This document shows positions 1-64,000 of a stretch of DNA of 64,000 bases, in pieces. The stretch comes from Cymbidium sinense (lineage: Eukaryota > Streptophyta > Magnoliopsida > Asparagales > Orchidaceae). A program made the position numbers and the translations under genes. The first letter of the stretch is position 1. Every line of letters starts with the position of its first letter. The notes under the pieces are model-generated. The model was not told the DNA's origin, did no database searches, and saw only the letters and a program-made list of their open reading frames with translations. The stretch covers positions 139,724,040-139,788,039 of the forward strand of contig CM038214.1 in NCBI GenBank assembly GCA_021442155.1, read 5' to 3'.

Positions 1-2016
1 ACCAAAATGAAATAAAAAAACATAAACTAAAACCTAAACCTTAAAAAAAATAAAATAATTAATAAAAACTAAACTAAAATAAAATAAATAACAACTTAAA
101 CTAAACTAAAAATTAAAAACATAAATAAAATAAAAACTAAAGCTAAAATATAAATAAAATTAAAATAAAAACCTAGACCTTAAAAAATAAACCTAACAAT
201 AAAACCTAACAATAAATAAAAAAGCAAAAACCCTAAACTAAAAAACAAAACATAAACCTAAAATAAAAATAAAACAAACCTAAACTTAAACTAAAATAAA
301 CTAAATTAAAATAAATAATTCCTAAACCTAAACCTAAAATGAATTAAACCTAAACCTAAACCTAAACTAAATAAAATAAAATAAACTAAAAATAAACCTA
401 AAACTTAACTAAAACATAAAACCTAAAACTAAACCTAAAATAAAAACATAAAACATAAACCCAAAAAAAAAATCTTAGACCTAAACCTAAAAGTAAAAAA
501 TAAAACCTAAACCAAAAAATAAAACAAAATAAAATTAAACTAAAAAATAAATATAAACCTAAACCTTGACCTAAAAAATGATCAAAAATAAATAAACTAA
601 ACTAAATAAACATAAAAATAAAACTAAATAAAAATAAAAATAAAATAAACAAAAAATAAAATAAAAAATAAACTAAATAAACATAAACCTACCAGTTTAC
701 TTAATTTAAAAAAAAATAAATAATAAATAAATAACCCTAACCTAAACCCTAAACTGTAAAACTAACCCAAAACATTAAAGCCTAAACCTACAACCCTAAA
801 CCCTAAACCCTTATCCCTAAACCTTAAACCTGAAAGCCTAAAACCCTAAACCCTAAACCTTAAACCCTAAAACTTACAACCCTAAACCCTAAACACTAAA
901 CCCTAAATGCTAAACCCTAAACCATAAACTAAATACTAAAAACCAAAAAACCTAAAAATAAAATAAATAAAAAAACTTAAACCTAAATAAAATAAATAAA
1001 CTAAAATAAAATAAAAACCTAAACTAAAACCTAAACCTAAACCTAAATCTAAACTTAAACTTAAACCTAAAAATATAATAAAAAAATGAAAAGGAAACTA
1101 AAATAAAATAAATAAAAACTAAATAAAATAAAATAAATAAAAACCTAAAAAAGCTAAAATAATAAAACCTAAATGTAAAATAAAATAAAATAAAAACTAA
1201 AGAAAAACCTAGACCTAAAAAATAAACATAAAAATAAAACCCAAAAATAAATAAAAAATAAAACTGAAACCCTAAACTAAAAAAATAAAAAAATAAACAA
1301 AATAAACCTAAACCTAAACTTAAACTAAAATAAATAAAATCTAAACCTAAATTTAAAATAAACTAAGCCTAAACCTAAATCTAAACCAAAAAATAAAATC
1401 TAAAAATAAACATAAAATAAAAACTTAAAAATTAAACCTAAAAAAATTAAATAAAAAACTAAACCTAAACCTAAAAATAAAAAATAAAACCTAAACCTAA
1501 AAAATAAATTCAAAATAAAACTCAACTAAAAAATAAACCTATACCTAAAAAAAATAAAATAAAAAACCTAAACTAAAATAAATAAACCTAAAATAAATTA
1601 ATTAAATAAAATTTAAAAAATTAACCTAAATAAATATAAAAATAAAATAAACTCAATTAAATAAAAAATAAATAAATAAACTAAATAAATCTACACCTAC
1701 TGATTTAATTAATTTTTATTAAAAAATGTAAACCTTGACCCTAAAACTAACCCTAAACCCTAAACCTACTATAACCCTAAAACTACAACCCTAAATCCTA
1801 AATGCTAAATACTAAACATTAAACACTAAACCCTAAATGCTAAACCCTAACACTAAACCCTGAAACTGTAAACCCTAAACCCTAAGCCCTAAATCCTAAA
1901 ACCCTAAACCTTAACCCCTAAACCTTGAAACCTACAACCCTAAACCCTAAACCCTAAACCCTAAACTAACCCTAAACCCTAAACCCTAATCAAACCTTAA
2001 AACCTAAACTCTAATA
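1..2016 (-). repeat. Telomere-like degenerate array, C-strand orientation (left array, part 1)
   Basis: The plus strand is C/A-rich: clusters of near-canonical CCCTAAA (about 720-945 and 1735-2010) alternate with long A-rich stretches of CCTAAA, AAAATAAA and AAACTAAA. Two copies of the non-telomeric module seen throughout the window occur here in reverse orientation, at about 690-710 and 1697-1716, roughly 1 kb apart, each beside a canonical block. Module, canonical block and G-rich strand keep the same relative order as in the right-hand arrays, so this stretch is an inverted version of the same higher-order satellite. It runs off the left edge of the window. There is no long perfect telomere run, so it is an interstitial or satellite derivative and not a chromosome end. 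Confidence 0.9.
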
Positions 2017-2482
2017 ATGTGCAAAACCTTGACGTCAGGAACATCACCGTCAACTAGGCTCAGTCTAGATTTAGCGATGGAGGTAAAGGCAGACGTGACA
2101 GTTATCTCAGTGGAGGTGGGGGATTTGGAGGTGCTGGTGGATATGGAGGTGGTGGTTAGAGCAGTGGTGGTTATGGAGGTGGGATGAGTCCCTAGTGGTG
2201 ATTGAAATAGAGATTGGGGATATGAAGGCAGATCCCGCTAGATGAGAGGCAAGGGTGGTTCTCATGGGAACTAGAGAAACTGAAGAATAACCAATCTGAT
2301 CTACTACTTATGGAACAATGTCATTACAGTAGAGATGATTCTACTTATCTAGGGTTTTTGAAATGCTCTATGGGTGCTCATTTTTTATCTATGTCATCGC
2401 ATGTGTCTTAAAAAATATGGGGTGCTACTTAGTTGATGAAATCAAAAAGAAGAGATGTTGAATCTGAATTTGTTCTCTTTTC
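2017..2482 (+). pseudogene. Glycine-rich RNA-binding protein fragment, copy 1 (RRM end + Gly-rich tail + 3' UTR)
   Basis: The plus strand reads NLDVRNITVN, a stop, then AQSR, which matches the end of the RRM domain of plant glycine-rich RNA-binding proteins (GRP7/GRP8 type). A tail rich in GGGG and GGYGGGG follows. An in-frame TAG replaces the residue before AQSR, another TAG lies in the Gly tail, and a frameshift separates the tail from the C-terminus, where GN-stop-RN stands for the family's usual GNWRN ending. About 200 bases of 3' UTR-like sequence are shared with the other four copies. The RRM start, including both RNP motifs, is absent. The homology begins close to where these genes commonly have their single intron. 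CCCTAAA repeats flank both sides. It cannot be functional. Confidence 0.85.
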
Positions 2483-3240
2483 ATAAAATCTTAAACACTG
2501 AACCCTAAATCCTAAACCTTAAACCCTAAACCCTAAACTAAAACTTAAACCCTAAACCCAAAACCTGAACCCTAAATCCTAAACCCTAAACCCTAAACAC
2601 CAAACCCTAAACCCTAAAACCTAAACTAATCATAAACCCTAAACCTTAAAAAGCTAAAAACCTAAACTTAAACTAAATAAAACCTAAAAATATTAAAAAA
2701 AAATAAAAATATCTAAACCAAAATAAAATAAAACATAAAATAATAAAAACATAAACTAAAACCTAAAATTGAACCTAAACATAAAAAGAAAATAAATTAA
2801 AAAATTAAAGCTAAACTTAAAATAAAATAAAATAATAACTAAAGAAAAACCTAAACCTAAAAAATAAACCTAAAAATAAAATCTAAAAGTAAATAAAAAA
2901 TAAAACTTAAACCCTAAACTAAAAAAAACCTAAACCTAAAATAAAAACATAATAAACAAAATAAAATAAACCTAAACCTAATTAAAATAAACTAAACTAA
3001 AAAAAATAAAACTTAAACCTAAACCAAAACCTAAACTAAATAAAATAAAATAAACTAAAAATAAACCTAAACCTAAATAAAAAAATAAAACCTAAAAATA
3101 AACCTAAAATAAAAACCTAAAACCTAAACTTGAAAAAATAAAATAAAATTAAAACTCAACTAAAAAATAAACCTAAACTTAAGAAATAAACAAAAATAAA
3201 AAACCTAAATTAAAATAAATAAATCAAAATAAAAATATAA
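2483..3240 (-). repeat. Telomere-like degenerate array, C-strand orientation (left array, part 2)
   Basis: A canonical CCCTAAA block lies directly beside the 3' UTR end of the GRP fragment (about 2490-2660). It is followed by A-rich degenerate CCTAAA/AAATAAA sequence up to a sharp edge at 3240, where Ty3/gypsy RNase H coding sequence begins without any LTR. The array therefore truncates the retrotransposon. Confidence 0.88.
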
Positions 3241-4850
3241 GGCTCTGATTGTTGGTCTAGAGTTAGTCATTACAATATGCATCCAAAGCATCAACATCTT
3301 TGGGCATTCTCAGCTCATCATCAACCAAATGATTGGGTCCTATAAGGTTCTAAAGCCTAAGTTCCATCATTACAATAAGTATACCATGGAGTTGTTGGCC
3401 CAAATCCTAGAGGTTTCCATCTACAAGATTCCTCAAGGAGAGAATGCGGTTGTAGATGCATTAGCCAAGCTTGCCAAAAATTTGGCATGTCCAGAAGATG
3501 AGCCCATTCTAATAAGGGTCCAAAATAGACAGGTCTTATCCCTTGTTGACACTGAACTCATCAAGATATTCTCTCTTGAAGGGGAGGTTGTAGTTGCCAA
3601 AAAGGATGAGGATTCATATTGGAGGCAACCATTCATGGATTATCTACATACTAGAAAACTACCTTAAGAGAAGTCACTAGCACATCAGGTGAAGCAGAGA
3701 GCCCTTTCCTATGCTCTCATAGGTGGCACCTTGTATCGGCGGTCTTTTGATCATATGTGGTTACATTGTCTAGATAAACATGAAGCCCATAAAATCATGA
3801 CCGAGATACACTCAAGATTATGTGGAGCGTATCAATCGGGTCTGAAGATGAAAGCCAAGATCAAGAGACTAGGATACTACTGTCCTTCAATGAACACAAA
3901 TTACATGGATGTAGCTAGGAGATGCCACTAATGTCAGGTACACGATGTGGTCCTACATCAACCACCTAATATTCTACATCGTACATTGGCTTCATGGCTA
4001 TTTGAGTATTTGGGTACTGACATAGTGGGTCCGAACGATCCTCCTTCTTCTAAGGGTCACCGATTCATTCTGGCTACCACCGACTACTTTTCCAAGAGGG
4101 GGAAGGCAATCCCAATCAGAGAGGTCACAGTTCAACATGTGCTCCAATTTTCAGGAACCATATCATATATAGGTTCGAGGTGCCTCGACGAATTATATTC
4201 GATAATGGTACTACATTAAGGAACACTAAAATAAACAGCTTTTCCCCAACACTACATATATTAGAGATATTCCACCATTTATTACCCGAGGGAAAATGGT
4301 CTAGCAAAAGCATTCAACAAAGCCCTTATCCAAATATTAAAGAAGACACTCAACAATAATAAGAGACAGTGGCATGAGCAGTTAGTTGAAGCCTTGCGGG
4401 CCTACCATACCACATACAGAACTCCAACTCAATATGGCCCTTTCTCCTTAGTGTATGGGTCTGAAGTCGTTCTACTATTAGAAGTCCAACTCCCATCACT
4501 AAGGATAGCTGTGGGTAGTAAGCTCACAATGGAACAGAATGCCAAGTTGCGGTTGGAAGAGCTCGAAGGTTTGGCAGAGATGCCTCTGAGCATGCTAGAA
4601 CTTCAATTTGCATAAAGCCAAAATGATTCAAGCTCACAACAAGTTGGTCCATCCTAAAGCTTTTCTAGTAGGAGAGCTTGTTTTAGTTCTAAGGAGATCA
4701 ATTATTGCTCGTCAAAAGATGGGAGGCAAGTTTGAACCCACTTGGGAAGGTCCTTTTGCCATAGAGAAGGCCTACCAAGGAGGATCTTTTCAACTTATAA
4801 ATAATAAGGGAGAGCACCTTCAATCAATGGGCTCTACTTAAAGAAATACT
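3241..4850 (+). mobile_element. Ty3/gypsy retrotransposon fragment G1: RNase H to integrase, broken
   Basis: This is a polyprotein remnant. 3241-3667 encodes the end of the second RNase H domain and the linker (ALAKLAKNL, then a run leading to DYLHTRKLP). 3689-3931 encodes the integrase zinc-binding domain: an HSRLCGA histidine segment and RLGYYCPSM, with the terminal Cys pair partly lost in RRCH-stop-CQ. 3947-4390 encodes the catalytic core, with the first Asp in GTDIVGP and then HRFILATTDYFSK. 4394-4841 encodes the C-terminal part with a GPF-type motif (EPTWEGPFAIEKAYQG). Several frame breaks separate these pieces. The RNase H type and the order RT, RNase H, second RNase H, integrase (seen best in copies G3 and G4) suggest the Tat branch; the lineage call is inferred. 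There is no RT, gag or LTR in this copy. Confidence 0.85.
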
Positions 4851-6808
4851 ATCCATAAATTCTATTTGAAAATAATCATCAATAAAACTTCTTTTCATAT
4901 CAAATTCCATCTCTTATGTGTTGGAAATATCTTTCGATTGCGAATCCACCATGATGTGTTTAGGGTAGATGTAAGAGAACTCGAGCTGCATCATATTCCT
5001 CCACAACACAAACACAAACTATTTTGAGCTACTAGGTTAGGTGTAAGAGAACCTAAGAGGCATCATATTTTTACTAGTACAACTAAGTTAGGTAGGTGTA
5101 AGAGAACCCAGGCGGCATCCTATTTTCTTTTTCACAACACAAATGAACACATACCTTTTATCTCAAGCCATTTTGATGTGGAGCAAGCCCCCCATGACAC
5201 TCACTCATTTTCTACTCTAGGTTGGGCCGATATGTTATCTTATTAGTTTGTCACCCCAATGGTCACTTGTCTGGCGGATTTGAGTTCCCGTGCTTTCTTC
5301 CTAAAATGATAATTGCAAAATAATGCTTTGTCAATTTGGTAGGTCATACTATACAGCTAGTAAGCTACCCCATATGGACTTTGTTTAAGAGGATATAAGC
5401 CTACACACTTTCTTCTTGAACTGGCCATCATGCATTGACTAGGTTGAGTATATTTGTGGTTTAGGATAAGTCCCCTAGTGGGTCCTTCCCTCCTGACTAC
5501 TTCAAGCTTGGGTTTAGTCTTTACATAAGACTCCTCGCTTAGTAGTTACCCTAGGTCGGATAGCCCTCTTGAAGAAGCGACTATCCGATGATGAGTTCCA
5601 TTTTAGAGATATAAGCCTACACATCTTCTTTATAATCGATTGTAAAATGCACCTTGGTTGGTTGGTTGCCATCTTGGCGGTGACACACCTAATGGATACA
5701 CCACTCTTGGCAGATATTAGTCACTATAATTTCTCCTTCAGTTGGCCATTGTATACGTATAGGCTTTCTTTTATAGGGTTGTGGATAATGCCCTAACGAC
5801 ACCTCCCCTGTGGGCATTCTATTTAGATCACGTTCTTAGCGACCCCATTTAGACACTACTGAGGTTACTTTTGGATTAGAAAGCACCCCTTTTCTAGTAG
5901 CCACCCGTGTGGTTGGAGAATTCGTTCATCGAATGCGCATATTCTCCCTTGGTCCAGTAAGTTTGAGATAGGACTAGGCTGATTTGAGCTCCTTCTCAAT
6001 GTGGTCCCTTGCAAACCAACAGGGTCCACGATAACATAAAACAAACAAAATATATCTTTGCTTGTGGATTAGGAACTCAAGCCCCTAGTGGCCCCTTTCC
6101 CAAGTAGGCATCCTATCTTTAAGATAGTGTCAATAAAATTTAGAAGCACCCCATTGGTCAGGGAAGGATGTTATCCCCTTTATTTAGGCTGATTGCTATA
6201 ATTTAACTCTATCTTAAATCCCCAGCACACCATAATTATAAAATTAAAATTAGTAATTAACTCCATCTTAGTAGATCCATTGTATTTCTCAAATTAATTA
6301 GCCTTTGGTTTGAGGTTGATTTGTTGTGTGTGTTGTGTCGATCACCCTAGTGGTCCTTTGTTTAGGAGGATATGAGTCTCTCTCTTTCTTGACCATTGCA
6401 CACAAAAGGTACCCCTTAGGTTGGGCCGGTCCTACGATGGTTGGTACACTATCCCTTTGGATTTGTAAATCTAAGATAGGTCTAGGCTGATATTGGCCCC
6501 TTCTTAATAGATCCATCACACACCGATAGGATCCATCTCATCAAATCCACCATCCTCCCCCTAGTGGAGTCCAAATTAAATATATCTTATCCCTAGCATA
6601 TTTGAGCTCACATCTCCAACAGGTGCATGCTCAAAACCAAATCAAACCCTCTCCCCAGTGGAGCACCAAATCATAATTCAACAAATCAAATCAAATTCTC
6701 ATCCCCAATAGATGCCCCCATCGATTAACACAAATAAAATTTCACCCAAGCGAGATGCAAATCAAATCAAACCTCTATCCATAGTGGATAACTTGAACCT
6801 ACTTCCCA
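4851..6808 (+). mobile_element. Non-coding 3' region of gypsy G1 with short direct repeats
   Basis: This follows the integrase end and is related to the sequence downstream of integrase in G3 (33010 onward) and G4 (63606 onward), so it belongs to the element. Three near-identical direct repeats containing GTGTAAGAGAAC start near 4968, 5040 and 5096. Further on, about 6540-6810, short phrases close to CCCCAGTGGA recur between A-rich spacers. I see no credible gene; the open frames here (for example 5569-5796) have no recognisable domain and no counterpart in G3. Confidence 0.65.
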
Positions 6809-8075
6809 GTGGATTACCGAAATAAAGGCAAATTACCTCAAGAGAAATCCCAAAGCCTATCGGATGTAGCGAGCACATTTCTACACTCTTGTGGATGGTG
6901 TCTTGTACCGGCAGGCCTTTCAATCATGTGTGGTTATGTTGTTTAGAAAAGCATGAAGCCCTAAAGACCATGACTAAGGTAGACTCAAGATTATGTGGAG
7001 CCAACCAATTAGGTCCGAAGATGAAAGCCAAGATAAAGATACTAGGATACTACTAGCTATCGATGACCAAAAGTTTATGGATACAGCTAGGAGATGCCAC
7101 CAATGTCAAATACATGGTGTGGTCCTACACTAAGCAGCCACCATTGTACATCCTACATTGGCCTTATGGCCATTTGAGTGTTGGGGTATTGACATAGTGG
7201 GTGTGATTGATCCTCCTTCTTTCAAGGGGTCATCTGTTCGTCTAAGATCCTACTGACTACTTTTCCAAATGGGAAGGTGATTGCTCGAGAGGTCCACCAT
7301 TACTCTAGTTTTTTAGGAACCATATCATATATAGGTTTGGAGTGCCTCGATGAATTATATCTAATAATAGTACTTCATTCAAGAGCACAGATATCAACAA
7401 CTTTGCCCGAAGACACAACATAGATTGGAGATATTCTACCACTACTAGGAAGGCGACTTAGTAAAGCCTTCTACAAAACTCTTATCCAAATATTAAAGAA
7501 GACACTTGACAATAATAAGCGATAGTGGCATGAGCAGTTAGTTGATGCCTTGTGGGCCTACCACACCACATACAGAACTCCAACTCAGTCCACTCCTTTC
7601 TCCTTAGTGTATGAGTCTGAAGTCATTCTACCATTAGAAGTCCAACTCCTATCACTAAGGATAGCTGTGGGTAGCAAGATCAAAACACAATAGAATGCCA
7701 AGTTGTGGTTAGAAGAGCTCTAATGTTTAGAGGAGAGATATGTGCAGGCATGCCAAAATCTTAAGTTATACAAAGCTAAAATGATTCAAGCTCATAACAA
7801 GTTGGTCCATCCTAGAGCTTTTCAAGTAGGAGAGCTTATTTTAGTTCTAATGAGATAGATTATTTTCCCTCATAAAATGGGAGGCAAGTTTGAACCCACT
7901 TGGGAAGGTCCTTTTTCCATAGAGAAGGCCTACCAAGGAGGATCTTATCAGCTTATTAATCATAAGGGATATCACCCAGTTCTTCCAATCAACGTGCTCC
8001 ACTTAAAGAAATATTATAAATCATGTTTAAAAATAATTATCATCAATGAAAATTCCATCTCAAATTCAATCTCTT
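6809..8075 (+). mobile_element. Ty3/gypsy fragment G2: integrase only, cut at 3' end by element E
   Basis: This is a second copy of the integrase region, starting abruptly inside the linker upstream of integrase. The zinc-binding domain is recognisable but broken by stops (about 6940-7110). The catalytic core (about 7170-7560) is heavily frameshifted. The C-terminal domain is best preserved at 7877-8075 (GGKFEPTWEGPF, then QLINHKGYHP). The left junction at about 6809-6815 falls on GGATTACC, which occurs in both the G 3' non-coding region and the linker, suggesting end joining at microhomology. On the right, family sequence stops at about 8075, where TGTTGACCTCAC of element E begins. Confidence 0.82.
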
Positions 8076-10749
8076 TGTTGACCTCACTTTTGGAGTGAGC
8101 TCTCAACTTCTTTATCATAGATCTAGGATTCTTATAGACAGTAAGAGATCCTTAGTCTTAAGACACTTCTAGTGATTAGGTGAACACTTAATATAACCCT
8201 AGAGACTTAGAAGAGTTAGTCTTAGGGATAGGTTGTGCCTTAAAGATTTAGGAAGACTTGCTTACCCTAAAGCATCAAACCAAATCCTTTTTCCTTCTTT
8301 CATTCCAAACCTCAAATTCAAATCCAAATTCTAAATCAATTCAAAACTCTAAATGATTGAAACCCATGATCAAATTCAACTTCCAAAATCCCTTCTTAAG
8401 CCATCTGATTTTATCATATGGACTTAGCCTTAACCAAATTCAAATCAACCCCAATTTAATTGATTTTCTCAATTAACAAATTCAATCTCAAATCAAATTC
8501 CAAATCATAAATCAATTCCAAAACTCCAAATGATTGAAACCCAAATCAAATCAAATTCCTAATTTTCTTTTTTAGCCAAAATTTTCAACTTGCCTAAATG
8601 ATACACAAACAAATTTAAAATCCATGAATTTTTTCATGATTCAATCATTCCTACAATCATTGACCGAAATATGAACTTAAACTACAATCATCAAGCCAAA
8701 TCCAAGCAAACCCAAATGAAACCCAAGTTAGCCCTTTTGACTTGAAATTATCATATGAACCAAAACCCATTTGGCTCCAAAGCCACTTGTAATTGGATTT
8801 TTATTTCAATCATAGGCTCATGTGTGAGTTTAACTAAACTTGAATCAAGCCATGATCAAGCCAATTAACCCATTTAGGCTCACTTGACCGAAAGTGGCCT
8901 AAAGAACCTTTTTTGAGCTAGGTTCTAATTGAACCCAAATTGGGTTGAACTAAGCCCATCCAAACCTGACAACATGATCAACAATCATCTTAGGTTAATC
9001 AATTATCTTAAATTGGGTCAAACCAAGTCAAACTTAGCCTTTGACCAAGTCAAGAATTTGCCCAAATGAAACCCAAACTAGCCAAAATCCTCCATGAGCC
9101 AAATTGATTAAAACCATTGATTCAAACCCACTCATAATCAAAGATTGAACATATTGAGAAAACCAAGCCAAGCCTAATTTGACCCAAGTTGACCCAAATT
9201 GGCCTAAAAAGCCAAAATGGGTCAAATCATGATTTGATCCAAATAGATTGCAACTAATGGCTTAAGTCCTTTCCAAATCACTTATTGAACTTGACCAATG
9301 CCATAATTGAGCCCAAGTTGACCAATTGGTCAACTTGACCTAAACTAGCCTAAATTGACCTAAAGGGTCAAATTAGTCAAAATCCAAATTAAACGAAACC
9401 AAAACCTACAATCATTTTAAATTATCCAATTGAACTTGACTCAACACCTAACCTAACCCAATTTGGTCAAATTGGTCAACTTGACCCATTTGACCTATAT
9501 GAATCCAAATGAGCCAAAACCAAATCCAAAGCAAATTAAATCAAACCAATGACACCAATACACTCCAATTGGTCATGTGAACGTGAACCAATCTTTGGTT
9601 TGACCTAATTTGATCAATTGGTCAACTTGACCCTACCCAATTATATACATAGATCAAATCGCCAAATCAAACCAAACCAAACAAACTCCAAACCACTTGA
9701 AATTTGGGCTAACCCACTTTTGACCAATCCCAAATCTACCCAAACTAAACCTATAGCCAAATGATCATTTTGTCCTTGGGTTTATGGCATCCCATGAGAT
9801 AAGACACATGCTTATTGAGTCATTCTCTCCAAACGGACACTTAGCACCCAACCATAGGTCCACATAGGCACCTTAGACCATGGTTGACCTGACCCAAAGG
9901 TGGTTGGGTAGGCCATGATCCATGGGGAGGTGAAATCACCTCCCCATTTCCATTAGAACACTTGCAAAGCTATAGGACACCCATTAATCCCTTGCCAGTA
10001 ACTCTCACACCCTCCTCCACTCAAAGGAAGCAAACTAACATGAATCCCTGCCCAAACCGAGCTCCACATGGTGATCCCTTGAACAAAACTTTCAAATCAG
10101 CCATGGTCATCAGATCTAAGGAATGTAAACCCCTCATTCTTACTCAAACTCACAGACTCACACTTGATTCAACCCTAGTAGCCAAGGAGAGGAATCCTAG
10201 AGCCATTTTTAAGGTTTCCCAAGCTCCCCAAAATCCCTATTCTTGATTTTACCTAAAAAAAAATAGCCTCATTCCCCATTTTCAAATCTCCACCAAAGTG
10301 CAGTTAACTCTACACACACCCTCTTTGGAGCCAATCGACCAAGAACGAATTATTTCCCAAGATTCCTGACATCCGAAGGGTAGAGTTCGAACAAGCCTGA
10401 GTGCCTACATCTAGTGGATTGGTCTTTCAAGCAAACTACACCAAATCAAAGCTTGTGTGGCTCAACAAAGCTTCATTTATACCAAACAAAGCTTCTTCAA
10501 TCATTGGAACTGTCGTAAACTCCCATGAGGTATGCCATTGGAACTGATCCTTAAACAAAAATAGCTTGGTCATTTGTGAAAGAAATTTCAATTTCATATG
10601 ATTTCCACTATTTAATTTGATTATTGTGCTTCCCCAAAGGTGTGGGATCATTTTCATCTCTATCTGAGCTCGGGTGAGCTTAGATCGAGTAGCCATTGAT
10701 GGATGATAGCCATCCTTTATTGTTCAGGAGGAGATAGATCATGGGCCAT
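8076..10749 (+). mobile_element. Element E1, left part: long non-coding LTR-like element
   Basis: It begins TGTTGACCTCACTTTTGGAG directly after the truncated integrase of G2. The same start occurs at 10750 (as TATTGACCTCAC) and, on the minus strand, at 59963 (as TGGTGACCTCACC), which defines a family terminus beginning with TG. No retroelement domain is visible. Contents in order: a region rich in CAAATTC/CAAATC; a dense field of TTGACC/GGTCAA motifs (8880-9780); a GC-richer segment with GGTGAAATCACCTCC (about 9935); and a segment with GAGCTC-type motifs (10640-10690). The open frame at 9962-10246 lies in this part but is not conserved in the E2 copy, so I do not call it a gene. The copy stops at GCCAT, where E2 is inserted, and resumes near 17098. 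Confidence 0.78.
8880..9780. repeat. TTGACC/GGTCAA motif field in E1
   Basis: Dozens of TTGACC, TTGACCC, GGTCAA and AATTGGTCAACTTGACC phrases are packed into about 0.9 kb, often as short inverted pairs. The same field occurs in E2 at 11540-12350 and, inverted, in E4 at 58160-59110, so it is a conserved feature of the element. TTGAC[CT] is the W-box core bound by WRKY factors; whether that matters here is inference. Confidence 0.75.
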
Positions 10750-11539
10750 TATTGACCTCACTTTTGGAGTGAGCTTTCAACTTCTTCATCTTAGACATAG
10801 GACTCCTCTAGTCACTAAGAGTTCCTTAGTCTTAATACACTTCTAGTGATTAGTGAATCTTAACCTAACCCTAGAGACTTAGAAGAGTTAGCCATAAGAA
10901 TAGGTCATGCTAGGATGTATTAGGAAAACTCACCCCTATAGCTTGAATCAAATCCTTACTTCCTTCTTTCAAGTCAAACTTCAAATTCAAATTAACTTCA
11001 AATTTAGATCAACTTCAAATTCAAATCAACTCCAAAACTCAAATCATGAATCAATTCTAAATGATTGAAAGCCATGATTGAACATCAAATCCAAAATCCT
11101 TCCTAAGCCCTTTTGATTTCATCTTATGGACTTAGCTCAAATCAAATATAAATCACTCCAAATTCAAAAGAATTTCATAAATTTATATATTCATTTATAT
11201 TCATAAATATATATGAAATATAACAAAAACTAAATTCAAAATTCAAGTTCAAATCTAACCTAAATCCAACCTACATCTTTCAAGCCAATTTCTTGAACTT
11301 AACCAAATCATTCTCAAATCAATCCAAACCTTTGGATTTCCTCTTCAAACAATTATTTCTTCAATCACATGCCTAAATATAAACATAAAAGTCAATCATC
11401 CAATATTCATCTTTTGAACTTAAAATTGTCAAATGAATCAAAACCCATTTGACTCCAAATCACTCATAATCGGATTTACATTTGAATCATAAGTCCTTAG
11501 GTGAGTTCAACCAAACTTGAATCAAGCCTTGATCAAGCC

Positions 11540-12350
11540 AATTGACCCACTTAGGCTCACTTGACCCAAAGTGACCTAAAGGACCTTTTTGAGCAAAATT
11601 CTATTCCAACCCAAATTGAACTAAGTCATCTAAGCCACATTGTGAGCAACAATAATCCTAGGAGGATCAATCACTCAAATTATGTCAAACCAAGTTAATC
11701 TTAGCCTTTGACCAAGTCAACATTTACATTTTAAATGATGAAATAAAAGCCAAAATCCATCCTATCACAAATTGATTGAAACCATTGATCTAAACCATAA
11801 TTAATGATTAAACTTGACTAAGTCATTGAGCCAAACCAAGCCCAATTGGCCATTCTTAAGTTGACCCATGTTGACCTAAATAGTCAAAATGTGTCAAATA
11901 TTGATCTAAGCCAAATTGATTGCAACCAATGGGTCAAATTCATTCTAAATCACTTGTTGAACTTGACCAAAGCTTCAATTGGCCAACTAGACCCAACCTA
12001 GCCCAATTGACCATGAACCCGACTTGACCTAAAAGGCTAAATCAACTTGAAATCAAATCAAACCAAAATTGATTGAAACCAAAGCTTGAAATATATTTCA
12101 AATGAACAACCAAACCTAAACCAACCCATGACCTAACTCAATTGGGTCAAATGGGTCAAATTGGTCAACTTGACCCATTTGACCTAAATGAACCAAAACA
12201 AAATATAAATCAAATTGAACAAAATTAATGATACCCATAGGCTCCAAATGATCATTTGAACTTGAACTAACCCATGGTTTGACTCAATTTGACCAATTGG
12301 TCAACCTAACCCAAATTGACCCAACTTGACCTAAATGGGTCAAATTTAGC
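11540..12350. repeat. TTGACC/GGTCAA motif field in E2
   Basis: The E2 counterpart of the E1 motif field, with the same TTGACC/GGTCAA short inverted pairs separated by 5-20 bases of A-rich spacer. It ends where E2 jumps to the GAGCTC segment, because about 0.9 kb present in E1 is missing. Confidence 0.72.
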
Positions 12351-15300
12351 CATTGGGTTTCTTGCTTGTGTTCTTCCGAAGGTGTGGATTGAGTTTGAGC
12401 TCCATCTGAGCTCAAGTGAGCTCAGATCGAGCGACGATCAATGAATGACATCCACCTCTCACTGCTCAAGAGGAGATGAATCATACACTGTCCATCCCAC
12501 CTATTTTAGATGGATGGTTATCATTTAATCACGTCAGATCTCTGATTAAACCCTTTAGAACCATGGGATTAATCTTGGCCATCTGATCCTTGATCAGACG
12601 GGCTAGGAGAAAGCACATCCCACTACTAGCTGATGTGGCATGCAATTTGATAACTTAAATATCCAATCTCATCGCATCACGTGGAAAGCATCAGTAGTCC
12701 ACATGGCGCCGATAGATTAGTTAATTAATTAGGCTAGTCAATTATCCATTAATCATAGAAACTTCATAAAATCATAACTAAATGTATAAAAATACAAAAA
12801 ATATGAATGGGGGCTCATTTAAAAGGTATTTCAAAGGGAAATCCGATAAACTTATTTCTAATTGATTTTAAACAGTGAATTTTACTTAATTAGGGTTTAA
12901 TTAAAAATGTAATCACTTTAATTACTCCTCAATTACTTCATTAATTAATTCCAAATTTCTCAAACATGTTTAATGGGATGACTTCTGCCTCCCTTAATTT
13001 TCTTGGAATTTATCAATGAGTTAATTAGGGAAATTAATTAATGAACCCCTAATCATCCCCTTAATGTAATTAAAATAATTAAGTATAACAATTATTTAAT
13101 CTTAATTGAGATAATTAAATATTATTTTAAGTAAGGAGGAGGTTTATGGAATGGGTTTGGGATATTTTCCTAAGTTATTCCCTAAACCCCTTTCTTCTTA
13201 ATCAAAACATAATATACCACTAATGATCTACTTAATTAGTCTAATCAAAATTTCAAAATCAACTGAGTTAATCAATCTCTTCGGGTAGATCCTTAGGTGT
13301 TCAAAAGCCTAAGGTAAGTTTGAGAAAATCATATCCAACTCACATGTGTGGGAAGGTTATGAAAGTACTTAATAAAAACCCTTTAGGTTAATTAATCAAT
13401 AATTGTGAACCAATTGCATTAGGCCCCTTTATTTCTCAGGTGCATTGTTGATTTAAATTTCATGTGGTTACATATCATATGTTGGCTCATAATTGTTTGG
13501 TTAATCATGTTAAAGTGGTATAAGTAAGGGGTAATTAATGGATTTAATTCACACCTTAATCTAAATAAAACATTAATTCAATCTAATTATTCTAAAATTT
13601 AACTACATCAATTCACAAATGGGGGAAATGGGTTAGGACCAGCAAACTCTTTTCACTTTTCTTAAGTCAAATCAAAATCAAATTCAAAAAGTAAAAATCT
13701 CTTTAAAGAATTTTGATTCACTTTAAATGATCTAATTTCATAGGATTATCTTTAGGAATTAATTAGGGTGAATGAAGTCATACGCTTACATCACTTTATT
13801 TCTTTCTAAGCATGCTAAATTTTGTTTTCCATATGAAATTATGCATTCATCTCTTTTGAAAAATCAATTTAAATAAAATGTTTCCTTCATGTCAAATTGC
13901 ATGTTTTGGCTAAAGAATATGAGTGGCTATTATCACTATTAAACCAAAAAGTATTTTCAAAACTTATAAATCAAAAATTATAAATGGAGTGATGCTACTT
14001 ATAAGTACTTATAAGATTGCATGTGATAATAGCATAAGATGTGTATTATGTAATTTTCTTCTCTTCTCTTAACATGGATTTGAATAGGAATTGGAAAGTG
14101 TATAGTTTATTTGAAAAGAACATAACACTTGATTAAATCTATTCCTATACACTTCTATGTTATGACTTAAGAAGGATCTTCATATTTACACATGTAAATT
14201 ACACAACCAAACCAAACAAAATCTTTTGCATGATTCTTCATACATTAGTTTCCAGACATTTATATGTATTTAAGAAAAGTGGTATATTAACCGACATCCC
14301 GAGGTAATTTTAAAAGTAGCCCCAAGTAGGTCTTATACCTTACACTCGTGGTGTAGAAAATAATGGTACCATACTCACTTATGTCTTTTATACATGTGAT
14401 TGTGCATTATGTTAATGGATAAGAAATCCCCCTTTTCTACATTATAAAAAAAACTTGCATTCAGGGAATATCTAAATTTTCTTAAGCAATATCTCTTAGC
14501 ATTCATCATCAAGGTGTGCTAAAATTTGCATTGCATGTATAGATATGCTTAAGATTATTCATATGCATGGTATACATGTTGGAAAGAAATAAATGGTTGT
14601 GTGTTATGTGATATTAATTCATCTTAACTAATCCTAAGATGCCTTTCTTATTGAATAAGTTTATTTAAAGCAAATTTAAACTTAGGGTTAATTAAAACAC
14701 ATAATAAAACATTCATTAAAGAAAAAATCATTAATGAATCTACCTTAGAAATCACTTAAGGTAGGGATGAAAGAGAAGTTCTCTTATCTTTTCATCTCAT
14801 TACAATATTTAGTAACTAAGGGTAGGTTCATTCAAACCAAATCAAATCAACAAAAAAATTAACAAATCAATTAAATCACTTAAAATTAAACCACCCTCTA
14901 AGTTTAATCCTTTATACTTTGAAAATTCCAACCATAAAGCTAAGCTAAGACATGCCACACAAGCCTTAAAAGGTATACACATTAAGCTAAGTCACCATTT
15001 CTAGCTCTATGTTAGAGTGGTGCATGATTTGATGCCTAATTTTTTTATTTGATGTAATGTTTTTTTAATTTGATGTTAGGATGATCTTAGCCTAATCATG
15101 TGCATATACTAGATGATTGGATGATCTTAGCCTAATCATGTCTTATACAGGGGATTGTTCTTAAGGGACATTGTAAAATATAAATGATTTTGCTATGCAG
15201 GTTACTTGTACCCCTAAGCATGATCTAAACTAGGACAGGTGGACCTGGTTACCCATGTGTGGGGTGCTAAGTCCAAATTATCCTTATAACTACTTAAGTT

Positions 15301-16581
15301 GTGTGGTACATTTAGCTAATCTCTATTTTGCAAGTTTAGTTAGGTTTATCTTTCCCATTTTAATGTAATTTTTGCAATTAAGATTTAAAATGAATGTTAT
15401 GGGGGAATTATGGTGAACATTGATTATAAGACTATGTCTTATGTACCATGTAAAGCCTTGGAGTAAACTACATCCCAAGTCAAATGAAGAAAGAGAGAAA
15501 TGAAGAATGAAGACCCCCGTAACAAGAATTCTTTTTTGATTGAAATTATTCATTTGTAATCCGAGTTGTATAAGGTAGCTCGGCTACCCATTTTCTTTCT
15601 CAGGTTTGTGTGGTAAAGCTTGACCACATCTGGCTCTTCTTCTTTTTCCCTAGCTTTATAAAATTATTTGATATTTGTTTATCTTGTACATTAGAAATGG
15701 CATGATTTTCCTAGTTTTTTAATTGCTTGATGGTTGTTGAATATCCTGGATGCAATTAGACTCTTAGGAAAAATAAATTTTCTATCTAATTAATCAACTC
15801 AAAATTAAAATTAATAACTCATAACCTCACTTAAAGCCTAGGACATAAAGTAAGATAATAAAATATGTAGCAACCATTTAGCTGGATGTTGTATGTCATA
15901 CATCATGCATAAAAACATATTGCTTCACTCTTGCTAATGGAGGGCTTCCACCTTTTCCAAAGAAAATGGCTTGACCTTTGAGAGCCATAGTGGAAACACA
16001 CCTCCCTTCTTGCTAATTTTAGCCTATAATTAATCTTCTCATGCATTAGGCATATGAAATTTCATAGCATGTGTCAAATAAATTGTCCAAAAAGGGAAAT
16101 AAAACTTAACAAAAATTTGCATTAGATTTAAGTCTTTATTCATGCCCTTCATGATCTAGTCTCTTAGGGACTGTGTTTAAGGACTTAGTCTTCTTTCTAA
16201 ATAAACAACAGCCTAGCTATCTTGCAAAGCATAAAACTTTCCAACATGTATTTAAAATTATAGGAGGAGTTAGTTGGCGGCCACCCCCAGGCGGTTGTAA
16301 GTCCAACAATCGGGTGGTTTATTCTCTCTTGTGGAGGTAAACCATATACCCATTTTTGAATTAGATTTAGGTCATGCCTTGGCCCTCGCTAAAGCTCCCT
16401 AGATTTAGGATCTAAGAATGCTATTTCCTTTGCAAGCTACAAGCATAAATCCTCACCACTTAGGCATTTCCACGATCTTGTATTATGGAATTGTAAGCCC
16501 TAAATTTTTAATAAAAATTCAACTCAAACATATAATTCTTCTTAAAATTTAAAAATATAAAGCCCAACCTTAGGATAGTTT

Positions 16582-16619
16582 GGGATGCTCACAAGGTTTC
16601 TTGGCATTGTGAGCATCCC
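16582..16619. other. Perfect 12-bp inverted repeat (hairpin) in distal E2
   Basis: The arms GGGATGCTCACA (16582-16593) and TGTGAGCATCCC (16608-16619) are exact reverse complements around a 14-base loop. It lies about 0.5 kb before the right end of E2. There is no U-run after it and no known family match, so its function is unknown. It could be an RNA structural element of the retrotransposon or chance. Confidence 0.6.
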
Positions 16620-17097
16620 CTACTCATCTCCCATTGTTTTCAATAATAACTCCCTCCGATCAATCTGACTTGATTTTCCATAAATAACCAATATTTTGAT
16701 AGCCCTATCTATGAAATCTTTGGAGATAATGATCATTTATCTTAATTAAGATTATTCTTATGGAATCCCATTCCTGAAGATGTAATTAACTATGGGGGCT
16801 TGCCTCCATAGGGAACTTAACTAACCCAGTTTAAAATAAACCCTACTTTACCTTTCCATGTAAACTAGGGGAAAGATCTCTGGTACATTCGAAGACTTAT
16901 TTTCCTTAGGAGTTCTCATTAGGTGATTAGGTCCATTATAGGATGGTGACTTCTATCTCTTGAGAAAGTACATCATTCCTTAATGTCACACCCAATCACT
17001 CTAATGAGTACATTTGCGGATCTACGTGGTGTCCCAACACAATATATACATTTTATTTTTAAAATTTTCCAAAGTTTGAGAAAAAACACCATAGCTG

Positions 17098-18045
17098 TCC
17101 ATTCCATGCGATTGCAGTGGATGGTCCTGATATAATCATGCTTAGAGCTCGATTAATCCCTCAAAACTATAGGTTTAATCATGGTCGTCCGATCTTAAAT
17201 CGGATGGTCGAGAGTTACCGCGTGCACCACCATCTAAGTCAACACTTGGATGTGAGAAATTAAATATTGAATCCCATCATGCCGCATGGAAAGCGTGCTG
17301 CATCAGCCGCCACATAGCTCGATCGGATTAAGGCTTTAATTAGGGATAATTAATTGGTTTTTTTAATCTTGAAACTTCCTAAATTCATAACTAATTAAAA
17401 ATAAATTCAAAAAAAATATAAATTTAGGCTCATTTTAAAGATATTTCAGAGTAGAATCTTGGAAAATTATTTATTATTAATCTTGAATAGTGGATTTAGC
17501 TCAATTAAGGTTTAATTAGAAATGTAATTAGTCTAATTACTCTCTAATTAACCATCTAATTATTCTCAAACTTTCTATGCATGTTTAGGGGGATGACCTC
17601 TGCCTCCCATATTTTTCTAAGATTTTATTGGTTGCTTAATTAGGGAAACCATTGTATTAATCCTTAATCACTTTCTTAATATAATTAGTGATAATTAAGC
17701 AAATGAATAGTAAATTAATAAATCAATTAAGCTTATTAAACTCTATTAATGGTGATGAAGTTTAGGGAAATGGATTGGGACTCCCTCTTCCAATATTTTT
17801 TTAAGTCTTCCCTAATCCATCTTAAATAATTACTTAATTAACACCCCTTAATTAATTAATTATTAAGATTAATCAAAATCCAAATTATACCTGAACCTTT
17901 ATTAATTAATTAAAAGGATTTAGGGGTTGAGACTTACTCTCCCTTCTTTGTCTCTTTCTCTAAGGCCATCTCATTTTGATTGGTTAAGATTAATTAAGGA
18001 TTAATTAGTTAATTAATGAACTTAATTAATTCAATTGAATCTTTT
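17098..18045 (+). mobile_element. Element E1, right part, truncated by telomere-like array
   Basis: This aligns with the interior of E2 (from about 12490 onward) and with the minus-strand copy E4 (about 56900 leftward). Shared landmarks include a segment on the theme 'catgg/tgatc...GGATGGTC', a CGCATGGAAAGCG-like phrase near 17285, and the AT-rich TTAATTAATTAATT stretches that follow. It therefore continues E1 beyond the nested E2. It ends at about 18045, where TTTAG-rich array sequence starts, so the true 3' end of E1 is missing. Confidence 0.72.
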
Positions 18046-20406
18046 TCTCTATTTTTTAGTTAGTTTAGGTTTTAATTTATTTTTTTAGTTTAGTTTTATT
18101 TTTATTTTATTTTCTTTTTAAGTTTAGGTTTAGTTTTAGGATTTAGTTTAGGTGTTTATTTTATTTTATTTTATATTTTATTTAGGTTTAGATTTTTTTA
18201 TATCTTTTATTTTTAGGTTTTATTTACTTTAGGCTTAGGTTTTTAGCTTTTTAGGGTTTAAAGTTTTAGGGTTAAGGGTTTAGGGTTTAGGGTTAGGGTA
18301 AGTGTTTAAGGTTAGGGTTTAGGGTTTAGTGTTTAGGATTTAGTGTTTAGGGGGTTAGGGTTTAGGGTTTAGGGTTAATTTTGGGTTTAGGGTTTAGGGT
18401 TTTTTAGTGTTTAGGGTTTAGGGTTTAGGATTTGTAGGTTTAGGGTTCTAGGATTAGGGTTTAGGGTTCAAGGTTAGTTTTAGGGTTTAGGGTTTTTTTT
18501 TTAAAATTAAGTAAACTAGTCGATCTAGGTTTATTTAATTTTTTATTTTATTTTATTTTATTTCTTTTATTTAGAATTACTTTTTATTTTTGCTTAGTTT
18601 AGCTTATTTGTTTTAGTTTAGGTTTTTTATTTTAGTTTATTTTTTAGATTTAGGTTTAAGTTTATGTTTATTTTTTATTTTAGTTTTTTTTTATTTTTAT
18701 TTTTTAGGTTTAGGTTTTAGGTTTTTAATTTAGATTTATTTTTAGGTATTATTTTTTAGTTTGGGTTTAGGTTTATTTTTAGTTTATTTTATTTTATTTA
18801 ATTTAGGGTTTAAGTTTAAGTTTAGGTTTTATTTATTTTAGTTTAGTTTAGGTTTAGGTTTATTTTTGTTTTTTAGTTTAGGGTTTAGGTTTTATTTTTT
18901 ATTTATTTTTAGGTTTATTTATTAGGTTTAGGTTTTTGTTTAGTTTTCATTTTATTTTATTTTAGGTTTATTTTAATTATATTTTAAGTTTAATTTTTAT
19001 TTTATTTGGTTTTTTATTTTTAGGTTTATTTTATTTTTTAGTTTAGTTTAAGTTATTATTTATTTTATTTTAGTCTAGTTTTTTTAACTTTATTTTATAT
19101 TAACATTTAAGTTTAGTTTTAGGTTTAGTTATAAGTTTAGATTTTTATTTTATTATTTAATTTAAGTTTAGATTTTTTATTTATTTTAATTCTATATTTT
19201 ATTTAGTTTAGGTTTAGGATTATAGGTTTTTAGGATTTAGGGTTTAGTGTTTAAGGTTTGGGGTTTGGGTTTAGGGTTTAGGATTTAGGGTCGTATCTTT
19301 TAGGGATTAAGGCTTAAGGGTTTATGGTTTTAGGGTTTAGTGTTTAGGGTTTAGGGTTTAGGATTTTAAGGTTTTAGGGTTTAGGGTTGTAGGTTTAGGG
19401 ATGTTTTAGGGTTTAGGCTTTAGGGTTAGAGTTTTATATTTTATATTTTATATTTTATTTTTTTAAATTAAGCAAACTCATAGGTTTAGGTTAATTTAAT
19501 TTATTTAATTTATTTTTTATTTAATTTAGTTCATTTTATTTTTTATTTTTATTTAGTTTAATTTATTTATTTTAGTTTATGTTCTTTATTTTAGTTTATT
19601 TTTTAAGTTTAGGTTTATTTTCTAGTTTAGTTTCATTTTTATTTTAGTTTTTAGGTTTAGCTTTTATTTTTTAATTTTAAGTTTAGGTTTTTATTTTATT
19701 TTTTTAGGTTTAGGTTTTAGGTTTTTATTTTAGGTTTATTTTTAGGTTTTATTTTTTGTTTAGGTTTAGGTTTAGGTTTAGCTTATTTTTGGATTAGGTT
19801 TAGGTTTTATTTATTTTAGTTTAGTTTATTTTAGTTTAGGTGTAGTTTTAATTTATTTTTATTTTAGGTTTAGATTTTTTCTTATAGGGTTTAGGTTTAT
19901 TTTTATTTATTTTTAGCTTTTATTTTGAGGTTTATTTTTTTTGGGTTTAGGTTTTATTAGTTTTTATTTTATTTTATATTTATTTTATTTTTAATATATG
20001 TTCAGTTTTTATTTTAGTTAGGTTTTTTATTTTTTAGTTTAGTTTTGGTTTTTATTTATTTTATTTTAGTTTAGCTCTTATTTTTTATTTGATTTTCTTT
20101 TTAGGTTTAGGTTTAGGTTTAGGTTTTACTTTAGGCATTTATTTTATTTCATTATATTATTTTATTTAGGTTTAGGTTTTTTTATTTATTTTATTTTTAG
20201 GTTTTATTTAGTATAGGTTTATGTTTTTAGCTTTTTAGGGTTTAGGGTTTAGGGTTTGGTGTTTAGGTTTAGGGTTAAGGGTTTAGGGTTTAGGGTTTAG
20301 GGTTTAGTGTTTAGGGTTTTTAGGGTCTAGGGTTTATGGTTTATGTATTAAGTTTTAAGTATAGGGTTCAAGTTTTAGTTTAGGGTTTAGGATTTTGATT
20401 TTTTTT
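18046..20406 (+). repeat. Telomere-like higher-order satellite, G-strand orientation (array A2)
   Basis: Canonical TTTAGGG clusters (about 18265-18490 and 19205-19430) alternate with T-rich TTTATTTTAG/TTTAGGTTTA sequence. The conserved module (AATTAAGTAAACTAGT type) follows each cluster, at about 18503 and 19465, 962 bases apart. A lead-in (TTTTATTTA, TTTAGGTTTA, then TTTTTAGCTTTTTAGGG) precedes canonical clusters at about 18205 and 20205. The next module position is occupied by the GRP fragment at 20407. The left edge truncates element E1. Confidence 0.9.
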
Positions 20407-20860
20407 ACAAATTTAGATTCAACATTTCTTATTTTGATTTCATAAAGTAACACCAAGTTTTCTACATATATAAAAAATGAGCTTGCATAGTGCAAATCAA
20501 AAACCCTAGATAACTAGAACAATCTCTACTATAAAGACATAGTTCCATAAGCAGCAGATCAGATCGATCGTTCTTCAATTTCTCTAGTTCCCATCATAAC
20601 CACCTCAGCATATTCAGTAGCGGGATCCACCATCATATCCCCCATCTATTCCTCTACCACCAGCACGATTGTAACCTTGTCATTCCTCCTGCATCCATAA
20701 CCACCAATGCTCCGACCACCACCTCCATACGCTCCAGCATCTCCAGATCAACCTCAACCACTATGATAACTACCACCTCTGCATTTGCCTCCATCATCAG
20801 ATCAAGACTGAGCCTGGTTGATGATGATGTTCCTACCGTCAAGGTTCTGCCCATTCTTAG
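20407..20860 (-). pseudogene. Glycine-rich RNA-binding protein fragment, copy 2
   Basis: Read on the minus strand from 20860: NGQNLDGRN, then INQAQS with Gln intact before AQS (CAG, unlike copies 1, 3 and 5), then an early stop in place of the Arg codon. The Gly-rich tail is frameshifted and the C-terminus reads GN-stop-RN, sharing the Trp-to-stop change with copies 1 and 3. The 3' UTR-like part runs to about 20407, where TTTAGGG-type repeats resume. The opposite-strand open frame 20654-20854 is a shadow. The N-terminal RRM half is missing and it cannot make a functional protein. Confidence 0.83.
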
Positions 20861-23450
20861 GGTTTAGGTTTAGGTTTAGGTTTATTAGGTTTATTTTTTA
20901 ATTTAATTAGTTACTTTAGATTTAGCTTAGGGTTTGAGGTTTAGGGTTTAGGATTTAGGGTTAAGATTTAGGGTTTAGGGTGTATGGCTTAGGGTTTAGG
21001 GTTTAAGGCTTTAGAGTTTATACTTTTAAGGTTTGGGTTTAGGATTAGAGTTTAGGGTTTAGGGTTTAGGGTTTAGGGTTTAAGGTTTATGATTTAAGGT
21101 TTAGGGTTTAGCTTAGGGATTAGTTTAGGGTTAGTTTTGGGTTGTAGGTTTAGGATTGTAGGTTTAGGGTTTTGGGTTAGTTTTAGGGTTTAGGGATTAG
21201 TTGAGTTTTATTTTTATTTTTGATTTTAAGTATAAGTTTTATTTTTTATTTTTATGTTTTTTTTATTAAATTTAGATTTTATGTTTTTATTTTAGGTTTA
21301 TTTTTAGGTTTTATATTTTTGTTTAGGTTTAGGTTTATTTTTAGTTTATTTTATTTAGTTTAGGTATATGATTAGGTTTAGTTTATTTTAGGTTTAGGTT
21401 TATGTTTTATTTATTTTAGTTTAGGTTTAGGTTTATTTTATTTTTATTTAGGTTTAGGTTATTTTTTTAGTTTAGGGTTTAGGTTTTATTTTTATTTATT
21501 TTTAAGTTTATTTTTTAGGTTTAGGTTTTTATTTAATTTTTATTTTATTTTTGGTTTATTTTATTTTTATTTTAGTTTAGTTTTAATTTTATTAAGGTTT
21601 TTTATTCTTACATTTATTTTATTTTTTTAGTTTAGTTTAGGTTTTTCTTTATTTTATTTTAGTTTATTTTTATTTTTTATTTTATTTTATTTTTAGATTT
21701 AGGTTTAGGTTTTTTTATTTTATTTTATTTTCTATTTTATTTAGGTTTATGTGTTTTATTTATTTTATTTTTAGGTTTTATTTAGTTTAGGTTTAGGTTT
21801 TAGTGTTTAGGGTTTAGGATTTAGGGTTTAGGGTTTTAGGGTTAGGGTTTAAGGCTAGGGTTTGGGGTTTAGTGTTTAGGATTTAGTGTTTAGGCTTTAG
21901 GGTTTAAGGTTTTTAAGATTTACGGATTTTAGGTTTAGGATTTAGGATTTATGCTTTAGGATTTATGGTTTTGAGTGTTTCAGGTTTAGGGTTTAGGGTT
22001 GGTTTAGGTTTTAGGATTTAGGGATTTAGGGTTTAGAGTTTAGAGTTAGGGTTTAGGTTTTAGGGTTTTGAGTTTATGATTTAGGGTTTAGTGTTCAGGG
22101 TTTAGGGTTTTTGAGGGTTTAGGGTGTTAGGATGTAAGTTTAAGGTTTAAGGTTTAGGATTTAGAGTTTAGGGTTTAGGTTTTAGGGTTTAGGGTTTAGG
22201 GTTTTTTTTAAATTTAAGTAAACCGAAAGGTTTAGGTTTATTGAGTTTATTTATTTATTATTATTTTTTTAAATGTTATATAGTTTATTATTTATTTTTA
22301 TTTAGTTTGGTTTATGTATTTTAGATTTGGTTTTTTATTTTAGTTTATTTATTTAGGTTTAATTTTAGGTTTATGTTTATTTTTTAATTTAATTTTATTT
22401 TTATTTTCTTTTTTAGGTTTAGGCATTATTTTTATTTATTTTTAGGTTTACGTTTAGGTTTTATTTTTATTTTATTTTTTTAGGTTGAGGCTTTAGGTTT
22501 TTATTTTAGGTTTATTTTTAGGTTTTATTTTTTAGTTTAGGTTAAGGTTTACATTAGGTTTATTTTATTTTATTTAGTTAAGTTTTAGCTTTAAGTTTTA
22601 TTTATTTTAGTTTAGTTTATTTTAGTTTAAGTTTAGGTTTATTTTATTTTTATTTTAGGTTTATGTTTTTAGCTTAGGGTTTAGGTGTTAATTTTCATTT
22701 ATTTTTATGTTTATTTTTTAGTTTAAGGTTTTTATTTAGTTTTTTATTTTATTTTATTTTAGGTTTATTTTGCTTTTATTTTATAATTAGTTTTCTATTT
22801 TATTTAAGTTTTTTATTTTTAGGTTTATTTTATTATTTAGTTTAGTTTAGGTTTTTATTTATTTTATTTTAGTTTAGTTTTTATTTTTTATTTTATTTAT
22901 TTTAGGATTAGGTTTAGGTTTAGGTTTAGGTTTTAGTTTAAGTTTTTATTTTATTTTAATTTTTTATTTGAATTAGGTTTAGGTTTTTTATTTATTTTAT
23001 TTAATAGATTTATTTAGTTTAAGTTTAAGTTTTTTTAGGATTTTTAGGTTTTTAGGGGTTAGGGTATAGGGTTTTGGGTTTAGAGTTTAGGATTTCAAGT
23101 TTAAGGTTTGGGGTTTAGGGTTTAAGATTTGGGTTTATGGTTGTAGGTTTTAGGGTTTAGCGTTTAGGGTTTAGGGTTTAGGGCTTTAGGATTTCAAGTT
23201 TTGGGTTTAGGGTTCCAAATTTAGGGTTTAGGGTTTAGATTTTTTATTTTAGTTTATTTCTTAGGTTTAGGTTTTTGTTTAGGTTTAGGTTTATTTTTTA
23301 GTTTAGTTTTTTCTATTTTAATTTTTAAGTTTAGGTTTTATTTTTCATTTTTAGGTTTAGGTTTTAGGTTTTTATTTTAGGTTTATTTTTAGGTTTATTT
23401 TTTTAGTTTAGGTTTAGGTTTATTTTTAAATTAGTTATTACTTATTTAGT
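20861..23450 (+). repeat. Telomere-like higher-order satellite (array A3, left part)
   Basis: This begins directly after NGQ of the GRP fragment with TTAGGGTTTAGG. Canonical clusters lie at about 20930-21200, 21795-22205 and 23040-23240. The T-run plus module is at about 22207-22230, with a variant core (AAGTAAACCGAAAGG). Between clusters the sequence is TTTATTTT/TTTAGGTTTA with pervasive single-base variants. There is no gene on either strand; open frames are short and low-complexity. Confidence 0.88.
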
Positions 23451-25560
23451 TTAGGGTTTAGGTTTAGTTTATTTTAGGTTTAGGTTTAAGTTTTTTTTTT
23501 AGTCTAGTTTATTTTTGTTTAGGTTTTGGTTTATTTTATTTTGTTTATTTTGGGCTTAGGTTTTTTGTTAGGTTTAAATTTTTATTTAGTTTTTATTTTA
23601 TTTTATTTTAGGTTAATTTTATTTTTATTTTATGTTTTGTTTTTATTTTATTTAGGTGTTTCATTTTTAGGTCTATTTTATTTTATTTAGTTTAGTTTAG
23701 GTTTTTATTAATTTTATTTTAGTTTAATTTTTAATTTTTATTTTATTTTAATTTTTGGTTTATGTTTAAGTTTAGGTTTTGGTTTAAGTTTTAGTTTAGG
23801 TTTTAATTTTATTTTATTATTTTATTTTATTTAGGTCTAAGTTTTTCTATTAATTTTATTTTTAGAAAATATTTAGTTTAGGTTTATGTTTTTATGTTTT
23901 TAGGGATTAAGGTTTATAGTTTAGGGTTTAAGGTTTGCGATTTAAGGTTTAGGGTTTTGGGTTGTAGGGTTTAGGGTTTAGGGTTGTAGGTTTAGGGTTT
24001 AGGGTTTTATTTATTTATTTTTATTGTTTGAAAAAAATAAAGTGGCAGGGTTATGTTTATTTAGTTAATTTTTAATTTTAGTTTATTTTATTTTTTATTT
24101 TTATTTCAATTTATTTTTATTTTTATTTAGTTTAGATTATTTATTGTAGTTTTATTTATTTTAGTTTATTTTTTAGGTTTAGGTTTAAGTTTATGTTTAT
24201 TTTTTAGTTTAATTTTATTTTTTTATTTTAGGTTTAGGTTTTATTTTTTATTTTTAGGTTTTGGCATAAGTTTTTATTTTATTTTTCTAGGTTTAGGTTT
24301 TTATTTTAGGTTTATTTTTATGTATTATTGTTTAGTTTAGGTTTAGGTTCATTTTTAGTTTATTTTATTTTATTTATGGTTTAGGTTTAGTTTATTTTAT
24401 GTTTAGGTTTAGGTATTATTTATTTTAGTTTAGGTTTAGGTTTTTTATTTTTATTTTAGGTTTAAATTTGTTTTATTAGTTTTGGGTTTAGGTTTTTTTT
24501 ATTTGTTTTTAGGTTTATTTTAAGGTTTATTTTTGAGGTATAGGTTTTTATTTAGTTTTTATTTTAGGTTTATTTTTTTTATTTTAGGTATAGTTTTTAT
24601 TTTGTTTAGCTTTTTTATTTTTTAGTTTAGTTTAGTTTTTATTTTTTATTTTTATTTCCTTTTTAAGTTTAGGTTTAGGTTTTTATTTTATTTTATTTTG
24701 GTTTAGATTTTTTTATTTATTTTTTATTTTAGGTTTATTATTTAGCTTTTTTTGGGGTTTAAGGTTTAGGGTTAGTTGAGGGTTTAGGGTTAAGGGTTTA
24801 GGCTTTAGGATTTAGGGGTTAAGTTTTATTTTTTAGGTTTATGTTTTTATTTAGTTTTATTTTATTTGATTTTAGTTTTATTTTATTTTTATTTTAGGTT
24901 TAGTTTTTATTTTATTTAGGTGTTTTATTTTTGGTTTTTATTTTATTTAGTTTAGGTTTTTATTTATTTTAATTTAGTTTATGTTTTATTTTTTAGTTTA
25001 TTTATTTTTATGTTTAGGTTTAGGTTTAGGTTTAGTTTTTTTTTTATTTTATTTAAAGGATTTACTTAGTTTTAGTTTAGGTTTTTAAGTTTTTAAGGTT
25101 TAGGGTTTATGATTTACGGTTTAGGGTTTAGGGTTTAGGGTTTAAGTTTTAGGGGTTGTGGTTTTGGGTTTGGGTTTAGGGTTGTAAGTTTTATTGTTTA
25201 GGGTTTATGGTTTAGGGTTTAGGGTTTAGGGTTATTTATTTATTTATATTATTTTTTATTATTTTATTTTTTTTAAAATTACCTAAACTAGTAGGTTTAG
25301 GTTTATTGAGTGTATTTAATTTTCCATTAATTTATTTAGTTTATTTTATTTTGTATTTTTATTTTTATTTATTTTAGTTTATTTATTTTTTGGTTTATTT
25401 ATTTTAGTTTATTTTTTATGTTTAGGTTTATTTTTATTTTATATTTAGGTTTAGGTTTTATTTTTTATTTTTAGGTTTAGGTTTAGGCTTTTTATTTAAT
25501 ATTTTTTAGGTTTAGGTTTTAGGTTTTATTTTTGGTTTAATTTTAAGTATTATTTTTTAG
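23451..25560 (+). repeat. Tandem unit 1 of a ~2.15-kb segmental repeat in the array
   Basis: This segment aligns with 25561-27700 at a steady offset of about 2.12-2.2 kb. Paired landmarks: a phrase with TTGAAAAAAATAAAGTGGC at 24028 against TTGAAAAAAGTAAAGTGGC at 26151; TTAGTTGAGGGTTTAGGG near 24770 and 26938; a GGGGTTAAGTTTTATTTTTT segment near 24815 and 26988; and TTATTTATATTATTTTTT near 25240 and 27432. The AAAGTGGC module variant is specific to these two units. The block is a doubled higher-order unit carrying two canonical clusters. Confidence 0.78.
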
Positions 25561-27700
25561 TTTAGGACTAGGTTTATTTTTAAATTGTTATTACTTATTT
25601 AGTTTAAGGTCTAGGTTTAGTTTATTTTAGGTTTAGGTTTAGGTTTTATTTTTTTTAGTCTAGTTTATTTTAGTTTAGGTTTTGGTTTATTTTATTTTAT
25701 TTATTTTGGGCTTAGGTTTTTTGTTAAGTTTAAATTTTTATTTAGTTTTTATTTTATTTTATTTTAGGTTAATTTTATTTTTATTTTATGTTTAGTTTTT
25801 ATTTTATTTAGGTGTTTCAGTTTTAGGTTTATTTTATTTTTTAGTTTGTTTAGGTTTTTATTAATTTTATTTTAGTTAATTTTTATTTTTTATTTTATTT
25901 TAATTTTAGGTTTAAGTTTAAGTTTAGGTTTTGGTTTAGGTTTTATTTTAGGTTTTTATTTTATTTTATTATTTTATTTTATTTTGGTTTAGGTTTTTTT
26001 ATTGATTTTATTTTTAGGATTTATTTAGTTTAGGTTTATGTTTTTATGTTTTTAGGGATTAGGGATTATAGTTTAGGGTTTAGGGTTTGTAGTTTAAGGT
26101 TTAGGGTTGTAGGTTTAGGGTTTAGGGTTTTATTTATTTATTTTTATTTTTTGAAAAAAGTAAAGTGGCGAGGTTATGTTTATTTAGTTTATTTTTTATT
26201 TTAGTTTATTTTATTATTTATTTTTATTTCAATTTATTTTTATTTTTATTTAGTTTAGATTATTTATTGTAGTTTTATTTATTTTAGCTTATTTTTTAGG
26301 TTTAGGTTTAAGTTTAAGTTTATTTTTTAGTTTAATTTTATTTTTTTATTTTAGGTTTAGGTTTTATTTTTGTTTTTTTAGGTTTAGGCTTAGGTTTTTA
26401 TTTTATTTTTCTAGGTTTAGGTTTTTATTTTAGGTTTATTTTTACGTATTATTTTTTAGTTTAGGTTTAGGATCATTTTTAGTTTATTTTATTTTATTTA
26501 TGGTTTAAGTTTAGTTTATTTTATGTTTAGGTTTAAGAATTATTTATTTTAGTTTAGGTTTAGGTTTTTTTTTATTTTTATTTTAGGTTTAAATTTTTTT
26601 TATTAGTTTTGGGTTTAGGTTTTATTTTTTTTTATTTTTAGGTTTTATTTTAAAGTTTATTTTTTAGGTATAGGTTTTTATTTAGTTTTTATTTTAGGTT
26701 TATTTTTTTTTTATTTTAGGTATAGTCTTTTTTTGTTTAGCTTTTTTATTTTTTTAGTTTAGTTTAGATTTGATTTATTTTATTTTAGTTTAGTTTTTAT
26801 TTTTTTATTTCCTTTTTAGCTTTAGGTTTAGGTTTTTATTTTATTTTATTTTGGTTTAGGTATTTTTATTTATTTTATTTTTAGGTTTTATTTAGTTTAG
26901 GTTTAGGTTTTTAGCTTTTTATGGTTTAAGGTTTAGGGTTAGTTGAGGGTTTAGGGTTTAGGGTTTAGGGTTTAGGCTTTAGGATTTAGGGGTTAAGTTT
27001 TATTTTTTAGGTTTATGTTTTTATTTAGTTTTTATTTTATTTGATTTTAGTTTTATTTTATTTTTATTTTAAGTTTAGTTTTTATTTTATTTAGGTGTTT
27101 TATTTTTGGTTCTTTTTTTATTTTTTAGTTTAGTTTAGGTTTTTATTTATTTTAATTTAGTTTATTTTTTATTTTTTAGTTTATTTATTTTTATATTTAG
27201 GTTTAGGTTTAGGTTTAGGTTTAAGTATTTTTATTTATTTTATTTAAAGAATTTACTTAGTTTAAGTTTAGTTTTAAGTTTTTAGTGTTTAGGGTTTATG
27301 ATTTACGGTTTAGGGTTTAAGGTTTCAAGTTTAGGGATTGGGGTTTATGGTTTAGGGTTTGGGGTAGTATGTTTTATGGTTTAGGGTTTAGGGTTTTAAG
27401 GTTTAGGGTTTAGGGTTTAGGGTTTAGGGTTATTTATTTATTTATATTATTTTTTATTATTATTATTTTTTTATATTAAGTAAACTAGTAGGTTTAGGTT
27501 TATTTAGTTTATTTAATTTGTTTTTTATTTATTTTATTATATTTTATTTTCTATTTTATTTTTTTATTTATTTAGTTTATTTATTTTTGGTTTATTTATT
27601 TTAGTTTATTTTTATGTTTAGTTTATTTTATTTTTATATTTAGGTTTAGGTTTTATTTTTTATTTTTAGGTTTAGGTTTAGGTTTTTATTTAATTTTTTT
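25561..27700 (+). repeat. Tandem unit 2 of the ~2.15-kb segmental repeat
   Basis: Partner of the preceding unit, with small insertions and deletions: the offset drifts from about 2123 to 2195 along its length. It contains the second AAAGTGGC module variant (26151) and a standard module at about 27473 (AAGTAAACTAGTAGG). Divergence between the units looks mild compared with the rest of the array, so this duplication is more recent than the basic satellite. Exact edges cannot be placed by eye in such repetitive sequence. Confidence 0.75.
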
Positions 27701-29287
27701 TAGGTTTAGGTTTTAGGTTTTTATTTTTGGTTTATTTTTAGGTATTATTTTTTAGTTTAGGACTAGGATTATTTTTATTTTATTTTATTTTATTTATGGT
27801 TTAGATATCGGTTTAGGTTTAACTTCTATTTATTTTGGTTTAAGTTTATGTTTTTTCAAGGTTTATATTTTTTTTACTTTAGGGTTTGGGTTTTATTTTT
27901 ATTTGTTTTAAGTTTTATTTTAAGGTTTCTTTTTTAGGTTTAGGTTTTTATTTAGTTTTATTTAGGTTTATTTTATATTTATTTTAAGTTTAGGTTTTAT
28001 TTTATTTAGGTATTTTATTTTTTAGTTTAGTTTTGGTTTTATTTTATTTTATTTTAGATTAGTTTTTATTTTTTAGTTTATTTTCTTTTTATGTTTAGGT
28101 CTAGGTTTAGGTTTATGTTTAGTTTAATTTTCAGTTTATGTTTTTGTTTTATTTTATTTTGCTTTGGTTTTTTTATTTATTTTCTTTTTAGGTTATATTT
28201 AATTTAGGTTTAAGTTTGTAGCTTTTGAGGGTTTAGGGTTCAGGGTTAGTTAAGGGTTTAGGATTTTTGATTTAGGGTTTAGGTTTTAGGGTTTAGGTTT
28301 TAGGGTTTAGGGTTTTAGGGTTTAGGGTTTAGGGTTTCAGGTTTAGTGTTTAGGGTTTTAGGGCTTAGGGTTTATGGCTTAGGGTTGTAAGTTTAATGTT
28401 TAGGTTTTAGGTTTTTTATTTTAGTTTATTTTTTAGGTTTAGGTTTACGTTTATTTTTTTAGTTTAGTTTTATTTTTATTTTAGTTTTTATTTTTAGGTT
28501 TAGGTTTAGGTTTTTATTTTAATTTTTTAGGTTTAAATTTTAGGTTTTTATTTTAGGTTTCTTTTTAGGTATTATTTTTTAGTTTAGGTTTAGGATTTAG
28601 TTTATTTTATTTTATTTATGGTTTAGGTTTAGGGTTTAATTTATTTTAGCAGGTTAACTTTTATTTATTTTAATTTAGGCTTAGGTTTATTATTTTTTAT
28701 TTTAGGTTTAGAATTTTTTATTATTTTAGGGTTTAGGTTTTATTTTTTATTTGTTTTTTAAGTTTTATTTTTAGGTTTATTTTTTAGTTTTAGGTTTTTA
28801 TTTTATTTTAATTTAGGCTTATTTTATTTATATTTTAGGTTTTGTTTTTATTTTATTTAGGTTTTTTAATATTTTATTTAGTTTAGGTTTTATTTATTTT
28901 TTAGTTTTAGTTTTTATTTTATTTTGTTTTTAAGTTTAGGTTTAGGTTTAATTTTTAGTTTAGTTGTTTATTATATTTAATTTTGGTTTCAATTTCTTAT
29001 TTATTTTATTTTTAGTTTTATTTAGTTTAAGTATAGTTTTTTAGCTTTTTAGTGTTTCAGCTTCAGGGTTAGTTGATGGTTTAGGGTTTAGGGTTTAGGA
29101 TTTTGATTTAGGGTTGAGGGTTTAGGGTTTAGGGTTTAGGTTTTAGGGTTTAGGGTTTAGGGTTTAGTGTTTATGGTTTAGGGTTTTTAGGGCTTAGAGT
29201 TTTAGGTTTAGGGTTTACGATTTAGGGTATAGGTTTTAGGTATAGGGTTTAGGTTTTAGTTTAGGGTTTATGTTTTTGATTTTTTTT
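27701..29287 (+). repeat. Telomere-like higher-order satellite (array A3, right part)
   Basis: Two further units. Canonical clusters lie at about 28225-28420 and 29050-29275, each preceded by the lead-in ending in TTAGCTTTT and by a GGTTAGTTGA/GGTTAGTTAAGG phrase also found in the 2.15-kb units. After the first cluster the T-run module is lost or eroded; after the second, the GRP fragment occupies its place at 29288. Confidence 0.86.
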
Positions 29288-29738
29288 AACAGAGAACAAA
29301 TTCATATTCAACCTTTCTTCTTTTAGATTTCATCAACAAAGTAACACAGAAAGTTTTCTAAGACACAAGCGACGACCTAAATAAAAAATGAGCACGCATA
29401 GAGAAAATCAAAACCCTAGATAACTAGAATCGTATGTACTATAAAGACACAGTTTCATAAGCAGTAGATCAAATCGGTCATTCTTCAATTTCTCTAGTTC
29501 CCATCAGAACCACTATGACCTCTCAACTAGCCAAATCCACCACGGCTATAACCTTCATCGCTCCTCCCACCTCCATAACCACTAGTGCTCCGATCACCAC
29601 CTCCATATCCACCAACACCTCAAGATCCTCCACCAACCCTGTGATGACCACTGGCTCCACCTTTGCCTCCACTACTAGATCTAGACTGAGCCTAGTTGAT
29701 GGTGATGTTCCAGTCGTTAAGGATCTACCCATTCTTAG
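29288..29738 (-). pseudogene. Glycine-rich RNA-binding protein fragment, copy 3
   Basis: The minus-strand frame reads ITIN-stop-AQSRSSSGGKGG, then a Gly-rich tail with GGYGGGD and SGYGGGRSDEGYSRGG, and ends GSDGN-stop-RN-stop. There are four or more internal stops, but the frame is otherwise kept from the RRM end to the C-terminus (stop at about 29485-29487). The stop before AQSR is shared with copies 1 and 5. The Trp-to-stop change in the terminal GNWRN is shared with copies 1 and 2. The 3' UTR-like portion continues to 29288. Both overlapping open frames in other registers are shadows. Confidence 0.84.
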
Positions 29739-30590
29739 GGGTTAGGTTTCTTTTTTAATTTATTTAGTTACTTTAGGTTTAGGTTTAGGGTTTGTTGTTT
29801 AGGGTTTAGGGTTTAGGGTTAGGGTTTAGGGTTTAGGGTGTAGGGTTTATAGTTTACAGTTTAGGGTTTAGGTTTTTTTTTAAATTAATTAAACTAGAAA
29901 GTTTAGGTTTATTTAGCTTAATTTTTATTTATTTTAGTCTATTTTAGTATTTATTTTTATTTAGTTTAGTTTATTTTTTAGGTTTATTTATTTTAGTTTA
30001 GTTTTTTTATTTAGTTTATTTTTTAAGTTATCTTTAGGTTTGAATTTATGTTTTTTTGAGTTTTATTTTTATTTTACTTTCTAAGTTTAGGTTTTATTTT
30101 TTATTTTTAGGTTTAGATTTATATTTTTTTTTATTTTTTTAGGTTTAGGCTTTAGGTTCTTATTTTAGGTTTATTTTTAGGTTTTATTTTTAGTTTAGGT
30201 TTAGGTTTATTTTTATTTTATTTTATTTAGTTTAGGTTTAGGTTTAGGTTTTATTTATTTTCGTTTAGTTTATATTAGTTTAGGTTTAGGTTTATTTTAT
30301 TTTATTTATCTTATTTTTATTTTAGGTTTAGATTTTTTTTGTTTAGGGTTTAGGTTTTATTTTTAAGTTTATTTTTTAGGCTTAGGATTTTATTTAGTTT
30401 TTATTTTATTTTATTTTAGGTTTATTTTATTTTTATTTTATTTAAGTTTTTTATTCTTATGTTTATTTTATTTTTAGTTTAGTTTTGGTTTTTATTTATT
30501 TTATTTTTGTTTATTTTTATTAGTTTATTATATTATATTTTTAGGTTTAGGTTTAGGTTTTAGTTTAGGTTTTTATTTTATTTTAGACTC
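29739..30590 (+). repeat. Telomere-like array (A4) ending at a truncated retrotransposon
   Basis: A canonical cluster at about 29770-29870 is followed by the T-run module at about 29882 (AATTAATTAAACTAGAAAG) and 0.7 kb of T-rich TTTATTTTAG sequence. The right edge at about 30590 is abrupt: the next bases encode the catalytic region of a gypsy reverse transcriptase, with no LTR between. Confidence 0.88.
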
Positions 30591-33010
30591 GAATCTTTGA
30601 TGAACTCATTCATTATCAAGTCGAGTGCTTTGTCGATGATCTTGTGGTCAAAAGTTGAGAAAAGGATGACCATCTCTTTGACTTGAGAGTAGTTTTGAAC
30701 AGTTAAGGCAATTTAACCTCAAAATAAACCCCTTGAAGTGTGCATTCAGAGAAGTTTCAGAGAAATTCCTTAGCTTTATTATCCGACACCAGGGAATCAA
30801 AATCAATCCAAAGAAGATCAAATCGATATTAGAAATGCCACCTCCTAAAAGTTTAACTCAACTCTGATCATTCAGAGGGTGGTTGGCATAACTAAAATGC
30901 TTTATATCCAATCTATCGGGAAGATGTCAGCCATTCTCACCACTTGTTGGAAAGGATGCCAAGTTCAAGTGGGATAACAAGTGTGAGTATGCCTTCAAAG
31001 ACATCAAGTAATAGCTAATGACGCTGTCGATTCTAGCATTCCCTATCCCGGGAAAGCCGGTCGAACTTTACACTGCTTGGTTAAACAAGTCCCTTGGTGC
31101 TTTGTTGGTCCAAGCCAATGATGAAGGGAGGGAAAATGCACTCTACTACCTCAACCATCATCTAATCCCTACTGAGGCTAATTATCCACCCATTGAGAAG
31201 CATTGCCTAACTTTAATATTTGCATCCTAAAAGCTACAACACTACATGCTTCCTCATAAGGTGAACTTAATCTCTAGGATCAATCCACTATAGTATCTCA
31301 AGACACAACCAACACTATCGGGATGATTGGCACGATGGTTCATGATCCTCTCGCAGTTTGACATTACCTTTGTATCCCTCCATGCCGTGGAAGGACAAGT
31401 GCAAGTTCTTAGCAGCACACCCACTTCTTGCTGACTCTCCACTTAGTGATGATCTCCCCGATGAATAATTTATTAAATCAGGGGAGACTAGCATTCACTA
31501 CTAGGAGATGTACTTTGATGGTGTGGCTTCCTCTCAAAGAGGAGAAGAACCACAATCTAATATTCTAGGAAAGGCAGGGGTAGGAATAGTTCTCATAACG
31601 CCTGATCATGATGTGATGAGATTCGCATATCATATATCCAATCTTTACACCAACAACAAAGTCGAATATGATGCTCTGATTGCGGTCTAGAGTATTCTAT
31701 TACTCTAAGCTTCTAGAACATCAACTTCTTTGGGGATTCCCAACTAATTATCAACCAACTCACTAGGCCATATAAGGTTATGAAGCCCAAGCTCCATCAC
31801 TACCACAAGTACACCATGATTCCTTGAAGAGAGAATGTCATAGCATTTCTTTATCTAAGCTTACTAAGGAGTTGGCATATTTGGAGGATGAGTCCATATC
31901 AATATAGGTCCAAAATAGACAAGTCTTATCCCTTATTGATATTAAACTCATCAAAAAATAGTCTCTTGAAGGGGAGGTTGCCATTGCCAAGAAGGACTAG
32001 AGTTAGATTGGAGGCAACCATTCATGGATTACCTAAATAAAGGTAAACTACATCAATAGAAGTCCCAAGCCCATCAGATGAAGCAGAGAGAACTTTTAGA
32101 TGCTATTGTGGATGGTGTCTTGTACCGATGGTCTTTCAATCATATGTGATTATGTTGTTTAAACAAGCACAAAGCCGTAAGATCGTGACTAGGGTACACA
32201 GAAGATTATGTGGAGCCAACCAATCCAGTCCGAAGATGAACGCCATGATCAAGAGACTACGATACTACTTGCCGTCGATGATCAAAGATTGCATGGATAT
32301 GGCTAGGTGATGCCACCATTGTCAAATACATGATGTGGTCCTACACCAACCACCCAACATTCTACATCCTACATTGGCCTCAGGCCATTCGAGTGATGGG
32401 GTACCGACATAGTGGGTCTGATTGATCCTCCTTCTTCCAAGGGTCATCGGTTCATCTTGCTTACTATTGATAGTAGCATGGGAATTTAATTGAAGCCTTG
32501 TGGGCCTATCACACCACATATAGAACTTGAGCTCAATCTAATCCTTTTCTTCTTAGTGTATGGGTCCAAAGTCATTCTACCATTAGAAGTCCAACTCCCA
32601 TCACTATGGATAGCTGTGAGTAGCAAGATCACAATAGAGCAGAATGTCTAATTGCGGTTAGAAAAGCTTAAAGGTTTGGAGGGAGACACTTGTGGGCATT
32701 CCAAAAGCTCGAGTTGTACAAAGCTAAAATGATTCAAGCTCACAACAAGTTGGTTTGTTCTAGATCTCTTCATGTAGGAGAGCTTATTTTAGTTCTAAGG
32801 AGACCGATTATTGCCCGTCATAAGATGGGAGGAAAGTTTGAACCCTCTTGGGAAGGCCCTTTTCCATTGAGAAGGCCTACCAAGGAGGACCTTATCAGCT
32901 TATTAATCATAAGGGAGAATGCCCAATGCTTCTAATCAACATGCTCTACATAAAGAAATATTATAAGTCATGTTTAAAAATAATTATTATCAATGAAAAT
33001 TCCATTTCAA
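30591..33010 (+). mobile_element. Ty3/gypsy fragment G3: RT palm, RNase H, second RNase H, integrase
   Basis: Domains in order. 30591-30900: reverse transcriptase from the FVDDLVVKS motif (YVDD type) onward, so fingers and early palm are missing. 31018-31260: RNase H (ELYTAWLNKSLGALL, NYPPIEKHCLTLIFAS). 31508-31690: a second, archaeal-like RNase H (MYFDGVASS, GVGIVLITPDHD, NNKVEYDALIAV). 32128-32310: integrase zinc-binding domain (HRRLCGANQS). 32390-32520: a stub of the integrase core. 32690-32935: the C-terminal domain (KFEPSWEGPF). Two RNase H domains in this order are a hallmark of Tat-type elements. Stops and frameshifts interrupt all parts, and most of the integrase core is deleted at about 32475. 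Confidence 0.86.
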
Positions 33011-35560
33011 ATTGAATCTCTTCCATGTTGAAAGTATTCTTATTTGGAATCTGCCACCACATATTTAGGGTAGGTGTAAGAAACCTGAGCTGCATCTTAT
33101 CCTTCATCGACACAATATAAACACAAACTGCACACAAACATATAAAATAAACACATATCTTTTATTTTGGGCTACTTTGAGTTGAGATAATGCCCCAAGC
33201 GAAACTCACTCAGTAGCTGCTATAGGTGAATGATGTGCTACCCTGCTAGCGTGTCATTAGAGTGGTCATCTTGCTTTAGGGGATGTAAGTCTACTACACT
33301 TTCCATCCTTACTAAGCCACAACACACTAACGAGTGCCTTGTTAGTTTAATAGGCCTTACTGCGTGGCCAATAAGCTACCTCATGTTGCCTTTGTTTAAG
33401 AGGATGTGAGTCTGCCTTGCTTTCTTATTAGATTAGCTTTCGTAGCTGACTAGGTTGATTATATTTGAGGTCTAGGATAAGTCCCCTAGTGTCTCCTTCC
33501 CTCCTGAATGCTTCAAGTCTGGGTGCAATCTTTTATCTAGGCTCCTTGCTTAATAGTCGCTCTAGGTCAAATAGCAGTTGTCCCACTGACGACAAACTAT
33601 CCTGATGATCATTTCCGCTTGGAAAGTCATAAGCCTACATGATTTTTTTCTAGGTTGATCATTGCACACTGATAGGAACCTTAGGTTGGTTAGATCTCAC
33701 TATGCTGACGGATACATCACTCATGCTAATGGATACACCTTAGGTTGGTTGGTTCTCGCACCTTAGGATACACCAATCATGGTAGATGTACGTCGGCTAT
33801 TCTTTCTCTTTGAGTTGCCCACTGTACACCTATAGGCTTTCTTTTATAGGGCTCAAGATAACACCCCTAGCAACACCTCCTTTGTGCAAACCATACTTGG
33901 ATCATGTCCTTTGCAACCCCATTTAGACACTACCAGGGTTACTATCAGATTGGACAATTCCCCTCTCCTAATAACCACCCATGTGGTTGGAGAACCTGTC
34001 TTATGGATATGCAGATTCTCTCTTTATCCATTAAATCTATGATAGATCAAAGCTGATATAGCCTCTTCTCAGTGTGGTCCCTCGCATAGCAATAGGGTCC
34101 ACATAAATATATAAAAAAATATTTATTCACTTGTGGATTAGAAGCACACCATAGTGGTACCTTTTCCAAAGTAGGTATCCTATCTTTAGGGCAGTGTCAT
34201 CAAAACTCTCTATAGGAATCACCTGACTACTCCTGAGTTGATATAAGTTCCCAACAATATTCACTCAGTAGTCACCTGTAAGTTTGGTTCGATTTGTTGT
34301 GCTACCAACAGGTCACCCCAACACTTGTTCCTTGGTTTAGAAGATGTAAGTTTGCTACGCCTTCTTCCTAGCATAGTCGTTGCTCACCAAAAGGCAACCC
34401 CTTAGGTTAGCTAGCTGTACCCCATGGCAAGTAGACTATCCTTTTTCATTTGTAAATTTGAGATAGGACAAGTTTGATACAGTCCCTTCTCCATGGGTCC
34501 ATCGCACACCGACAAGGTCTATAAATTAAATCTATCAAATTTGACCGAGCTCACATTTCCAATGGATATTCCCTCAATTTCAAATCAAACTAAACCAAAT
34601 AAACCATATTAAATCACATGAAATTAAGATAAAATTAATCTTGACTACTTTTGAGTTGACATAAGTCCCCAATGACATTCACTCAGTAGTCGCCCTAGGT
34701 TAAGATCGATTCATTGTGCGTCCAACAGGTCACCATAGCGATTATTCCTCACTTTGGAAGATGTAAAAGTGTTATGCCTCTTCCTAACATAGCCATTGCA
34801 CACCGAAAGGAAATGACTTAGGTTGGCTAGCTCTACCCCGTAGCTGATAGACTATCCTTTTGGATTTGTAAACTTGAGGTAGGTCAAGGCTGATATATTA
34901 CCTTCTCAATGGGTCCATTGCACACTGACTGGGTCCATACATTAACTCAGATTAAATTGAACCCAATTTGATTTTCCCCAGTCGAGTTAAATCACACCCT
35001 TCTCCCTAGTGGAGCCCCAAATCATATATAAATAAGTCAAGCAAATAAATCAAATTCAGAACCAACCGCTCTAGTGGAGCCAAATAAACCAACTCCCCCA
35101 ATAGAGTCTAAATCAAAGAAATCCAACCAAACTCTTATCCCCAGCAGATACATCTACACACATCTATAAAATCAAACTCAAATCCTATTCCCTAGTGGAT
35201 AGCCCAAACTTGCTTCCATAGTGAAAGGTTCATATACCCAATCCCCAAATGAACTCAAGCCCATATCTCTAGCATATATGCCTCCACATCAATTAAAATA
35301 AAACAAATTAAAGTCGATTCGATCTTAATCCCTGGTGGATTAAAGATTCTTATCCCCAGTAGTTTTCTTTCCATAAATTATATAATCAAATCAGATTCAA
35401 ATCTTATCCCCAACAGATTTTTTTCTTCTATGATCTCAACATAGACACCTCACATGTCATGTCCAATGCATGTGTGATCCCCTATGGATCTCCCTCCATG
35501 TGCTTGACATGGAAATCTCATCAAATCTTATTTCTTCTCTTATGCACACCTTTAATACTT
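33011..35560 (+). mobile_element. Non-coding 3' region of gypsy G3 with ~0.4-kb tandem repeats
   Basis: Downstream of integrase lies a family of imperfect repeats. Related phrases built on 'GAGTTGAnATAAGTCCCC...CACTCAGTAG...CAACAGGTCACC...GATGTAAGT' begin near 33178, 34236 and 34653; the last two are about 417 bases apart. Related sequence is at 5160-5290 (G1) and 63716-63840 (G4). The final part (34970-35420) has short CCCCAGTGGA/CCCTAGTGGAT phrases between A-rich spacers, as in G1 at 6540-6810. No gene is seen. Tandem repeats in the 3' untranslated region are known from large plant gypsy elements. Confidence 0.65.
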
Positions 35561-37020
35561 CAACCGAAAGCCTAACAATGTATTCATTCAAATTACATCA
35601 TCTTAACATTGTAATCAACATTTTATGATTTGTGATGTTGCAAGCTCAAACTAACTATACAATATCATGCTAAACATATTATAGTGTGAATTAACACACT
35701 ATATTATATTATAAAATATGATGTTATATTATAATTTCCTATTATATAATATATTGTCTAACATTACACCTCATTAGAATCACTTAAAAGGAACAAATAA
35801 AAACTTTTCTCAAAATATGAATAATGTTCATTTTGGATGTAAAATTATTATTTTTTCTATTCAAAATGGTACAAAATAGCATAATTTTGGTGTTGCTTCT
35901 TGGTGTGTGTTATGAATTTGGCCAAATTCTTCCATCTTAACCTTCAAATTAACATTTTTGTGAGTTTTGACCCAATCTATTATAACAAAAGTAAAACATA
36001 CTAAAATGTACAATAACATTTAGTAACACACCACCACAATCATATATATGTGAAGTTATATTGTTATGAACATTATATTTTAATATGTCTTCATATAATA
36101 TATTATCTTACATTACACCGTAAAATGAATTACTTTAAGCAAAAAATTATAAAATTTGGTTCAAAAATGAACATTTATTTTGGATGCAAAATTCCATTCT
36201 TTTGATGAAATGACACACCACAACACACCCCCAATGATTTTCCCTAAAGCTTACCTTAAATTTGGCCAAATCCATCATCTTATACTATAAATTAGTATTT
36301 TTATGAATTATACCAGTACAAACTCTATTACATCATACTATAACAAACTAAAATATGTTAAACAATGAGTAATAATACATAATAGTATGTTATAATGCAT
36401 GATGCTATGCTATGTTATGGCATCCTATATTATAATATACTATAACATATTATATTATATTGCATCACATCATAAGGGATTGCTTAAGATAAAAAATCAT
36501 AAAATTAGTCTAAATAATAAATAACTATATATTTTAGTTGTATCACTTACATATTTTTAATGGAAGTTATATATTATGATGTCATGCTCTACCTATTATG
36601 AATTTGGCCAAATTCCACCATTTTAAAGTCTAAATCAAAATTTTTTATAAATAATGCTAGCATAGGCTTGACTGCATGATTGTAAAATACTAAAAAAATT
36701 TAAAATGTGCAGAACAATATATTATGATATATGATGTTATACTATGCTACAACATATAATATTTATTTTGTACATAAAATCTTACTTTTAGACTATTGGT
36801 GTAGGACACCTTTGGTACTACAACCTAATTCCCACTTCAAATTTAACAAATTTCATCATCTGATTTATTAAATAAACATTTTATGATTTATATTAATATA
36901 GACTATAGGGCGCAATACCATAATATACTAAAACATTTTAAAACATTATATAACATCCAAAAACACATCACTACATGCTCAAATAAATGATGCTACATTA
37001 TACTATAATATATGGTATTA
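35561..37020. repeat. AT-rich tandem repeat of ~0.25-0.35-kb units
   Basis: Four units each contain TTTGGCCAAATTCnnCCATCTTA or its remnant, then 'AAATTAnnATTTTTnTGA' and 'ACTAAAATnT' phrases. Anchor positions are about 35935, 36260, 36605 and 36845 (the last eroded to AACAAATTTCATCATC). Between anchors are ATTATATTATA stretches. It sits between the G3 3' region and the telomere-like array. It may be a tail of the same retrotransposon or an independent satellite. No open frame of note. Confidence 0.62.
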
Positions 37021-37491
37021 TAATATGATTTAGGGTAAGGGTTTAGGGTATTAAAATCTTTAATAATAAAGTGAAAGTCTCTTGAAGACATTTTCTTTAG
37101 CTACCATAACTATGTTAAGATTAGGTGATTCTTTAGCTCTACCCTAATGACATCTTTATTCAAGGTCTAGGGTTTAAGGTTTAGGGTTAGGGTTTATGGT
37201 TAATTTAGGGTTTAGGGTTTAGGGTTAATTTATGGTTTAGGGTTTAGAGTTAGCTTAGGGTTTAGGTTTTAGGGTTTAGGGTTTAGGGTTTGGGGTTTAA
37301 GGTTTAGGGTTATATGTTATAGGTTTTAGGGTTTAGGGTTTAGGGTTTTATCTTTTAGAGTTTAGGGTTTAGGGTTCAGGGTTTTGGGTTTTAGAGTTTA
37401 GGGTTTAGGGTTTAGGGTTTAGGTTTTAGGTTTTAGGTTTTAGGTTTTGGATTTAAGTTTTAGTTTAGGGTTTAGGGTTTAAGGTTTTTTT
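37021..37491 (+). repeat. Telomere-like array (A5, part 1)
   Basis: A short GATTTAGGGTAAGGGTTTAGGG start at about 37029 is followed by about 100 bases of unique-looking sequence (37050-37160) and then a canonical TTTAGGG block to 37490. The unique patch is not found elsewhere in the window by eye. The block ends in a T-run and the GRP fragment. Confidence 0.85.
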
Positions 37492-37970
37492 AATAGAGAA
37501 CAAATTTAGATTCAACATTTCTTATTTTTGATTTCATCAACCAAGTAACACCCTAAGTTTTTTAAGATACAAGCGACGACATAGATAAAAAATGAGCACC
37601 CATAGAGCAAATCAAAAACCCTAGATAAGTAGAACCATCTCTACTGTAAAGACACTTCCATAAGTAGCATATCAGATCAACTGTTCTTTAGTTTCTCCAG
37701 CTCCCATCTGAACCACCCCTGCCTCTTGAGTTGGGATCCTCCATAATTTCCTTTATTTCTCCCTCTGCCACCACCATGGATGTAATGTCCATCACTCCTC
37801 CCACCTCCAGAACCACTAATACTCCGACCACCACCTCCATATCCACCAGTACCTCTAGATCCCCCACCACCACTATGATAATCACCACCTTCACCTTCGC
37901 CTCCACCGCCAGATCTAGACTGAGCCCAATTGATGGTGATGTTCCTGCTGTCAAGGTTCTACTCATTCTT
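37492..37970 (-). pseudogene. Glycine-rich RNA-binding protein fragment, copy 4
   Basis: The minus strand reads NLDSRNITINWAQSRSGGGG, the only copy with Trp (TGG) where copies 1, 3 and 5 have TAG. The Gly-rich tail (GGDYHSGGGGSRGTGGYGGGG) is open for about 90 codons, then a frameshift follows. In the next frame the C-terminus reads SRGRGGSDGSWRN-stop, with the Trp intact, close to the family's usual ending (stop at 37688-37690). About 195 bases of 3' UTR-like sequence follow. It is one of the two best-preserved copies but still lacks the whole N-terminal half of the RRM. Confidence 0.86.
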
Positions 37971-38994
37971 AAGGTTTAAGGTTAGTTTAGGGTTTATGGT
38001 TTGGGGTTTAAGGTTTAGGGATGTAGGTTTTAGAGTTTTGGGTTTAATGTTTAGGGTTTTATGGTTTAGGGTTTAGGGTTTAGGATTTTATGGTTTAGGG
38101 TTTAGGGTTGTAGGTTTAGGGTTTGGGGTTTAGGGGTTTTAGGGTTTAAGGTTTAGGGCTTAGGGTTTAGGATTTAGAGTTTATGTTTATTTATTCTAGT
38201 TTAGGTTTTTTTATTTTTGTTTATTATTTGGGTTTAGGTTTAGGTTTATTTTTAGTTTAGTTTTATTTAAATTTTATTTTTAAGGTTTAGGTTTAGGATT
38301 ATATTTTATTTTTCTAGGTTAAGGTTTCAGGTTGTTATTTAATTTTATTTTTAGGTTTTATTTTTTAGTTTAGGTTTAGGTTTATTTTTAGTTTATTTTA
38401 TTTTATTTAGATTAGGTTTAGGTTTAGGTTTGTTTATTTTAGATTTAGGTTTAGGTTTTATTTATTTTAGCTTAGTTTATTTTAGTTTAGGTTTGGGTTT
38501 CTTTTTTTTTTTAGGTTTGGGATTTTTTTTTGGTTTAGGGTTTAGGCTTTATTTTTTATTTATTTTTAGGTTTATTTTTTAGGTTTAGGTTTTTATTTAC
38601 TTTTTATTTTATTTTATTTTGGGTTTTTTTATTTTTATTTGAGGTTTAGTTTTTATTTTATTTAGGTTTTTTTATTTCTTTAGTTTAATTTAAATTTTTT
38701 ATTTATTTTATTTTAGTTTTATTTTATTTTATATTTTATTTTCTTTTTAAGTTTAGGTTTAGGTTTAGGTTTAAGTTTAGGTTTTAGTTTATGTTTTTAT
38801 TTTATTTTGGTTTAGGTTTTTTATTTTTTTTATTTTTAGGTTTTATTTAGTTTAGGTTTAGGTTTTTAACTATTTAGGGTTTAGGATTTATGGTTAGTTT
38901 ACGGTTTAGGGTTTAGGGTTTGGGGTTTAGGGTTTAGGGTTTAGGGTTTAAGGTTTAGGTTTTAAGTTTTAGTTTAGGGTTTAAGGTTTTTTTT
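37971..38994 (+). repeat. Telomere-like higher-order unit between GRP copies 4 and 5
   Basis: This is one complete unit: canonical cluster (about 37975-38160), T-rich middle (38165-38840), lead-in (TTTAGTTTAGGTTTAGG near 38845) and a second canonical cluster (38870-38985). The left flanks of GRP copies 4 and 5 share the phrase TTAAGTTTTAGTTTAGGG followed by the same T-run, and their starts are about 1503 bases apart. GRP fragment plus one satellite unit was therefore duplicated as a block. Confidence 0.85.
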
Positions 38995-39472
38995 AATAGA
39001 GAACAAATTGAGATTCATCATTTCTTCTTTTCGATTTCATCAACCAAGTAGCACCCCAAGTTGTCTAAGAGATAAGCGATGACATAAATAAAAATGAGCA
39101 CCAATAGAGCAAATAAAAATACCTAGATAAGTAGAACCATATCTACTGTAAAGACACAGTTTCATAAGCAGTAGATCAGATCAATCGTTCTTCAATTTCT
39201 CCAGTTCCCATTAAAACCAACCCCACCTCTCTAGTAGCAAGATCTGTATTCATATCCCCAATCTCTACCTTCGACACCACCACTGTAACCTCCATCGCTC
39301 CTCCCACCTCCATAACCACCACTGCTCTGACCATAACCTCCATATCCACCAGCACATCTAGATTCTCCACCACCACTTCGATAAACACTGCCTCGGCCTT
39401 CGCCTCCACCACAAGATTTAGACTGAGCCTAGTTGATGATGATGTTCCTGCTATCAAGGTTCTGCTTATTTT
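38995..39472 (-). pseudogene. Glycine-rich RNA-binding protein fragment, copy 5 (best-preserved frame)
   Basis: From 39472 on the minus strand one frame runs to the natural terminator at 39192-39194 with only two internal stops: IIIN-stop-AQSKS, then SCY-stop-RGGVG. The tail includes GGYGGYGQSSGGYGGGRSD, and the end reads NGNWRN-stop, the expected GRP C-terminus. The 3' UTR-like segment runs to 38995. The stop before AQS is shared with copies 1 and 3, so it may predate amplification. The start region reads KQNLDSRN, directly abutting degenerate TTTAGGG repeat at the position of the family's intron boundary. Confidence 0.87.
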
Positions 39473-41545
39473 TAAAATTTAGGGTTAGTTTAGGGTATAG
39501 GGTTAAGGGTTAGTTTTGGGTTTAGGGTTTATGGTTAGTTTAGGGTTTAGGTTTAGGGTTTAGGGTTTAGGGTTTAAGGTTTAGGGTTGTAGGTTTTTGG
39601 GGGGTTTAGGGTTTAGGTTTTAGGGTTTAGGGTTTAGGGTTTTAGGGTTTAGGGTTTAGGGTTTAAGGTTTAGGGTTTTGGGTTTTACGATTTAGGGTTT
39701 AGGGTTTAGGGTTTAGGGTTTAGTGGTTAGTTTCTGGTTTAAGGTTTAGGGTTTATGGTTTAGGATTTAGGGTTTAGGGTTTTTTTTAATTAAGTAAACT
39801 GGTAGGTTTAGGTTTATTTAGTTTATTTTTTATTTATTTAAGTTTATTTTATTTAGGTTTTTTTTTATTTATATTTAGTTTAGTTTAGTTTAGTTTATAT
39901 TTGAGGTTTTGATTTTTTAGCTAAGTTTTATTTTTATTTTATTTTTTAGGTTTAAGTTTTCTTTTTTATTTTTAGGTTTAGGTTTAAGTTTTTATTTTAT
40001 TTTTTTAGTTTTATGTTTTAGATTTTTATTTTAGGTTTATTTTCAAGTTTTATTTTTTAGTTTAGGTTTAAGTTTATTTTTAGTTTATTTTATTTTATTT
40101 AGTTTAAGTTAAGGTTTAGGTTTAGGTTTTATTTATTTTAGTTTAGTTTATTTTAGTTTAGGTTTAGGTTTAGGTTTATTTTATTTTGTTTATTTTATTT
40201 TTATTTTAGGATTAGGTTCTTTTTAGTTTATGGTTTAAGTTTTATTTTTTATTTATTAGGTTTTTTAGGTTTTTTTTAGGTTTAGGTTTTCATTTATTTT
40301 AGGTTTATTTTTTTGTATTATATTTAGTTTTTATTTTATTTAAGTTTTTTATTCTTAGGTTTATTTTATTTTTTTTTTGGTTTAGTTTAGGTTTTTATTT
40401 ATTTTCTTTTAGTTTATTTTTATTTTTTTAGTTTAAGTTTAGGTTTTAGTTTATGTTTTTATTTTATTTTAATTTATTTAGGTTTACATTTTTTATTTAT
40501 TTTATTATTAGGTTTTATTTAGTTTATGTTTATGATTTTAGGTTTTTAGGGTTTAGGGTTTAGTGTTTAGGCTTTAAAGTTTAGGGTTTTGAGTGTTTAT
40601 AGGGTTTAGGGTTAGCTTAGGGTTTAGGGTTTAGAGTTTAGGCTTTAAGGTTTAGGATTTTAGGGTTTAGGGTTAGTTTATGGTTTAGGGTTTCGGGTTT
40701 AGGGTTTAGGATTTAGAGTTTAGGGTTTAGGGTTTAGGGGTTAAGGTTTAGGATTTATGGTTAGTTTTGGATTTAGTGGGGTTTAGTTTAGGGTTTAAGT
40801 TAGGTTTTTAAGGTTTAGGGTTAGTTTTAGGGTTTAGGTGGTTTAGGGTTTAGTTAGTTTAGGTTTAGGGTTTAGTGTTTTTTTTAATTAAGTAAATTGG
40901 TAGTTTTATTTTTATTTAGTTGATTATTTATTTATTTTAGTTTATTAGATTTTTTATTTATATTTAGGTTTATTTTTTATTTTTATCTAGTTTAGTTTAT
41001 TTATTTTAGTTTAAGTTTTTTTAATTTTAGTTTATTTTTTTAGGTTTAGGTTTAGCTTTATGCATATTTTTTTCATTTAGTTTTTTTTATTTAATTTTTT
41101 AGGTTCTCATTTTATTTTTTATTTTAGGATTAGGTTTAGTTTTAGGTTTAGGTTTAGGTTTTATTTTATATTTTTTAGGTTTAGGTTTTAGGTTTTAATT
41201 TTAGGTTTTATTTTTTAGTTTAGGTTTAGGTTTATTCTTAGTTTATTCTTAGTTTATTTTTTTAGTTTAGTTTAGGTTTTTATTTATTTTATTTTATTTT
41301 AGTTTTTATTTTTTATTTAATTTACCTTTAGTTTTAAGTTTAGGTTTAGCTTTAGGTTTTAGTTTAGGTTTTTATTTTATTTTTTTATTTGATTTAGATT
41401 TAAGTTTATTTATTTATGTTATTTAAAGGTTTTATTTAGTTTAGGTTTAGGTTTTTAGGTTCTTAGGGTTTAAGGTTTAGGGTTTACGGTATAGGGTTTT
41501 TTTAAGGGTTTAGGGTTTTAGTATTTTTTAGATTTAGGGTTTAGA
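39473..41545 (+). repeat. Telomere-like higher-order satellite (array A5, last part)
   Basis: Canonical clusters lie at about 39480-39785, 40540-40885 and 41455-41545. Modules follow the first two clusters at about 39788 and 40886 (AATTAAGTAAACTGGTAGG and AATTAAGTAAATTGGTAG), 1098 bases apart. Lead-ins occur near 40505 and 41420. The third cluster is interrupted by the poly(A) end of the LINE, whose insertion is therefore younger than this part of the array. Confidence 0.9.
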
Positions 41546-42139
41546 GTTTATTTTTTTAATAAAATCCACAGGGAGAATTTTATTGCCACAAAGAAAAAAT
41601 TACAAGGTCATTAGGAGGGGATAAAACTCAGGATTACCGCTCAAAGGGCTACAATCAACCTAGAGAGAAAATCCCCAAACTAATATAACTAGAAGCAAGA
41701 AAAAGGAAAGAAACCTAAACAAAGAAACTAACAAGAAAAAGCAAAGAGAACAAGCCAAAGACCACAAAGGAAATAATAGGAGAAAGAAGATGCATAATCC
41801 ACATCAAGTGACACTAGGAAAGAAAGAAAATGAGGAAACAAAAGGAAATCAACAAAAGAGCAAGAATGAGAAAAGAATGAAAAGTAGAAGAAGAGAGGAG
41901 AGAAAAGAGGCTCAGGGCTTAGTTATAGAAAAGGGGTAACCAAAATTTGTGAGTAATAAACTTCAAAAGAAGGGTTACAATCACAAAAAAGGCTACCAAC
42001 CAAAAAAAAGAAGAAAACATCCTAGCCATCGCCAACAAACCTCGGAAAAAGTAGAGCTAGCTTAGACAGTAAATAGCTAATCAAATAATGGGAGAAGCAA
42101 CCACAGAAAGAGGACAGGCAGCTAAGTAAATCTAACATA

Positions 42140-42800
42140 AGGAAAACTAGATTTATCTAAGTTAGAAAGGTCTCTTAACTGCTTTGGAATATTACCATTG
42201 GAAAATAAGGTAAATCAGGGAGATTACCCCCCAAGCCATCTAAAAAATTAGTACAAGCATTACCTTCTCTCAAAATATGAGTCATCTTAAAAGAAAGCTT
42301 AGAAATAATAGCTTTAATATTCCTAAGTAAATAGAAAAGTTCAACATTACCCTTGTGATTAGAGTTGATCATAGTAACAACCATCTCAGCATCAGATTCC
42401 AACCAAATGGAAAGAAAATTCCCCTCAAACAAAGCTTAAGAGCATGATAAACAACCATCAATTCAACCATAATAGCAGAAGTAATAGAGAGAGGAGTAGA
42501 AAAAGCCAAGATAATACTCCCAAGATTATTTTGAAAAATACCACCACAACCAGACTTGTTAAGTGCAACAGAGCCATCAATATTAATTTTAATACAACAA
42601 TTAAGAGGATTAATCTAGTAATGATTTTATAAGAAGGAGGCAAGTCCCAATAAGAAAACTTAATACCCAATTTGGAAGCAACAAACCTGCAACCTCTAAA
42701 ATTAGTACCATTAAGAAGCGAAGCCTTATGTAAAAAAATTTTTATGTCTTTGGTCCTAGCAATAATCCTCTTATGATTCATAGGCACATTACGGTGTTTA
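42140..42800 (-). pseudogene. LINE ORF2 RNase H domain remnant
   Basis: The reading moves between frames: IKINIDGSVALNKSGCGGIFQNN (about 42605-42530, with the catalytic Asp in the DGS motif and GGIF replacing the usual GG[VI][LI]R), then AIMVELMVVYHALKLC (about 42480-42430, with the E of the AE/E.A motif), then WLESDAEMVVTMINSN and LSFKMTHILREGNACTNFLDGLG (42410-42230, with a His/Glu-Gly-Asn-like end). The order of motifs is that of the RNase H domain closing ORF2 in plant L1-like elements. At least two frameshifts. Confidence 0.8.
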
Positions 42801-42898
42801 GCATCATTTCTGTCAAGCCAAATAAACCCAATGAAAGTAACAGTCGCAACAGTTTTGATATGCCCTTAAATAGTATTAAGAAAGTAAGAGCTAAGGAG

Positions 42899-43640
42899 CT
42901 ACATTAAGTTAAAATTACCATTAAAAGAACTAAGGTTGAATAAGTCCTCATACCAATTCCAAATTTTAGAGGCAATAGCAACATTAACAAATACATGACT
43001 AACATCCTCAATATGAAAACAATACAAGCATTTAGAATGAAGATAAAATCCTTTATCCAAAAGTAAAGAATCAACAGCAATAAAATTCCTTAAAATTCTC
43101 CATAGAAGAATACAATAAGAGGTAGGAATAATGTTATTCCAAATCTTAAAAAATATAGGAGAAGAGGGTTTATTATCTCTAATATGGTGCCAGGTATCTT
43201 TAAATGAAAAATCACCATTACTAGAAATTTTGTAAAGAACATGATCAGGAGTGATACCATCAATAAGAATCTTGATGATTTTATTACAAATGGAAACAAG
43301 AAATAAGTCATACAAAAGAGACTGATTCCAATCACCATTTAAAATAAAATGATTAACTTTTAAAGAAGTACTAGAATGAGTATTATGCATAGAGTCAATA
43401 GAGGAATCCCCCATCCAATTATGTTGCCAAAAGAAAGAGGAGACACTATTGATACCCCAGGAAATGAGAGGTTTTGCTTGCCATTTAACAACACAAAGGC
43501 GCTTCCAAACAATAGAATCACCATGTTTATAGCTACAAGTTAAAGGATGCTTACCTTTGTAGTATTTATAATTCATAAAATTAGCCCATAGACTAACATT
43601 CTTTCTAAAATTCCACCAAAGTTTATAAGAAAAATATTGG
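42899..43640 (-). pseudogene. LINE ORF2 C-terminal zf-RVT-like region
   Basis: This is the longest open stretch of the window (265 codons, frame 43696-42899). It contains SLWANFMNYKYYKGKHP, then VSSFFWQHNWMGDSSID, FSFKDTWHHI, IWNNIIPTSYCILLWRIL and CLYCFHIEDVSHVFVNV. The spacing of the CxxC and H residues fits the zinc-binding region found after RT in plant LINEs and in related RNase H-like genes. It is open to a stop at 42899, after which the frame shifts into the RNase H region. Confidence 0.82.
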
Positions 43641-43699
43641 TGGAATCCAACAAGGCTAGAATTCTTCTCAAACAAAAAGTTAAGCCAACAAGACAAATA

Positions 43700-44968
43700 T
43701 TCGATAGCAATAATAAAAAGTTATAGAGAAAGAGGGTCACCTTGTCTAATACCTTGGGAGGACTTAAAGAAGCCAAAGTTTTCACCATTAATAACTAAGA
43801 GAACCAAACATTTAATGATATTATTAACCAAAGATAGAGAAACCAAATAAAGAAAGAATGCTCTTAAGAAAATCCCAAGAAATGTTGTCATAAACTTTGG
43901 TAATATTAAGCTTAAAAAGTAAATTTCCACCTCTAGTTTTCACATTTAAGTCATGAATTAGTTCTCGTGCAAGAAAGATGTTGTCAAAGATAGTCTACCT
44001 TTATTTGATTAGGATAAATAATCTTAGGAAGAAATTTCAAGCCTACTAATTATTTTAGAAATCAATTTATTAAAAAAATACAAAGACTAATGTCTAAAAT
44101 CATTCAAAATTAATTATTTTCTTGGGAATAAGAACAATATTAGTGGAAAGAAGTATTTAAGAATAGAATTCCCAAGAAAGAAATTCTTCATAGCATTAAC
44201 AAGATCAGATTTAATAATAAACTAAGCTTTTTGAAAGAATAAAGTAGAGTAGCCATCTGACCCTGTAGTAAAATTAGCATTCATACCATTAAGAATATTA
44301 AAAATTTCCTCATTGATAATTTTTATTTAAAGGATCTCTAAAATGTTAATAGCAGAAGATAAAATATCCTCTTTTTGGTAATCCAAGAACCATCAGAATT
44401 CTTGATTTTATGAATCCTCCCAAGAACTCTCCTTTTAAAACTAAAGCAGGAAAATATTTTGTGTTTTTTCCCCCTCAAAAAGATGTTTAGAAGTAGCCTT
44501 TTGTTTCTAGTAAGTCTCCTCCATATCCTGATACTTAGTGAGGTTATCTTTAGCTTCAAAAAGGTTAGAAAAAAAAGAATCATTAATAACAAGTTCTTCC
44601 AAATCTTTCACCTATTGTTCCATGTTCTTGATATTATTAAAAAGATTTTTGAAATAGTTTCTATTCCACCAATTAATATGGTGCTTAAGCCTTTTGAGTT
44701 TAAGCAACAATCTCTTCATACAGAAAACAGAATCATCTAGAGCAAGGGGAGCATGCCAATTAGAAGCAATAACATCAAGAAAATTACTATCTTGTAACCA
44801 CATATTTTGACAAAAAAAAATTTTAGTGACATTATTATTATGAACATCATCTTTAATGGAAATCAAAAGAGGAACAAGATCCGAGAGAGTTCTACTAAGA
44901 TGTTCAATGGAATTCAGAGGCCAATGGTTTACCAAAAAACTATTAAATAGAGATCCAAACATTGCCAA
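43700..44968 (-). pseudogene. LINE ORF2 linker and reverse transcriptase, catalytically dead
   Basis: Pieces in several frames: the linker after the endonuclease (44968-44612); a segment with FKRRVLGRIHKIKNSDGSW (about 44460-44380), typical of the start of LINE RT; motif A as LNITKVYDNISWDFL (about 43920-43870), with Asn where the first catalytic Asp is expected; and SSQGIRQGDPLSL (about 43760-43725), the RQGDPLSP-type motif. The following YADD motif and thumb are absent: the sequence passes within about 40 residues to KLWWNFRKNVSLWANF, which normally lies a few hundred residues later. RT is therefore lost by point change and by deletion. Confidence 0.82.
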
Positions 44969-44989
44969 AGTCTATGATTATTCCAAGTG

Positions 44990-45525
44990 AACTAAGAGCC
45001 AATAGAACCAACATCATGCAAATTACAATCCAAGATCATATTCGATAAATCTTCCATAGAATGTAAATACGATGAAGTACCCCCTTTCCTTTCATCCATA
45101 GAAAGGACTGTATTGAAATCCCCACCAATAATCCAAAAATTATTAATAGTAGAAGCAAAAGTGGATAATTGATCCCAAAGAATTCTCCTTTCAATCTTAT
45201 TACAAGTAGCATAAACAAAAGAGCCAAAAGCATGATAATCACCAAAAGAAATATCCACATTAACAACTTGATTAAAATCATTAATTACATTAATTGAAAT
45301 AGAATTATTCCAAAATAACCTAATCTTATTGTTATTGTTAAAATAATAATTGGAGAAACTGATCATTCTAGTTGCATACATAATTTTAGTAGAAAAGATA
45401 AGAGGTTCAAGGATAACCAAGAAATTGACATTATAAACCCTACAAAGGTTCTTAATCCTATTCAAAACAACAAGAGTACCAATGCCCCTAATATTCCAAA
45501 ATAGAAAATTAAACAGTAATTCTTA
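44990..45525 (-). pseudogene. LINE ORF2 endonuclease domain (EEP/APE-like), broken
   Basis: The frame 45465-44992 and its upstream extension show endonuclease motifs: WNIRGIG near the start (about 45510), FLVILEPLI carrying the metal-binding Glu, and FWIIGGDFNTVLS with the conserved GDFN. After a frame break near 44990, the TLSDLVPLLIS segment (about 44880) stands where the family has SDH, so the catalytic His is replaced by Leu. In active elements this domain nicks the target DNA. Confidence 0.82.
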
Positions 45526-45885
45526 TTGGGTATAGAAGATGAAGAAGATCAGTCAATCTAGAAACTTTAGAAGAAAATTTTTGAACTATTTTCTCTTTTT
45601 CACAAAAATAGTTTGAAAACTAATTTCATTTCCAAAAGATTCATCATCAAAAGGATCATTAGAACTCTTAATAACTGCAAATTTGGTAGGAGATTCCAAC
45701 TGAAAAGGCACTAAAACTTTTTTATCCATTAATTAAGAAGAAACCATACGCAAAACACCATAAAAAATAGTAGTTAAGGAAGGAGCAGAAACAAATTTGT
45801 TAAGCAAACAAGAACCTGGTTGCACCACATCCACCTTATCTAAACCATCAACAACTTCCATATTAAAAGAATTAAAAACATCTTT

Positions 45886-46964
45886 TTATTTAAGAGGTTC
45901 TTGAAAGTCAGAAAGAAAGAAATTATCTTTAAAATTTTCAGGATCTATATCACAAAAATCTTTAGGAGAGGAAATCAAAACTGGAATAATATCATCTTGA
46001 ACAATTCCACAAAGCATAGAAATAATAGCAGCCAAAATCTGATTAACATTCAAAGCAACATCATCATTTTTTGAAACATTTTCACAAGAATTCTCAATAG
46101 TTAAAACATTAGATAGATTCAAAATACCATCAACAACATATTTATCTTTTTTTTTGGTCAAAATAGAAATTTTATTTTTATCGGTTAAATGATCTCCAGA
46201 TTGATCAATCAACTTACAATTTTTAACAGATTTTTTCCTAAGTTGAGGATGAGCAATGAAACAATCCAAAAATACATGGCCATGGGTTTTGCAGTGATTG
46301 CATAAAACAGGAAAGTTTTCAAATTCAATCGGCTGTAAATATTCATACTTTTTTGACCCTATCCAAATCTCATTAGGATACTTCTTAGTAACATCAATTT
46401 GAACAAGGATACGAGCAACTGAAGGGCGAGATGTAGCCATAGTTGCTTGATCGATTTGTAAAGGGGTACCAAAAATAGACCCAATCACATGAAGAAATTG
46501 ATGATTAACAAGATGTATCTGAAGATTAGGCAAAGCAATCGAAACTGACACTAGAGGAGATTCTTCTTCAATGTCAAAAAATGGAGTCCATTTAAGGATA
46601 CACATTTTTCAATTTTTAACCTAATAAGATTGACGAGAGAAAATTTGGTTATAATCAAGATCATTAGATAACTTTATGAGGACATGATGACCATCTAACA
46701 AACCAGCTGAAAACACACCGGAGAGCTTTAATTCATGAATAAAATTGAATATCTTCCATATTATTGAGGAAAAAAAATTTACCAATCAGTAAAGGCATAA
46801 GGTTTCTCAATATCCAAATCTAAACACATTATAACAACACCTTTAAAGTTGTATAGATTAATCAAAATTGGTTGAAGCATCCATACCGATAAGGCATCTT
46901 TAAAGGATTTAGAAGAAAACTTAGATTTACCCAAGAAATCATCAACTCTAAAGAGAGCCGTCAT
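45886..46964 (-). pseudogene. LINE ORF1 remnant (DUF4283-like domain + CCHC zinc knuckle)
   Basis: The N-terminal piece (46964-46779) starts MTALFRVDDFLGKS. The core of the DUF4283-like domain (LDGHHVLIKLSNDLDYNQ) lies in another frame at about 46620-46779. The C-terminal piece (46605-45886) has WTPFFDIEEESPLVSV, RPSVARILVQIDV and a zinc knuckle CNHCKTHGHVFLDC (CX2CX4HX4C, complete). ORF1 proteins of plant LINEs bind element RNA. Two frameshifts disable this one. About 0.35 kb of spacer separates it from ORF2. Confidence 0.83.
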
Positions 46965-47064
46965 TTAGTACATGCCAAATGCAATCAAAGGTCGAAGATC
47001 AAAACCTGAAAATCCTCGGAAGCCACAAGAAGATGAAAATGGGTTCTGTCAGAACCAAGAAAAA

Positions 47065-49493
47065 AAAAGGGTTTTGTTTAGGTTTTAGTTATTATTATTA
47101 TTACTTAGTTTTATTATTTATTAGTTATTATTATTAATATTTATTAGTTATTAGTTAGTTATTAGTTATTTAATTATTAGTTTTTAGTTATTATTATTAG
47201 TTATTTATTTGTTATTAGTTATTAGGTTATTATTATTAGTTAGTTAGTTATGAGTTTATTATTATTAGTTTAGGTTTTATTAGTAAGTTATTTATTATTT
47301 ATTAGTTATTAGTTATTAGTTATTATTATTAGTTATTATTAGTTATTTAGTTATTAGTTATTATTAGTTATTATTATTAATATTTATTAGTTATTAGTTA
47401 GTTATTAGTTATTTAATTATTATTATTAGTTATTTATTAGTTACCATTAGTTTTTAGTTTTTAGTTATTATTAGTTTTAATAGCTTTTAAGTTTAGCTAT
47501 TAGTTATTAGTTATTAGTTATTTATTAGTTATTAGTTATTTTAGTTATTAGTTATTTGGTTAGTTTATTATTACTAGTTTATTAGTTATGTGGTTGTAGT
47601 TATTATTAGTTATTATTATTAATTAATAGTTATTAGTTTATTTATTAGTAATTAGTCATTATTAGTTATTAGTTATTATTAGTTATTAGTTATTATTAGT
47701 TATTATTAGTTTATTTATTAGTTATTAATAGTTTTATTAGTTAGTTATTAGTTAGTAGTTATTTATTTAGTTTATTATTATTTTTAGTTAGTTTAGTTAT
47801 TAGTTAGTTATTATTATTAGTTTAGTTTAGGTTTAATTATTAGTTATTAGTTATTATTAATATTAATATTATTATTAGTTATTAGTTAATTATTATTAGT
47901 TATTATTAGTTATTATTAGTTATTTATTATTAGTTAATTAGTTTATTATTAGTTATTATTATTAGTTTAGTTATTAAGTTTTAGATATTAGTTATTAGTT
48001 ATTAATTATTATTAGTTATTGTTAGTTATTAGTTATTATGTTTATTAGTTATTAGTTTTTATTAGTTATTAGATTTTAGATAGTTATTATTATTAGTTAT
48101 TATTACTTTAATTATTAGTTATTTGCTTATTATTAGTTATTATTAGGTTTTTATTAGTTATTAGGATTTGATAGTTAGTTTAGATTATTATTTACAAGTT
48201 TATTTATTAGTTAGTTATTAGTTTTATTATTATTAATTATTAGGTTTATTATTAGTTTATCAGTTTATTATTTAATTATTAGTTAGTCTTTTAGTTAGAT
48301 TTGGTTATTAGGTTTATTATTAATTATTATTATTAGTTATTAGTTATTTGTTTATTATTGGTTATTATTAGTTTTTAGATATTAGTTTATTATTATTATT
48401 AGTTTATTAGTTAGTTATTTAGGTTATTAGTTTATTAGATATTATTACTTAGTTAGTTATTAGTTTATTAGTTATTAGTTTTAAGTTTAGTTATTATTAG
48501 TTGTTATTATTAGTTAGTTTATTAGTTATTAGTTATTATTATTAGTTATTATTATTAGTTATTATTATTAGTTATTAGTTAGTTTAGTTATTATTAGTTA
48601 TTAATTTATTTAGGTTATTAGTTATTAATTATTAATTATTATTAGTTAAGTTTATTAGTTATTATTAGTTATTAATTATATTTATTATTATTAGTTATTA
48701 TTAGTTTATTAGTTCTTAGTTATTATTAGTTATTTTTATTAGTTATGAATTATTTTTAGTTATTATAGTTAGTTATAATTAGGTTATTAGTTAGTTTATT
48801 AGGTTATTTAGTTATTATTTAGTTATTATTAAGTTTAGTTTATTAGTTATTAGTTATTGGTTATTAGTTATTATGTTTTATTAGTTATTTGTTTAGTTAT
48901 TTTTAGTTATTAGTTATTAGTTATTAGTTATAGTAAGTGTTATTATTTAATTATGATTAGTTTTTATTAGTTATTAGTTATCAATTATTAGTTATTAGTT
49001 ATTAATTATTATTAATAGTTATTAGTTGTTAGGTTTAGTTTAGTTTAGTTAGGTTATTAGTTATTGGTTAGTTATTATTATTAGTTATTTATTTATTAGT
49101 TTATTTACTTTAATATTAGTTATTATTATTGGTAGTTATTATTATTAGTTATTATTAATTTATTAGTTAATAGTTAGTTAGTTTTGGTTTAGTTATTATT
49201 GGTAGTTATTAATTGGTTTTATTTATTTATCGGTTATTATTTATTAGTTTTAATTGGTTAGTTATTATTATTAGTTTATTATTAGTTAGTTTTAATGTTA
49301 TTAGGTTTAGGTTATTAGGTTAGTTTTTATTATTAGTTAGTTCTTACTTATTAGTTCATTTTATTATTAGTTATTAGTTATTATTGATTATTTATTAGGT
49401 TATTAGTTATTATTATATTAGTTAGTCAGTTTATTAGTTTATTATTACTTATCAGTTTTAATTATTAGTAATTAAGTTATTAGTTAGTTTATT
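47065..49493 (+). repeat. TTATTAG/TTAGTTA simple-sequence array
   Basis: About 2.4 kb consist almost only of T, A and G in permutations of TTATTAG, TTAGTTA and TTATTATTAG, with occasional TTTAGG-like variants early (47080-47100) and late (after 49300). Almost no C is present. It begins right after the 5' end of the LINE and ends sharply at about 49493 where canonical TTTAGGG starts. It shares the T/A/G composition and strand orientation of the telomere-like array but not its motif. No gene. Confidence 0.88.
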
Positions 49494-52400
49494 ATTAGGT
49501 TTAGGGTTTAAGGTTTGGGGTTTAGGGCTCGGGGTTTAGGGTTTAGGGTTTAGGGTTATAGGTTTTAGGGTTTAGGGTTTAGGGTTCAGGGTTTAGGGTT
49601 TAGGGTTTAGGGTTTAGAGTTTTAGGGTTTAGGGTTTAAAGTTTATGGTTATAGGGTTTAGGGGTTTAGGGTTAGGTTTAGGGTTTAGTGTTTAGGGTTT
49701 AGGGTTTTTTATTTATTTTATTTGTTTTATTTGTTTTAATTTCTTAAAATTAAGAAAACTGTTAGGTTTAGGTTTTTATTTAGTTTAATTTTTGTTTATT
49801 TTAGTTTACTTTATTTTTTTTATTTAGGTTTATTTATTTTTTTACTTAGTTTAGTTAGTTTAGTTTATTTATTTTAGATTTATTTATTTTAGTTTAGCTT
49901 TTTTATTTTAGTTTATTTTTTAGGTTTAGATTTATTTATTTTAGTTTTATTTTTATTTTATTTTTTTATTTTAAGGTTTAGGTTTAGGTTTTTATTTTAT
50001 TTTTGTAGGTTAGGTTTTATGTTTTTATTTTGTAGGTTTATTTTTTAGTTTAGTTAGGTTTATTTTTAGTTTATTTTATTTTATTTAGTTTGAGGTTTAT
50101 GTTTAGTTTATTTTAGGTTTAGGTTTAGGTTTTATTTAGGATTATTTTTTAGGGTTAGGTTTTTATTTTATTTTCTTTTAGGTTTTTTTATTTTATGCTT
50201 AGTTTTTATTTTAGTTATGTTTTTTTCTCTTAAATTTATTTTATTTTTTGTTTAGTTTAGGTTTTTATTTGTTTTATTTAAGTTTAGTTTTTAGTTTTTC
50301 TTTTATTTTATTTTTACATTTAGGTTTAAGTTTAGGTTTTAGTTTAGGTTTAGGTTTTTAAGTTTTTAAGGTTTATGATTTAAAGTTTAGGGTTTAGGGC
50401 TTAGGGTTGTAGGTTTTAGGATTTAGAGTTTAGGGTTTAGGGTTTAGGGTTTTAGGGTTTAAGGTTTAGGTTTAGGGTTTAGGGTTTAGGGTAGGGTTAG
50501 GGTTTAGAGTTGTAGGTTTAGGGTTGAGTTTAGGGATAGTTTAAGGGTTTAGGGTTTACAGTTAGGGTTTTTTTGTATTTTTTTAATTTAGTTTTTTTTA
50601 AAATTAAGTAAAGTTGTATGCTTAGGTTTATTTAGTTTAATTAGTTTATTTTTATTTATTTTTATTTAATTTATTTTTTATAATATTTAGGTTAATTTTT
50701 TTATTTAGTTTAGTTTATTTATTTAAGGTATTTTATTTTAGTTAATTTGTTAGGTTTAGGTTTATGATTATTTTTTAGTTTAGTTATATTTTTATTTTAT
50801 TTTTTATGTCTAGGTTTTATTTTTTATTTTTAGGTTTAGGATTAGGTATTTATTTTATTTTATAGGTTTAGGTTTTAGGTTTTTATTATAGGTTTATTTT
50901 TAGGTTTTATTTTTTAGTTTTGGTATAATTTATTTTTTAGTTTATTTTATTTTATTTATTGTTTACGTTTAGGTTTAGGTTTAGGTTTATTTTAGGTTTA
51001 GGTTTAGGTTTATTTATTTTAGTTTAGGCTTAGGTTTATATTATTTTTATATTAGGGTTTGGGGTTTAGGTTTTCTTTTTATTTATTTTTAGGTTTATTT
51101 TTTAGGTTTAGGTTTTATTTAGTTTTTATATTATTTTATTAGTTTATTTTATTTTTATTTTAGGTTTGTTTTATTTTTTAGTTTAGTTTAGGTTTTTATT
51201 TATTTTATTTTAGTTTATTTTTTTAGGTTTAGCTTTAGGCTTTAGTTTAGGTTTTCATTTTATTTTGTTTTTTATTTCATTCAGGTTTAAATTTTTTTAT
51301 TTATTTAATTTTTAAGTTTTAGTTAGTTTAGGTTTTTAGGTTTTTAGGTTTCTAGGTTTTTAGGGTTAAGGGTTTAGGGTTTAGGGTTTAGGGTTTAGGG
51401 TTGTAGGAATTAGGGCTTAGGGTTTAAGGTTTAGTTTAGGGTTCATGGTTTGGGGTTTAAAGTTTTAGTGTTCAAGGTTTAGGGTTTTGGGATTAGGGTT
51501 TAGGGTTTTAGAGTTTTGAGTTTGGGATTAGGGTTTAGTGTTTTTTTTATTTGTTTTAATTTTATTTTTTTTAAATTAAGTAAACTAGTAGGTTTAAGTT
51601 TTTATTTAGTTTATTTTTTTATTTTAGTTTTTTTATTTTTATTTTATTTAGTTTAGTTTATTAATTTTAGGTTTATTTATTTTAGTTTAGGTTTTTTTAT
51701 TTTAGTTTATTTCATATGTTTAGTTTTTGGTTTATGCTTATTTTTTAGTTTAGTTTTATTTTTATTTTTTTTAGGTTTAAGTTTTTTTTTGGATTATGTT
51801 TAGGTTTATATTATATTGTCTTTAGGTTTGGGCTTTAGGTTTTATTTTTATGTTTAGGTTGAGGTTTATTTTTAGTTTATTGTATTTTATTTAGGTTTAG
51901 GTTTAGGTTTAGTTTATTTTAAGTTTTGGTTTACGTTTTATTTATTTTAGTATTGTTAATTTTATTTTAGGTTTAGATTTATTTTAGTTTATTTATTTTA
52001 GGTTTAGGTTTTTTATTTTAGTTTAGGGTTTAGGTTTTATTTTTTATTTAATTTTAGGTTTTATTTTTAGGTTTATTTTTTATGGTTAGGTTTTTATTTA
52101 GTTTTTATTTTATTTTATTTATTTTATTTTACTTTTAGTGTTTATTTTATTTTATGTTTTTTTCTTAGGTTTATTATATTTTTTAGTTTAGTTTAGGTTT
52201 TTATATGTTTTATTTTAGTATAGTTTTTATTTTTTTTATTTTATATTTACATTTAGGTTTAGGTTTAGGTTTTTTTTTTTATTTTATTTTTTTATTTTAT
52301 TTAGGTTTAGGTTTTTTATTTATTTTATTTTTAGGTTTTATTTAGTTTAGCTTTAGGTTTTTAGGTTTTAGGGTTTAGGGTTTAGGGTTTGGGGTTTAGG

Positions 52401-53596
52401 GTTTAGAGTTTAGGGTTGTAGGATTTAGGGTTTAGAGTTTGGGGTTTATGGTTTAGGATTTTAGTGTTTAAAGTTTAGGATTTTGGGTTTAGGGTTTAGG
52501 GTTTTAAGGTTTAGGGTTTAGGGATTTTTTTATATTTTTTTAAATTAAGTAAACTCGTACATTTAGGTTTATTTAGTTTATTTTAGTTTATTTATTTTTT
52601 ATTTTATTTTGGTTTATTTTTATTTCTATTTAGTTTAGTTTATTTATTTTGGGTTTATTTATTTTATTTATATTTATGTTTAAGTTTAGGTTTTAGTTTA
52701 GGTTTTTATTTTATTTTATTTTTTAATTTGATTTAGGTTAAGGTTTTATTTATTTATTTTATTTTTAGGTTTTATTTAGTTTAGGTTTAGTTTTCAGTTT
52801 TTAGTGCTTGGGATTTAGGGTTTAGGGTTGTAGGTTTAGGGTTCACGGTTTAGGGTTAGTTTTTGAGTTTAAGGTTTTTTTTTTAAATTAAGTAAATTCA
52901 TACATTTAGGTTTATTTAGTTTATTTTAGTTTATTTTATTTAGGTGTATTTTTATTTTTTTTAGTTTAGTTTATTTATTTTGGGTTTATTTATTTTATTT
53001 TAGTTTAGTTTTTCGTTGTTATTTTTTATATTTAAGTTTAGGTTTAGGTTTAGGTTTTAGTTTTGCTTTTTATTTTATTTTATTTTATTTATTTGAATTA
53101 GGTTTTGGTTTTTTTATTTATTTTTTTAGGTTTTATTTAGTTTAGGTTTAGGTTTTAAGGTTTAGGGTTTGGGGTTTGGGGTTTAGGGTTTAGGGTTTGG
53201 GGTTTAGGGTTTAGTTTAGGGTTGTAGGTTTTAGGTTTATGTTTTTTGGTTTAGGGTTTAGGTTTAGGGTTTAGGGTTTTTGTTTTAGGGTTTAGGGTTT
53301 AGTGTTTTCGGGTTTAGGGTCTAGCGTTTATGGTTTATGGTTTAGGTTTTTTTATTATTTTTATTTTTTAAAATTTAAGTGAAGTGGTAGGTTTAGGTTT
53401 TATTTATTATTATTTTTTTAATTTTCTTTCTTTTTTATTTTTATTTAGTTTATTTTATTTATTTTAGGTTTATTTATTTTAGTCTATTTTATAGGTTTTG
53501 GTTTTGGTTTAGGTTAATTTTTTAGTTTAATTTTATTTTTATTTAATTTTTTAGGTTAGGTTTTATTTTTTATTTTTAGGTTTAGGTTTTAGGTTT
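49494..53596 (+). repeat. Telomere-like higher-order satellite (array A7)
   Basis: Four to six units. Canonical clusters lie at about 49494-49710, 50365-50570, 51360-51540, 52365-52525, 52805-52860 and 53155-53340. Modules follow at about 49746, 50600, 51572, 52542, 52885 and 53370, giving spacings of about 854, 972, 970, 343 and 485 bases; the last two units are shortened. Lead-ins of the TTTAGTTTAGGTTTAGG type occur near 51320, 52345, 52785 and 53140. No GRP fragment occurs in this array. It ends abruptly at 53596. Confidence 0.9.
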
Positions 53597-53599
53597 TAA

Positions 53600-53925
53600 T
53601 TTTAGGATAGTCCAGTAGTGCAACCACCGTCTGAGTCTAGTACTCCCTCCACTATTGGAGCTACCACCTCTTCTGCTAGCTCTTCTTCTACAAGAGCGTT
53701 GTATCTGCGGATAAGGGCACTAAATCCCTTACTCTGCTTACTTTACATGCTTTTTATCATGTACCTCCACCAAAAATAAAATTAATGAAGAAAGCTAATT
53801 CTACTTATATATTGTCTTCTTCTGATGCTCTTGATTTTATTCCTATTGAAAGCTCTCTGACTCTAACAAAAAATAAGCCCACCTACGGGAAAAGTAAATC
53901 AAACTATACTATAAAGTAGAGGTTA
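53600..53925 (+). pseudogene. Unidentified coding-like scrap (Ser/Thr-rich, then lysine-rich)
   Basis: Codon-like, GC-richer sequence between the array and element E4. One frame gives SPVVQPPSESSTPSTIGATT and a Ser-rich run; after a frame change, SADKGTKSLTLLTLHAFYHV, PPPKIKLMKKANSTYILSSS, DALDFIPIESSLTLTKNKPT and YGKSKSNYTIK up to a stop near 53920. I do not recognise the family. The composition (Ser/Thr tract, then basic segment) could come from a transposon gag/ORF1-like protein or a host gene fragment. It is not present at the corresponding place in E2. It could also be chance. Confidence 0.4.
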
Positions 53926-54759
53926 GCTAAATATACATATAATCCCAAGGTTGCATTTATAATTTGGACTTAGCACCACATGGGTAACTAAGCCCACTTC
54001 TAACTTGGATTATGCTTAAGATATAAGCAACTTGCAAAAAGAGCATTCACATTTATTTTTAAGCATCCCTTAAGCATAATCCCTACTGTTTTGTAATATT
54101 GGCCTATCTTCCAGTCTACAAAGCATACACCCTAACATCCAATCTAAAATAATACATCATAAAATAAAACATACAACACATCAATCACCATCCTAATTTA
54201 GAGCTAGAAGTGGTGACTTAATTCTAATGTGTGTATTAAAGCTTGTGTGATAAGTCTTTTTAGGAATTAGTGTTGTATTTTCTAAGTGTAAAAGGATTCA
54301 ATTTAATATGAAAGGTTCATTTTTCTTGAATCAGTTTAATTGATTTGAGAATTTTAATTTGTGTTTTATTTTATTTCATTTCATTACACTTAGTAACTAA
54401 GTGTTATAAAGAGAGGAAAAGAGGATTGCCCTCTTTCATCCCTACATTAAGTCACTTTCTAAAGTATATTGATTTGATTTAGTTCTCGTTAGTGAATGTC
54501 ATATTAAATGATTTAATTAATCCTCGGTTTAGGTTCACTTTAAATAATCCTATTCAAAATGAAAGGTATCTTAAGATTAATTTAATTCAATTACTACCAC
54601 ATGACATATATTTAATCATTCCTTTCCATCACATGTAACATGCATATGATTTAATCTAAATGTATCTATACATCCAACATATTTTAACACACTTAAATGA
54701 TGAATGTGTGTATGTTTAGAATTTATATTTTATTTGATTGAATTATTTAAACATATTAA

Positions 54760-54910
54760 TTTAAAACTTTATCCAAATTCTTATACAAAAGGCGTAAGAA
54801 TGAAATTAAATAGGCATGTGCCATTGTTAAACCAGGAAGTGAGGTAATCAAATGACCTCCTTGGAGCTAAAACCTCATATTTTTTGGGATGCCATACTAT
54901 ATACCCATTT
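54760..54910 (-). repeat. Direct repeat unit a within E4
   Basis: About 150 bases containing TATCCAAATTCT, ATGTGCCATTRTTAAACCAG, GAAGTGAGGTAATCAAATG and ACTATATACCCATT, repeated at 55155-55315. The two units are about 390 bases apart. Confidence 0.75.
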
Positions 54911-55042
54911 GTGTTCAAACATATCTAAATTCATATACGTGAACATAGGAAGTAAGCTCCAAATCATATGGCTAATTAATTAAACCACTTAGTCAATTAT
55001 GAATGCATGCAATTTTAATGTAAAATGGGATTTTCATTCACT

Positions 55043-55045
<3 letters not shown>

Positions 55046-55073
<28 letters not shown>
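55046..55073. repeat. (AC)n microsatellite
   Basis: An uninterrupted AC dinucleotide run of about 14 repeats between the two E4 direct repeats, followed by ATATATGA. Absent from the matching part of E2, so it is specific to this copy. Confidence 0.9.
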
Positions 55074-55078
<5 letters not shown>

Positions 55079-55154
55079 GAATTATACATAAATGACAGAA
55101 AGAAAACCATGCAAAATTTGTAAATTTTTTTCTTGAATCATTTATATATATGAA

Positions 55155-55315
55155 TTAAAGCTCTATCCAAATTCTAATGTTGAAATACATAAGAATGAAA
55201 TCAAATGGGTATGTGCCATTATTAAACCAGGGAAGTGAGGTAATCAAATGGCCTCCTTGGGGCTAGCTAATGCCTCATGTTCCTAGGATGTCCGGACTAT
55301 ATACCCATTACCAAT
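55155..55315 (-). repeat. Direct repeat unit b within E4
   Basis: The second unit of the pair, with the same ordered landmarks (CTATCCAAATTCT, GTGCCATTATTAAACCAG, GTGAGGTAATCAAATGGCC, GGACTATATACCCATT). E2 appears to have one related copy near 14290-14380. Confidence 0.75.
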
Positions 55316-57439
55316 CAATCTTATATAAATCAACACTTGAATAGAGGAAAGAGAACTCAACATTCGTACATTTAAGCTATAAGCACTTGCATTTCTTATG
55401 TATTTATAAATAGCATCATAACACATATTATGATTCATTTATAAGCTTTTGAAAAAATATATTTGGATTTAATAGTAATAATAGCCATGCATATATTAAA
55501 TTAAATCAACACATGCAAGCTTACCTAAAGGAAATCCATTTTATTTTACTTGATTTTGAAAAGATGGATGCATGAATTCAAATGACATACCAAATTTAAC
55601 ATGATTGGAAATAGGACAATCAAATATAAGCATGTGATTCAATCAACAAAACTAGTTCTTAAGGACAATCAAATCAAATAAGATTATTTAAAGTTAACCA
55701 AAGCTTCTTTATTAATTAAGTTTTGGATTTGATTTGATTTACAAAGGTGAAGAGAAATAATCACTTGCTGTTTTAAACCCATTCCCACATTAGTGATTTG
55801 ATTTAATTTAAGGAAATGTAAGTTAATTTTATTGGTTAATTAAGTTTAACCCTTAATTAGTTGAATTAATTACCCTTACCTATGTCACCTTAAAGTAATT
55901 AACTAAATATTTATGAGCCAATATGATATGCATGGAAAATAAACTTGCAATGATCCTAGGAAAAAAAAAGGGGCCTAATGCAATTGGCTCATGATTAATA
56001 GTTAATTGAATGAAGGGACTTAATTAATTACTCTTATGGTTTTCCCCCACATGTTGACTAATGATAATTTCATTAAACTTCTTTAGGTTATTAAACACTA
56101 AAGATCTACCCCATGATTTAATTAATTAAGGTCTAATGTGATTATGATTTCAATTTGATTAAGTGATTTAATTAATTAGTGAAATCTTAATTAATTTCAT
56201 TTTGAAAAGGGTAAAATGAACTTAGGGAAAGGGGTCCCAACCTTATTCCTTAGTTCACTTATTGTTGAACAATGATTAATAAACTTAATTAACCAATTTA
56301 TTACTGTTCATGGGATTAATTAATCATTACTTAACTTAAAAGAGTAGTTAAGGTTTAATTAGTCAATTTTCCTAATTAAGTGAGCAACAAATCTCGAGAA
56401 AATCATGGTAGGCAGAGGTCATCCAATTAAATTGACCTACAAAATTTGGGATTAATTGCTCAAATAATTAATGAGTAATTAAGCTAAATTATTTTGTAAT
56501 TAAACTTTAATTACTATTCAAAATTAATTAAGATTATTTTTAATTAATTCTCTTCTAAAATACCTTTAAAATGAGTATTTATTTGCATTTTTTATTTTTC
56601 TATGATTGTTTATAATTTTTAGAAGTTTCAGCCATTAAAATGATTAATTAAGCCTTATTAAAGCCTAATCTTATTGGCACCACGTAGCACACTGATGCAT
56701 CATGCTTCCCACGTGGCGCTGTGAGATTGGTTACTTAAAACTTACAACTCGCGCTATGTGGCGTGGCGGCACTTTCATCATCCAATCTAAGATTGGATGA
56801 CTATGATTAATCCTACAACTTAATAGGATTAATTCAGATCGATCTAGCGGATCAAATCATGATCGTCTATTTCGATCATGCAAAATGGATGGTGCGTGAT
56901 CTAACGTAACAAAAGTGAGGGAGAATGGAGTTCATCTGCCATTGCTCACTTGATCTGAGCTTACCCGAGCTCGGATCAACTCCAAAAGGACTCCACACCT
57001 TCATGACATCGATAGGAGGGTATTCAACAATCAAGATCACACAAGATGCAAGCTTACCCGAGCTCAGATCAACTCCATAAAGTTTAATCTAAATATTAAG
57101 CAATTAATGGGTATAATTTGATGTTAGACTTTTGATTCTAAGCTTCATTTTCCAAAGCTCAACAAAATTATCATGCAAGCCTCCAAGTCTTAATGAGCAA
57201 TGCTAAGCCAAAAACTCTAATATTAATGCAATGCTCAATCAATCTAGATATAACAAACAATAACTTTAAAACTTCATAAAAAAATCTTGTAATGTCTACT
57301 TAAAAAAAAATTTATTCCATATTTACCAAATTGTCACTACATTTTTAGGAATTTCAATAAATTCCAAAATAATTTTTGAATTTTTATGGGTGGCTCTAGC
57401 TCTATCTATTCTATGATGCATCGACACTCCTAAAAATTA

Positions 57440-57520
57440 GACTTGCAATGTCTGACACGTATTGGACATCGACACGGATCTGACATGCTTCTAGCACATG
57501 TCGGACACGGTAGAAAAGTG
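57440..57520. repeat. Clustered GACAC/GTGTC motifs in the E4-specific segment
   Basis: Short repeats of the type TCTGACACGT, CGACACGGATCTGACATG and GTCGGACACGG occur within about 70 bases. Together with flanking AT-rich DNA (57520-57780) this segment has no counterpart in E2. Similar GACACGTGTC-type clusters are common in plant repetitive DNA, so it may be an independent small insertion. No ends could be defined. Confidence 0.45.
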
Positions 57521-58159
57521 TTTGATTAAAATAATATTAAAAAATTAAAGGGACAAGCATGTCTTAAATAATTGAATTAAAATTATATAAAAAATTTTAA
57601 ATATAGTTTTTTATATTTTAAATTATTGTAGAGAGTTTTAGAAATTTAGAGAATGATATTTGAACTAAAAAGAGAAAATAATAAAATATATTTATTACAA
57701 ATAATTAAAATAATTAAAATTTATAATTAAATTTATAATTTTACAATTGATAATAAATTTTATTCATTAAAATTATTAAAGTGGAAATGAGGGGGTGTAT
57801 CCCCCCTTTATCTTGATTGGACGGTGAGATCGTGTTTGGCCTTTAGTGGCCATCCGACCATCTCAGGGAGTTATGGGTAGCAGGGAGGAAGTGAGTTGGC
57901 TTGGCTTAGTTGGTTAAAGTTATGGAGGTGGCTGCCAAGGAGGAATCATGGGTGTCCTATGGGTTTCAAATGCTCAACAAGAGGGTGAGGTGATTTCACC
58001 TCCCATGGGTCATGCCCAACCCAACCACCCCTTGGGTCAGGTTGGATAGTGTCCTAAGTGCTTAGGTGGACCATTAGAAGAGTACTAAGTGGCCAAGGAT
58101 TTGAAATGACCACTAACATGGGTGATTTGTCTCATGTGATGCCCTTGACCTAAGGGTAA

Positions 58160-59110
58160 AATGATCATTTTGGCATTGGATTTAATTTAGGCAGATTTGA
58201 AATGGGCCAAAAGTGGGTTAGCCCAAATTTCAAGTCAATTGGAGTTGATTTAGTTAGGTTTGGCTTAATTTGACTCATTTAGATCAAATTGGGTTAGGTT
58301 GGGTCAAATTTGGTCAAACCAAGGGTTGGGTCAAGTTCATATGATAATTTGAGATGTTTTGGTTCAATTGGTTTGGTTTAGTTTGGCTTAGATTTGATGT
58401 TGGCTCATTTCAATTCATTTGGGTCAAATGCGTTAAGTTAATTTGACCAATTAATTGGGTTGGGTGTTGGTTTTGGTTTAGTTGACCAATCGAAGATGAT
58501 TGTAGGCTTTGGTTCTGATTTAGGCCAACTTGAACCTTTAGGTCAATTTCGGCTAAGTAGGTCAATTGGGTTTAATTAGGTCCAATCATGGCTTTGGTCA
58601 AGTTCAACAATCAATTTGGAATGAAATTGAGCCATTGGTTGCAATCAATTTGGTTTATATTTTGATTTGATTGAATTTGATTTTTTAGGTCAATTTGGGT
58701 CAACTTGATTCAAGAGGGCCCATTGGTTTGCTATGAATCATTGGTTTATAGGGATTTGGCTTAGGTTGTAGTTTGGCTAGTTTGGGTTCATATGGGTTAA
58801 GGGGTTGACTTGGTCAAATGACCAAGTTGAGTTGGTTTGACCCAATTTGTGATAATTGAACAACCTAGGGTGATCAACAATAATGATGGGTGGTTTTGAT
58901 GGGCTTGGCTCAATCCAATTTGGGTAGGATTAAAACTTGGCTCAAATAGGTCAAATTAGCCACTTTGGATCAAGTGGACCAATTGGGTTTAGTTGGCTTG
59001 ATTTTGCATTGAGTTTGATTTAGTTGAGTTGATATATAAATTTGGGATTGATATATAAATTCAATTGCAATTGGCTTGGGTTCAAATGAGTTTTGGTTCA
59101 TTTGAACATT
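58160..59110. repeat. GGTCAA/TTGACC motif field in E4 (inverted)
   Basis: The inverted counterpart of the fields in E1 and E2: dense GGTCAA, GGGTCAAATT and TTGACCAA phrases separated by TTTGG-rich spacers. Presence in three copies shows the field is an ancestral part of element E. Confidence 0.73.
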
Positions 59111-59963
59111 TCAAGTCAAAAGGGTTAAGTTGGGTTGATTTTGGTTTGGCTTTATGATTGTAGATTTCATTTATATTTATGAATATGATTGAAGGTATGA
59201 TTGATTCATAATAATATCAATTGAATTTGGGTTTTGGAATGATGGAATCTGGCTAAGTCCATGGAGTTGGGACATGCGACTTAAATTTGTATTTTGATTT
59301 GGTTTGATTTTATTTTGTTTGTTTAAATATATATTTCATTTAAATTTGTGAAGATGATTGAAAATATGATTGATTTGTGAGAAAATAAATTGAGTTTGAC
59401 TTGATTTGGATTTAGAGTTGGCTAAGTCCATGGGATAGGTCATATGGCTTAGGAAGGGTTTTGATTTAATTTGATTTAGTGTGATTTAGTTTTGATCATT
59501 TGAATGTAGATTTGATTTATAATTAGGAGGATGATTGAAGATATAAATTGATTATGAGAAAATCAATTGATCTTGGATTGATTTAGGTTAATATTTGGCT
59601 AAGTCCATGGGATAGGTCATATGGCTTAGGAAGGGTTTCAAGTTTGGATTTGATCATGTGCTTCAATCATTTGGTTTTGAAATTTGGGTTTGGATTTGGA
59701 TTTTAATTTGATGTTTGAATTGAACTTGTGATTTGGTTTGAGAAGGTGAACATGGATTATATTTGGGTTGTATTTTAGAAGGATTATCTTAATCCCTAAA
59801 GCGTAACCTAATCCTATGGTTAACCCTTCTAAGTCATTCAGCTCAGGTTAAGTGTTTACCTAATTATTAGAGGTGTCTTGTTACTAGGGAAGTCTTAGTT
59901 TCTAGAAGACTCCTAATTCTAAGATTGGAAGATTGAATCTACACTCCAAAGGTGAGGTCACCA

Positions 59964-61292
59964 GGCCTTAAGCTCCATAGTGTTGCCCTGAGATTGATGA
60001 TTTGAAGAAGGCTGCCAAGTTTCATATTATAGACTCGGATACATCATTCAACGCTTTGCTTGGGAGACCATGGATACATGAGAACAATATTGTTCCATCT
60101 TCTCTACATCAGTGTATGAAGTTCATGAAAGGTGGGATCATCTACTGCGTCAAAGGAGATCTCAAGCCATTTACAATTCACGAGGCATATATGAGGATGC
60201 GGCTTACTACCTCCCACAAAATTAACAAGTATATTCTCATGAACTTGGCCAAAGTTTAAAAAAAAGAAAAAAAAAAGAAAAAGAGAAGGAAAGAGAAAAA
60301 TAAAAATAAATGAAAAGAGAAAATGAGAAAGAAAATGAAAGGGAGCGGAAATGGACTTGGAAGAGGAAGTGGAGCCTGACATTAGATTCTACCCACAATT
60401 CATTATTCCATTCAAACATATGGGTAGGATGATCTAACCTCCACCTGGTAGAGGAAGAGGCTCGTTCAGAGGTAGTCCTAGGGGTGGAAAACCTCCTTAT
60501 TGGCCACCAAATAGAAGATATGTCCCAGCTACTAGGAGTACACCTGCAATCCATATATACTTACAATCTAGTTCATAGAATGAGTCGTATATGGTTAGCA
60601 CACCAGCCATCTCTTCTTAATAGTAGATTTCCTTGGAGGTGACACTTGAGCCAGACAGCGATGAAGATCGGGCACCAAAGAAAGCATAAGTGTATCCAAG
60701 TCTATATGTGATATAGTTAGGCATCAGTTTGGAAACTTAGCTCTAAACCACTTTCCTCTCAAAAAGTTAAGAGTTTGGTAGTTAAGGAATCCCCTAAGTC
60801 AACCATAGGGGTGAAGACTCAGAGGTTCTTTCTAGGAGCATCATCCTCTAGTTAAGAAGTTGATGTAGAACTTGAGGATGATTCATATAAAAATTTAATA
60901 GAATTACCTTTTGATTGATACTTCCCTTGTGTTCATAATCTAGCGAAGAAAGGGTTAATCCCATATACTTGGTCAAAGCATAGGTTAGACTACTTCGAAA
61001 GAATATGGAAGAACAAATGCAAAAGCTCTCAATCAAGTTTGGGATTAGACAAGGTCCAAATGATGATTACTTCTTAGTCATAATCAATCATTTAGAAAAT
61101 GATAGGTTCTTTTCAAGTCACATTAACTCAATAAAGGAAGTGTGCTTAGAAACTTCAGATGATTCAAATAATTTTGAAGTCAAAGATGCACTGCCAGAGT
61201 TTGAAGAAGAGATCAAGTCAACCATCGATGGTTGCATTAGACAACGCTATCATGGGCAAGCTACTCATACTTTAAATCATCTGAAGTTTTAG
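59964..61292 (+). mobile_element. Ty3/gypsy fragment G4, 5' part: protease end and protease-RT linker
   Basis: 60002-60259 reads KKAAKFHIIDSDTSFNALLG, then RPWIHENN and SSLHQCMKFM: the C-terminal part of the retroviral-type protease and its following segment in gypsy pol. The catalytic DSG lies upstream and is cut off at the junction with E4 (59963). A purine-rich run (about 60258-60345) follows, then a Gly/Arg-rich stretch (60430-60540) and a linker frame (61005-61292: RQGPNDDYFLVI, VKDALPEFEEEIKSTIDG). RT, expected next, is deleted. Several stops break the reading. Confidence 0.75.
60256..60350 (+). repeat. Purine-only low-complexity tract in G4 linker
   Basis: About 90 bases almost exclusively of A and G (AAAAAAGAAAAAGAGAAGG-like). 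In the pol frame it would encode a Lys/Glu-rich hinge. The opposite-strand open frames at 60104-60554 are low-complexity shadows. Confidence 0.8.
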
Positions 61293-61345
61293 TAGGCCCT
61301 ATCATGGGCAAGCTACTCATACTTTAAATTATTGCATTAGACAAC
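61232..61345 (+). repeat. Locally duplicated sequence at the RT deletion scar
   Basis: CTATCATGGGCAAGCTACTC (and the following ATACTTTAAAT) occurs at about 61248-61278 and again at 61298-61329. TTGCATTAGACAAC occurs at 61232-61245 and again at 61332-61345, in swapped order. Between these copies the polyprotein jumps from the linker into RNase H, skipping RT. The templated duplications mark repair by template switching. Confidence 0.78.
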
Positions 61346-63605
61346 TCTCTTGGTGGTTTGTTGGCCCAAGCCAATGATGAAGGAAAGGAAAACACACTCT
61401 ACTATCTTAGTCATCATCTAATCCCTCTTAAAGCTAAGTATCCACCCATTTAAGAAGCATTTCCTAGCTTTAATCTTTGCATCCCAAAAGCTACAACACT
61501 ACATGCTTCCTCATAAGGTGAACTTAATCTCTAGGATCAATCCACTATAGTATCTCATGACACAGTCGATGCTATCTGGACAGTTGGCATGATGGTCCAT
61601 GATCCTCTCATAGTTGACATTACCTTCATATTCCTTTGTATGATGAAAGGATAAGTGCTAGCAGATTTCTTAAAAGCACACCCACTTCCTGCTGACTCTT
61701 CACTTAGTGATGATCTCCTCGATGAATAAATTATGAACTTAGGGGATACTAACATTCACCATTGAGAGATGTACTTTGATGGTGCAGGTTCCTCTCAAAG
61801 AGGAGAAGAACCATAATATACTATTTTAGGAAAGGTACGGGTAGGAATAGTTCTATTAACTCTAGATCATTATGTGATGAGATTCTCATATCATCTGTCC
61901 AATCCTTGCACCAATAATGAAGTCGAATATGAGGCAATCTCTTGAAAGGTTACTTTAAGCATCCATAACATCAACATCTTCAGAGATTTGCAGTTAGTTA
62001 TCAACCAAATCGTTGGGTCCTATAAGGTTATAAAGCCCAAGCTCCATCACTACCATAAGTATACAATGGAGTTGTTAACCCAAATCCCAAAGGTTAGTAT
62101 TTATAAGATTCCTTTAAGAGAGAATTCCTTAGCGTATGCTTTAGCCAAGCTAGTAATGAGTTGACATATCTGAGGATGAGCCCATATCAATAAAAGTCTA
62201 AAATAGACAAGTCTTATCCCTTATTGATATTAAACTCATCAAAAGTTACTCTCTTGAAGGGGAGGTTGCCATTTCCAAGAAGGGCGATGAGTTAGATTGG
62301 AGGCAACCATTCATGGATTACCTAAATAAAGGTAAACTACCTCAAGAGAAGTCCAAAGCCTAGTAGATGGAGCAGAGTGCACTTTCCTATGCTCTTGTGG
62401 ATGGTGTCTTGTACCAATTTCAATCACGAAGCTCGTAAGATCATGACCGAGGTATACTTAGGATTATGTGGAGCCAACCAATCCATTCCAAAGATGAAAG
62501 CTAATATCTAGAGACTAGGATACTACTAGCCATCAATGATCAAAGATTGCATGGATACGACTAGGTGATGCCACCAATGTTAAATACACGATGTGATCCT
62601 ACACCAACCACAAAAAATTCTACCTCCTACATTGGCTTCATGGACATTCCAGTGTTGGGGTACTGACATAGTGGGTCTGATTGATCCTCCTTCTTCTAAG
62701 GGTCATCGATTCATCCTAGCTGCTACTGAATACTTTTCCAAATGGGTGAAGTGATTCTGCTCAGAAAGGTCACACCTCAGCATATGTTCCAGTTTTTTTA
62801 GGAACCATGTCATATATCGATTCAGAGTGCCTCAAGAATTATATCTAATAATAGTACCACATTCAGGAGCATCGAGATCAACAACTTTTCTCGGAGACAT
62901 AACATAGATTAGAGATATTCTACCATCAACTATCCTAGGTCAAATGGCTTAGTAGAAGCCTTCAATAAAACTCTCATCCAAATACTAAAGAAAACACTTG
63001 ACAATAATAAGCGATAGTGGCATGAGTAGTTAGTTTAAGCCTTGTGGTCCTACTGCATCACATATAGAACTCCAACTCAGTCTACTCCTTTCTCCTTAGT
63101 GTATTGGCCCAAAGTTGTTCTACCATTAGAAGTCCAACTCCCATCACTAAGGATTGCTGTGGGTAGCAATATCACAATAAAGTAGAACGCCAAGTTACGG
63201 TTAGAAGAGCTCAAAGGTTTGGAGGAGAGACGCTTGCGGGCATGCCAAAACCTCGAGTTGTACAAAGCAAAAATCATTCCAGCTCACAACAAGTTGGTCC
63301 ATACTAGAGCTTTTAAAATAGGAGAACTTATTTTAGTTCTAAGGAGACCGATTGTTGCCAATTGTAAGATGGGAGGCAAGTTTGAACCCACTTGGGAAGG
63401 CCATTTTGCCATAGAGAATGCCTACCAAGGAGGATTTTATCAACTTATTAATCATAAAGGAGAGCACCCAATGCTTCAAATAAACAGGATCTACTTAAAG
63501 AAATTTTATAAATCATGTTTAAAAATAATTATCATCAATGAAAATTCTATTTTGAAATCAATATTTTTCATGTTAAAAGTATTCTTGTTTGTAAATCTGC
63601 CATGA
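61346..63605 (+). mobile_element. Ty3/gypsy fragment G4, 3' part: RNase H, second RNase H, integrase
   Basis: 61346-61500: RNase H (SLGGLLAQANDEGKEN, YYLSHHLIPL). 61635-61740: connection (LADFLKAHPLPADSSLSDDL). 61768-61945: archaeal-like RNase H (MYFDGAGSSQRGEEP, GVGIVLLT, NNEVEYEA). 62430-62580: integrase zinc-binding domain. 62640-63060: integrase core with WGTDIVG and a shifted remainder. 63219-63605: C-terminal domain (KLVHTRAFKIGELILVLRRP, KFEPTWEGHFAIENAYQGG; the usual P in GPF is H). Many stops and frameshifts. G1, G2 and G3 are paralogues of this copy. Confidence 0.85.
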
Positions 63606-64000
63606 TGCATTTTCGGTAGGTATAAAGAACTTGAGTGACATCCTATCCTTCATCGACACACCATAAATACAAACTACACACAAACATATAAAACAAATAC
63701 ATATCTTTCACCTTGGGCTAATCTGAGTAGAGATAACACCCCCAACGACACCCACTCAGTAGCTGCTTTAGGTCGGGCTGACGTGCTAACCTGCTAGTGT
63801 GTCACCCAATGGTCTTCTTTCTTTGGAGGATGTAAGTCTGCTACACTTTCCTTGCTTACTTGGACACTACACACTGACGAGTGCCTTGTTAGTAGGCCTT
63901 ACCGCTGCAAGCTATCTCATGTTAGTTATGATTAAGAGGATGTGAGTCACGCTTTCTTCTTGGATTAGTCTTTGTGCAAGGGTCAGTATATTTGAGGTTT
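63606..64000 (+). mobile_element. Start of G4 non-coding 3' region, running off the window
   Basis: Related to 33010-33480 downstream of G3 integrase (shared phrases GGTAGGTATAAAGAACTTGA-like, CTTCATCGACACA, CACTCAGTAGCTGC, AGAGGATGTGAGTC). The G family therefore keeps the same 3' flank in three copies, confirming it as part of the element. Truncated by the window end. Confidence 0.72.

Follow-up and report, generated by a model that had tools for sequence, protein, structure and literature searches.

The 64,000-nucleotide stretch of Cymbidium sinense DNA analyzed here (the window) contains long tracts resembling the telomere repeat TTTAGGG. The question that they raise is whether they are a worn telomere tract or a satellite with a long unit of its own and, if the latter, how such a unit came about.

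Organization of the window

About 24 kb of the window is decayed satellite, in which telomere repeats are joined to a common T-rich block with a period of ∼0.9 kb. Read on the G-rich strand, the unit consists of a canonical TTTAGGG block, a T-run, a module (AATTAAGTAAACTAGTAGG), and a T-rich body of 590 to 860 bp with a lead-in to the next canonical block; some units have no recognizable module. The lead-in, which a first-pass annotation of this DNA had described, was found in the alignment consensus of the inter-block segments. The features are as follows.

1..3235, minus strand: satellite, inverted (CCCTAAA on the plus strand), from composition, modules 706 and 1714 (minus strand), canonical blocks, and alignment of segments i1 and i2 to plus-strand units
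747-921, 1739-1983, and 2503-2643, minus strand: canonical blocks of the inverted stretch
2005..2484, plus strand (sense on plus): gene piece gInv, inverted, A-run degraded (longest T-run, 4), from alignment
18046..20399, plus strand: satellite; canonical blocks 18250-18492, 19236-19425, and 20234-20385; modules 18505 and 19466
20400..20857, minus strand: gene piece g1, a putative antisense 3' gene end with UTR-like stretch and A-run, flanked by two canonical blocks
20858..29281, plus strand: satellite; modules 22212, 25277, and 27474; variant modules at ∼24031 and ∼26154; dimer duplication
29282..29737, minus strand: gene piece g2, from alignment
29738..30590, plus strand: satellite; module 29883; cut off at ∼30590
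37180..37484, plus strand: canonical block left of gene piece g3
37485..37976, minus strand: gene piece g3, from alignment
37977..38987, plus strand: canonical block 37986-38158, T-rich segment without module, canonical block 38873-38979
38988..39479, minus strand: gene piece g4, from alignment
39480..41560, plus strand: satellite; modules 39788 and 40886; canonical blocks 39478-39779, 40545-40870, and 41476-41539
41561..47069 (approximate), minus strand: LINE-type element with broken frames, an insertion outside the unit, from DUF4283, endonuclease-like, zf-RVT, and RNase H-like pieces
47070..49495, plus strand: TTATTAG/TTA-rich array (C, ∼1 to 2%) without module or canonical blocks, outside the unit
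49500..53596, plus strand: satellite; modules 49748, 50602, 51574, 52543, 52886, and 53373

The first-pass annotation had treated positions 18046 to 53596 as one satellite. That is correct for the satellite stretches and fails for other DNA at ∼30.59 to 37.16, ∼41.56 to 47.07, and ∼47.07 to 49.50 kb. Missed at that stage were the inverted copy, the captured gene piece, a 2.15-kb dimer duplication (23234 to 27014 versus 25388 to 29143), and the old, little-homogenized look of the array. Canonical TTTAGGG arrays occur in both orientations within the window, and they are interstitial telomeric repeats, the plus-strand array being bordered on each side by non-telomeric DNA that is in part retroelement. 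The inverted stretch, which holds one gene piece, is cut by the window edge and meets an RNase H-like retroelement frame at its other end. Among the heptamers in 31 blocks, TTTAGGG (328) was followed by TTTAAGG (34). No tRNA genes were found in the window.

Periodicity and homology of the units

Canonical blocks are more regularly placed than modules, with 16 of 28 start-to-start spacings at 0.83 to 1.1 kb. The autocorrelation of GGG density peaked at 900 to 950 bp both in 18.0 to 30.6 kb (0.36) and in 49.5 to 53.6 kb (0.39). A clear second harmonic was seen in the latter stretch (0.34 at 1,850 bp); in the former, where gene pieces were not masked, it was weak (0.12 at both 1,800 and 2,150 bp). 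A spacing of 0.85 to 1.1 kb, which had been claimed for most modules, turned out to hold for only 5 of 13 successive spacings; the other 8 were multi-unit, broken by insertions, or short (343 and 487 bp).

The alignment check proposed along with the satellite claim, in which segments between modules would align no better than a control if the claim were wrong, was run on the inter-block segments, and these aligned far better in phase than rotated. Eighteen T-rich segments of the window were compared in 153 pairs, and 133 pairs scored above all 12 rotated controls. With the module end shortened by 90 bp and the opposite end by 50 bp, 97 of the 153 scored above 19 rotated controls.

An origin without units, in which a plain telomere tract decayed at random or was healed repeatedly, can be discounted almost entirely. 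In its favor, the T-rich bodies share a similar C-poor grammar (a T-run, an A, and 0 to 3 Gs), but they are homologous in phase. The edit distance to TTTAGGG was 0.40 in bodies versus 0.13 in blocks, and GGG made up 1% of the G-runs in bodies versus 72% in blocks, contrasts that are partly circular because the blocks were called by TTTAGGG. For most segment pairs, the in-phase versus rotated scores refute random decay, as had been argued earlier. Within the window, the phased module, the homologous T-rich bodies, and the ∼0.9-kb period bear out a satellite in its own right that was amplified in long units, with the units head-to-tail, homologous, and in phase.

Modules and their chance level

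All 14 module sites reported earlier were recovered, at most 3 bp from their original places and with 0 to 5 mismatches to the 19-mer. Eleven had at most 3 mismatches, a level never reached when the region was shuffled 8 times under a third-order Markov model, and as a set the sites are far above chance. The 25-mer formed by the module and TTTAGG had 10 matches with at most 3 mismatches (9 plus, 1 minus) versus 0 in 100 dinucleotide shuffles. The mismatch count alone is not convincing for the weakest sites, 22212 and 52886 (5 mismatches each), because plus-strand matches with 5 mismatches occur outside the satellite (17693 and 54974) and some occur in shuffles. These two were accepted as modules because they are placed after a T-run and ahead of TTTAGGTTTATT.

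A weight matrix derived from the 14 sites, and thus circular for those 14, detected two further, minus-strand modules, at 706 (38.3 bits) and 1714 (22.0 bits). The maximum score per shuffle averaged 12.0 over 200 fourth-order shuffles and never exceeded 27.5, so neither 1714 nor 40886 (21.6) is individually beyond the chance maximum. The proposed order of T-run and module was confirmed, with a T-run of at least 6 immediately before 13 of the 14 plus-strand modules (the exception is 49748); on the minus strand, the T-run is 9 at 706 and 1 at 1714. Since the sequence is T-rich, these T-runs are weak evidence.

Two candidate sources of the module were rejected. It is not a remnant of the gene piece, as three of the five gene-piece blocks have a separate module after the piece (29883, 39788, and the inverted 1714). 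Read-through of telomerase RNA, an idea taken from an excerpt of PMC2246262, had no supporting Rfam match: there was none at gathering level in the window and none at E up to 1 in 39000 to 41000.

A gene end captured in telomere repeats

The same antisense gene end of 450 to 490 bp lies inside five telomere blocks, four plus and one inverted. Its layout is the likely end of a glycine-rich RRM protein, a Gly-rich tail with frameshifts, a stop, ∼198 UTR-like bases, and an A-run, seen in antisense as an initial T-run of 7 to 8 in four of the five copies and degraded in gInv. In g1 and g2, about ten other bases separate this short A-run from the telomere repeats. A profile of the five copies matched four chains at E up to 1. 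One is 4c7q, an RNA-binding glycine-rich protein, matched at E = 7.7e-4 along 18 residues at its chain end (NGQDLDGRNITVNEAQSR); the remaining three bear the names RBP1, RRM domain-containing protein, and mS86. Judged from sequence, the piece is probably the end of a predicted glycine-rich RNA-binding protein gene. A single real copy had no match in the PDB at E up to 0.1, among Pfam families at E up to 0.01, or in the protein collection at E up to 1e-3, and the five X-marked copies matched nothing in Pfam at E up to 1.

The ends of the five copies agree in alignment, and an exact 17-mer, TTTTAGTTTAGGGTTTA, lies 5 to 12 bp from four of them and 43 bp from the fifth (gInv); it matches the window exactly at 9 places, 5 of them these. 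The agreeing ends and the 17-mer near all five suggest one capture followed by copying with the units. Telomeric flanks shared over 100 to 140 bp were rejected as a further sign of this, the right flank being not above control and the left only slightly above it. The alignment of such flanks scores hardly or not at all higher than that of other canonical windows (for 100 bp, left 94.5 versus 85.0, SD 18.4; right 74.2 versus 78.7, SD 19.1), the control being generous as the best of 7 offsets. Co-amplification of the flanks is therefore argued from the ends and the 17-mer.

The piece has the marks of a retrocopy, an A-run kept in most copies after the putative UTR and a 5' truncation inside the RRM end. 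Processed pseudogenes made by LINE machinery are likewise 5'-truncated copies with an A-run at the 3' end. The gene piece differs from them in that it lies in telomere DNA and was seemingly amplified along with it. The source gene is absent from the window, which weighs against this reading, and by eye the flanks are telomere repeats, in which a target-site duplication cannot be read.

It is possible, with a probability that we set well below even, that the same satellite took up the gene end as DNA, through break repair, template switching, or a Helitron-like carrier, and that the A-run is plain genomic sequence. The A-runs are short, and degraded in one copy, and all copies have a single 3' and a single 5' end, as any single event would give. 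However, reverse transcription predicts what is seen, a piece that ends with a UTR-like stretch and then an A-run and that follows telomere repeats in antisense orientation.

Age and decay of the array

Gene pieces are 10.6 to 12.7% off their consensus and 78 to 82% identical pairwise (BLAST local identities, 72 to 81%), with gInv 78 to 80% identical to the other four. Canonical blocks are 13.3% off perfect TTTAGGG. The about equal decay of blocks and gene pieces suggests one old burst. T-rich bodies are 75 to 89% identical pairwise, except for two pairs at 92 and 94%, and their tree is star-like with short internal branches apart from those two pairs; most inner nodes are poorly supported, and the DNA aligned is of low complexity. 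Overall, the array looks old, with little homogenization.

An artefact of assembly or base calling in low-complexity DNA is very unlikely. T-rich homopolymers are error-prone, but the gene-piece copies are ∼20% apart, with substitutions in ordinary sequence, and the phase is common across more than 35 kb and to the inverted side. Telomere-similar repeats of Solanum and Cycas have been reported as centromeric or pericentromeric satellites; a working satellite of that sort also seems rather improbable here. Telomere-derived arrays at or near centromeres are known in plants (PMC8621592 and PMC9827991, as excerpted), but the present array is old, little homogenized, and broken by insertions. We take it as passive, decaying, and interstitial, with no present function indicated.

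Possible origin of the unit

We lean toward an origin by reverse transcription of polyadenylated RNA into telomeric DNA, after which the composite was copied in blocks. Synthesis on a poly(A) tail would have been primed by Ts of the G-rich strand, in the manner of LINE-type target-primed reverse transcription; the T-run would be the complement of that tail, and such priming would place the copy antisense behind telomere repeats, as seen. One event with the mRNA of a glycine-rich RNA-binding protein would have given the gene piece; more tentatively, the T-run and module may be another tail of this sort, a shorter one. The composite would have spread by unequal exchange or rolling-circle copying, mainly in one burst, given the star-like tree of T-rich bodies and the about equal decay of canonical blocks and gene pieces. 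The dimer duplication, the inversion (or a separate inverted array), and the retroelement insertions would be later events.

In Bombyx, the telomere-repeat LINEs SART and TRAS reverse-transcribe into telomere repeats (PMC4700185, as excerpted). The process proposed here resembles that described for them in being LINE-type reverse transcription into telomere repeats, but here the likely insert is the end of a cellular gene. The LINE at 41561 to 47069 sits inside the array in the same orientation as the gene pieces, and its A-run end abuts telomere repeats; its orientation and A-run end were counted for retroposition. A telomere-targeted LINE of the SART/TRAS type would insert repeatedly at one position of the telomere motif; a single LINE, in a broken copy, was recognized in the window, and its protein had no match in the protein collection at E up to 1e-3.

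A more speculative and doubtful proposal is that the unit is a fossil chromosome end, built alternately by telomerase (TTTAGGG) and by reverse transcription of polyadenylated cell RNA. Reverse transcription of the GRP message and of an RNA ending in the module would have been primed on exposed TTT, and telomerase would then have resumed on the new end. If true, hybrid retroelement-telomerase telomeres would have a counterpart in plants, one that uses host mRNA.

Comparison with known telomere-like arrays

Telomere-similar centromeric arrays reportedly occur in potato and other Solanum species (Tek and Jiang 2004; He et al. 2013). As reported, these are likewise interstitial TTTAGGG-like DNA amplified as satellite, a likeness of description and not of unit. 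The array also resembles BR23 of Cestrum, a high-copy repeat associated with interstitial telomeric sequence (PMC9498494, as excerpted), in that a repeat is tied to interstitial telomere repeats, again by description and not by sequence. Pericentromeric blocks of Cycas are, in the excerpt of PMC9827991, amplified interstitial telomere repeats with variants, as is the array here. However, their second heptamer is TTCAGGG, which is not among the 14 commonest listed here, and the array is thus not a variant block of the Cycas type. The unit here is long, whereas that excerpt describes no long unit for Cycas.

Among the titles and abstracts listed from the open-licence literature, there was no report of a gene piece in a telomere-like satellite. 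Plant interstitial telomere-like arrays have, in the excerpted sources, been described mostly through FISH and heptamer counts. Here the unit itself can be read, with its phased non-telomeric module, a T-rich body common to units, and one captured gene end. That gene end marks a likely single founding event, offers a tag to date and trace the birth and copying of the array, and lets the route of retroposition into telomere DNA be tested with any assembly of this plant.

Methyl-cytosine decay was rejected as a source of the T-rich body, as deamination of the C-strand predicts G-to-A changes and the body has fewer Gs and more Ts. TTTAAGG as the second heptamer inside canonical blocks does fit deamination.

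Satellite extent and unit structure

Satellite DNA, recognizable as C-poor, T-rich sequence with TTTAGGG blocks, makes up ∼24 kb of the window when both orientations are taken together.

Satellite stretches
18.0-30.6 kb, plus strand, satellite
37.2-41.56 kb, plus strand, satellite
49.5-53.6 kb, plus strand, satellite
1-3.2 kb (1-3235), minus strand, inverted satellite (mirror image), cut by the window edge

Each of the 14 sites at which the first-pass annotation had placed a conserved non-telomeric module was recovered within 3 bp of the position assigned to it. As a set, these sites are not due to chance. The 19-mer module was present with no more than 3 mismatches at 11 of the 14 sites, compared to none in 8 Markov shuffles, and the 25-mer (the module followed by TTTAGG) had 10 matches at the same threshold versus none in 100 shuffles. 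Sites 22212 and 52886 had 5 mismatches, a level also reached on the plus strand outside the satellite at 17693 and 54974. A weight matrix trained on the same 14 sites located two further minus-strand sites, near 706 and 1714; the scores of 40886 and 1714 did not reach 27.5, the highest maximum obtained from 200 shuffles. Of the 14 plus-strand modules, 13 have a T-run of at least 6 ahead of them.

The spacing of mostly 0.85 to 1.1 kb previously described for the modules applied to only 5 of 13 module distances. For the canonical blocks, start-to-start distances were 0.83 to 1.1 kb in 16 of 28 cases, and regular spacing is a property of these blocks. Autocorrelation peaked at 900 to 950 bp in both arrays tested, with a second harmonic that was clear in the 49.5-53.6 kb array and weak in the 18.0-30.6 kb array. 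Certain units have no recognizable module, others are interrupted by an insert, and around 52.5-53.4 kb there are two short ones.

The T-rich body is a shared sequence

The T-rich bodies were compared in all 153 pairs of 18 inter-block segments (16 plus, 2 inverted), with segment 52856-53160 (305 bp) set aside as short and other short or cut-off stretches (18046-18249, 24818-25098, 26992-27287, 29867-30590, 52524-52813, 53320-53596, and 1-746) excluded. The alignment of the segments spans 862 consensus columns. In phase, 133 of the 153 pairs scored above each of 12 rotated versions of the sequence, and every pair scored above the reversed sequence. After trimming (90 bp off one end and 50 bp off the other), 97 of 153 pairs exceeded all 19 rotations (median z, 3.6) and 56 failed.

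This in-phase homology also argues against random telomere decay. G-runs of three accounted for 1% in bodies versus 72% in canonical blocks (GG, 25% in bodies), and edit distance to TTTAGGG was 0.40 versus 0.13, contrasts that are partly built in because TTTAGGG itself was used to call the blocks; this circularity does not affect the in-phase test. The T-rich body is unlike decayed telomere.

A gene end within canonical blocks

Five canonical blocks, in a feature missed by the first-pass annotation, are interrupted by 450 to 490 bp of ordinary-complexity DNA.

Gene-piece copies
20400-20857, minus strand, g1
29282-29737, minus strand, g2
37485-37976, minus strand, g3
38988-39479, minus strand, g4
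2005-2484, inverted relative to the other four, gInv

Pairwise identity was 78 to 82% over aligned columns and 72 to 81% by local BLAST, and the aligned copies share the same ends, apart from small deletions in g1 near the A-run end. Read on the minus strand, telomere repeats are followed by a NGQNLDGRNITINQAQSRSGGGG-like peptide, then by a Gly-rich tail broken by frameshifts and stops, a stop, a UTR-like stretch of ∼198 bases, and an A-run, which is 7 to 8 long in four of the five copies.

When the five broken translations were combined into one profile, it matched the glycine-rich RNA-binding protein 4c7q, from tobacco, with an E value of 7.7e-4 over 18 residues; it also matched three chains named RBP1, RRM domain-containing protein, and mS86. 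A single copy had no match at E up to 0.1 in PDB, at E up to 0.01 in Pfam, or at E up to 1e-3 in the protein collection, and a Pfam search of all five copies (E up to 1) returned no match. Since these searches were empty, the putative identity of the piece as the end of a glycine-rich RNA-binding protein gene derives from the joint profile and from background on the family.

An exact match to the 17-mer TTTTAGTTTAGGGTTTA lies within 5 to 12 bp of four copies and at a distance of 43 bp in the case of gInv, with four more exact matches elsewhere; alignment of the wider telomeric flanks was not clearly better than controls. We read the five pieces as probably one capture, followed by copying.

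Telomere-like arrays within plant chromosomes are already known (PMC9827991, PMC8621592, PMC9498494). Among the matches listed from open-licence literature, none had a title or abstract opening that described such an array with a gene end inside.

Age and mode of copying

The gene pieces differ by 10.6 to 12.7% from their own consensus, and the canonical blocks (n = 23) differ by 13.3% from perfect repeats. The T-rich bodies form a star-like tree in which most inner nodes have low support. Because the pieces and blocks have similar divergence and the body tree is star-like, we infer that the array probably expanded for the most part in a single burst and then decayed with little later homogenization. 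The exception to the star-like pattern is a 2.15-kb dimer duplication (23234-27014 versus 25388-29143; 83.5%), the best segment pairs of which are 92 and 94% alike. A variant module, GAAAAAARTAAAGTGGC, is found near 24031 and 26154, in a pair of units with 94% similarity, and marks a second unit type within the dimer.

Possible route of capture

What the sequence shows directly is the unit, ends that agree between copies, and similar levels of decay. We infer reverse transcription, a source mRNA, and the way in which the array was amplified. Priming at Ts in the G-rich strand would leave an antisense gene end, T-run first, behind telomere repeats, which is the arrangement seen here. In g3 and g4 the T-run comes directly after the telomere repeat; about ten other bases separate the two in g1 and g2. 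The reaction would be of the ordinary LINE type, here within telomere repeats, and may have taken place in the chromosome interior or at a chromosome end. The T-run before the module may reflect the same reaction with a second RNA, a weaker case as the region is T-rich.

Neighboring elements

Elements around the satellite
∼41.56-47.07 kb (41561-47069), minus strand, broken LINE with DUF4283, endonuclease-like, zf-RVT, and RNase H-like stretches
47070-49495, 2.4-kb array of TTA/TTAG units, nearly C-free, separating the LINE from the following canonical block
3236-8076, 31041-34205, and 61297-63998, retroelement pieces (DNA similarity, 69 to 85%)

The A-run end of the LINE abuts telomere repeats, and its orientation is that of the gene pieces in the plus-strand array. 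Its endonuclease-like stretch scored 23.5 bits, just below Pfam's 24.5. The TTA/TTAG array has neither module nor canonical repeat inside. The retroelement pieces at 3.2-8, 31-34, and 61-64 kb are read as probably gypsy-type; among the frames tested, only 3233-3667 (RNase H-like) had a Pfam match, with none for six further frames from these pieces and nearby parts. Taken together with the plant-type telomere motif, these elements point to a likely nuclear origin in a plant. The inverted satellite at 1-3235 stops directly within this RNase H-like reading frame. Outside the satellite, another repeat family (8075-9998, 10749-12352, and 57932-59963) is present in both orientations, with copies 65 to 71% alike.
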